The position numbers and the translations under genes are program-made. Of a DNA stretch of 64,000 nt, positions 1 through 64,000 are shown piece after piece. How positions within the stretch are numbered: position 1 is the first letter of the stretch; every line of letters starts with the position of its first letter. The notes beneath the pieces were generated by a model. The model did not search any database, was not told the DNA's origin, and saw only the letters and a list, made by a program, of their open reading frames with translations. Source of the DNA: Morinoia aosen (taxonomy: Eukaryota; Arthropoda; Malacostraca; Amphipoda; Talitridae); the NCBI GenBank assembly GCA_030386875.1, contig CM059560.1, positions 25,641,683-25,705,682 of the forward strand. The letters are read 5' to 3'.

Positions 1-1334
1 GGGTTTTTGACACCTTGTTCACACTTATGATATCGTGACTGGTTTACACGAGAGAAATGGAACTTTCATGTAAATCTTCTCTATATTCATGGCGTTAATT
101 TTGAGGTACTCTGTCAAGTGCCAATTCAAGCCTCCCAAAATTCTAATTTCAAATTTACAAGCCCACGACAAAACCTCGTATGCCAAATACCATCTAGAGA
201 TTTGAAGGGAATTTGTAGAAATAAATTCTATATATTTAATAAAAGACATAAACTTGTGCACTCATGTTTCAACTTGGAATGACGTTTGGCTCGACTGAGC
301 CGTTATTGGGGTTGAGCCCCACAACGCCCTTCATTTCGCTGCTGCACCCAAGGATCAGAATTTCGTTGCAGAAGAACCAATTGAGTGAAGTTCATACATA
401 AGAAGTTCAACAACCTCGTGGGGTGGATCTTTTTGCTTCTGTGAATGTTCGGCGCACTTCTCAACGGACACTTCTCTTACAAAACGAGGCGTCTTTGTCG
501 CACATAATCCATGTATTGAAAATGTAAATAGATATAAATTCATCTTGATAAAATTAATTATATAAATCTCACAATGCTCCTCTAATCCCTACGGACATGT
601 ACAGGATGGTGCTTTTCTGTCCTTCGATAAGGCACTTTGGTCTCATCGAAATTTAAACCTCAAGTGTTCTTTTAATCAAATAATTTTGGAAATATTTGTC
701 AAGCTTTCCCAGAGTGAATAATTTTGGATGTTGACAGGAAAGCATTACATTTCATCATTTATTCCTAGATGCATTGCAGGCTGCAAAAGCTTCTCTCGGC
801 TTACCTCGGTAGTGTCTAAGAACGTGAGCTGAAGGAATAGAATATTTATGGATGATAATGTTCTTGTAGCATAAATACCGTCTTCGAAGCCTTAAGGTGT
901 AAAGGATTATATCATTCAAGAGTATAAATGGATTTGTGATGCAGGTCGAGCAGCTTTGGAACTCGTTTTCTAACTGTTTTTTTTAGTTCGTTCATTTTCT
1001 TTCGTTCAATTTTAATGTGTTAAAACACTTGGGTACCGCTGAAAAATATTATAAATAAACAAATGAAAAGTAGAGCTCATGGCATTCTTCAGTTTCTCAA
1101 ACTTGAAAAACCAGATACACGCTAGCGCGCCACTGAGAATACTAACAAACTAACAAATACATCTCACCAACAATCCCGTGTTTTCAAACACGAGTGCAAG
1201 TGTTAATATAATTCATAATCTTATTGGAGTTTTCTATTAAATAGGCCAATATTGCGCTTGGATTTGAGAATTTCAACATTTCAACTCGTACGAATCCAAC
1301 CAAAAAGCTCTCGTAAAATTGGAAACGGTTGCAG
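1..1334. other. Upstream intronic or flanking DNA, no gene recognised
   Basis: AT-rich sequence with only short open frames and no recognisable protein motif or repeat array. Because the first exon visible downstream starts in the dynein linker, this stretch is most simply read as the 3' part of a long intron of the same gene. Nothing in it can be assigned to the N-terminal dynein tail. Confidence 0.5.
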
Positions 1335-1532
1335 CTGCCGCTGCTGGCAGCTTTGACTGCCCCAGAGCTGCAGGCGCGGCACTGGGAGCAAATGGAGGGA
1401 GTGGTGGGAGGTCACCTGCCCCCCACACTGACGGTGAACTACATCCACCACATCCTCGGCTACGCGCCGCAGCTCATCCGAGTGGCCAGGGAGGCGAAGC
1501 TGCAGCACCGCATGGAGGAGCTGCTAGCTACG
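1335..1532 (+). CDS. Dynein exon 1: linker start
   Basis: The acceptor is ...ttgcag and the donor is ACG|gtgggg, phase 0 to 0. The translation holds the linker signature PELQARHWEQM and continues with a helical stretch ending at MEELLAT, like the start of the DHC_N2 linker domain in all dynein heavy chains. GC-rich codons contrast with the AT-rich introns. The donor is weak (gtgggg), so the exact end is the least sure part. Confidence 0.85.
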
Positions 1533-4500
1533 GTGGGGCAACCAGCAAGTGTGTGGGCATGTAGAATATGCGAGACACTTGTTTATTAACTGAATATTTG
1601 TCTTGTAATCGCTCTGTGTTGTGAAATGCTATCGAGTCCCATTGAAATGAGACATTCACTTTGATTACTTGTCAGCTTGCTCGCTAGCTTACTTGGTTTC
1701 TCCGTCTTCCTTACCATTATTTGAAGCCCAGGATATAATCGGCAATAATTGACATCGAATAAATAGAAATATATACTTGATAAAGAGTTACTTGACTGTC
1801 TTCATGATATCTCCCACTGTTTAGAGCAGTTTTTCTTAACCTTTTTATTCCCACGGCCTCCTTAAGAATTTACAGGGGGAATTGTGTACGGATGGACTGG
1901 TATATACGAGCTCACAACAAAAAATTTTGTATATAGGTCCTCAAACATGTTCAGCTGTGAAAGTTCACTCTTTGTCGCAAACATAACTGGGAAAAATCAT
2001 GCTATACTGCGGAGGCTCACGAGCATATTTATAGGCTCACGAGCATAATGAGAGCATATATATATTTTTTATTTACAGCTTTTTTATTTTGAAGTATTTG
2101 TTTCTTTCCTGCATTTAAAGGATTAAAAATATGGAACTTATAAAAGTTATACAGCTCGTATCACAAGTGCGCTTATAACACACCTTTTCGTTCAGGTGAT
2201 CAGAGATTAATAAACACTCGTATACATTTTTAGTATGAATTAAATAATTCATATCTTATATAATTGAGCCTCAATAATACAGGACTGATTTTTGACAGCG
2301 CGAGTTCATTACTTTCAACTATAGAATACAGGGTGATTTAGAACAAGAGGTACAAAATTGCACACCTAGTTGAAAATGGCCAAATAAACACTTTTTCTTT
2401 CATGAAATTTTTGGAAAAAATTCGTGTTTTTAAGATATTCGCTGCTTATTGTTTTAAAGGATGAAATATAAATACACAAATAATTGCAATATTTATTTTG
2501 AATTTACGTTACAAACACTTCTATTCTGAGAGAGTTTACATCAATGAAATTTAGTTTAAGTGACATTTATTAAAAAAGTTTTAGCAAGAAGGTATTAGAC
2601 TGTTCCAGATCGTGCTACCAGATTACTTCTTGTTTGTCTTGTTGGCACTGATCAGTTTTTAAGGAACCGCGACGCCGGTAACATGAACCGTATAACAAAT
2701 GCTGACATGGCAGACATACACCTTGGTTATGGTGCTGCTAATGGCAATGCGAGACTGGCAGCTAGGCTGCGATGTATCAAGAACTGATCCCTAAATATTG
2801 CGTGTAGGCTAATTGTGTAATTAAATTTTATCCTTCAAAACAATAAACAGCAAATAACCAAAAAACCCGAATTTATTTCGGAAAATTTCATAGAATAAAA
2901 ATGGATAATTTGGCTATTTCCTACTTGGTGTACAATTTTGTACCTCTTGTTCTGAAACACCCTGTATAAATATTGATATTTTTGGCATCTGAATTCTTTT
3001 TATTTATTTTAATCTTGTTTACCTAGATTTTTACTGTTTCATGCAACTCTAACCCGCCAACTGATAAACATGTGATGGTTGTTCGAAAAATATTTCGCAG
3101 ACACAGTGGACTACATCAGTGCAATCTGGTTTAAGCGCTAGTCTCCTACTACCCCTACTATGCCCATTATTTAAACGAGTTAAGTTCAGTTGCAGTTAAG
3201 AAAATGGTCGGGTTGCAATCGCCCTTTTTGGATTCAGGTTTGTGCGAATTTTATACACTTTTTCTTCTGAATATTTAGTACCATTAGTTCGGAATATTCA
3301 GTAACCATTTGTTTGGAATTTTTTGTAACATTTATGTAGAAATTTTGAGTACCATTCTGCGTAGTTCTTGGTTCAGTTTATTCAGAGTTTTTGGTTCAGT
3401 TTATTCAGAGTCTTTAACGCGATTTCTTTGTAGTTTTTGGTTCCATTCATAATATCGGCGGAATGCTTTGCTCTCACAGTCACGGCAGCTAGTGGAGGAG
3501 ATAGAGGTGCCGGTGAGCAGGTGGTGCGACTTGCCCTGCCTGGGGGACATGGCGAGTGTGCAGGACGCGCTCATGCAGGCAGACCAGAACCTGTACAGCC
3601 TCCTGCACTCGCCCTATGCTCAGCACATCAGACAGGACGCTGTCCAGCTGCGCCACAGCTACATACAAATAAAAATAACCTTGGTGTGTTCCTTTGCTTG
3701 AGTCGTGTTCAGTCATGTTCGTATGGTTCTTATTGTTAATGAAAAGTTCTAAATGTTCGTTGATTCGGTCAGCCAAACGTAAGGCAAATTTTATTTGTCT
3801 AGAACTAGGGAGTTGTTTTGACTCATACAAAATTAAATACATGTGGTCGATTACATACGTAAGACTATTTATGGGTTTAAAAAATACCAATCGCGTTTCT
3901 GTTTACAGTCAGCGTGGGAAGAGTTGGAGTCGGAGTACAAGTTACTGCATCCCGCCCTGTCCTCTAGGGAGGCTGAAACTCTCTTCCCAGCTCAGGCGGC
4001 TCTTTTTCGCATTACTGCAAATTTTTGGACCGATATCATGAACAGGTACTGCACCAAATGTTTACAACCAATGCCTATTTACGGAACCAACTTTGAAAAG
4101 ATATTTGAGATTTGTTCTGTACTTTCCTCATGACAAATGAAGAAAGATTGCGAGACAACTTACACTTTTTCCTACCTGAAATATTAATTGCTTACGTTTA
4201 AGAAGAAGCTTTTAAATTTGACCCACTTTAAATGTAACCTAAATGCTGTGAAAAAACGAGTCGGGAGCTGATCAAATTGTCGCGCAGAGCTGCCTCAGCT
4301 CCTAAGGCTCTGACTCTGCTGCGAGGGCGGCTGCTGCTGGACGAGCTGACTTTCCATCGTGAGGAGCTGCGGGCGCTGAGGGGCTGCCTCGCCCCGCTGC
4401 TGGACGCGCGGCGCCTCACGTGTCCGCGCCTCTTCTTGTTGAGTGATGAACAGCTCGTGCGCCTCCTCACCAGAGGCCATGTGAGGCTGTGTTGTTTGGG

Positions 4501-7500
4501 CCTGGCCAGAGGCCATGTGAGGCTGTGTTGTTTGGGCCTGGCCAGAGGCCATGTGAGGCTGTGTTGTTTGGGCCTGGCCAGAGGCCATGTGAGGCTGTGT
4601 TGTTTGGGCCTGGCCAGAGGCCATGTGAGGCTGTGTTGTTTGGGCCTGGGCAGAGGCCATGTGAGGCTGTGTTGTTTGGGCCTGGGCAGAGGCCATGTGA
4701 GGCTGTGTTGTTTTGTTTGGGCCTGGCCAGAGGCCATGTGAGGCTGTGTTGTTTGAGACTGACTACACCTTTTTCGATTCAAGTTAAAATATCTGACTTT
4801 CAAGTTAAAATTTCTGACTTTCAAGTTAAAATATCTGACTTTCAAGTTAAAATATCTGACTTTCAAGTTAAAATTTCTGACTTTCAAGTTAAAATATCTG
4901 ACTTTCAGGTTAAAATATCTGACTTTCAAGTTAAAATATCTGACATTCAAGTTAAAATATCTGACTTACAATTTAAAATTTAATATGGATTACTTTGATA
5001 GAACTACATATTACTCTATGTTCCTACATATATATGCAGATTTTTTGCAAATACATAATCATAAATCATAAAAAAATTGCAGTAGAATGGATTGTAAGTA
5101 TGATACCAACTACTGTATGTAGCGTATATAAGAGCTCGAATTTTCTTTGCTGAATTATTTTCATTCTAACACCCATCATGACAATGGAAAAACTCGAAGT
5201 AAGCAACCTTCTCAGTGATTCGGAATCTGAAGATCAACATACAACACGAGGAGTGAAGAGAGGAACAAAGCGTGGAAGATATAAAAGAAACACATACGAA
5301 AAACAAATGGTTTTGTCTGCAGCGGAAGATATCGACGGAGACTTTAGGAAAGTGGCCAACAATCATGGCATACCAATAGCAACTGCATATGGTTGGATTC
5401 GAAAAATTGATAAGGAAGTTAACAAACACGGAGGGGCAAGAAATACGAAGGTTGCACCCATACATGTGCAGAAAATGATTAGTTATCTTGAAGAAGATCC
5501 TCTTATTACTTTAGTAATAATCAAAAATAAATTATTGCAAGAAACAGGAGTATCAATAGCTACAAACAAAGTGCATAGGCATCTTGACTGTCAACTTTAT
5601 TCTGCGAAAAAAGCAAGATCGGAGCCATCAGAGATGAATTCCGAAAGTAACAAAAGAAAACGATCAGATTACGTGTCAAAAGCGATGGATTTTATTGGGA
5701 ACGGCAAAACGTTAGTGTACATCGATGAAACAAATTGCAATCTGTTCTTGAGAAGAAGTTGTGGAAGGTCCAAGAAGGGAACTCGTTGCAGTGTAAAATC
5801 TCCAACTTTGAAATGCAAGAACGTCCACATCATAGCAGGGATCTCACAGACAGGGTTAACGTACTGGGAAAGAAGAAGAGGAAGTTATAAGAAAGAACAC
5901 TGCTGCGAATGGGTCAGAAGATTACTACGAACAGTGTCAGAGGCAATGGAAAATGTAGTAGTAGTTTGTGACAACGCTCCAATCCATGTTAATTTAGAAA
6001 TGGTTGTGCAAGAGCTGGAATTTCAGGGAGCCGTACTTCTAAGACTTGCTCCTTACAGTGCTCCTCTTAATCCTATCGAGGAGTGTTGGAGCGTTGTTAA
6101 GTCAGAGGCAAAGAAACTGCTCAACACAACACGTGAAGATATTTTGAGACCTCCTCCTCCAGGCATGACCCACACTGAACATCGGCTGCAACATTTGGAA
6201 GGAATAATAGATCGACCTATGGGGAAAATCACTCCCACTTTGTGTATGAAAACGTGTAACCATGTGCAAAAACACTCTCCAGCAGTTTTGTTAATGCAAG
6301 ATCTGAACATGGGTGACATTCCAACTGCATGAAATTATACATATATAGTTCTTAATAAATATATCGCATTCTTATTCAAAATCTATTAAAATATTTCATT
6401 TAAGGATTTATCAAAGAAATTATATTCATTCTTCTGTAGAGAATGAAATTTAAATACATATGGAAATATTTTAAACATCTGTATATTTGTACAAAAAATC
6501 GATTGCATTAAAAAACTTCTGACATGTTAAGGGAGCATTTAAGACTTATTATTGTATTAAAGGAAAAAAAAGGAAAAAAAGGAAAACGATAAAGGAAAAC
6601 AAACTATTGTAATAAGGAGCATTACAACCTTATTATTATTGTATTAAACTATGTACATGTGTACTCGCCTTGTGTTTTTATATCCATGGAAGCATTTACG
6701 CATGTGAATACAAACCACTCCTAAATTATGATTTTTTTAGTCAATATCATTTAATGAGCAATTAAATATTTTAAAGTTCATATTTTTAAATCGTTTTATA
6801 AAATATTTTATGGTGAATTTAAAATTTGTAACTTAGATGTCAGTTATTTCAACTTGAATGTCAGATATTTTAACTTGAACATCAGATATTTTAACTTGAA
6901 TGTCAAATATTTTAACTTGAAAGTCAACTATTTTAACTTGAAAGTCAGATATTTTAACTTGAAAGTCAGATATTTTAACTTGAAAGTCAGATATTTTAAC
7001 TTGAAAGTCAGATATTTTAACTTGAAAGTCAGATATTTTAACTTGAAAGTCAGATATTTTAACTTGAAAGTCAGATATTTTAACTTGAATGTCAGATATT
7101 TTAACTTGAAAGTCAGATATTTTAACTTGAAAGTCAGATATTTTAACTTGAAAGTCAGATATTTTAACTTGAAAGTCAGATATTTTAACTTGAATGTCAG
7201 ATATTTTAACTTGAATCGAAAAAGGTGTAGATGCCATATAAAGCTAAAAGAGTTGTTGTTCAGATCGTTACCAGGAGCACCAGAATGATCTCAATGGGAA
7301 CCATGAGTGCGTGCGCAGAATTTGCTTCACATGAACGTTTATTGATTCAGTTCAATAATATTTTTCTATGTAAAATCGTAGCTTTTCATCAAGCAAGTTT
7401 TAATTTGAAGCCATATTGTTCATTTTCTTTTTCCCGGTTTGGGATTCAAAGAAAGCAACCGCTTTCTAACAAGAATATCTTCATTTTGGCTTTATTTTTT

Positions 7501-10500
7501 ACCATTAATTTTCATCTCCGAGACCCTCACACTTTAATATTTTTCTCTCCGTGATGTCATTTAAGGGAATTTCTTAACGTTTCGCAGTACCCATAACAGT
7601 GATCACCTGTGTGGGCAGGAAGCAAGTGTCTGCCACCAATACCTGCCCAGGATGTTCTCCGGCGCCGTGGCGCTGCGAAAGGAACACCTCCTCATCTCGG
7701 CCGTCCTGGCCCACCACGGCGAATTGCTCCTGCTGGACAAGGTGGGTCTGCGGCAACTGATTTGATATTGCGCGGTCATCTGGTTTGGGTCCGCCACATG
7801 TAAGTAAGGTCTTAGCATTGAACTCCGTGAAGAATTGAGTTTTTGTAGCCCCTGAATTTAGTTCTTTGGTACTTTTTTTGAAGACTTTGAAAACGCAGCA
7901 TGGAGTGATATCGTTAAATTTTATCTTTGATAAATCTCGGCATAGTCTACATTTGAGACGAGGACAGAAATCAAGAAAGATAATAAGTCGAACAATAAAA
8001 ATATATCTAGAAATAAGTTGCCCAAATTATTTTTGTTTAGCCATTGTCTTTACTAATTAGTAATCAATGCTGAAATAGCTGTATTAAAGCTAGGAAATAT
8101 GACTATTCAGACACCAGTTGAGGAGCAACCTGAATGTAAATGATGTCTCAAGATTCCCTCCAGTTGTTAAATGTTCTTTGCCATTGCATATCTGACGAAT
8201 GTTCTTAGCTCAAGATTAACTTTAGGAATTAAGGATTTTGCAATTAATTATCCAACGAACTTCATAAACTTGAGATCGATTTTAGCATTTAAATTTTCTC
8301 TGCTACTAATTGAAAACCAAACTTGTTAAATTCAAGATTAAATGTAGCAGTTAAAGAGTTCTTTACTGTAAATAATCGAACAAACTCCTTTAACTCAAGA
8401 CTTATTTCGATAGTTTACTATTTTTTTTCTATGAATGAGAAGCCATAAACTCGATCTTATTAACTCTCGTTACGCTGGGCTGTAAATAAGTTCGAAAATG
8501 ACTGGTTAAACAGAAAAACATTACATCCCAATGTCAGAATGCACGAACTCTCCTGTTGAGCTTGTTTACCTGACAGTTTCGGGGGCAATTCTGCACTCGG
8601 AGAAATAGGTTAAATACTGACTACACTGTAATCTATTGACTCTTTTTCTTTATTTTATGCTCAATGAAATTTCCCATCTCTAGATTGATGTCATAACACC
8701 TTCGGTTTTTATCGTTTTCACCATTTTGTTACCGTTCATCGTAATGGAGCTAAAATTTTCCAGCCTGCCATCGTTTGAAAATTGATGGTAGTTTTCCTAA
8801 ACCCTGTATTATCAAATTGTTTCAAGTTATCATGGTTGATATTTTACTACAACGCCGTGATGCAATTACATCAAGTACATACTGCCCTACACCTCGTCAG
8901 TTCACGTACATGACCTGCAACCCCTGTTGAATTTATTTGAATTTCATAATCTGGCAAATTCAAGCTATTGCTAGAAGTGCTATTTTTTTATAAATGTAAT
9001 TATTTGTAGTTCGTCGATTAGAGTGGATGTCAAAAAACATGAAATCTAATTGAGAAAATTAAAGCTTAACAAGACGTGACTGTAGGCGGTGTCTGCCCGG
9101 CACCGAGTGGAGGACTGGCTGAGCAGAGTGGAGGGCGCCATGAGGGCCGCCACTCGCCGCCTCCTGCTGCAGCACCACGGCCGCTCCTTCCTGCAGCTCC
9201 TGCAGCTCGGACACCAGATCCCTGTGCAGGTGTGCGCCTGGTCGTACCAGCAGTAGCGGACTGGTCTTTTTCTGCTACTGGATTTTGGGAGTAAATTATG
9301 TGAGGTGGTTCCTTTGGTAACTGAGATGAATGTTAATGGAATTACAAATTATTTAAATTCAGTTTTCGGTGTTTGGTTGCAAATTTGGAATGTATAGTAA
9401 TTTTTCTTGTTTTGATAATCATATAAAGCATCATATCAAAGTGTAGTGAGAAAATGAAGACTTTTAGCTCAGTTTTACTACATTGATTTGCATCTCACAC
9501 AGATCATTGATGTTTGCACTCGCCTGCGATGGGCGTCTAAAATGATTCACATAATTGAGGGCACAGCTGAACACGAGCTAATCAGCGAAGAGGATTTGTC
9601 TTGCCATCTCAGCCAGCCTTCTGATGAGCCAAGATCGCAAAATAGGAAGCCAGACATGGGAAATCTTCTTGACTTCATCAACGATCAAATACGGTTCGTA
9701 AGCAGTCGCATTTTATTCAACGAGAAGAATTTATCAGAGGCTAAAGAAAAGTCGTCCACGACGTGTGACGACGGGAATATTTTGAACGGACACAACTCTG
9801 CCCAGCAGGAGGTGAGCGTGCGTTCGTACAGGCTGTCTCGTAAAATTGGTACTTTGCACGAGAGTTTGTCTTTGCAGGAGCAGGATCTCTACCACGTTGT
9901 GTCCTGTTCTATCTCGGATCAAAGAAGAGACAATGAATCCAGCGCATTACAACCGTTCGTTCTGGACATCGACGAAGATCACACCTCTAACTCGCTTCAC
10001 GATAACGCTAATGGTTCGATGATGAGCAGTAAGTGTTAACTTTATCGAAAGTATTTTCGTTTCGAAAATTATCGTTTAACATGATAAAACTTTGAGCTTG
10101 GGCAATCTTTTCCTTTTGAACGTTTTTCCAACTCTCTGCCTTGACAGAAGTTTCCTGCTGTCGAAAGGAGTTGGTGTTGGAAGAACTGAGGTTGCGTCAC
10201 ATCTATTTCACATTGTGCGACCTGCGAGACGTTACCTCCGACCTTCAAAAGTCTTCACCAAAATCCTGGTATTGATTTGAATTAACTATAATTATGTAAA
10301 TGTTTCTTTATCGTTGTAGTATCGTGGTATTTCAGCACGATATGAGATTTATTGAACAGAACCTGTAGCTTCTGTTCGCCTAGCCGAATATCAGGCAGAA
10401 GGAAAGGAAACGCACTGTAGGACTTTTAATATTGTACTGGTCTCTGTAGTTCACACAGCTTGCTCTTAAGTCTAGTGCGTAACTAAGAAGTTCCGCCTCT

Positions 10501-13500
10501 TGTCTTCCGGCGCCGGCGGTAGGGGCGCTTCCGACCCATCCGAACCCAAGCACGATAAGGACATCCTGTGAGCCTGCCATGTGAGGCGTACAACAAAGAT
10601 CTTCCTGGACTCGTAAATCTCAGCCATCGGAACTCTTACTCACATAACTAGGGTCACATTATAACGATGCACATTTTAAGATATATCAATCGTTGAACTT
10701 CCTCTTCATTTCCTCTCTATCTGCTTATATAATTTATTTCCACAGGTATGTATAGCAAATTCCCTTTGGTTCCAATTACAACACTATGCCGGATTTAAAC
10801 ATCAGGTATTAAAAATGAGTACTCTTCATTTCACTATAGGCTAAAATGGAAGTTATTACTTTTCGTAATTCTTCAGCTAGATTTTAAAAGGAATACTTCA
10901 GTGTACTTAAATATGAATAATTTGCACTTAGTACTTCTTCGGCATACGATCTCATCGGCGATAGCATCCAAATATATATTTTTTTACAATTATCTTTTAT
11001 ACCAGGAGATTGTTTTTATTTTTATATTATCATAGTTGAACTAGTGTGTCAAAAGCAATTTCACTTTTATTATATTCATTTATTGAATAAGTATCATTTA
11101 AAGCAAAAAACGGTTATGACTGATTTTCCACATTTTCCTCTAATAGAAATATTATCGTCGTATATCCTAGCGTTGAATATCATATGGCAATGAAGACTGG
11201 TGCCCTCAGGGAGTATAATGTTAGGTTACCTCAGCTATGGGCACGCTTTCGAAACTTCTGTCTCACAAGCGCACTTTGCTTTTTTTTAGTCTTCGTCATT
11301 TTCGCTATTGAGTGAGTGGAGTGTGGGGAGGTGCAAAAAAGAGGAGTGGAAGGGAGGTGTTAAATGTAAACAAGCTGCATGAATCTGAGAGTGAATGCGA
11401 GTATCAGGAGAAGAAGAACACAGGTAAGAGAGGCTGGTGAAGTGAAAGGGAAATGGAAGTTATTTAAAGATGCAGTGATATAGAGTGCAAGGGAAATGTG
11501 TGGGGTAAGAAAGGTTGGAGGGGGGATTAGAAAGCGGAGTGAATGGGGGAACGGAGCTGTAGGAGCGGCTGTGAGAAAAAGCGGGGGCGTTCGAAAGATG
11601 GCTGTAAAGCGGCAGCCAGCAATATTTCGAAGAATATAGGGAAAGGATACAAGAAGTGAGAAGAATGATGAGGAGAGCAAAGGCGGCGTCGGATGATGAG
11701 CGGGGGTGGAAGTAAGGAGAGGACTTCATTAAGAAAAGGACGGTTTTTGGAAGGAAGTGATGGGAATTAAGAAAGAACAGGTGGAGAGTGAGGCAAGAGT
11801 GAAGGATGCTAATGGTAGGCTGCTAGTGGAGGGATGTGATGTGCAGAGTATTTTGCGGAGCTGCTGAACGTGAAGGGTTGCGAGAGGGGTAGCTGCTGGA
11901 AGTGATGTTAGAATGCCTGTGTTTGGAGAAGTAAATAAAAGTGAATCAGAAGTGAAGAAGTGAAAGGTGCGTTGAATATGATGAGAAATGGAAAAGCACC
12001 TGGTATGGATGGCTCCATGGTTGAATGTCTAAAGAAAAGGATGGTGTACTAGCTGAAGAACAATGTAGTTTTAGAAGTGGTAGATGTTGTGTGGATCAAA
12101 TGTTTGCTGTGAGGCAGGTGAATGAGAAATACTTGGTGAAAGGAAAAGATGTTTATTAGGCATTTATGGATCTGGAGAAAGCGTATGACAAGGTGGACCG
12201 TGAGGCATTATGGCAGGTTGTAGGCTTGTATATGGAGTGGGTGGGAGACTGTTGAATGCGATCAAAAGTTTCTACATTGATAGCAGAGCATGAGTGAGAG
12301 TAATTTAAGGCCCTATTACACGGGGCAACAATTGCTCTAAAAAGCAGCGACGGATGCTTTTGAGAGCAACGGACTGCAGTTGCTGGGCGAGTTTTGGTTT
12401 TCACGCTTCATCAAAAACTTCGTGCACCTCAGAGCGACGGAGCAGTGCTGAGTGCTCGACTGAGCGTCGTAGTGTGAGGATGTTTGCGACACCGTCTTCG
12501 ACTGGTTCACCATGGTCTCGATCCGCTATACAATTGATAATAGAAGGCTCTCATCAATGTCCTATGCTATGGGACACCGCCTCCCACTGAGCCAATATAA
12601 ACTCGGTCTGCCATTCAATAGGAATTCGAAGGATTTAACACTTTGACTGCTGCAACTAGGTATTAAGTTAAACACCAAACTCAAATTTTAAGTCAATTGT
12701 AGTAAACTATCTTGAAAATACCAAACATGAACTGGATCGTGCCTGTTTTCAGCTTTGATTAAATATTTATGAAAATTGAGATTGCGACAGCAGTATGAAA
12801 GTTACCTCCATGTACCACCTGTGGTGTACGTCACAGGAAAAATGTTAATAAATGCCCTACAATATGGAATGCTATTAGGTGTTAATATATATATATGCAA
12901 TTAAGTACCATTTTAGGCACATAATTAGCCGTAATTTCTGTACAAAATAAAGCGGAATATTACCATTTACCATACATTCGTGACGTTTCGTCTACAAATG
13001 CTGTCACTTTTCCATATATTTGAATGTTTATCAGGTAGTATTTTATGATAAATAAAGTGGTCAGAAATTTAAAAATAATAAACCATTGGTTTATAAGTTT
13101 AAACAGTTTAGCTGAATATGATGAAACTATCGAAGCCATCAAACCAAATAGAAAAAACATTACTAACTGCCACAAAAGGGACAGGGAAAAGAAGATTGAC
13201 TCTATGAAGTCAGGGCATTCATTTCAATTTTCTATCTTGGGTAACGGGTAGAAAATAGGCAATACTTTATTCAGCTTCTAATGATCAAACCATTTAATGT
13301 GCTTTTTAGACTTGAACCTAACTACTTGAACCTCGTATATCAATATAGGAAATGAATGTGCTTAATTAAGTAATTTTTTGTGTTTTTTGTTTATTTCTGT
13401 GCGGTATAAAAACCAATTATTATATGGATATGCGAATATTAGCTGTAAAAAAGATGTTAAAAATTTATTACAATATTATGATCATATTACTGCATTTTTT

Positions 13501-16500
13501 ATTGATTCTCACAAATTAAATATTTTCCTAGAAGTCAATAATACATCAAAATAATTATATTGAATCAATAGTCGTATGACCCTTCAATCTCATCCATTGT
13601 TAGAGAATAAAGACAATAAATAATGCAAGGACATTTAAAAGCGCAAAACAGGAACTAAGTATTGTATACGTTCTTAATGCTTTTCATTTAATGATGAAAT
13701 GAAGATGTCAAATGCCGCAGTCACTGCGAGCTTCAAACTCCCTCTGCAATTGGCAACGCCACACTGGTTGCCTAGTGTGATAGCGCACCCACAAGTTGCG
13801 TCATTTCAGTTGCCGTAACCGAGGCAAAGTGTTGCCCCGTGTAATAGGGCCTGAAATTCGGAATGAAGTGAGTGATTGGTTCCCAGTTGTGATAGGCGTG
13901 AGACAGGGATGTGTGATAATGCCGTGGTTGTTCAATTTGTTTATGGATGGTGTAGTGAAAGAAGTGAATGCGAGAGTGTTGGGAAAAGGTGCACAGTTGG
14001 TGGGACAAAATGGTATGAAGTTGGAAGTGTGTCAGTTGTTTTTTGCAGATGATACAGCGTTTGTGGCGGATTCAGAGGAAAAACTACGGAGACTGGTTGC
14101 AGAGTTTGGTAGAGTGTGCGAGAGGCGCAAGTTGAGAGTGAATGTAAACAAAGGCAAGGTTCTGAGATGTTCAAGAGATGGAGTGTTTAGAACATTGGAT
14201 GTGAGAATGACTGCATGGTGTAGTGTTAAAGGAGGTAGAGCATTTCAGGTACCTCGGGTCGGACGTGGCTGGGAATGATGGTAAGTAATTAGAAGTGAGA
14301 CATCGAGTGAGTGAAGGCTGCAAGACGTTGGGTGCAATGAGGAAAGTTTTTGAATGCAGGAGTATGAGTGTGTGTGCTAAAAGGAGATTTTAAAAGCTTA
14401 ATCGTGCCCGTTTTGCTGTTTGAAGCAGAGTCTTGGGGTTTGAGAGCAGCTGAGAGGAAGAAGCGGGATGTGTTTGAGATGAAGTGGTTTAGGAGCATAT
14501 TTGGAGTAACAAGAAGATATAGGATTATGAATGAGTTGGTTAAGGAGCAGACGGCTGATGTCAAAAGGATGAGTAGGCGGGCGGATGAATGAGTGCTTCG
14601 ATGGTTTGGGCATGTTGAAAGAATGAATGTTGAGCGACTGGGGAAAAATTATTTATGCGTCGGAGGTTAGTGGTATTAGAGCGCTAGGAAGACGACGGGC
14701 AAGTTGGCTAGATGGGGTGAAACATGCATTGCATGAGAGGGGTCTGCTGTGGACGTGGCGAAAGACACAACTGCGGACAGAAGTGAGTGGAAGCGGTGCA
14801 TAAGGATGTAATTATTTGATGCACTCACTGGGTGATAGGGTATATGTTTGAGTCCTGTCATGTTCGAGGGTAGGCTGCACACAAATGAAGTGGTCGGGGT
14901 AAACCAGCAATGGCGGTCGGGCCTGACTGTGAAAAAGGGTTGTGCTCGGCTGCTATTGATCCGGGCAGTTCTGGTGCGGCCTGTGCTACCTCGCTCGCCT
15001 ACTAGTCACTAGCGACTAATGATGAATGATTGTGGCTTGCTGTCAGCTACCCTCCTGTAAGGAGGAAAAGCCAGGTATATGTATGTATTTTCGTTATTAT
15101 CTTTTTGTCTTTTATTCTCCTTCCATCCTAACCTGTTTTCATCTCTAGCGTAACCTGTGTGGGGACACATCTCGTGCATTGTTCCCTACTTTTCATAGTT
15201 CATTCAAGTGATCCCTACTCTACGTTCCATTGATATCGTTGTTGTGACAAGGGAATTGAACTAACTTAAATAACAATAAAAATAATTCTTCACAGGGATA
15301 TGATGCTATGTTTTACTTTTAATCCAATCGTCCATTACTTGTAAGAAAACCAATTGTTTACTCTTCATTTTTAATCATTTGTAGAACTGTTAAAGTTAAC
15401 AATTTAAGGAGTTTTTTGATGGAAAGAGTTTAACGCATCTAGTAAAATTCAATGTTACAAACCCATCGAACGGTATTCACGAGATCGCATACTAAAGCAG
15501 CACTCATTTTTGTGCAAAGTAGTTGTTGGATTTATAAATTAAAGTTGATGAAAAAGTTTTCTCATCATAGGCTGCGTGGAAAACCCTATTACCGATGAAA
15601 ACAAAATTACCAGCAGTATAGTAATAAAAATAAAATATTACAGCAGATAGTGCACAAATTAGTAATTTCTCAGTTTTCTAAAGTTGATTGAGTTCTCTTT
15701 CTGAAGCTTGAGCTGGCAGTGGTTGCGTCATGGGCACCACAGCGTCGCCGGCACCGGCCGCTCAGCTGGAGTGTTTTGGAACATGGCTGGAATGTCTTTC
15801 CAGTACGGCTTAGAATTTTTGGGGATTCCGAGGTCTGTTAGCCGAAGTCCGTCGACTGACCGAGCTTTATTTAATCTAACCGTCGCTGCACATTCGAACC
15901 GCTGTGAGTTTTATTTTTTCATACGTGGTCAGGGTATGCACATAGTTTTTAACGTGCTTCTTTGGTATGTTTGTTGAGTTTGATGTACTTCATTACGTTT
16001 CTTAAAGTGCTCTAAAACACTTTTCAAAGTGCACTGATTATTTTTTATGGTAATTTTGAGATTAGTTATTTCAATGCAAAATACGATGAATGAACATCCA
16101 TTTCAATCTGGACTTCTTTTCTTGGCAAAACTTCCTTTTAACATATATATAGCATTCCGTTTTTATCCCTCCGTGTCGTACCTTGTGCTTGTTTAGCCCT
16201 AGCGAGAGTGGCTACACCAACTTTGATGAAAAAATGTACCAACATTGGTCGTTGAACATGGCTAGTTTCTAGGCAGAGTTTTTGAAAGTAAATATTTCCA
16301 AATTTTTATATATTTTATTAGCGAATTAAAAGTTCGTAAGCGATAATTGCGTTCGTAATTGATGATGATGATGATGATGATTGTGCAAATTCAAATTACC
16401 TCTTTATCATTCAAAATAATAGGTGCATTTTTGTACATTGCAACAGAAAGGATACTGTGAAGTGTTATTAAATTTAATCTGTCTTTCCAAAATTGCATGC

Positions 16501-19500
16501 ATTTTTTTTGTTTAATTTCCATGTTAATTTGTAATTTATTTTTCATAAAATTTTTCTTATAAATTTTTCTGATAAATTTTTATAGGCGGCGTGACCGTAG
16601 GTGGGATCGGCGCAGGAAAATCGGAAGCTGTGAAGACACTGGCCGGCTACTGCGGCAGACATGTTGTGGAACTGCCCGGGTTTTCTTGTGGGAAGGTGAT
16701 TTATTGAGTGCAATAACTCCAACCATAATAATACACAATTTCAAGCTCAAAAGGAACTTGGCGTTAGCCAAAATCAAAGCATTTATATTGAACCTCAACT
16801 GAAATGCGTATTGTGCTTTATTTTCATATCTTTGGGAAAATGGGGTTTTAGTTGGTGAATGTTTATCTCAATTGAAGAATTTGAGGTGTCAGCAATATTA
16901 TGGTCTGGAACTTTCAATTTTTCCACGCCCCAATTGCAGCAACACCTTTGCTGCGTCTCCGTTCGAGGCTCTCCGTGCGCAAATATTGAAATTAAAATTA
17001 AAGAAACTGGTAAATAACTATCTTGTTGCCAAACTATTTTCGAAAGAAATGGATTTGCAGTTTAACCCTTGAACACAAACCCTCTGCCAGGCCTAATCGA
17101 AATAATTTAAAATAACTTCACACCTAAGTCGAGATTTTAAGCATTTTTAATTTTTTAGTCTTAAGATACGTCGTGTGAGGAAAAATAAGAGCCAGGCAGT
17201 GTTTCTCTTTATCGGTTTCTACTTCAATGCGTCTGTTCTACAGCTATTTTTCTATTTGTCGAAAATAATGGTTATGGTTACTTAGGTTTGTGATGATGTC
17301 ACACCGACCATATGATTTGCGTTCTAAGACTGCTTTCATGTTGCTGCCAAGGTAATAAAATGAATTCTTTTTCTTTATCTGTTGGACTTACGTCGTCAAC
17401 GACAGAGACTCGCTTAATTCGACTTTCAGGTCAGCCACAGGCTGAACTTCTTTCCTTCATCCCGTCCAGAGTCTGGACCACGCAGTGACGGGGTGTGCGG
17501 GAGGAGGGCTGTGGCTGCTCGTCACAGACGCCGCCTTGTTGGGCTACGATGCCCTCAGCAGACTTTCACTCCTGTCTAGGGAAGTGGCAAGGGTCAGGCA
17601 GAGCGGCTTCAAAAGGTACCTCCAATTGCTTTTCAAAGTGCAAATTTTTCCCAGTGTAGTTATTTTATTGATGACGTGTTTGGTTTTCACATAGTTTGAA
17701 GTCCTAATTGCGGAATCCGTCAGTAAGAGTAATCAGCTAACAAATTGGATTTTACCTAATATTGGATTAAAATTTTTGTCTTTTGCAGTTGCATTATCGA
17801 CCACACCGAGGTGAAGCTTCATGACCACTTTGCAATCTTCATGACCATGACAACTCCAATATTACCCTGTGTAGTACCAGATGTTGAGGACTATTGTACT
17901 TCACCGAAAAAGCTAAAGCAGAGCAAAAATTTGGCTTGGGAGTTCGGTTCTATCATCGGACCTACACTGAGGATTGTACCGGTCGTGCTACCCTCTTCTG
18001 GTATGTGCGACACGTCTTTGACATCCTTGGTCACTACCATATTTATAATATACCAATCAACAATACTTAAGGATTGGTATAAAATTTTAAAGTCAGCCCA
18101 AGTTTGGGTGTTGCAATATGCAACACAATATTCTCACTGCATTGCTCGGTTGATCAAGGTACGTTTTCATCTCTTAAGTATATTTTGATTGTGTTTGAGG
18201 TGGGAATCATTCGAGGCCCCTAAGGCTCGATGGGCCGTTTTTTTATAAAGGATCCTTACGTGATGGGCTACTGTGCCCTAAAACTTTATGGGGCTACGGG
18301 CATTAGATCCCCCCAGTGAAGGGACCAAAAATCATGAGTATTTGACCCCATATAATAAGAAAACAAAACAAAGAATGAGAATTCTAAAACTATCAGTTTG
18401 TTTGCAATGTTACGAGGATTTCAAAACTGTCTTTGAATTTATTTTTAGCATAAATCTCAATGATTTCTATTCTTTTAAAATATCGATACAAATGAACTAA
18501 ATAACTAAAATTTCGAATTTTTTCAAAAAACTAAGGTCTAAATCAAAAAATGATTGAAACAAAATGTGTTTCTTTTTAAAAATTACATACAGAGGTCAAA
18601 TTTCAGAAGAATCAGACCAAAAAATAACAATTCATCATTCATCAAGAAACGAATAATTTTTTCATCTATACTTTATTTTTATTGTTTGACTTGTAGTTTA
18701 CATTTCGCAGTGTAAATATGAAATTATGCATGGAGATTATCAAAAAAACATGAAAACAGCATTCGAGTTTAAAAATTGTTCATTATATTTGCTCCAGCAA
18801 AGAATTTGCTCTAGCATAAAAACTCAATGACTTCTATTCTTTTGAAATCTATACTATAATAAGAGCCGCGTCCGTCGGTCGGTCGGTCAGTCTGTCCAAA
18901 GCCAGCCGAAAGTGTGTGATGAGCGTATCTGTGATACAAGTTCCAGCCCAATATATTTTGACGGGCCGTGTGCTCGCGGCCTCATCAACTCGCGAGACTC
19001 GAGAGATTGTATTTTTTTATTATTTCTTAAGACCTTTCTCTCGTTTCGCCCTCTTTTTATTTCAAATAAAGGGGGGTGGACTAGTTTCCATAAAAATGAA
19101 CTAAAAAACTAGTTCTTCCGATTTTTTTCAAAAACTAAGGCATAAATCGAAAAAGTTTCTTGAGTAAAATATGTTTTATTTTCAAACATACATACACTGG
19201 CCAAATTTCAGACGAATCGAATCAAAATTTAAAATCAAAGGATGACCCCATTATTAAGGAGTCGTAGAATAACTTCTAAGGGGGCCCTCCCGTCAAAATT
19301 GAATTTTGATCCAATTAGTCTGAAATTTAGCAACTATATTTATTTTTGCAAGAAAAACATATTTTATTCGGGAAGTTTTTTGATTAAGGCCTTAGTTTTA
19401 TTTTTATTTCTGAAAAACTAGTTTTTTGGTTCATTTTTGGGATGTTTTCAAAAGAATAGAAGTCAATGAATTTTTATGTTAGAACAAATACAAAGACAGT

Positions 19501-22500
19501 TTTGAAATCCTCGTAACAATGTAAATAAACTGACATTCTTGAATTTTCTATTTGAAATTTTTTTATATATGTGATATTTGATCAATACTTTAAATATACC
19601 GAATTTTTAGGTTTTGAACTAGCAGAAAAAAAAGACAACGTACAAATTGGGAAATCGAGGAATGTCAGTTTGTTAGGAATGTCCCAAGGATTCTAAAACT
19701 GTCTTTGTTTTCTTCCTAGCATAAAAACTCAATGACTTCTATTCTTTTGAATTTTGAAAATAAGTGACTTTACAGTAAAGGCCATAAACAAAATTTTTTG
19801 TTGAAGTGTAATATAATGAAGAATTTATGTAATTGAATGCTGTTTTCATTTTCATTTCGATAATCTCCGTGCATAACATCATATTCACACTGTGAATTGT
19901 AATTTACAAAAAAAATATATATTATAAATTTTTTTACTTATTTCATAAAATTATGAAATTTTTTGTTTTCAGTTTGATTCTTATGAAATTTGACTATTTT
20001 TCAGGGTGTTTTTTTTACTTTGAACAAACTTCGAACTTAGGTACAAAAACTCAAAATAAATCGATTTTCATGAATGACAAAATGTCCTAAACTCTTTAGT
20101 TTTCGAGTTATAGTTACTTGAAGAATATTAGAACTTCAAGTAGGATTGCACGCGCGCACCATTTTTAGCGCTACCTTTGATAGTTAAAGAGGTTTTTGGG
20201 CCCCACTAATGTAGTATTTTTGTAATTCCACAATGAAATTTGCGTGTACACGTTTTACAAATAAGAATAAATTGTCCTAAATGAGTAATTATCAATTATT
20301 TTCATGTAAGCTAACTATTAATCAGTAAGCATTGCAGGACACAGGTAAAAAAACATAATCAATACAAACTTTAATGTAAGAACTTTAACGCAAGAACAAA
20401 CTTGAAAACAGTTTTATTACAACAGTTACTCGAAATGGCCTCCATGAACTTCAACACATTTACGATATCTAACAGCCAGTGAGCGCCTTACAGATTGAAA
20501 CACGCCAGGCATTTCCGTAATACGGCCAGCTGAGTCCACAATGCGTCCAACCAGATCCTGTTCCGATTCAACAGGAGTGGCATACACGAGGTCCTTCATG
20601 GTTCCCCACAAGAAGAAATCCAGTGGCGTCAAACCAGGCGACCTAGCTGGCCATGCTACAGGAGCACCTCTGCCAATCCATCGGTTTTGAAATTGGTTAT
20701 TCAGGAACAGGCGTGTTTCACGAAAGTAATGTGCTGGTGCTCCGTCATGCTGGAACCACATTCGCCTACGTGTCTCCAAGGGCACGTCCTCCAGTAGTCC
20801 AGGCTAAACTTCGCGTAGGAAGATGGTGTACGCAGGTCCCGTGAGAGGAGAAGGTAATAGGTACGGACCAAATAAATTATTGCCAATAATGACTGCCCAC
20901 ACGTTGACACTAAATCTGTGCTGGCGACTATTAGGCTGAATAACATGAGGGTTATTTCCAGCCCAGTAATGATTATTGTGACGGTTGAAAACCCCATCAC
21001 GACAGAAATAAGCTTCATCTGTGAAGGGAATAAGTTTTGAGAACCCGCGATTCATTCTTTCCTGTTGCATTAACCACTGGCAAAACACCATACGAGGTTC
21101 AAAATCACCTGGCATGAGCCCTTGCACTCTTTGGAAATGGTACGGATGTAATTGCTGACGATGTAGTGCCCTCCACACAGTAGTATGGTTTCGCAAGCCA
21201 AGACGTTGAGCAGCTGCACGATTGCTGGTTCGTGGATGTTGCTCAAAGTATTCCACAATTCTATCCTCCTGTGGATGATGGCCGCGCCCAGCATTCCCTC
21301 TGTTAACGTTGAAGCTGCCGGTGTCACGCAATCTCGTATGCAGAGTAGCAAAATACCGGAAATCAGGCACTTCGCGCCTAGGAAACCTTTCTCTGTACAT
21401 CCTCAGAGCGAGCCTACCATTTCCGCCTGCAGCTCCATTAATCAAATGCATGTCTGCCTTCTCAGCATTGGTAAATCTTTCCATGGTCACAGTGCAACGG
21501 CATGTCAACAAATGGCGAACTGATACTGCAACACGTGCGCTCCAGTAATGTAGATTGTTAATAATAAATTTCATTTCATTATTTCAGTTTCACATTGCAT
21601 CTTGAAATCTTGTCGTTGATTACATGGAATGGATAACCCATAATGAAATGAGAAAAAATGCTTTAATTGTATTCGACAATCTCGAAAACTAACAACTTTA
21701 AATAACAATTGGTGTGCGGCCCAGTTATAACATGCACTTCTAAACATGCTTTGCGACGCCATAACTCGAAAACTAAAGAGTTTTGGACATTTTGTCATTC
21801 ATAAAAATCGATTTATTTTGAGTTTTTGTACCTAAGTTCGAAGTTTGTTCAAAGTAAAAAAACACACCCTGTATGTAACCTTTGAAAAGAAACACAATTT
21901 CATCTACACATTTTTTTTATTCAGGCCTTAGTTTTTGAAAAAATTTGACATATTGGTTTTTAGTCCACTGGTTTTGATATTTCAAACAAATAGAACTCAT
22001 TGAGTTTTTATGATAGAACTTGGAACATATCTAACAAAAGTACATTCACAAATTTTCCATTTCTTCTTTTGTTTTCTTTTCAAATGGGGTCGAAATGGGA
22101 TCGAAAATTTAATATTTTGGTCCCCTTACCTCCCCCCCCTTGGGGGGGATCTATTGTTCTTAGCGCCATAAAATTTTAGGACCGAATAGTCAACCACCTA
22201 AGGGTCCTTTTCTAACAAAAACATGAAAAATGACCATCGGAGAGAAAAGGGGCCTCGGAGGGCCCCCTTAATCTATCTTTAAGGTACGTTTCCGTTTTTA
22301 TCATCATCATTTCGACTTGTTCCTACGCAGTATAAGATGTTTTCGTAATCGCCAAACCTGATATTCGTCCATTTGATAGAAATGGTGTGTGATATCACAG
22401 AGGTGCTGCTGCAGGCAGCGCTGGCTAGCCGAGCCCTGCTGGTGTCCGCTTCCACGCTGGCTGACGTGACCCTCATGGTGACCACCTGCACCAAACGCGG

Positions 22501-25500
22501 CCTTTGCGCACCCAGGTATGCAGTACAGCCGTGTACTTGGCATCACTTAGTTCTATAGATTCTTTACTCTTTAATGGTGGATTATTTTGTGTGCGGTGCA
22601 ATTTGTACAATTTTCAGTGGAAAAGTTCTATAAAAAAGGGCAAAAAAGAAGTTCAACCGACATTCAAGCTTTAATCCGGAAAGAGATTAGGAACGAACGC
22701 ACGTCGTAAACAGCCGTAACGGACACAGGAACAGGGAACAGGGAACAGGACGAGCTGTTGGAACCTTTAGCAGTTCAATACCATGTCCGATCTCCCGCCT
22801 GGCATCGTCCATCCTGCAAAGGCATGAAAACGCGAACTGTCAACGTAATCTCCAGAGAACACCCGAAGTACAATTGAAATAGTTTCAACCCCAAAGTTTA
22901 TAGTTTACTATTTTTTAAACGCTTACCACCAAAGTTTATAGTAGCAAGTCGAACGACAAAGTTCTAAGTTTTCAAGTTTATATAAGTCGAACGACAAAGT
23001 TTAAGTTTATATAAGTCAAACGACAAAGTTTAAGTTTATAAGTCGAACGACAAAGTCTAAGTTTATAAGTCGAACGACAGAGTTTAAGTTTATAAGTCGA
23101 ACGACAGAGTTTAAGGTTATAAGTCGAACGACAGAGTTTAAGTTTATGGTTGATAGTTTATCAAGCGGATGTATAATGAATCGTGGGAAGCAGTCACCAA
23201 CAAAATCACACCGTCCCCGAACAGCCCATCTGCAACGATGCACTAGACCAACCTCCGAGCGACGTCTGGATGTTGCTGTCCGCTCCGTGATCTCGGCTGC
23301 CGGTCCGTCCGCCCCTCTAGCGCAGATTTTTATTTATACATTGTCATGAAAGATGAATTTACGGTCCTGAAGTTTGTAGCGGAGTTTACACCTTGGTCGA
23401 TTGGACTCCACCCGGCACGCGTAGACACAGTTGAGATCCAGCCGCAGTTCCAGAGGAAGGGGTAATCTTTTCCGATCAAAATATACCTGGCACATTCGGC
23501 TCCAACTGAGATCCAGTGGCTCAGCGAAGTATCGACCATTTAATCGGAAGTAGTGTTGATTCCGGGAAAAGCAGATGAGATGGATTCTTTGCGGGATCTG
23601 ATGAAGAACTGCGGGAATAGGAGGAGCTTCCACACAAGTTAGTAGTGGAAAGGGAAAGTTGGTTCTAGTACGCTACAACTGTGATAATCAGAGCAGCGGT
23701 TTTACTTTAATATTTTCTCCCAAATTGTTTTATTTTAATTCCTTTCAATTCCGTTAATTTGATGAATTAAATTTTACAAATTAATGTAGCTGTCGCTTGA
23801 ATCCTATTTCCTTTAAAGTTACCTTAATTCTAGTACTTAGAGCTATAATGCAGGTATTCTGCACACAATTTCATTCTATTACCTGTTTAATCCATCAATG
23901 AAATTTTGTCGCATCTCAATAAGTTAGACAGAAGAGTTCATTCTATGTCTAAGCTTAAAAGTATAACGTGGGTTTTCTCATGATGAATGTTTTCTGTACA
24001 GAATAATAGGTTGTATTGGAGAAGCTGCAGCGTCTATGAGACGTTCCTTGCTGCAGCAGCATTCACCGGTGAGTGAAGAACGAATATGGCCTAGTAAAAT
24101 CTCGAATACTGAATCTAAATTTCTATAGAACTCATTCAACGCATCTTTTAAATTTAAAATTACCATAGAATCGATCTTGAACAGAAAAAAATGTAGCAAG
24201 CCTCCAATGATGTTGAAAGTTGTGAGGAAGAATATGAATATCCAGAGTGTTTTCTCTGCGAAAGTGGATGCTTGGAAAAAATTTGTGGATTGAGCGATTC
24301 TGATTTAAGCCTTGCTTCGGTAATCAATGTTGCTCAAGAAAATTATCTCAGAGCCAGTGAGACGTAAAGGAAAGAAATCTTTCCGTTTACAGAAGCGTTT
24401 TGTGCTTCATGTCACATATTTCAACGTTTCGTGCCTCATGTCTCATGTTTCAACCTTTCGTGTCTCATGTCTCATATTTCAACCTTTCGTGTCTCATGTC
24501 TCATATTTCAACCTTTCGTGTCTCATGTCTCATATTTCAACCTTTCGTGTCTCATGTCTCATATTTCAACCTTTCGTGTCGCATGTCTCATATTTCAACC
24601 TTTCGTGTCTCATGTCTCATATTTGACTCATGAGACTCTTTCGTGTCTCATGTCTCATATTTTAATCTTTCGTGTTTCATGTCTCATATTTCAATCTTTC
24701 GTGTCTCATGTCTCAAATTTCAAACTTTCGTGTCTCACGTCTCATATTTCAAACTTTCGTGTCTCACGTCTCATATTTCAACCTTTCGTGTCTCATGTCT
24801 CATATTTCAATCTTTCGTGTCTCATGTCTCAAATTTCAATCTTTCGTGTCTCATGTCTCATATTTCAATCTTTCGTGTCTCATGTCTCAAATTTCAATCT
24901 TTCGTGTCTCATGTCTCATATTTCAATCTTTCGTGTTTCATGTCTCATATATCAATCTTTCGTGTCTCATGTCTCAAATTTCAATCTTTCGTGTCTCATG
25001 TCTCATATTTCAAACTTTCGTGTCTCATGTCTCATATTTCAACCTTTCGTGTCTCATGTCTCATATTTCAATCTTTCGTGTCTCATGTCTCAAATTTCAA
25101 TCTTTCGTGTCTCATGTCTCATATTTCAACCTTTCGTGTCTCATGTCTCATATTTCAACCTTTCGTGTCTCATGTCTCATATATCAACCTTTCGTGTCTC
25201 ATGTCTCATATTTCAACCTTTCGTGTCTCATGTCTCATATTTCAACCTTTCGTGTCTCATGTCTCATATTTCAACCTTTCGTGTCTCATGTCTCATATTT
25301 CAACCTTTCGTGTCTCATGTCTCATATTTCAACCTTTCGTGTCTCATGTCTCATATTTCAACCTTTCGTGTCTCATGTGTGTATATAACTTATGTCTATG
25401 ACGCTTTGCACCTTCCTCCACCGAAGAACACAAGCACACAAGCTGCTGTCGTGTTAATTATGCCAAAAAAGCGACGATTCAACATGAATAAACTATAATA

Positions 25501-28500
25501 ACATGCGTTGACATACATACATAAACATAAAATTACTATGATTGAAAACCTAGGCTGCTCAGTTTGTTTTTGAATATTCTAAGTTTTATGCTAACTTGTT
25601 TTGAAAAAAACCTGCTTGCTATTTAATTTTAGATTTATACTTAGTAATTGTGTCGTGCTTTCGAGTATTGCTCATTGAGAGAAAATTTACGCTCTATAAG
25701 TTTTTGCAATAGCCCTCTCCCAGTTTCTATTTTAGTTACTGGTTAATCTGGTTGCTGAACTTCCAGTCACTACTCCTTGTACTTGTGACTTGAACTTGAG
25801 CTTGAATTTGAACTTAAATTTGAAGTTGAGGGCCGACAGCGTCGGGGCTTCTGTAACGGCCTACAATTCCCTTCGCGATACTCACTATATTCAAACAAAA
25901 AAGTTCAGCGCCTGTGTACCAGACTTGTCCAATAAACTACTCAGGATCCACCAATCCTTGTCACAATCTGTCATTGGATGGCATCACTGGGATAACTTGT
26001 ACGTCAAAACACCATCCCTAGACATAATGGGTCATTACAGCCCACTCTTCATGACTGGTTCATTCCAGTCACTGTCTGTTACTCCAGGCACGTACAAGAA
26101 AAATTTTCATAGCTTCAATGATACTCAAATTACACTCCTGATCCAATCCAGCAAGACAGCTCATACCACAATCATCTTCAGCACATCTGGTATACTTATA
26201 TACCACTCATTCTCTCCATACTGCTCAAACACCACATTCATTAAACTCTCTCTCTCTCTCTTGCTCAAACATACTACATTACAGCACAAAATGTTTAATT
26301 GTTTCCTCCACTGCTCCATCACACTGCCGACATAATCTATTATTATTTTCATTCCACCTCCATGTACGTCTATTCACGTTCAATGCCTTACCCCTCACAG
26401 CAAACAAAAGTTGGCTTCCAAAACTGCCCTCATAGAACATCTCTCACTTAGGCACTTCCTTTTGCATATCCCAGGTTAGTATAGGGTTTCGCGTCATGCT
26501 GAGCCTTCACTTATTCAATCCATACTCTTTTGTTCGCCTCTCAATCTCATTTTTCCACCTTTTGCAGTACCACTCTGGTCCTTCACCTCCAACATTCATT
26601 AGAAGCCGGTCATCCACCTGTCTCCCAATTCTAACACAAATAATCTTTTGCATACTCAATTCGTTCTGAAATTGGGTAATAGATTCTATAGCTGTCCATT
26701 TTGGAGCACCCAATGCTAGACGTCCTGGTCACATCCAGCCTCTCAAAATCACTCCCATTCCAGGCTAGAGCACTCTAACCATACATGACACTAGGTACAG
26801 CAACGTACTTCCCCATTCCTCTCACACATTCATACTTGTTTGCTCTGTATCTGGCCACACTACTTAACCGTCCACTCCACTGTATTGCTTTTGTCACTTT
26901 CTCATCCTTAGTTTTAGTGCATCCATCTTTACTTATCATACAACCTAGATATTTGGATTCTTTAGTTCTACCTATTGTGATTTCTCCACAATCTACATTT
27001 GTATCACCTGTGGTAAATAAATTGTTTATATTGTTTAAATTGTTTCAATATTCCACAGTCTGTCTCTGTCATTCTCATCACTATTTATAACCATAACCTT
27101 ATTTTCATCCGCGCCAAAGTTCATCTTGAAATCTGTACTATATCCATTCACAATGTCAAGCATCATTTGTAGTTCATGCCCAGATTCACTAACCACAACC
27201 ACATCATCAGTATACAACAGACAACTCAATTTCTCCTTACCAACTTTCAGTCCTAAGCCACTCCTTCTCAGTCGAACTGCTAATTCTTCTGTGTACAATC
27301 CAAACAACAGGGGAGACAGAGTACAGCCCTGTCTCACTTCTCTAACACTCCTCACTTGCCCTGTTTCCAAATTTCCTAACGTGTAGGTAGCGCTTGTGTT
27401 CTCATACAGACCATGCACAATGTTTACTATCTTTCTACTAAATCCAACTTTTCTCAAAATTTCAAACTGCCTAAAACGATCTACTCTGTCATACGGCTTT
27501 TCAATATCCAGGAATGCTATATATACCTTCTTATCATCCTTCCTCATTCGCTCAATAATTCCACTCACTACAAACAGAATATCCTCACCACGTCTATCTT
27601 GCCTAAAACCATTCTGTTCTTCTCCCAGAACTCCTATATAGCTCTTCAACTAAATATTTCATACTATCATTCAAAATACCACAAAAAATCTTACATACAG
27701 TATCAGCCAAATTCAATTTGTCTGCAATTTTTAAGCTCATTCATACTCTTGTGCCCACCCTTATGCAATAGAACTACATTACACTTGTTCCAGTCTCCCG
27801 GTACTCATTCACTCTTCCATATCTCATCAAATAAACCCTGCAATATAACAACTACACTCTCCTCCGCATTTATAGAACTCATATGGGATCCTATCAGGAC
27901 CACATGCCTTTCCATTTTACCCTTTCATACTTCTCATCACAAGCAGGCCTTCTTAGGACACTCGGCACAGCAACTCTTACATTCTTCTTCTCCCGTGCAC
28001 TTTCAACCACTTTCATAATTGCATTCACTGTACATTCTTTCCCACATTCAGGCATTCGATTTCCACTTCCTTGCAATACAATCATACTCTCATCCATGCC
28101 ATCTATCACACTATCAGCATACTTACAAATCTCTTCCACTCCTTTCCCTCTCATGCTTGTGCATCCACAACTATCACTCATCCTTACAAACCTGTCCACT
28201 TTCTTTACCATACTATCTCCACAGCCATCAGAACTGTCAACCTCTTCTTTCAACTTCTCTCTCTCATCAGTCAAGCATTTCCAGCATGTATACTTATACT
28301 TCCTCGGCTCTTTCTTACTCATTCTTCTCAAGCCCTTGCACGCATCCATATTCATCCAGTCTGAACAGGTCTCACACTGAATCAACTCCTTCATCCCATC
28401 TATACCTCCAACACTAAAACTACTTCCCTCATTATATGCCATCCTCAACCACAAACTTCTATCTCAGCACAGACTTACAGGCAAATACAAGACTACCAGT

Positions 28501-31500
28501 CAAAACACCCTCGTCAAAAGTTGCAAGTCACGATATAAACGCTGAGTTTCAGGCAGCACAAGCACTACTCTCACTAGCACTCCATACGGTGTCACACACT
28601 ATACTCACGTGAAATACAAACTATACCAGTTTTCAGCAACTTCACTTTAATCCATCACAGTTTTAGTCAGAGGTTCAGTAGCACACAAGCACAAACCAAG
28701 AAGTCACAAGTCACTATCACCTTATGATACTCGTATACGCCAGGAAAGAGGCTTCTGTTAGGTTGCATCAGCTATAAATCGATCTTAGGAACTTCTATCT
28801 TTCATGCCCACTTGTATCTTCCAGTTTTCATTCCTCCTTTACTATCTCTTCTTAGCATTTTCTTGCACTTCCTTCCTAAATTGCCGTTTTTATGCACAGG
28901 GTGTTACTTTGTGCGAACACACCTTGTGCTTAAATTCCCTTTTTCTTAAATCAAAATGGTCTCATTTCACTCGTATATTTTGATCGTGTCCAGTACTTTC
29001 GTTCATTTTCTTTAATTCAAGAAACCTGATGGTTAAGTCAAAAATACGCACTTTTACTTTATGAAAGTCTACTGTGTATTTCAGAAATAAAAATTATCTT
29101 CCCGGTCCTCTTTTTCCTCAGGAAGTTATATCGGACGACACTATTGTGAGAGATGCAGCCATGATTATTTGTTCAAATGAAGGAAACCATATCGCGAGAA
29201 CAGCACCAGTTTTCGAAACTTATGAAAAAAACAAGAGCCTGGACAACACCGTCCTTCCAGACTCGCCTTCTCCCCACTGCCTTCTACCCGAAATCCTCAT
29301 CAATGACGTCGCATCCGCTGGTCTAGTGGACAGCACATCTGAAACTGCACAGACGGCAAAAACGTTTGGCAATTCTGGGAAAGATGGCTTGCAAAACTCT
29401 GATTTTGAATCCTCTAAAAGGTCTTTAGCTGAAACCTCTGTCATTTTCAAAACTTTTCAGAAAAAATTACTGAGAGAAGCGCTAGAGAAGATATTGACTG
29501 AATTCTTTCTAGAAAGTTCTTCAAGTTATGGTGAGTTCAAATTGTTGAAATAATTTCATTCTGTATTTCTCTCGCATGGTATGACAATAGTATCTAGGGA
29601 TAATGCTTTATGGTTAAATAAATCAGATCAAATCAACGCTTCTAAAAGTATTTTAAACTCAAAGACCTTTGTACATTGTTTCGTGTCGGATCTAAGTTTC
29701 TATTGAAGGTCGTACAATTGGAATAATCTTAGCTACAACCCTTATGATTAATTAACTTGCTCTCTTTAAAGCGTAATTTGTGTTGAGAACCAAATTTTCA
29801 TTGGCAGGAACCTTGGTTGATGCAGCGATAAGTTTGCACTCCCACTTATCTCTGTACGACAGCTGCGCAATTGTTCACAGTCGGTCTATCTCTATTACCA
29901 TGGTGAGTGTGACATTTTTGACAGGAACGAACAAAAATGAAAAATACTCTCCTCCTAAACAGATCAAAGGTAACACAATGCTTAATATACTATTGTTTAA
30001 TAATAGATACCAACAAACAGTAAAACTAAGGCGGGTAAAAACATCTTTCACAAAATCTGACGATGTATTTTAAAAATAGAGCTTTCGAGCATATCCATAC
30101 TCATACTAGAGCTCGAAAGCTCTATTTTTAAAATACATCGTGAGATTTTGTGAAAGATGTTTTTACCCGCCTTAGTTTTACTATTTATATGTAAATTACG
30201 CTTTCCCAAGAATAAACCAACAAACAGTTCGCATGAACTTTTGATAACACTTTCTTTTGATATTTGATGAACTTTCGATACATGAAATCACCGAACAATT
30301 CGCATACATCAACATAAACATCAACAACAAGATTATTAGGTTATATGTTAGTTTAAGCCTCCCTAATCGATAAAAAAAAGCGTTCCGAAGAGAGGAAGGA
30401 GGAAGGCGCCATTTAGTATGGAGATAAGGGAACGCGGAAGCTATGCAGAAGGGGCATAGAAACATCAAGTTGAGGAAGAAGTTTGTGACTAAAGATGAAA
30501 GTTGAAGAAGAAAGTAGTAGGTGCTGAAAAATAGGATAGCAGTGGACCGAAAAAAGGTGGTCCTTAACTCAACAAAAACATTTTATTTTAACAAAATGAA
30601 GGCCTACCTAACTCTCTGCTCGGGCTCTCACACATTTTCCCCCTGGAAGTGCTAACACCCATAGATACAATGGTTGTATCCCCCTGAGGGGACATCTAGA
30701 ACAAACAATTCGCAACAAACATGCAGGGAGTAACGGCTTTTTAAATGATTAGTTCGTCATCCATTTTCTTATTCTAGTACGATGCAAGTTTTTATCACAC
30801 ATGAATTAGTTCACTATCATCTGCGCTTTTTGTCTAACACATTATAACGATTGATTTTATTCAATTTTATGTGCAGTTAAGTAACTGCCTCCGTTGATTC
30901 TACCCAAAATGAGATATTTTTTCATCTTTTCTCTAATTATTGGGCGCATTTTTCGCTCCTCAGTAATATTATTTCTGCTCACTTGAGACCGAAAATCTCA
31001 TCAGGTATAGTGACAGCTATTTTTGTGTTGCAACTGTATCTCCTAGCCTTTGAAGTACACGTGCGGAAAGATACCGGTCTTCTTAAATTAACAATAAAAT
31101 GTTCTTCGTAAGAATGCATAATTAGAACAATGCTCAACCGTAGCTGTCCTTCAATAAAATAATTGATCTGCTATGCTATTTTGGTAGTGTTACTAATTAT
31201 TTTCCCAGATAAAGATTGTTTGTCTAGTTTAATTAAGATGATTTATTTAAAGCTCAGTTACCGGAAATAAATGGTACCGTGCTGGGTACTCTGCTTTAAA
31301 ATGATTTTACTTCAGTTGACGGTACTCACTATTTGTCTTTCCATTCATTAATTGTTTAAGTCTCTCAAATGTATCTTGATTAGCGATCCTTGGAAATGTA
31401 AGATTATAAGTTTGTTTATTTTGCTAATATTTTGCAGATTTTGTGCGGTGCGTTAGAGGCACTACGAAGAGGTCCAGGCTCTGGTCTAAAAAACGAAGAA

Positions 31501-34500
31501 ATTTCTCTTATAGAAATCTACTGTTCTGCTTGTGAAGACGAGAGTGAAGTAACGCGAAGGATCGAACGAGAGGTGCATTGTTTTTTAATTATTTATACGA
31601 TGCACTAGATGAAATTTACTTAATTCTTCAATTACAATTGTTTCACAAATAGACCTCCATCCATACGTATATTTATGCCAATGTTATCAAAACCGCTTAG
31701 TTTTTGCCAAATTGAGGTAAATTATTTCTAACTTCCCTCCAAGTAGGTGCGTGTTTCCATGAATAAAGCTTTCCTTACCGACACACTGCCACATCGCAGA
31801 GGCATGAATCTTACGTCCCCAAGTTACATTTCCACCCATGGCTTCCTTCAATCACCGCAGCTGGAGTGCCGGGAAGGCGAAGCGGTGGAGACGTGGCTGC
31901 TGCTGCGACTGCCCTGGACATCATGCTCTCTCCTCCGCTCCGCTCTACGCATCAGTGACTACGTTCGTCGTGCTGGTGTCACACCGAACAAGATGAAGCT
32001 GATCGTAGAGGCTGCTCCTGGAGATACGCTGTGTGGCCACTTAACTAGCAGGTGAAGCTGTAGCATACCTTTGCTCGAGCTCGTGCAGTCGGGGAGGGTG
32101 AGGTCCAGAGCTGAAGGTTAAGTAGGTTTCCCTTTGGTTGAGATAAAATAGGTTTCTTGTTTTGTTACAGACCATTTTTTGAGGGGGTTACTGCTGCCCT
32201 GTTTTCCAGTATATATTACTTTCTTCAACTTTCTTTCAGGTTTTATGGTCTTCCTTCTTAACTTAATATTTCTTTGCGCGAAAGATTTTCTGTAGGAACA
32301 CACTTTGTAGACAGACACCCCGTTCTGTTAACTCCACGTCAAATTAGGCTTTTCTCTTTTCTATCGAGCGCTGTTGTTGCGAATAGCGAGGCTTAAACTA
32401 GCTTATTTAATCTAATTATTTAATCTCGAGCTAATGCTTTTGCAATTCATTCGTTTTACTTTCCCTGTTGTCAGTTATTTTGTTTTCCTATGTTAGGAAT
32501 CGTTCCATTGACAATCGGTCATAATTAATTTCAAATTTTTACCAGTTCTATACTGGTTCATTCAAAATTATATTTCAATGGATGGTTTCAAATAGAGACA
32601 GGGAAGTCTAGGACACATTTGGTCATTTTATCTTGCTTCCCATAATAGTTCCGTTACGTTTTTATTATTTCATTTGTAATATTTCACTTAAGATACACAA
32701 ACACCATAACGAAGTTAGCTCTTCAGGTAGTGACTTCACCAAATCCGTAGATGCCTTCATTATTATTATTATTATTATTATTATTAGTGAAGTTAGCGCT
32801 GCTGAAAATGCAAATGAACATGAGAACCCCTCTTTTTGCACGACATGAACATTTATTTTCAAAAGGAAGGAGACAAGAAAGAAGAGCTAATGAGTTTAAC
32901 TGAATTTACCAGAGCAAACAGGTGTAAACTGCAAGACTGGTACCATTAAGCGTTTTGTATTTGAGCGCTCTCAAAGTGTTGCACGCAGCAACACACAAAA
33001 ACATTATAGTAGTAAGTGCAGATACGTCTTCCTGTTTTCTAAATAATATTAAATGTGCTTTTAACACGATAGTAAAGCTGGATTTGCATCACATTATGCT
33101 ATACAAATCAAATTTAAAATTACAATTGAAAAACATACATCTGATGTCGAAAACATTGACCAGAATATCAAACTATACTTTCTCTCCGCTTAATATTTGC
33201 ATATTTGTCTTCAATGTTGAATTCATTCTTAGTTAGAGAGGAAAGTACACTAAGCTATTTACCATAATTTTCCACAGAATTTGTTCATCTAATGACAGGT
33301 GGCCAAAGAAACTTATTAGCTTATTTGTTTCTCATTGCTATTATTTTTCTCTGCTAGATGCTTTATTTTCACACGAAATCAGACAACGTAACAATGTACA
33401 GTCTTGTGGTAAATATATCTCTCAAATCTTTCAAATCCCAAAATATTTCAGAGCAGCTAGACCATAAATAATCTCTCTAAGACTCTAATCTACCTCTCCA
33501 TTTTTCCAGGATTCCGTTCATTGACGTTCCAGGAAAATATGATGCAGGACCACCGTCTTCTTCTTCGTCGGCAACAAAATACTGCAGTGCAGTTGATGCT
33601 AACACGAGCAGTGCTGTCGCAGTGGACCAACTCCTGTCCACCAAATTGGAAGAAAACAACATAGACATGATTCAAAGGGTGAATAATGGGGCTATAGATT
33701 TTCAACACATGACTATAGAGTACCAAAAGTAGCTTTTACACATATTTGTAGCTTTTTGAAATTTTGGTGGGTTGAAAATGGTGTTAAAATTTATTTCTAA
33801 CATGTGAACACATTTATTTCTCAACAATTCCGCACTCGCTGCCTCCTACTGCATAATAAACAAGTTCACGCATCAGGAAACGCTAATGCAACAATATACC
33901 AATGTATAAATAAACCTTTATACTCTAATAGAGGTCTGCATTTGCTTACTCTTAGCAGGGCAATTTTGTGACAATTGAGTACAGGTTTTAAAACGCCTAT
34001 TTCTCTTCATAATATTAACGCTTTCCTATCTTCATTTTGCAAAAAATTATTGAAAGCTCAATTTTTTATAAAATTTCACCACTATTGCATTTTGCAGCTC
34101 AAATTTATCGTCGGCCCACGCTTCTAATCTTTACAGGAGGCATTAGTTGAGCTCAGTAATCGTCTCCTTCAAGAAGAAAAGGAGCTGTCGGAATGCGAGA
34201 CAAACTCCAAACAATTTGTGGATAAATTATTCTCGTTGTTGAGTCCGAAAACGGACAATCAGAGTAATTTCTCTCCTGACACTACTCTCGTCAAAGAGCC
34301 TGAGGAGACAAAGAATGACTTGAATGTTAACAGCATCTATGGAGATTGTCAGCACGTGGATGCAAGTTCCTGCTCGTCAAATGACACAAAACCAAATAAA
34401 AGCAACAGCAAGAATGGGTTGGAAGACATCATGGAAGAAAATTCCGCGGAGAAGCCAGACGAGCAAGAAGCCCCAGACGCTGAAACTTCAGAGGGTAACT

Positions 34501-37500
34501 CTAAGCCCGGAAGAGCTAGTCCACGAAAGAGGCGCATCAAGCTCATCCGAGCCCTTGCTGGACTACTTAGATGGTAATTCTCTTATATTTTAGCCGCTAT
34601 TCCAAAGTTTCCTTATTGGAAATGATTAAATATTTTGTATGAGTTATGCTATTTGTCCTACTATATTGGTAGTCGACAGCTTCCTAGATTATTATACGGT
34701 ATGTGCAAGGTGACCATGTTGTGTAACTGCTAGATGAGTTGTTCTTATGTGAATTTTGACCAAAATTTTGGCATGACTAAAGAATAGTTAACACAAATGA
34801 AACATTCAGGATAAAATCGAAGAAAACCGCTGGCAACGCCGCCAAAGGCTCGATCCCTTATGCAGTGCAGTTGACAGCGGAATTCACGGCATTTTTTGAA
34901 GCCCTCCAAGTTTTGCTTCACGCTCACCCACCCCTGGCTCTCGTCGCTGCTCACGGTTAGTGCACAGCTTTTGTCATTTGGTTTGGTGTCCAGTTTCGCG
35001 CTTCTCAAATATTTACGTATGTACCCTTTCTAATTAAATTATTTACGCATGCTTGGACTGTTATTTTAAAGGAGTTTCACACTTTTCGGACAATAATTTT
35101 CCACATTTTCAGTTCGACCATCATTTTCTCTATCGAAACCAGAGCAGAAGAGGATAGTATTTCAGCGTGCTTCTAGAGTTTGGCGTTTCTGTAGGAAGGT
35201 AGCTAGGGTGCTGGCTAGGTAGGACTTCGAAACGTTTTTGTTTGTGAGCACTCTCCGAAGATTCGGTGTTCTTCTAATACGAGGCCTGTCTAAAAAGTAT
35301 CCGACCTTTGGCCAGAAAAAATATTTCGAATACCTGTCGGAGTTGGGACCCTAATCCCCTTCAAAGTATGCCCCTTGTGCTTGCACACACTTAGCCCACC
35401 GATCCTTCCACTGCTGGAAACACCTCTGGTAGTTTTTTTTTAGAATGGTGTTCAGCTCCATCGTCGCATTGCCTGTTTGACTCCTTCGATGCTGACTGTT
35501 TTCTTTGATGTCCGTGGAATTGTGCATCACGAATACGCACCGGAAGGACAAACAGTGACAAAGGAGTACTATCAGGATGTTCTCCGGCGACTTCGTGATG
35601 CAGTTCGGCGCAAAAGACCAGACATGTGGACTGCGAACAACTGGCACTTGCATCACGACAACGCGCCCGCACATTCATCCCATTTGATCCGCAATTTCTT
35701 GGCCAAACATGGAATTACGACCGTTCGCCAACCTCCCTACTCTCCAGACCTGGCTCCTTGCGACTTCTGGTTGTTTCCAAAATTGAAGACACCACTGAAA
35801 GGATCCCGTTTTGAGAGTAGAGAAGAGATAATGCGGAACGCGACGACAGAGCTGAACACCATTCCAAAAGAAGACTTCCAGAGGTGTTTCCGGCAGTGGA
35901 AGGATCGGTGGGCTAAGTGTGTGGAAGCACAAGGAGCCTACTTTGAAGGGGATTAGGGTCCCAACCCCGTCAGGTTGTCGAAGTATTTTTTCTGGCCAAA
36001 GGTCGGATACTTTTTCGACAGGCCTCGTATATTCTAGGCTAAATACCGTCACCGTGTTTATTAGCACTTCTATGCGACATATTGTTGGACATGTGTCGTA
36101 CTAAGTTATTCTATTTTTATTTCTTAATGAAGTGTTAAGGCAAATTTCTCAAGCAGGATCATGTGTACTCACTATGTCTGCTCGTCTTACGTTCATATAA
36201 TGTTCGAATTTCGTTTTAGACGTTCCGAGCGTGAGTTACTTCACACAGAGATTCTAGGAATAAAGTTCTAAAACAAAATGACTCGTACTTTGAAAATTTT
36301 TGAGCTCTAATCAGTGTCCAGAAAAACTATCGTATACTGTATCTTATCAGATGGGTTCTACATAATTGATAATACTCCATCTGGTATCTAAGATTTGTGT
36401 CAACTGCACAAAATAATTCGTACCAATTTTGTTCAATTGAGTACTTCCGTCAGTTTTAATTTGTTTAGGCCACGGGATGTCAACGTTCTGGGATTTGCTA
36501 GAAGGAGTGTCGGATGCTGGCCTGCACGTGGTGCGTTTCAAGTGTACGGCCGATGTCACTCCGGAGGATCTCCAAGAAACCTTAACTGAGCAGCTTCAGA
36601 AAGTAACAAGAGAAGCAGTCACTGACCCAGATTCTAAAGAGCTTCTTTCAGATGAGTTACACTCTTCGAGTTCCCGTAATGAAATTTGCTCTGAAACTAA
36701 ACATTTACGAAGGACTATTGAGAAGTCAGAAGCTTCAACGCCACCAAGGGAAGTTCTAAGTACCTCCGGTCCAGAAATTAGTACTGATGATATTACAATT
36801 CCTGGAGCAACCTCAGTGAAATTGACCTCTACAGCTTCAAACGTTCATGACGGCGAAAAAAATAGTCAAATGACCGCACAAAACACATTTGTGGAAGAAA
36901 GTAATCATGAAAACGGAGCTGGAGGATGGTCGCCGACCCAACAGAACGATGAAATTGCACTCAGAACTGCACGGGACGATGATCTGCTTCTGCTTCTCGA
37001 AGACGTTCATTTACTGAACAATGGCCACGATAAAGGAAGAGCGATGTGGCAATGTATAAGGTGAGAATTGCACGTCTGATACTTAATTAATTTTTTCTTC
37101 GACATGAATATATCTTCAGTTTAACGAAAGATGGAAGGATGCTAATGTATTATTAAAATGTGGAAAAGATATTTGACATCTATACTCATCATATGTACTT
37201 GTTTCAAAATAATTATTTTATGCGATGATACGCTAGTTTATATCATGGTTGACTGCACTTTTATTATTTCTGTTTTAGTGCCGGTCTAACCGTCCAGCTG
37301 ACCTCTGTCATTGTTACGACAGTAAGATCTGACCCCATTTCAAAACTCTTCATATAAGTAAATACAAATAAAAATTTGAGTGCCTATTCATTTCCAGAAG
37401 TATCGTGGAAAACAAAAGCTTCTACGCGTATAAATCAGGCAAGAAAATAGCGCTGGAGCGAGTCATTCCAGTCTTGACTGTCGCGTGCAGCCGCCACACC

Positions 37501-40500
37501 AAAGTGGTTGCCATGGCCAGGCACATTCGACGTCATTTTGTGTTCGTTAATTTTCCTTCTCCATCCTCAGTCCGCGTTCACCACATCATCCAGGTGTGGG
37601 GTCACTCTAAGAGTTAAGATTTAGTGTTTTTATCGGGGGAAGGAAAAATGAAATTTTTGTGTGTTCATTTTGGCGAGGAACGATGCATTTAAGGGGAATG
37701 TTCTACGCATAACAATAATTTCTAATACGATTATAATGGGTGTTAATGTTATCTCCCTGCCTTCAAACGCATGTTGTATTAAATTAGAAAGGTCGTTTGA
37801 TGTTAAACAGTAATTGAACTCAGTGCACGGGGTGACTATGAACATTGAGCTTGCTGCTGAACGACGCTATACCTTTAAAAAATATAAATAGTGTTATACT
37901 TTCTTCAAATTACGATTACGACCATGAAACAGACGTCTTTTTTGAAGAATGTTAGAACTAAAAAAAATTATTATTTGCGTTTGCCTTGTCCCGGTGTGCA
38001 GTGGAGAAAGGTAGTTATCAGTTTTAATATATTCCCTACATGGTAGACATTGAACATTTAAAATTAAAACTAATGGTGATATTATCTCTGTATTCGGCAT
38101 AATATTTCAAATGTTGTTCCTAGGTACAATGATTGAGAAGAATAATTCCATCACTTAAGAGGACCTGATCCCCTAATTTATTGAGTGTTTGCTCATCAAC
38201 AGAAGCATTTGGAGGATGTCGATGCTTCCATCAAGGACAGAGATGACTTGTCAAGTAAACTTCATATGATTATCAACGCTCTGCATTCCAAATTGGACGA
38301 GCTCGTGGACGGAGATCTGCCTACACAAAATAAAATTTATCCAACATTTGAAGATCACGAGTCTCTTGGGAATGTTCACCCTCGTGAGACGAGCAGCGAC
38401 GGTAGTATTAATTCTGATGAGAATTTCGCATCGAGTGACAACACAAAGTTCAAAAATGCCAGGACTGTCACGCCAAAAGACGATACGAAGCACGGATGTG
38501 ACCCGAACCTTCACCACCTCATAAGGCTAACCCAACGCTTGGGCCGAAGCTTCCCTAGAGTCAGTTCCTCATCTCCTGACGCTGCTCAGAATCTAATAGT
38601 GAGGCAGTGCATGCAAGTGTACCAAGCAACGAAAATTTGTGGACCGCAGCTCTCTGAAGAAGTCAAAGGCGTGCTGCAGTCGCATTTTGACAGGCCAGCT
38701 GCCTCTGATGAACGTGTCTGGTGGATGGACTGCACGCATCCAGGCAATCCGATTCTACTATTTGCGAAAAACTTTGAAGATTTCGAAGCTAAACTTCAGG
38801 TTTGGATCTCGATTTTTATTCAAAGTTTTGAAAATTAATTTAATTTTAAACTCTTCAGTATTTGTAGCTAAAATTTTCTTTCGTTTTAAACGATGTTCCA
38901 ATTTGAAATATATTTCAATAGCAAAAATAGGTTTGTGGGATTACAGGGATGGACTAAGATAAACTTCAAGTGTCTATAAGTTTAAGGGCATACTTGAAAC
39001 TGGGAGCACCTTTTGAACTCGAGGGAGTCATTGAACCTTGAAATATTTCTTTCAACTTAACGTAGCACCCGCAGTGTTTTGAGGCAAAGAGCCTTAAAGA
39101 AAAGTTTCCAATAGAACTTAGATTTCTTTCTTAAGAGAAAATAGTCTTCAGATTTTGATGGAATACCGTCAATGGCTTTATAAAAATATAAAATTTAGCA
39201 TATATCTCAAGATTTCTATCTCGTCACCACGTGCAGATCAGCAAGTTTATCAGGGCAATTTGACCGATTAAATCCCAAATTGAACAATCTTTGTCAATAA
39301 TGGTATTTCCTGCAGCCACACATCGAGCACACTCGATTCATTACGACTAGAGGTCACCTGGGCACCGTGCAGCGCATGCTGGAGGCCCTACACGACTGTA
39401 CCCAGGCTCACCTCATTGTGTCGGGTAGCCCCGGCAGTGGCAGGAGGACGATGCTGCTCTCAGCTCTGCGGTATTCTAACTACCGGTCAGTCATTCTTTT
39501 CGGCCCTGCTGCACGAGCTCATTCACTTTGCTCTGTACGGGCATTTGGTATTATTTTCTGACTGAAATTCATCTTAATTCTATTGAAATTCTGTTGTCTT
39601 CTGTTGGAATTTCGCATTTACTACTTGAAAATTCCTGCAGAAGTTTTTGAAAATTCCTCGTGACTCATGAGAATTTGCTGCGCACTACTTGAAAAGTCGT
39701 TGTGCCCTATATGTGAAAATTCGTGCCTTGAAGAAAAATTTGTTCTTAAATTAAGATTTGTTGCGTCTTGCCTGAAATTTTGTCGTGTCCTGTTGAAATC
39801 TTGTGTCTTGCGTGAAAACATGTCGTACCTTGCGTGAAAACTTGTCATGCCTTGCATGAAAACTTGTCATGCCAGGCGTGAAAACTTGTCGTACCTTGCG
39901 TGAAAACTTGTCATGCCTTAGGTGAAAACTTGTCGTGCCTTGCGTGAAAAATTGTCATGCCTTGCGTGAAAAATTGTCTTGCCTTGCGTGAAAAATTGTC
40001 TTGCCTGGCGTGAAAAATTGTCATACCTTGCATGAAAACTTGTCATGCCTTGCGTGAAAACTTGTCATGCCTTGCGTGAAAACTTGTCATGCCTTGCGTG
40101 AAAAATTGTCATGCCTTGCGTGAAAAATTGTCGTGTCTTGCGTGAAAAATTGTTGTGTCTTGCGTGAAAACTTGTAATGCTTTGCGTGAAAACTTGTCAT
40201 GCCTTGCATGAAAAATTGTCGTGCCCAATGTAAAAATTGTCGTGCCCTGTGTAAAAATTTGTCGGGGCCCCATAAAAATATTGGTCTAGCGCTATGTGAA
40301 AAGTGGGTTGCTCTGTGGAGACAAATTTGTTGTGCCCCTTTTCAAAATGCGTCGAACAGCCCTACATGTTGTTGCGTTGTACATAGAATGAAAATTGTTT
40401 TAATTATAACTAAATAGGTTTAGCCCTTTGAAACTATATTTGACCTTGTAAAAATTGTTTTGACCGTGTGAAAGTTGTTTTGAAAGTGTGAAAATTTTTT

Positions 40501-43500
40501 TGACCGTATGAAAATGGTTTTGACCGTGTGAAAATGGTTTTGGCCTCGTGAAAATTGTTTTAACAGTGTGAAAATTGTTTTGACTGTGTGAAAATTGTTT
40601 TGGCCGAGTGAAAATTGTTTTGACTGTGTGAAAATTGTTTTGGCCGAGTGAAAATTGTTTTGACTGTGTGACAATTGTTTTGGCCGAGTGAAAATTGTTT
40701 TGACTGTGTGAAAATTGTTTTGGCCGAGTGCAAATTGTTTTGGCCGAGTGAAAATTGTTTTGGCCGTGTGAAAATTGTTTTGACTGTGTGAAAATTGTTT
40801 TGGCCGAGTGAAAATTGTTTTGGCCGTGTGAAAGTTGTTTTGACCGTGTGAAAGTTGTTTTGACCGTGTGAAAGTTGTTTTGACCGTGTGAAAGTTGTTT
40901 TGACCGTGTGAAAGTTGTTTTGACCGTGTGAAAGTTGTTTTGACCGTGTGAAAGTTGTTTTGACCGTGTGAAAGTTGTTTTGACTGTGTAAAAGTTGTTC
41001 TGACCGTGTGTAAATTCTCTTGACCATGTTCAAATTTTCTTGACTCTGTGAGTATTGGTATAGCCCTGTGAATGGAAGTGCATTTGACCACGTTGAAATT
41101 GGTTTGGCCATTTGAAAATAACTGGTACAGCTATTTAAAAATAATAGGTTGGCCATTTGAATAAATGGGTTTGACCCTCTGAAAATAGCAAGTTTGACCA
41201 TTTGAAAATAGCAAGTTAGACCATTCGAAATATTTTGGTTTGGCTATTTTTGAAAACTTGTATGGCCTTTTGAAAATGATTAATTTGGGCATGAAGATAT
41301 TTTTTCTGTCATTGGGAAAATAATTAAAAATAAATAAAATAAAATAAAATCTTCTTACCGGGAAAGTGCTCTTTTGAAATTGCTAAATTGACTGGAAAAA
41401 TCCTCATAGTTCATAAAATGGCTCAGAGCGTTCCATGTAGTGCAAATTGTTTTCCGACTGTAGAATTGAGCATCACAGAAAGGAAGGACAAACTGTCTCA
41501 CTTTCTTGGTTTATTTTCAAATTCTTTGTCTTGCGCTCCTTCGTAGGAGTGTAATCACGATCAGATTACAGGGTATGAGAGAAGATATTGAACTGTTAGT
41601 AGTTAAACGGGACTCTCACCATTTTTTTCTCTCTTTCGATATGCTTGTGTGATGTACGCATGAAAGCGTTGTTTGTTATTGCAGAGTGTTCGAGGTGCTA
41701 CCTTCGGCCTGCGAACCACAAGGTGACGGAAGCGAGGACTGGTTGCACACTCTCCGTCTTGCGCTCAGGGAACTTCTGAAGGAAAGCAACCACTGCGCCG
41801 TCGTGGTGCGGCCTAGGCTTTTACCTCAGCACATTTTGTACAAGCTCGTCGCTCTTGCAGTTGACGGTGAGGAATGAATTTGATACCTTCACGTCGACCA
41901 GTTTATTATGCAGGAGTCATTATCATGGGATTTCAGCATATGTTAGCAGATTAAAATAATTTATGGATTTTGTGCGTGTGTTGTAAGTCCTATTGAATTA
42001 GCTTAGAATCTAACATTAAAATTCAGTTGTCATTATTGCATGGTTTCTGCCTTTTCATTACACTCTATTCATTTTTTTAAACTAGTTTGACGTTGAGGAG
42101 ATACTGCAAGAAAAGTGTGTGTGTTTTAATAGTGAAAAGAGGTAAGAGAAATTTGAATAACATAAAGGAAGGTGCCGAGAAGAATTCTAACCAGCTACTT
42201 TTACTGGATCTATCATTTCACAGTCAAATAGCATGCATTATAGCTGAATTATCTCCCACGCTTGTCTTGGTCGCACCTGCTTGAAAAATTCCTGCAGTGA
42301 TGAAGCTGTGTACCTTCAGCCAAATGTGTTAGTGAAATCAATGGAGGTGGATCATGCACCGTCAGCTTAATGACCGCTGAAGAAGTATATTTCTGATTTC
42401 GTTATTTAGCCGTTTTATAGCCCTTTTCAATCAGTGAAATTTCAATGCGTGATACGTGTAATATTGTCCGAATTTACAGTTTTATCTTCCTTTCAAGGTT
42501 AAGAGAACAAAACACAAAACCTCTAAATTTGCCACATGATAGAAAATAAGCACCCTGAACGGCGTTGCTTGACTATGTAATATTAACTTATCTAACCAAA
42601 TAATATTCATTTAATTGACCAGATAAAGTTCGCTTGCCTGACTAGATGAAATTTGCTTGCCTGACCAAATAACTTCGTCAGGCTGGGCGCGTGGGGTATT
42701 CACTACAGAGGAAGAAGAGGAGCTGCTACGTCATGAGCGAGCTGCTGAAAATCTGGGCAAGGCTGGGAACGCTCCTGCCCACCTGGTCCATCTTCTTCCG
42801 GAAGAACTGTTCAAGTACCGCAATGTCTTGAAATGCAAGCTGCGGTCTAAGCTTCATGTTTGCTTCATTGTCGATTCCCCTGATGTGAGAATACTCAAAT
42901 ATTGTTCCGCATTTTTCTGTTTATAGTTCTTAACTTCTTTGCTAGATGGCATTGGAAAGCATTGGTTCACAGTCTCAACGGTTAAGTCAATTTCTGGCCA
43001 GAACAGTATCAGTTTATTTATCGTTGAACAGCAACCGAGTTCGATTTAGCGCCATTTGTTGTATTTATGTGGGAAGCATGTCTGATTTCAAATCAGAAAA
43101 AGCGAAGGAAACGGTGTATGAAATTTTGCTTTCTTGGCTTAAAAGAAAGTTTGCCCGTATCTGTTAGGGACTGGAGACAAAAAATGGATCTGCTTTTAGA
43201 ATCTAAACTGTAAAAAGTCAAAGGCTGACCCAGGATAACAATCAACACCGACCGCAAAACCGAAACACTTCGGAAAGAAAACAGTGCTGTGCCTTTCGTT
43301 TGAATCAAAAGGGTGTGATGCACCATATAGTTCCTAAAACAATGAAAAATATTGAATACCGTTTGCCAACGATAACAATTGGTCAATTCGAAATTTACAT
43401 TGATCAAAAAAAACGTTCAGATGAGGCTGCAAGACAACAGATCACACGTATCTCAAGGCAACAGCTCATCTCACATACAGTAAGACAACGACATGTCACA

Positions 43501-46500
43501 AACAACGTATAACACCAGTTCTGCACTCTGCAACGGGAAATCTTGCATTGCTTGTCGTACTCATCAGACTTGGCCGCTTTGGACTACCACTTGTTTCTAT
43601 GGCTGCCTTTTTCATTTTCCCAGCAACGCCTGAAGATATAAAAAATGACTTGTTGACTGGATTACCTAAAAATCGGAATGATTTGGTGGGACGGCATCCA
43701 CGATTTAAAGAAGAGATTGGCACAATGTGGAACTAGCAATGGTTCATTCGTTGAATTAAACGTGTTTTATTTCTCGTGAGATAAAATTGTTATAATTGAC
43801 AAAAAATTATGATTTTTAACTGGCACACCGGGTAAATGTTTGTTAATAATTGTTGTTTGGACATTTTGATGAATTGTACCGTATTTACTCTTAGATTGTC
43901 GATTTGATATGATTATAGGTTCCAAATATCGTTTCCAAATGAATTTTCTCAGCATAATCAATATGAAGTAGGAATAGCAGCAGTTTGTGCCTTCAATGTA
44001 CACTGACTTTCACGTTTTAATATGACAGTTCTATTTCATTTCTATTCATGCGTGCATTTCTGCAAATATTGTAGTAACATTTCTGCAGATCTTTATTTAT
44101 GCAAATGCAATGGATTACGAACAGATGAACGATTGTATTATAAGCTGCATTACGCCAGTGCAATGCACTCGAGTTTTTATCAATATGTTTTTCTTGTCTT
44201 GAGGCTTGAGCTACTGGTCACCTTGAGGAACTATGTAAAAAATTACTTCATTTTTTCATGTGTGTTCGTCTCTGTTATTTCAGATTTCTTAATGATTCAA
44301 GCAATTTTTTACTTCAATGTTTATCACAGATAAGACGCGCGTTCGTTCTCTCAAGACACGAAATGATGCAATCACGCAGGATTTCTAACGTGAATCACCG
44401 AGTCCTACACCCACACAGGGGGTGGACGTGCTGATACGTGTGAACGAGGCGGTGCTGTGGTGTTGCATCTCCGTGCCAGTCGAGCGCTGGTCGAGGGCAG
44501 ACTTGTACCACATGGCCAGTGTCTTGCTAGAGCCTCTTGCTCTGCCCGAACCCTTCAGTGGCCAACTGTTGGCATGTCTCGTCAAGCTCTATGAGGTATT
44601 ATTACACACTTCTGCATTACAAAATGTATTCGTCCTGAGTTGAATGCGTTAGATTTTTATTGACCTCTCACTTTTAGACTTTCGATGCTTTTCATCTGTA
44701 GCGTTGTTATATGCGACGTGAACAAACGGGAATGGGTAAATAAATATATTTATGCATGCATCTTTGAATATTTGGACATTTTATTCATTTTGCACAGTTT
44801 CCTCAATTGTTTACTGTCCTACCAGTAATTCACACTGACTGCATAATTGGCTCTCCATGAGTGCAATATGATTGTTCAATCGTGTTTCCACTATGAAAGT
44901 GTTATCAAATTATTTAAAAAGTGGTGACATAGAAAATAGATATACATTTGGGGCTTACAGCTGTATTTGAAACAATATTCTTTGAAATTTAATTCTTCAG
45001 CATTGTGCCTTCTGAAATGCCGAACATTATCGTAAAATTCTAAGGAGATTTTCCAACCCAGTCTACACGGCTCACTTCCGAATTTCAGAGCCATTCTGTC
45101 AAGTCTTCGAAAGCCAACACCGGTGATCTCGTGGAGTTCTGCCTCATGCTTCGGCGATTCGTCTTCGTACGCCGTCTTAACTTACGGAACGCGATGTCTC
45201 TATTACAAGATGGACTGCAGGTGTGTTATTTTTCATTGTGTGTGATTTTCTGCCCTCAGATTTGGAAAAAGTAAATTACAATTACCAAAATTGGGTTGGA
45301 TATCATCAGTTGTGTATACATGGGAATTAGAACTCCCGAGGGAAAAGTGAGGGCCTAAGCTAAGAGATAGGTAGGCCTTTTTTGTTGATATAAAACGTTT
45401 TTGTTGTGTTAAGGACCATCTTTTTTCGGTTCGCTGCTGTCCTATTTTTCAGCACCGACTTCTTTCTTCTTCGAGTTTGATCATGTTTCATACTCTTCTT
45501 TCTCAACTTACTGTTTCTTTGCCCTTTCTGCATTGATTCCGCGTTCCCTTCACTTCATTCTAAATGGTGCCTTCCTCCTTCCTCTCTTTGGATCACCTTA
45601 GTGGCGGATAGGGATGACAAAACTAACTAATGATCTAATCTTTATCATTTGTGATTTTTCTATTGATAATGAAGATCACAGCGCTCTCTTTTCCGAATAT
45701 CCTCCACAGAGGCGAAGATGAAGTGAGTGATCTATTTGCGATACCCATTCAAATACAATAAACGTATGAATCGCTTAAATATTTCTTGTTTAAGTTGATT
45801 TTTTTCAGTTTTGATGAGGCGTAACACTAAATTGATTGACAGTTATACCTCTCATGTGCTATGAAAAGAAACCCAGCCTCCAAGTATGTAGTGAAATTTG
45901 TCTACAGCGTCAAAGGGGAAATACAAGTTTTTCATTTTAATGTTTTCAGAAGTACTAATGAATGAGCTATTTTAAACAGTGAATCTGGGTTTAATTCAGA
46001 TTTAAGGAAAATGATTCGGTAAATAAATATTTTTTTCGTTAAAGTTCAATATACTTGACAGAGATTGGCGGAGTCTAGTAAAAACGTGGACGACCTGCGA
46101 GGAGAGCTGGCGGGACTGGAGCCTGCGCTGAAGAAAACCTTCGAGAAGTGCGGGAGCTACACCACCGAGCTGGGCGAACAGCGAGAGGTGGTGGCGCAAC
46201 TCAGGGACCGCCTCGCGCAGCACCAAGAGAAAGTGAAGGTGGCGTGGTAGAAAACAACATCATGAACTTTGCAATACTGATAAAATATGTTAACTCTTTT
46301 TCGTTTTCTCTGCCTTTTTCCCTCGTTTTCATCAGTCTTTTCCCCTTGTTTTCACCGTCTTTTTTCCTTGTTTTTACCGTCTTTTTCCCTTGTTTTCGCT
46401 GTCTTTTTCCCTTGTTTTTACTGTCTCTCTCCCTTGTTTTCTCTGTCTCCCTTCCTTGTTTTCTCTTTCTCTTTCCCTTCTTTTCTCTGTCTCTTTCCTT

Positions 46501-49500
46501 TCTTTTCTCTGTCTCTCTCTATCGGTAAGAGTGATGTTTCATTTTTCACCGTGTATAGAAGAAGGGAGCAAAAAGAAAATCAGTTCGAAAAAAAATACTC
46601 GTCAAATTTTTATCATAAAATACAGTGAAGAATTGGGAGTTAATGCGCTATAAATTGCAATATTTTGCTTTATTTCATAACAAATCATGAAATTGAAATA
46701 CGAAACAGAATGTGCGCGTCTCATAATAAAAATTCTAACATCATGCTCTGTCGCTGTAACTCTGTAATTGCACAAGGCTGCAACAGTGAAAGGGGTATAG
46801 GAAGCTGTTCTTTTTAAGGCAGAGAGGAGGTCTTCGAGACACTCAAGAGAAGAAGGGAAACGCAGGCATAATGCATGGGTGCACTCCTCAGCCTCTAAAC
46901 TAGAAGATTTTCTGACTATTTAAACGTGGAATATCATTAATTACGGTATCCGATTTTCAAATTTAGAACGGTGTTGACTAACGACTGGTCAGCATTTCAT
47001 CTTGGATATGTTGTGATGATAATTTAAAATGTAAGACTGTAAATATCAAAGAAATTGATTAATTTTAAATAAATTGTATAGCGTAAAATATTTGAAAACA
47101 TCAAGAAAAGTAGTTTCTCCCATTTCCTTTACATTTGGATTTGAGTATTAAATTTTGAAGTATTTGAAGTATCAATCTACTGTACATGGTGATATTTAGA
47201 GTTAAGATACAATTTTTAGCTCATCAACTATACATACCAGGACATTACTTGAACTTAAAGTGGAATGCATTTTTGTAATATAAACCGTGAGGCATTGAAT
47301 TGAAATAAATTATTTGTGTTAATTATTCGTGTTAATTCTTTATTTAAAAAAATAAATCAGGAAGTCTCAGAGTGTAATGTGTCATCATTCACTCATGTTC
47401 CAATACTCAATGAGAACACAGATTTTACCAATATGAAAACAACGGCCAAGACAACGTCAATAACGAAATTAATTTTTGCGCTCATCCACATGTGATGCAC
47501 AGTTCATCAGTTCAAAGTGAATGCTGAATTAAGGTGACATTGAAGTACAGTTTTTCTAAATATCACAGGACCAAGAGGAAATTGTATCGAAACAAACAGC
47601 AGAGGTGGCTGCCGACTTGAAGGCGGCCCTCGCAGTGGTGGAGGCCTCAGAAAAGGGCCTCAAAGGTCTTGATAAGAAAGACTTGAACGAGGTGCGGGCT
47701 CTGAGCAAGCCTCCCGAGCTGGTCGTCACCTGCCTCGAGCCTGTGTGCCTTCTTCTGGGTGTCAGGTGAGAGGCATTGCGACACCTGCCGACTGTGCGAC
47801 CATCATCACAGTTTTGAAAGTCTCAAAGTCTGGGTGTCAGGTCTAGGTTTCAGGTGAGATGCATTGCGATGCCCGTCGTGAAAGGGTTGCTGGAGCGCAA
47901 AAGAAATCAAGTGAGACAAGCTGTCAGCTCAGAAGCGGACTCAATTTGATGCATTTTTTCTAGTACAATACATTCCATGTCATCAATAAATCAGGTTATT
48001 AATTCATAAATTGAATCATCTACCCTCGAAAGAACAAGTAGCCGAAGAAAATTCGTGAGTACGAAGACTAAAAGTATTATTCTAATAAAAGTATTATTCT
48101 AAGTATTAATCTAATCCCAATATTTAAGGTTAATATCTTAGTTAATAGCAGAATACCCATCTCGTGAGGTGTTCATCCTGTCTTTGTCTCTCCGGATCTA
48201 CAACTCTTGAAGTGTTGGCTGGCACCATTCTTACGTATGCATTCAAGTTTAGTTTTCTTTGCGCTCGTGTGATTTTGTTATCTATCAAAATACTATCTGT
48301 TTACTGCAAGGAATTAAAATTCGTTCGTAAGTAGGATATGTAAGGACCTTCAGCACTGTAGTTCACTTGCATTGGCAGGAGCCTAAATTTAACTCATGAA
48401 CAGCTTGTTTATAGGAAACTGTAACGTAAATAATACAGTTGTGTAATATCTTGGAATTTCAGCAAGATATAAGGTTTACTGGACAGCACTTGTAGATCGG
48501 TTAGCCTAGCCGTAAACCAGGCAAGAGGATAGCAAAACGAACAGCAGGACTACTAGTTTTGTACTGATCTCCAGTTCACACAGCTTGCTCTTAAGTCTAG
48601 TTCGAACAATGAACTTCCGCCCGGCAGTAGGGGCGCTACCGACCTATCCGGCGCTCGTAAATACCAGGCGCGCATCGGCTGTTCCGCCGGAAACTCCGAG
48701 CGAGCGAGACTCATAAATCTCCGCAGCCGGAACCTCCATAAATATCACAAGAGCGTCACTATACAACAACTTCCCTCCCTTTAGATGAATATGTGACAAA
48801 GGGAAGGAGGAACTCAACAACCTATTCGTATTACAGGTTTGGTTATTCTGCCTGATCTACGAGGTTTATTTTGCTCAGGAGAGCTGTTAACAGGCTGAAA
48901 AGCAGGAGTCTCTGCTGCTCCACTCCCGGTAGATTCCAAACTACTGTGCAACAGCTGATTTGAATGTCTCTTCCAGATTACATTTAATGCTAATATTTGA
49001 ACATGAAAGATATTAACGGCAACTTTACTAACAATAATTCCCTTCAACCACTTGGGACCATTTCTTAAATTCAGAGCGAGAACATGATCCCCGACATCAA
49101 ATTGAGTTACATACATAGGCTTAGACCTGGACACAGAAAATTTAGGATGAACTCTATCTTTGGAAGTAACAAATTTACGATTGTTCAGCGCAACAGAGGG
49201 AACAATTTTTGTAACACTATGCGGAATACAATGCGATTGAAATAATGCTTTCGCTAGACGGGATTTGAACGATTCGGAAGAAGATAGTTTTTTCAACAAG
49301 TCTTTAATGACTCTTACCCCCCTCTCAGCTTGACCATTGCTTGCTGGAGAGTAGGGCGGAGGTGTGAGGTGCTCAATGCCGTTGGAAATAAGAAAATCTT
49401 TGAAGTCTTGAGATGAAAAGTTAGAAGCATTGTCACTTACGAGCACATCACACAACCCGTTTCTGCTGAAAATCATTCTCAACGCATCGACAGTATCTGA

Positions 49501-52500
49501 CACACTCGTGGATGGTACCACTTCACATTCAATATATTTAGATAATGCATCTACAGCAATGAAAACAATTTTATTCTCGTAGAAAAAGTGATCGACATGA
49601 ATGCGTTCAAAAGGACGAGAAGGAGTAGGCCATTCTACATTTCTAAACTTAGGTTTTGCTCGATTTAATTGACATTGGGGACAACATTTTACGATGTCTT
49701 CAATAGTTTTGTCCATTCCGGGAAACATAATAACAGATCTGGCCAACGATTTCATGCCACAAATGTCAGGATGTCCATCATGAAATGTTTCAAGGACTAA
49801 ACTACGCAGTGACTTGGGAATAAAAACCCGTTCTTTATAAAGTATGCAACCTTTCATGATGGTCGTCTAAGGTAGCAGGTTCTTAAATTTTGAAAAATTG
49901 GGATCAGGTTTAGGAGGCATGCCAAACTTTATGTATTGTTTAAGTTGGCATAGTTCGCTATCCATATCAGTATGAGTTTTTTGTATTTTCACACGTGACA
50001 GGAGTTTTATCAAGAGTGTTCACAGCAAAAATCATTTCGTACGGTTCTAGCTCCCTTACAGTCGTAGGTAGTGGCAGCCTACTGAGACAATCGCTATTTA
50101 CGTTACATTTGCCTTTCGAATATCTGAAAACATAGTCAAACTGGGAGAGTCTAAGAGCCCATCTCTGAATTCGAGCGGAACAGTTGAGAGGTACACCCTT
50201 GTCATGTGCAAAAAGTTTACAAAGAGGTTTCTGATCATTATGGATAATGAACTTAGCACCAAGTAGAAATTTCTTGAATTTCTCCACGCCAAAAACCACA
50301 CTAAGGCTCTCCCTTTCAATGTTAGAGTAGTTTTGTTCCGCACCATTCAGAGATCTCGAAGCAAATTGAACCGGACACCAATCATGAGAAGGACTAACGC
50401 GTTGCATGAGTATGGCAGCAAATCCATAACCTGAACTATCAGTTTCAAGAAGAGTTTCATGGTTGGGATCAAACAACTTTAGAGGTTTATGCGAACGAAA
50501 GATGTTCTTGATTTTCTGGACACTCTCGTCCTGTTCTGGAGTCCACCGGAACTGTACATTTTTCTTAAGCAGCGAATACAGAGGATGCATGACATTAGAA
50601 AAGTTGGGTACAAACCGACTATAGAAGTTACACAATCCGATGAAAGCTTGCAACTGTTTGAGGTTTTTAGGAACAGGAGCATTGAGAATAGCTTCTACTT
50701 TCTCAGAGTTAGGGTGAACACCCTTGTTATCGAAAACGTACCCTAGATAAGACACACGATCAGTTATAAAGGCACATTTAGACAGATTTAAGCGAATTCC
50801 CGCGTTTTTTAGGACAGACAGGACCCTGTCAAGAACTTCCAAATGAGCATCATATGACGAGGTCAAAATGAGGAGGTCATCCTGGTACACAATGATGTTA
50901 TCGATGCCAGACAGAGTCCTATTCATGAATGCTTGAAAAATGCCGGGGCTTGCACGTAGACCATAAGGTAAGTAATTGTACATGAATAGACCTTCAGAGG
51001 TGTTAATGGTCGTAACTTTCTTTGATTCTTCGTCCAACGGAATTTGCAAAAACGCGTTAGACAAATCAATTTTTGAGAAAAACTTAGCGTCTCCGACTTG
51101 AGAAATGACATCATCAATAACAGGTAGTACAGATTGAACTGGATTCAAAAAATTATTAATGGAAGCTGAAAAATCTCCACAGATTCTCACACTGCCGTCA
51201 GACTTTAGAACATTAACGGTAGGAGATGCCCATTGGCTATCATACACTTTTGTGATTTTGCCCATACTCTGCAAGCGTTCTAGTTCGGTTTTGACAGAGT
51301 CTCTTAGTCTTACAGGAACCGGGCGTGCTTTACAAAATACAGGAACTGCATTAGGCAACACATCAAGATGAACTGTCTCTTTAACGTTAGACTGTGAATC
51401 AGATGACAAATATTCGTCATATTTTAACGACAAACTTTTCGGCAAACTATGACAATCCGTTTTATTTATGGAGTCGTATTTATCAGGAATGACAATGTTT
51501 ACGTTTAGTTTAGAACAAATATCTCGGCCCAGTAAGTTGATTCTATCATCCTCCACAATGAGAAACTTATGATTAAAACTAACATTATGGTACATGACAG
51601 TTATTGAAGCTTGACCAAGCAGGTTTACCGAGACACCACTGTACCCGAGAATTTTGCTGCATGTAGGATTTACCACAGCACCAACTTTGATTGCATCTCT
51701 TTTACGTATAGTTGACACGACACTGCCGTTATCCAACAGGAATTCAACAGGTTTACTATTTAAGTTGCATGCAATCATAGTGGGCTCTTTAGTGACGGGA
51801 ATTACAGTGGTGTTTACTCTAAAAAATTAGAATCATTTGGGGAATAATCAGAACACTCATGTAGATGATTACCGTCACCACCTTCGTTCCCAGGTTTTTG
51901 CAACACAGCTTCGTTCTTCTGTAGAGGCATCCGTGAATCCTTCATTAACACGTCTTCTCTCCCAACGTTGCCACAGCAACCGCTTCTTCCCGACTGCACT
52001 GTGTAAGTGCGAGCTGCGTCAAATTTTCCTTGTGTAGGTCCCCTTCGTGTAGGCATAGCAGGAGGAGGCCGAGCTGCAGTTGTAGATTTGCAAACCTTAG
52101 AGATGTGGCCTAATTTTCCACATGTGTGACATTTCAATTTCAAAGCATGGCAATTCTTTGCAAGATGCTTTTGCTTGGTTCCGCAGCGAATGCATATGTA
52201 GTTCGGCGGGAGTTTTTCTGTAGTGAAATACGATGAAGATGAATCCTCACGAATGATATCTTGAGCGTCGGAGCTTAATTGTTCGATAAGTTTTGCGTGT
52301 TCAACGCATTCGTTGAAGGACTTGCTATCGCACTTCTGTAGAACCGCGCTGAGAATTTGCGCTGAGTGTAGCCCAGCCACGAAGGCATCTCTTAATAAAC
52401 GATCACGACAGCAATTACCATAATTGCATGCAGATGCTAAGTCATTTAACGTTTTAGCATAACTTTCTATGGATTCATTAGCACCTTGTTTTCTATTTAG

Positions 52501-55500
52501 AAATGTAACCGATGCACCGACGATGGATTTTTTAATTTCAAATTGCTGTGTTAATTTTTCTTCAAGTTCCTCATATGTAGCCTCAGTGAGTAACGTAGGT
52601 TTAATTCTTCGTTGTAGATCAGTAATTATGTTTACAGGCAAAGCTTTGATTAAAATACTAGCTTTTTTATCGCCATTATTTCCTGCTTTCTGAAGAGCGT
52701 CTGCACTTTGTACTTTCCAGCGCTCCAAGAATTCACTCACTGTTTCTACTTCCACGTCGAACGGAGGGCAGCTGACTGTAGAATACGCCATCTTAATTTC
52801 AGAGCACTTTTAAAGTTCAAATTCACTTCGCAAGTTCGAAGCCTCGTCGCCAATTGTAATATCTTGGAATTTCAGCAAGATATAAGGTTTACTGGACAGC
52901 ACTTGTAGATCGGTTAGCCTAGCCGTAAACCAGGCAAGAGGATAGCAAAACGAACAGCAGGACTACTAGTTTTGTACTGATCTCCAGTTCACACAGCTTG
53001 CTCTTAAGTCTAGTTCGAACAATGAACTTCCGCCCGGCAGTAGGGGCGCTACCGACCTATCCGGCGCTCGTAAATACCAGGCGCGCATCGGCTGTTCCGC
53101 CGGAAACTCCGAGCGAGCGAGACTCATAAATCTCCGCAGCCGGAACCTCCATAAATATCACAAGAGCGTCACTATACAACAAGTTGATAATAGCAACACT
53201 CACGAATGTGGATAAAATATAATATACCTGACATGTGTTAGATACATACTGGAAGAAGCATGGTATCGGTGCTTTAAAAGTCTTCTTCATAGCCTTAAAA
53301 AGCTTTATTGGATATCTAACGGCTAACAGCTCTAATGTGTTTTATTTTTTGTTTAATTTGTACCCTGATGTTTCTCCAAAGTTCACTTCCGAACGGCTGT
53401 TGCTTCCTCATTCTGATGTGTATGAAAAGCAGGTGCCAGTGCTTATCTAATAAAGGTGAGGTATAGACAATGATCTGAGCAAAAACTTTCGAATGCCAAA
53501 AAAGTAAATTAAGCTCCGTATCTGGTAGGGAATCAGGGAAGCGGATAAACGTATTAACTTATAAGTATACATAACGTAATTGCTAAAGGTGGGCGTGTAT
53601 TTCCCATTTTGATCAATAATTCTCTTAAGAATGAATTATTTTCAGACTTGATTGGTCCTCAATGAAGACACTGCTCGGAGATGCATCCATGATAAAGCGG
53701 CTACTCGATATTGACAAGAATAACATCAACGATGCGCTGCTTCGCAAGCTTAAAAAATATTTAGAAATGCCCAAGTTTACGCCAGATGAGGTAAGTCTGT
53801 AGGGGTATGTATGAAGAATCAATGTTTAACACTCCATAGTAATTTTTCGATGCCTAAAAATATATTGTATCACATTATTTAATTACATAAACACCGCTGT
53901 TGGAAGATTTTAACGCGGATTGTTTTACGTTTGAAGCACACATCGGCGAACGACTTGCGGAGCGAGCGTTCCACACCCATGTTCTGCCGCTAATTTTTTG
54001 AAGCAAGCCTTCACCAAATGCTTATAGCAATATTTTTAGCCTGCTAAATTCATTCTCAATTCATGTTTAGTAGCTTGCAAGAATGATAGAGTATATGGCA
54101 GTTACGAATCATCTCACATTTTAATTTCATTATTTTCATTACTTATGTAAACGAACAATTTCGAAAAAAAAACAATATTGCTTACTACAAAGTAACTGGA
54201 CCTAATAAACTGTTTAATACTATAATGCTTATTTTTAAAACCTCTCAAACAATTACCAAAATGAAATTCGAATGAGAGGAAACTTACTAATATTTAACAG
54301 CTTGAGAATAAATATTTAGGCGTTGAAATTCTCACGAAATAGCTTTCGTAAAATAGCAATGGCTTCCTTTTACCTTCTCTAGTTTATTTTTATCAAAAGT
54401 ACTTTTGTCCCTCTAGATGGGAAAAGTGTCGCGGCCTTGCCGGGTGCTCTGCGTGTGGCTGTTCGCTTTGGACCGCTACTCACACGCCCTTGTCTTGCTC
54501 CAGCCCAAGAAACTGAGGTAATGCTGATGCTTATGTAAACCTGTGCTCTAGATCAATCGTGTCTCTGCTGTGGAGTGTTTCGCTCCAATTTACTTGCAGG
54601 ACATGAAGCGTAGTATGCGGTCTACTGAAAAAAGACTAACGTAGTTTACATTGACGTTCCCCCGCAGTTTTTCTGCGGGGAAATATTCTAACAGCAACGA
54701 CAAATCTGGAAAGAAATATGGTTCATTGAGGATTGAAGTCATGATTTCTGTTCCTTTTATTATGTATTTCAAAGAGACTTATATATACTTGAATAGTAAC
54801 TTTTATTTCAGCCGACGTTGGTCTTGTGTTCGCTATAAGCCCTAAAACTCAATTTATGTGAATAAGGGGAACATTTACGACCATATTTGTTAGAGTTCTC
54901 AAGTATTTGCCAAATGCCATTTTAGTTATGAGTCCCTCCAGCAAGTCATTAGTTGCAAAGAAAGATGAAACAGGTTTTTTATTCATATCATGATTTTATT
55001 TAACCCTTATCTTCTCCGTTGATCAACTCGATAGCAAGAGAACTACTGTGAGCTACCAATACTGATAAAAGGACCTGAATTGTGAACTGGCTGCCCAAGC
55101 TGAGAGTTAGGTAGGCTTTCTTTTTGTTCAAATAAAATGTCTATTTTTTATGCTTAGGACCACCTTTTTCGGTTCACTGCTGGCCTGTCTTTCAGTTTAC
55201 CTAATGCTTTTTTCTTTGACTTTTATCTTGTTTTATAAATTTCTTTCTCGACTTACTGTTTCTATGCAACTTATGCAATGATTCCGAGTCCAATACTAAA
55301 TTATCTCCATACTAAATGATGCTTTCTTCCTTCCTCTCGTGGTAACTTTTTTTGCGATTAGGGGAGCCCAAACTAATATCTAATCTAATCTAATCTGCAG
55401 ACTGGCTGAGGCGGAGCGAGATCTCAGCGCACTTCTGCTGCAGCAGCGCCAGCTTCAGCAACAGCTGGGTGAGGCTCCCGGTGTCATCCGTCAACTCCGT

Positions 55501-56099: not shown

Positions 56100-57179
56100 G
56101 TGAGTCTAGCCTGCCTCCGCTCTCGACGTCCTATTTGTCGTGGTGGTTCATGTAAGGTAGTTGAGCGAAATGGGAGTGCCTTTCAGTATGGTTTTTCTGA
56201 TGAAATTCGCCAATTAAATAGAGGTACGAAGAGAAATGGAAACAAGTCTAATTTAGTGACTGTTGGGATGAGTCAGTGGTTCAAGAGAATATAGTTTGGC
56301 CACTTATATTAATATATTTGCATTATATATAATAGCATTCTGAGATATTTGAGAAAGCTAAAATTTTCCACCTGACGTTCTGGTACTCTTCAATTTTTCA
56401 CATTCTTTTATAAAAATCGAACTTAGCCAGTAATCCCACTCATACGACTGTTCTTAAATAATGAATTGTAATCTATTTTGGTTAATTAAAATGCATGAGC
56501 GTTATAGTGATAAGTTGACATGAGTGATAGTGTACCACACATTGTGGATTGATCGTCCGAGAAATTGAATTGGGATGGAATGAAAGTTAACCCCATGGAG
56601 GTGCGGCAAGGGTGGAGGCAAGAGCACAATCGTGGGTCCGTTTAGTTTGAAACTCCACCGAGTTCATAGCGATGTTGGCTGTAATTGAGTGGAAGTGAAT
56701 GAACCATGAATGTGAAAATTAGCAAGTAAGGTTAAGATAAACTAGTGTAGGGCAGGTACGTTATAGAATTAGAGGAGTTGTTTGGTAGAGAATTTATGAT
56801 TGTTGTAAATTACGGCACTATTTGTAGCAATGTTGAAGTCCCACTACGATGGGAGTTTGATATGCTATTTCAATTTCTCTGAGTCATAAAGTGTCTTTCT
56901 GTATCTACACACTTTTCCTTGTGCATATTATCAGGAATACTGATTTAAACACATAAGTGATGTTTAAACCATGATGTTTCAGTGTACTTTGATCGTCTTT
57001 ATGAACAGCTTTTCGTTGCGTTATGATACGTTGAAGATGAGAAGAAGAAGAAGAAAACGGACCAATGACATGCGTTTTGCCTCGTGGGGTCTTTTCCATT
57101 GCCAGTTTCGCCTTATTTTGAATAACATCATTCCTTTTTCGCCCATGTTTGCCATAGTCATTTGATCCCGTTGATATTG
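56100..57179. other. Intron 35 start, no feature recognised
   Basis: Mixed AT-rich sequence following the exon 35 donor, with a short gaagaagaagaaga run near 57040. No exon of AAA5 type was found here or further right before the LINEs. Confidence 0.5.
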
Positions 57180-58730
57180 TGGCGCGATTGATTTCGTTTT
57201 TTCATTTAATTTTTTCAACATTCCTGAATGAGCTGAATCGTATTATTTCTCAATTCAACAGGCCCTTATACAATGACATATTAAAATGCGGTGACTTCAA
57301 TTATGATCTACTGAAACATGAAAGCTATGAACCAATCTCTAATTTCCTAACAACCTTTCAGTCTCAATCCTTCCTTCCGATCATTACAAAGCCTACACGA
57401 ATAACCTCAGAGTGTGCTACGCTGCTTGACAATATTTTTACGACAGACCCAAGTGATTTTCTTGCTGGAATAATTACTTCTGACTCATCAGATCACTTCC
57501 CAGTTTTTCTTATTAAGAAAAATGTCTATATTGCTTGCACCAAGGCACGGGCTGAAACTTATTCATATCGTAAAATAAACGAATCAAACATTGAAGAAAT
57601 GCGCACCGTTCTAGAAGAATCAATGCATACATTGCACATCTTTCAACAAAAAAAAATGCTACGAGCATTGATGAAGCAGTAGTAAAGTTAACTGAAACTA
57701 TAATGACCGCATACAATCAGTGTTGCCCAATTGTAACTCGTACAGTTACCCCGAAAAATAAACAAAAGCCCTGGATCACTAGAGACATCGTGATAAATAT
57801 AAAGAAACGTCAAGCGTACCTAGCCCTCCTTTACGAAGGGCGAATATCTAGAGAAACATATAACCGATTCAGAAACTATGTAGCAAACCAGATAAAAACA
57901 TCAAAAAAGAACTACTTTACGCTCAAGTTTACTCAATTCAAAACTGACGTTAAAAAGACTTGGCATCTCCTTAACTCTTGCTGTAAACCGAATAATGCTA
58001 TAAAAAGAAAATTGAATATATTATTCAAGATAATGTAAAATACCATGAGGAGAAAGAAATTGCTAATCTCTTTAACAACTTCTTCGTAAACGTAGGGAAA
58101 ACTATAGCTGATGGTATTCCAAGTGAACCTACTGATCACATTGAATTTATGGATCATATCCGAGAACCCAACTCCTTTTTCTTTACGCCTACAAACTCCT
58201 CCGATGTAATTACGTGCATAAACAACATGAAAAATAAATCGAGTGGGTTACAAACGTTTCCGACTAAAGTATTTGAAGTTATTGCTGACATTGTAGCCCC
58301 GCTGATTTCAAATATTATTAACCAGTCTCTCTCACTAGGCACTTTCCCGAACTCCCTCAAAGTTGCTAGAGTAACCCCTATCTTCAAGAGTGGTGAAAAA
58401 ACCTGTGTAAACAATTATCGACCTATCTCCGTACTACCAATTATTAGCAAAGTATTCGAAAAGATTGTGTATAAAAAAGTGTACTCTTATTTTGAACAAA
58501 AATCATTTCTTTACGATTAACAATACAGCTTTCGCTCTAAAAAAATCCACAACACAGGCTATATTAAATCATTTACAATTCCTCTATTCTAATATAGATG
58601 AAGAAAAGCCTGTCATCTCTGTATTTCTTGACTTTCGAAAAGCATTTGATTGTGTGGACCATAAAATACTACTCTCGAAACTACATTGTTATGGCATTCG
58701 AGGGAGTGGAAATTTCACTGTTCCCTTTAC
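57180..58730 (+). pseudogene. CR1-like LINE fragment (endonuclease end to reverse transcriptase)
   Basis: Successive frames give the endonuclease tail (GDFNYDLLKHE ... TSDSSDHFPVFL), a linker (KQKPWITRDIVINIKKRQAY), and RT blocks NKSSGLQTFPTKVF, NYRPISVLPIISKVFEKIVY, a shift at about 58520, then ISVFLDFRKAFDCVDHKILL. It ends before the catalytic YADD block, so it is 3' truncated as well as 5' truncated and frameshifted. Confidence 0.85.
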
Positions 58731-59145
58731 CAATTTTACTGGCATCGAAATTAGTGAAAAGATTATCATAGGTTTTTCGAGTATATCTTTCTTTTTTCGT
58801 GTATTGGGAACAAATAAGTCGAGACAAGGATTTGATACAGGTTACTCGTGCCTAGGTGCGGGTATCCAGCCCACCCGCACCTTCCCGTGGTGATGCTGTT
58901 ATTATACCCGCTGGACAACTCTTGTTGGTCGTCACTTGTATTTGGATAGTGAATTGGTTGTTGTAAGTGTTATCAAAACTCACTATCGCGGGTAGAACCA
59001 ACGCGGGGGGCGCTTAGGGCACCACGGTGCTCTAGGTCAATATATTTATTCATATCAGTTTGTGCGTTCTGAATCTAAAATTAAGGTTGTAGGTTTGTAA
59101 CCTACGTGTTTTGTTGCCTATTGGTGTTCGAGTTGTGTTCTGTTT

Positions 59146-60540
59146 GTGTGCGTAAATCTTATTCTTGTGAGCAACATTATAAATACACGTCCCGGTCCTA
59201 GAGGCCTCCAGCCTCTAAGACCGGGGACCATGGGGAGGGGTAGTAGGGGTTCGCAGTCGGCAACTAACCGAGGCCGCCCTGTGAACAACATAAAACTAAC
59301 AAAGACCAACAACGATAAAACTTCCTCGCAGCAAGCTGGTGTCAAAACCATCAGGACGCCAATCAGCAGAACAAATCAGCGCCAAGTGAGTGGCAGCTTC
59401 GCGACTTCATCGGTGCCTTCTGGGGCAGTGGTGGGGAGTGCGGCGAGTGGCGACGCGTCGCGGGGAGCGGTTGCAGAGCGAGTGGGAAGATTGGAGGAGA
59501 GGGTCAGCGAGCTGACACAATGCCTGAGCAATGTGAGCCACGATGGAGGTGCTACCGGAACACTAACATTTAACAAGGAGCCCTCTACAGCCCCAGTGGA
59601 AGAAAGGATCGAAAAGTTGGAACAAGCCATCGGCAGATTGGTCGAGGTGGCGTCAGCTGCGTCTTCCCCAGAGAAGCCAAAGAATCTCGGACGTCCTGCA
59701 AGACCTCCGAAACAGAAATATGTTCCACTTGATATGATGAATCTTCCGCCCCCAACTACGTTTACTCGATTTTACACCATGAAATTTACACCCGAGACAA
59801 AACGCGCAATCGATCCGTATACTGTAAAAGCAGTAATCTCAAATACAACCAATTTCCCCCCCAAATCTATCACAACGAGCGGAAGGGAAAGCTTCACAGT
59901 CGAGGCGAAAGATGGCGTACAAGGACAGCGCCTGCTATCCATCACTAACATAAATGGCACGCCGTGTGAAGTTTTCCCCCATCCAAAACTAAATACATCA
60001 AAAGGGATCATCTACATTAATGAATATAATGTTGATAATTTTGAAGAATTTGCCTCAGGGCTCAAAGAGAACTGTGACATTAAATATGTCATAGATGCCA
60101 CCTTTATCAAAATAAAACGCGAACAAACCAGCGCGCTAATTTTGGAGTTCAACTCTGAGAAGCCCCCAGAATATATTTACATACCAGGCGAACGATCTGA
60201 CACCCGTGTTTATCCATACCTAGATAAACCAATGCACTGTTAAAATTGCCAGCAGTACGGACACACCAAAAAACGCTGCAGCAAACCTACCACATGCGCC
60301 AGATGCAGACAACCGGACACACCTTGGATCAGTGCATCGAGACGCAGGCCGTATGCCTTCACTGCCAGGGGCCGCACTTTGTTAGAAGCAAAACTTGCCC
60401 TAAACAAATTGAAGAAGAACAAATCTTAGCCATACAAAACAACCAAAAAGTAGGCAAACGCCGGGCTAGGCAGCTGTTCCATAACCCTCAGGACAACGCC
60501 GTTCAACCCGCCAGGACTTTTGTCTCACACTACCAGTGCA
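59146..60540 (+). pseudogene. Jockey-like ORF1, first gag domain
   Basis: 365 open codons from 59146: a Gly/Arg/Ser-rich N-terminus, a short coiled coil (VAERVGRLEERVSELTQCL), then the gag RNA-binding region (DGVQGQRLLSITNINGTPCE ... YIPGERSDTRVYPYLDKPM). A TAA at 60241 falls inside the first zinc knuckle (Cys-stop-Asn-Cys, then QQYGHTKKRC). After a further shift near 60315 the second and third knuckles follow (HTLDQCIE, CLHCQGPHFVRSKTC). Thus this gag is inactive in this copy. Confidence 0.85.
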
Positions 60541-61630
60541 TCATGGATCCAAATAAGAAGCGGAAACTTTCGCCTTGGATATTGGAAAAAAGCTTAGAAC
60601 GCGAGCTTGGACAAAAGCCGACAAAGATAACCACCCAAGGCCCAAACACATTTGTAATAGAAATAACGGATAAAAGCCCAAACAACAATATCTGCAACGT
60701 GACATCCCTCAATGGCATCCCAGTCACCATCTCAGAACACCCTCATTTCAACGCAGCTAAAGGGCTAGTGTTTCTGTATGAGTTTGACTTGGCATCCTTC
60801 GATACCTTCCGCGCAGGAATCATTGCGGACCACGGACTAAAAGATGCAGTTAAAGCTTCCTGGATCAAACCAAAAAATCCATTTGCACAACCGCTTCTGC
60901 TCACATTCCGACAAGATCTCCCCGACTTCCTGACCATACCTGGGGAGCAAGCAAAAACTAAAGTCTACCCCTACATCCCACGCCCAATGCTCTGCAAAAT
61001 GTGCCTCACATATGGCCATACTAAGAAACGGTGTGCAAGCGAAGTGCAACCTGCGCCAGATGCAACACTACCAACCACAGTTCCGAGGACTGCACAAGCG
61101 TCCAAATCGAATGCCACCATTGCAATCAAGACCATTACAGCGGTTCATACAAGTGCCCTGAATTCAAATACCAACAAGAAATCATCACCACTCAACATAA
61201 AGACAAACTCAGCAGAGCCCAGGCCAAGCAAAAAGTAGATTCTTCATTCCCTAGGCTCCAATATACGTTCGCTGACGCTGTACGCCGCGAGACCCCGCAG
61301 CCTTCACCTGATCCCGCGCCCACAGCGGACCTTTTAGAGAGCGTGGATGATCATGCCATCGTACCTACAGCACCGGATAACAACGTACGGAGAAAACGTA
61401 AAAACTCAGATGAACTAGAACAACCAACCGAAAAGAAACAACTCTCCGAGGCAGTGTGCGCGGACCCAGCTGGTGGCGGGGGGCTTCCTGCACACGAACA
61501 AGTGGTCTCAGACTACGACTCGGCCATGAGTGACAGCGAAATCACCAGTGAAAACAACCTGGCTGTCAGAAGTGAAACAACGAAGACCTACGAACAGTAT
61601 CAACAATATAACCAATCTCCACATCCTTAA
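60541..61630 (+). pseudogene. Jockey-like ORF1, second gag domain
   Basis: A second, diverged copy of the same architecture: CNVTSLNGIPVTISEHPHFN, LTIPGEQAKTKVYPYIPRPM and knuckle CKMCLTYGHTKKRC, then a frameshift near 61040 into ATCARCNTTNHSSEDC and ECHHCNQDHYSGSYKC. A charged tail with KKRKNSDELEQPTEKK-like basic runs ends at 61630. The open part (to 61238) is joined in frame to the end of the first gag. Confidence 0.83.
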
Positions 61631-61636
61631 ACGGAC

Positions 61637-64000
61637 ATGACTCACATTTTACAGTGGAACTGTCAAGACGGGCAAAGAAGGATGAACTGCTAGATCTCAT
61701 ACAACGCTATAACCCTACCGTCATAGCGCTACAGGAGACTAAACTCTGGCATAATTCTACGTTCTCCATTCCGCATTACACTTTGATTGCAAAACACGGC
61801 CACTAAAATTTCACCCCTCATGGAGGAGTAGGATTATTAGTCCACGAGTCCATACCTTTCCAGCAAGTTGTAGTAACATCAGACCTCCAAGTGATCGCTG
61901 CCACCGTGCAACTATCCAGACCAGTCAGAGTGGTCTCTCTTTACTCATCGAGAAGCCATAACCTGACAATCACCGCTCTACGCGATTTGCTCACACAGCT
62001 GCCCTCGCCAATACTCCTAATGGGAGACTTCAATGCCTACAGCGGTGCGTGGGGATGCAGAAGGAGCGATGCTCGAGGCCAAATAGTAGAAGAATTCATA
62101 AACGAGCACAACCTTTCACTTCTGAATACCGGATCTCCAACTCGAATATAACACAGTTCTGAGTCCGCAATAGACTTAACGTTTGCCTCCCCCCGTTTGA
62201 GTGCTGATTTGGTGTGGGCTACTTGCGACTCTCCAGAGGACAGTGACCACTGCCCCATCATCACGAAAATAATGGGCCAACAACTGTATGAACCGAACCG
62301 AACGATATGGAATATAAAGAAGGCAGACTGGTCGTCTTATGAGAACCACCCTCAATGGGATGAAATGCTAATTCCCGAGCAGGCAACGTGCGAGGAAGCT
62401 CTCGACCTATTCTCAAACAAAATTATGGCTATTGCTTCCGATTGTATCCCCACCATAGTACTCTCCACTGCCCGCTTCCCAAAGCCGTACTGGAGCGCAA
62501 AACTCACCCAAACACGCCTTATCCGAGAGCAATTTTACCAAAAATATCGCCAACTGAAAACACCGCAGAACGCTTTGCGCTGGAAGAGAGCCAGAGCGAT
62601 ACACCGGAATCTTCTAAGAGATGAAAAGCGAAAGGCGTGGATTACCTTCGCCAACAAATTTTCCCAGCGCACACCTCTCTCTACGGTCTATGAAAATATA
62701 CGAAAAATAAAAGGTCGGTCGCAGCGAAATATAGCAATCCTCCGCGAAAATAATTCGATTTATTCGACGATCCCTGACATAGCAAATAAGCTTGCAGAAA
62801 CCTTTAGCAATACTAGCAGTGCCGCAAACTACAGCGCCGACTTCAGGCATGAAAAACAAAAGGCAGAACTTGCCAGACTCGACTTCTCATCAATGAACGA
62901 CGAGGACTACAACCAACCTTTCTCTTTAGCCGAACTCAAAACTGCCCTGTGTGCCACCAAAGATACCTCACCCGGTAAAGATAAAATACTCTACAAAATG
63001 CTGAAGCACCTCCCTGAAAAAAGCAAACTTGATTTATTATCCGTATACAACAAGTTCTGGCTGCATGGATACTTTCCTCAGATCTGGCGGGAGGCAGTCA
63101 TTATACCTTTCCCAAAACCTGGTAAAACTCCGCACTCACCCCAGAACTATAGACCAATTGCATTGACCAGCTGCGTTTGCAAAACCCTTGAACGCCTAAT
63201 CAACAATAGACTCTACGATTACTGCGACATGCACGGCCTGCTCAACAACATCCAGTGTGGCGGTCGTCGAAATCGGTCAGCAACCGACCACCTCATCCGC
63301 CTAGAAACAACAATTAGAAGAGCTTTTGCTCACGAAGAACACTTTGTAAGCGTTTTCTTCGATTTACAAAAAGCCTACGACACCACCTGGAGACATGGAA
63401 TCATCAGGGATCTCCATAACATGGGCCTACGAGGTAGGCTCCCGCTATACATTCAACAATTTCTTCGCAATCGTACTTTTAGAGTGTTACTTAACAATCA
63501 CCTGTCAGACCCTTTCCCTCAAGAAGAAGGAGTCCCTCAAGGTTCGGTTCTCTCGGTCACCCTATTTATAATAAAAATGAACAACATCCTCAACCACATC
63601 CCCAACGACTCCAGATACCATGTATCTCTTTTTGTGGATGACCTTCAGGTGGGATATAGGCATCGGGACCTCAACGTCATCCAACTCAAGCTACAGCACT
63701 GCATCGATCGTGTCGTCACGTTGGCCCAACTAAATGGATTTACCTTCTCAAAAGAAAAATCTAAAGCCATGCATTTCACCTTCCTTCCTGGCATTCACTT
63801 ATCCCCAACTCTAAAAATCCACACCGAACACTTAACCTTCACTAACGAAATCAAATTTTTAGGCCTTACCTGGGATCGCAAACTCTATCAAACTCTATCA
63901 AACTCTATCAATAATATCAAATCCAACTGCAAAAGAGGCATAAATATGATGAAATCCATATCGTCCCACGACTGGGGAGCTGACCAACACATCCTACTCC
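61637..64000 (+). pseudogene. Jockey-like ORF2: endonuclease and reverse transcriptase, 3' end outside the window
   Basis: An APE-type endonuclease comes first (LQWNCQ start, shift near 61660; VIALQETKLW; LLMGDFNAYSGAWGC; SDHCPIITK). Two in-frame stops, TAA at 61804-61806 and TAA at 62149-62151, each replace one residue. From 62152 the frame is open to the window end: NYRPIALTSCVCKTLERLIN, VFFDLQKAYDTTW, GVPQGSVLSVTLF and the catalytic FVDDLQVGY. The last block has FVDD where related elements usually have YADD or YVDD. Confidence 0.88.

What the first reader, a model, noticed from the sequence alone, without database searches (positions are those of the whole stretch)
1335..56099. Dynein heavy chain with most ATP sites disabled but stalk and microtubule-binding domain kept
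Seen: 35 exons in family order with consistent phases. AAA1 Walker A GGIGAGKS is intact but Walker B reads VTDAALLG instead of DEFNRI and the sensor NPGYAGR is gone; AAA2 has no GKT (HSRSISITM) and no acidic Walker B; AAA3 Walker A has Met for Lys (GHGMST); AAA4 has the usual Arg but VVVRPRLLP for Walker B. In contrast, exons 31-33 (stalk and MTBD) are close to the family pattern. Known: motor dyneins need AAA1 hydrolysis; DNHD1 in vertebrates is a divergent heavy chain needed in sperm flagella. Inference: a microtubule-binding, possibly non-motile dynein heavy chain of DNHD1 type in an arthropod.
Basis: partly seen in the sequence, partly recalled or inferred. Interest (0 to 1): 0.88.

Follow-up and report, generated by a model that had tools for sequence, protein, structure and literature searches.

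The report
Motor-dead dynein that keeps microtubule grip
This crustacean-type gene descends from a dynein motor of cilia (DNAH6) whose fuel-burning sites have decayed while its microtubule-gripping part is still protected by selection, so it probably works as a passive microtubule linker rather than a motor.

Summary
In detail: the window carries the middle of a dynein heavy chain gene with eroded ATP motifs and a kept microtubule-binding domain (MTBD). The DNHD1 reading is not supported. Nearest relatives are uncharacterised decapod proteins (Palaemon, Penaeus, Scylla, Petrolisthes, Macrobrachium) that group with DNAH6. Where readable, decapods share the loss of sensor-1 Asn, AAA3 Walker A Lys and AAA2 Walker B acid; the window gene has lost more. 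It is not a plain pseudogene: in 18 exons compared in three sister copies on the same chromosome there is no gap or stop, and 107 of 107 readable splice sites are kept. Window against copy B gives dN/dS 0.04 for stalk+MTBD, 0.15 linker, 0.26 AAA1, 0.26 AAA3-4. But only the window copy and copy A show all 3' exons; B and C lack some. Four canonical axonemal dyneins of the genome keep AAA1 Walker A and B; none of the six D6 loci classed as DNAH6, DNAH2 or DNAH10, which resembles the set of insect mechanosensory cilia. Best reading: a selected, probably non-motile DNAH6 derivative, perhaps a passive microtubule linker at an inner-arm site. Expression, location and species are unknown.

The parts
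1335..1532 (+). linker (DHC_N2) exon
   Evidence: open in three sister copies
3480..3683 (+). linker exon
3909..4045 (+). linker exon
4262..4473 (+). linker coding block (splice ends unsure; the chain has 4288-4456)
7619..7741 (+). linker exon
9086..9229 (+). linker coding block (acceptor unsure; the chain has 9173-9229)
15714..15902 (+). AAA1 start (YGLEFLG) block; chain exon 15707-15933
16586..16695 (+). AAA1 Walker A GGIGAGKS (kept)
17470..17615 (+). AAA1 Walker B replaced (VTDAALLG for FDEFNRI)
17789..18000 (+). AAA1 sensor region, NPGYAGR lost (MTTPILP)
29863..29902 (+). probable AAA2 Walker A exon, motif lost (HSRSISITM)
   Evidence: alignment to decapod AAA2 by eye
31861..32051 (+). probable AAA2 Walker B exon without acid (WLLLRLP)
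   Evidence: alignment by eye
36454..36602 (+). AAA3 Walker A, Lys to Met (GHGMST)
36945..37060 (+). AAA3 Walker B, acidic pair kept (LLEDVHL)
37398..37593 (+). AAA3 exon
38203..38799 (+). AAA3-AAA4 exon with low-complexity insert
39316..39485 (+). AAA4 Walker A, GSPGSGRR
41685..41866 (+). AAA4 Walker B lost (VVVRPRLLP)
42645..42828 (+). AAA4 coding block (chain exon 42682-42884)
44419..44595 (+). AAA4 lid exon
45062..45220 (+). start of stalk CC1
46062..46238 (+). stalk CC1 exon
47569..47765 (+). stalk CC1 / MTBD start (LDKKDLNEVRALSKPPELV)
53646..53790 (+). MTBD exon
54417..54517 (+). MTBD / CC2 start
55401..55468 (+). stalk CC2 exon

Best explanation
A DNAH6-derived inner-arm dynein heavy chain that has probably stopped being a motor but is still a selected gene. 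Shown: family, DNAH6-side placement, motif erosion, retained MTBD, no recognisable D6 or C-terminal domain, sister copies under purifying selection that is strongest on stalk+MTBD. Inferred: AAA1 may still bind nucleotide (Walker A kept) but hardly hydrolyses it; the ring serves as scaffold and the stalk binds microtubules in a largely ATP-independent way, so the protein is a passive microtubule linker or placeholder, most likely at the DNAH6 (inner arm g) position of 9+0 mechanosensory cilia, the dynein-bearing cilia one would expect to remain where sperm lack flagella.
For: Nearest relatives and placement. Motif table. Against Acanthaster DNAH6 the MTBD is 45/90 identical and AAA1 40/145 (Petrolisthes 52/91 and 50/160), while canonical DNAH6 of four animals shows the reverse, 57-63/91 and 140-151/160 (Fisher tests for window, Petrolisthes and Orchesella). 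dN/dS window against copy B: stalk+MTBD 0.04 (17 syn, 2 nonsyn), linker 0.15, AAA1 0.26, AAA3-4 0.26; stalk against AAA3-4 p 0.008. No gap or stop in 18 exons of three copies or 8 exons of copy B; 107 of 107 readable splice sites kept. Own axonemal dyneins keep AAA1 Walker A and B. Six D6 loci, classed as DYNC1H1, DYNC2H1, beta, DNAH5, DNAH7-like, DNAH3-like. Tail of the window gene: AAA_9 only, no D6 or Dynein_C. Drosophila chordotonal neurons express DNAH5, 11, 3, 7, 12 and 6 classes while DNAH2 and DNAH10 are testis-only (PMC6367277, passages).
Against: No RNA, protein or localisation data; species and sperm type unknown. Sister copies B and C lack matches for 7 and 2 of 13 3' exons, so some copies look damaged, and the module contrast in dN/dS rests on pairs with copy B; the complete pair, window against A, has one stalk difference. 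Stalk CC1 is only 29/121 identical to DNAH6, below the DNAH7 and DNAH2 rows. Decapods keep Walker A Lys in AAA2 and AAA4, Petrolisthes an AAA1 Asp-Glu pair, Penaeus the AAA4 Asp, so loss of hydrolysis is less clear there; AAA1 of only one decapod was read in full. One annotated DNAH2 model (ostrich, P0016) also reads an odd AAA1 Walker B and sensor, so model errors can mimic erosion. Long branches and unusual composition in the trees; DNHD1 absent from them.
Confidence: 0.57

Rival explanations
1. Arthropod DNHD1 orthologue: an ancient orphan heavy chain with decayed ATP sites.
For: DNHD1 is likewise called a dynein-related remnant and orphan (PMC8754002, passage).
Against: Best matches are DNAH6; DNAH6 plus decapods are one side of a branch with support 100 when window and DNAH14 are left out; no hit named DNHD1.
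Confidence: 0.08
2. Decaying pseudogene family: copies of a lost DNAH6 on the way out.
For: Very long stem branch; copies B and C without matches for 7 and 2 of 13 3' exons, and a fifth copy at C5:3.447-3.500 Mb matched only at its 5' and 3' exons; one pair, A against B, has AAA1 dN/dS 0.97 on 4 changes.
Against: No gap or stop in the compared exons, splice sites kept; dN/dS well below 1 for window against A, B and C; window copy and copy A matched at all 13 3' exons; decapod relatives of other genera 61-73% identical to the Penaeus query over 34-100% of it.
Confidence: 0.1
3. A slow or regulated motor: decapod members hydrolyse ATP at AAA1 with a changed Walker B and sensor, and the window species is a further derived case.
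For: AAA1 Walker A kept in window and Petrolisthes; Petrolisthes keeps FDE; AAA2 and AAA4 Walker A kept in decapods; Penaeus keeps the AAA4 Asp.
Against: Sensor-1 Asn missing in window, Petrolisthes and Penaeus; AAA3 Lys missing in all four readable; no Dynein_C match in three decapod proteins scanned and D6 only below cut-off in two of the three; window gene without Walker B Asp-Glu in all four copies read.
Confidence: 0.15
4. Same dead motor, other place: a crosslinker of non-axonemal microtubule arrays of aflagellate sperm or of the cytoplasm, rather than of mechanosensory cilia.
For: MTBD kept, motor eroded; some crustaceans have aflagellar sperm (PMC6357514, passages).
Against: The rest of the dynein set fits mechanosensory cilia; no expression data either way.
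Confidence: 0.25

Closest known systems
DNAH6 (inner arm dynein g heavy chain; Drosophila Dhc16F)
   Same: linker, ring and stalk order; MTBD 45/90 identical to Acanthaster DNAH6; family groups with DNAH6
   Different: AAA1 40/145 against 140-151/160 among canonical DNAH6; motifs of AAA1-4 eroded; no D6 or Dynein_C match in the tail
Decapod 'DNAH6-like' or uncharacterised proteins (P0001-P0004, P0028, P0053)
   Same: same gene family in the same order; AAA3 Lys loss shared by the three readable; short C-terminus
   Different: decapods keep AAA2 and AAA4 Walker A Lys, and Petrolisthes an AAA1 Asp-Glu pair; the window gene does not (AAA2 by eye)
DNHD1
   Same: an orphan dynein-related heavy chain discussed as a remnant (PMC8754002, passage)
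   Different: no sequence relation found; direct comparison not made
DNAH14
   Same: the other inner-arm-g class; its Pseudonaja model also lacks a normal AAA3 Walker A
   Different: AAA1 Walker A and B intact and sensor NPGYKGR in that model; separate long branch

Membership tests
dynein heavy chain | DHC_N2 linker, AAA1, stalk/MT domain in order | tested here: met
   (E 1.9e-34, 4.5e-10, 8e-18, above cut-off); gene order
DNAH6 lineage | groups with DNAH6 rather than other classes in a tree | tested here: met
   window and decapods with DNAH6 and DNAH14, SH-aLRT 84; decapods alone with DNAH6, 100; DNAH7/12, DNAH2, DYNC alternatives p-AU 0.011, 0.018, 0.008, chosen after the first tree
canonical motor dynein (DNAH6 function) | AAA1 Walker B Asp-Glu and sensor NPGYAGR | tested here: not met
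   VTDAALL, MTTPI; same in the other three copies but for one Leu/Ser
canonical motor dynein (DNAH6 function) | AAA3 Walker A Lys | tested here: not met
   GHGMST; three decapods GHGLST or GHGLTT
canonical motor dynein (DNAH6 function) | D6 and C-terminal domain | tested here: not met
   654 residues of the window gene's tail: AAA_9 only at E <= 1; three decapod proteins: no Dynein_C, D6 below cut-off in two
canonical motor dynein (DNAH6 function) | ATPase and microtubule gliding activity | not testable with these tools
   needs protein
microtubule-binding dynein stalk | MTBD and coiled-coil length kept | tested here: met
   MTBD 45/90, no internal gap in CC1; dN/dS 0.04; CC1 identity low, 29/121; binding itself not tested
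DNHD1 | groups with vertebrate DNHD1 | tested here: inconclusive
   no DNHD1 sequence obtained; none named among the hits
pseudogene | frame breaks, neutral dN/dS | tested here: not met
   window copy; sister copies B and C lack some 3' exons

The most novel reading that the evidence does not exclude
In crustaceans that gave up flagellated sperm, one inner-arm dynein (DNAH6) was not lost but turned into a dead-motor, ATP-independent microtubule linker of mechanosensory cilia, kept for its stalk and MTBD and multiplied in the window species to at least two complete and three incomplete copies: a natural experiment on which functions of a dynein arm are mechanical and which are structural.
Probability: 0.38. 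Interest if true: 0.82.

Novelty: new variant of a known kind. Interest (0 to 1): 0.7.

Why it matters
Axonemal dyneins are studied as motors. A heavy chain with its ATP cycle eroded but its microtubule grip under the strongest constraint of the four modules compared separates the tether role from the motor role, and makes the question 'what does an inner arm do besides pull?' testable in shrimp and crabs. It also suggests how an animal lineage may prune its dynein set.

Tried and rejected
DNHD1 membership: no support found, not directly testable. Reading artefact: unlikely, since AAA1 exons of four axonemal dyneins in the same genome read GPAGTGKTET and FDEFNRI (sensors: C14 and C16 NPGYAGR, C10 NLGYHGR, C23 read only as YQGR). 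A purely codon-based gene finder missed real exons; the homology-weighted rerun replaced it, and its in-window exons at 9503, 10476, 22380, 24057, 34334 and 34866 have no homology support. COX1 was found, but no protein search was left to name the species. Family searches with MT and AAA_6 did not list the window gene itself, so such searches can miss diverged dyneins, and one MT match, C9:67357945-67358454, was never classed. PF10211 (light chain) stayed unanswered in seven tries and PF04712 (radial spoke) in one. Print: eight searches gave listings without a paper on a motor-dead decapod DNAH6; only passages of four papers were opened. Searches (tblastn option; frame error) failed and were redone.

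Full report
OBSERVATION. Every motif string of the finding is present in an open + strand frame. A splice-aware chain, weighted by tblastn matches to four decapod proteins and by twelve seeds that I chose, gives 53 phase-consistent exons over -3441 to 91350, 33 of them between 1335 and 56156. I kept 26 in-window blocks (1459 residues) on tblastn, alignment or by eye. Window position w is C5:25641682+w of a 1.99 Gb genome with 29 contigs. Pfam sees DHC_N2, AAA_6 and MT above cut-off. The gene begins upstream of the window (blocks at -2116 and -282). Its 3' end is unsettled: by eye the exon at 88465 reads on to a TAA at 88860 and fits the decapod tails, whereas the chain goes on to a weak last exon ending at 91350.

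WHAT IT IS. phmmer against the PDB ranks DNAH6 first for the AAA4-stalk stretch (148, 144 and 144 bits for three DNAH6 chains; next an algal chain without class name, 115; best chain named as another DNAH class, DNAH2, 93). A search of 5.8 billion proteins ranks four decapod proteins first (36-37% identity, E 5e-93 to 1e-80), then hexapod proteins from E 2e-40, the named ones DNAH6; a fifth decapod protein follows at 1e-19; 52 listed. Searching with the Penaeus protein returns itself, five more decapod proteins and then DNAH6 of many animals (E 5e-109 and weaker), 50 listed at E <= 1e-30; in both only the candidates sharing most words were scored. In a 29-row tree of the AAA4-AAA6 region window and decapods form one clade (SH-aLRT 100) in a group with DNAH6 and DNAH14 (84), on a stem of 2.1 changes per column. 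Without window and DNAH14, DNAH6 and decapods are one side of a branch (100), decapods lying with the non-hexapod DNAH6 (93) on a stem of 2.9; groupings of decapods with DNAH7/12, DNAH2 or DYNC, chosen after the first tree, are rejected (p-AU 0.011, 0.018, 0.008). These are quick searches; the program warned of long branches and of unusual composition in the window and four of five decapod rows. DNHD1 could not be included.

ATP SITES (unless stated). AAA1 Walker A: window GGIGAGKS, Petrolisthes GAVGEGKT, canonical GPAGTGKT. AAA1 Walker B: window VTDAALL, Petrolisthes FDEAALL, DNAH6 FDEFNRI. Sensor 1: DNAH6 TMNPGYAGR; window TMTTPI, Petrolisthes TVTSPP, Penaeus SVTSQD. AAA2 Walker A: GKS or GKT in Petrolisthes, Penaeus and Scylla; window HSRSISITM (by eye). 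AAA2 Walker B Asp: lost in the three decapods, and in the window exon that I assign by eye (WLLLRLP). AAA3 Walker A: Lys to Met (window) or Leu (three decapods). AAA3 Walker B: acidic pair kept in all four. AAA4 Walker A: GKM or GKL in decapods, GRR in window, GKQ in DNAH6, GRQ and GRR in the DNAH7 and DNAH2 rows. AAA4 Walker B Asp: lost in window, Petrolisthes, Scylla and Palaemon, kept in Penaeus. So part of the erosion is a family trait and the window species has gone further. Against easy reading: the ostrich DNAH2 model also shows FEELARL and TMELEGEAR, and the DNAH14 model an odd AAA3 Walker A. The window gene's tail (654 residues) matches AAA_9 and no D6 or Dynein_C at E <= 1; three decapod proteins show no Dynein_C and D6 only below cut-off in two.

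MICROTUBULE PART. Identity to Acanthaster DNAH6: MTBD 45/90 (window) and 52/91 (Petrolisthes) against 57-63/91 for four canonical DNAH6; AAA1 40/145 and 50/160 against 140-151/160; AAA4 14/119 and 26/117 against 84-100/120. The order is reversed relative to a canonical pair (Fisher p 7.6e-4 window, 9.5e-5 Petrolisthes, 2.0e-5 the other way for Orchesella). CC2 is 36/96, but CC1 only 29/121, below the DNAH7 (44/115) and DNAH2 (41/121) rows. Window against Petrolisthes: MTBD 55/90, CC2 61/96, CC1 41/121, AAA4 21/113.

SELECTION AND COPIES. Sister copies lie on C5 at about 24.41-24.53 (A), 25.01-25.11 (B) and 25.31-25.41 Mb (C); the window copy (D) at 25.64-25.73. In 18 exons of tail, linker, AAA1, stalk and MTBD none of A, B, C shows a gap or stop, and 107 of 107 readable splice dinucleotides are AG or GT. 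Nei-Gojobori, D against B: stalk+MTBD 17 synonymous, 2 nonsynonymous (0.04); linker 24 and 11 (0.15); AAA1 11 and 9 (0.26); AAA3-4, eight exons, 19 and 17 (0.26). D against A: linker 24 and 16 (0.21), AAA1 10 and 10 (0.31), stalk 1 and 0. A against B: linker 5 and 5 (0.33), AAA1 1 and 3 (0.97), stalk 16 and 2 (0.04). Pairs share history. Stalk differs from AAA3-4 (p 0.008) and AAA1 (p 0.031), without correction for several tests. Against a simple picture: of 13 exons from AAA5 to the C-terminus, D and A are matched at 13, C lacks matches for 2 (query 256-396) and B for 7 (query 1-396); a fifth copy at 3.447-3.500 Mb is matched only at the 5' and 3' exons. B and C may be damaged or misassembled; D against B then reflects selection up to that damage.

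GENOME CONTEXT. D6 matches lie at six loci (nine matches). By AAA1 exons they class as beta (DNAH9/11/17-like, C14), DYNC2H1 (C13, 14.06 Mb) and DYNC1H1 (C13, 55.9 Mb) by tblastn against held proteins, DNAH5 (C10; the top chain is labelled CFAP57 but is 4730 residues long, the next is DNAH5), DNAH7-like (C16) and DNAH3-like (C23). The four axonemal ones keep GPAGTGKTET and FDEFNRI. A DNAH6 query over the AAA1 end and AAA2 found no locus at canonical level (24 matches, best 38% over 210 residues). Family searches score only the best candidates and did not list the window gene itself, so absence of other diverged dyneins is not shown. In Drosophila the chordotonal set is DNAH5, DNAH11 and 9, DNAH7, DNAH3, DNAH12 and DNAH6, with DNAH2 and DNAH10 testis-only; Dhc16F (DNAH6) knock-down gave infertility and poorer climbing (PMC6367277, passages). 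No DNAH12 locus was told apart here. Erosion of axonemal genes with aflagellar sperm in some crustaceans has been suggested for tektins (PMC6357514, passages).

HOW IT MAY WORK. Shown: ancestry, erosion, retained MTBD, selection. Inferred: with no usable Walker B and sensor at AAA1 and a broken AAA3, stepping is unlikely; the kept Walker A at AAA1 may hold nucleotide structurally; stalk and MTBD tether to a neighbouring microtubule. The place (inner arm g of mechanosensory cilia) is inferred from ancestry and from the rest of the dynein set. That the organism is a crustacean is inferred from the decapod relatives. Surest is that this is a selected DNAH6-side gene; least sure is where it acts.

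Noticed in passing
G000:C6:14602500-14612400 (L042, minus strand) and C6:15.142-15.144 Mb: A second degenerate dynein heavy chain made of very long ORFs (1288 and 1711 aa; DHC_N2 E 2.3e-52, AAA1 Walker A GPKYSGKTET, a GAPGTGKTT P-loop), with a second copy seen as matches with frames of 1288 and 1718 aa. No close relative: best hit E 5e-16, 11 hits at E <= 1e-5 of 5070 candidates.
   Followed up: partly
G000:C5:3447450-3450550 (L073) and C5:3.490-3.500 Mb: Fifth copy of the window gene matched only at its 5' and 3' exons; the 5' part is 92-97% identical DNA.
   Followed up: partly
window 48449-53181: Insert with gag-, protease/RT- and integrase-like ORFs on the minus strand (by eye), with identical ORFs near both ends (48516-48713, 52929-53126); absent from the three sister copies, so probably younger than the duplications.
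   Followed up: partly
window 5154-6332, 35444-35956 and 57158-64000: Transposase ORFs (DDE type and mariner-like, by eye) and LINE-type ORFs that run past the window end.
   Followed up: no
G000:C27:55.3-71.6 Mb: Fourteen cytochrome oxidase subunit I matches, eleven without a stop inside (some are pieces of one gene), bacterial-looking, in one contig of an animal genome: probably joined bacterial contigs.
   Followed up: no
G000:C28, C29 and C26:20.75 and 21.03 Mb: Five equal-scoring mitochondrial-type COX1 matches (8 TGA each), two of them on C28 18.4 kb apart: head-to-tail mitochondrial assembly and probable nuclear copies.
   Followed up: no
G000:C9:67357945-67358454: A lone match to the dynein MT profile in a 349-residue frame (E 1.3e-5), not classed.
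   Followed up: no
window 4450-4980, 6758-7290, 24324-25500: Repeat-like stretches that stay open in several frames.
   Followed up: no
window coordinates 139501-144500 (L026-L027, beyond the window and the gene): A 5000-base run of N, gap or withheld.
   Followed up: no
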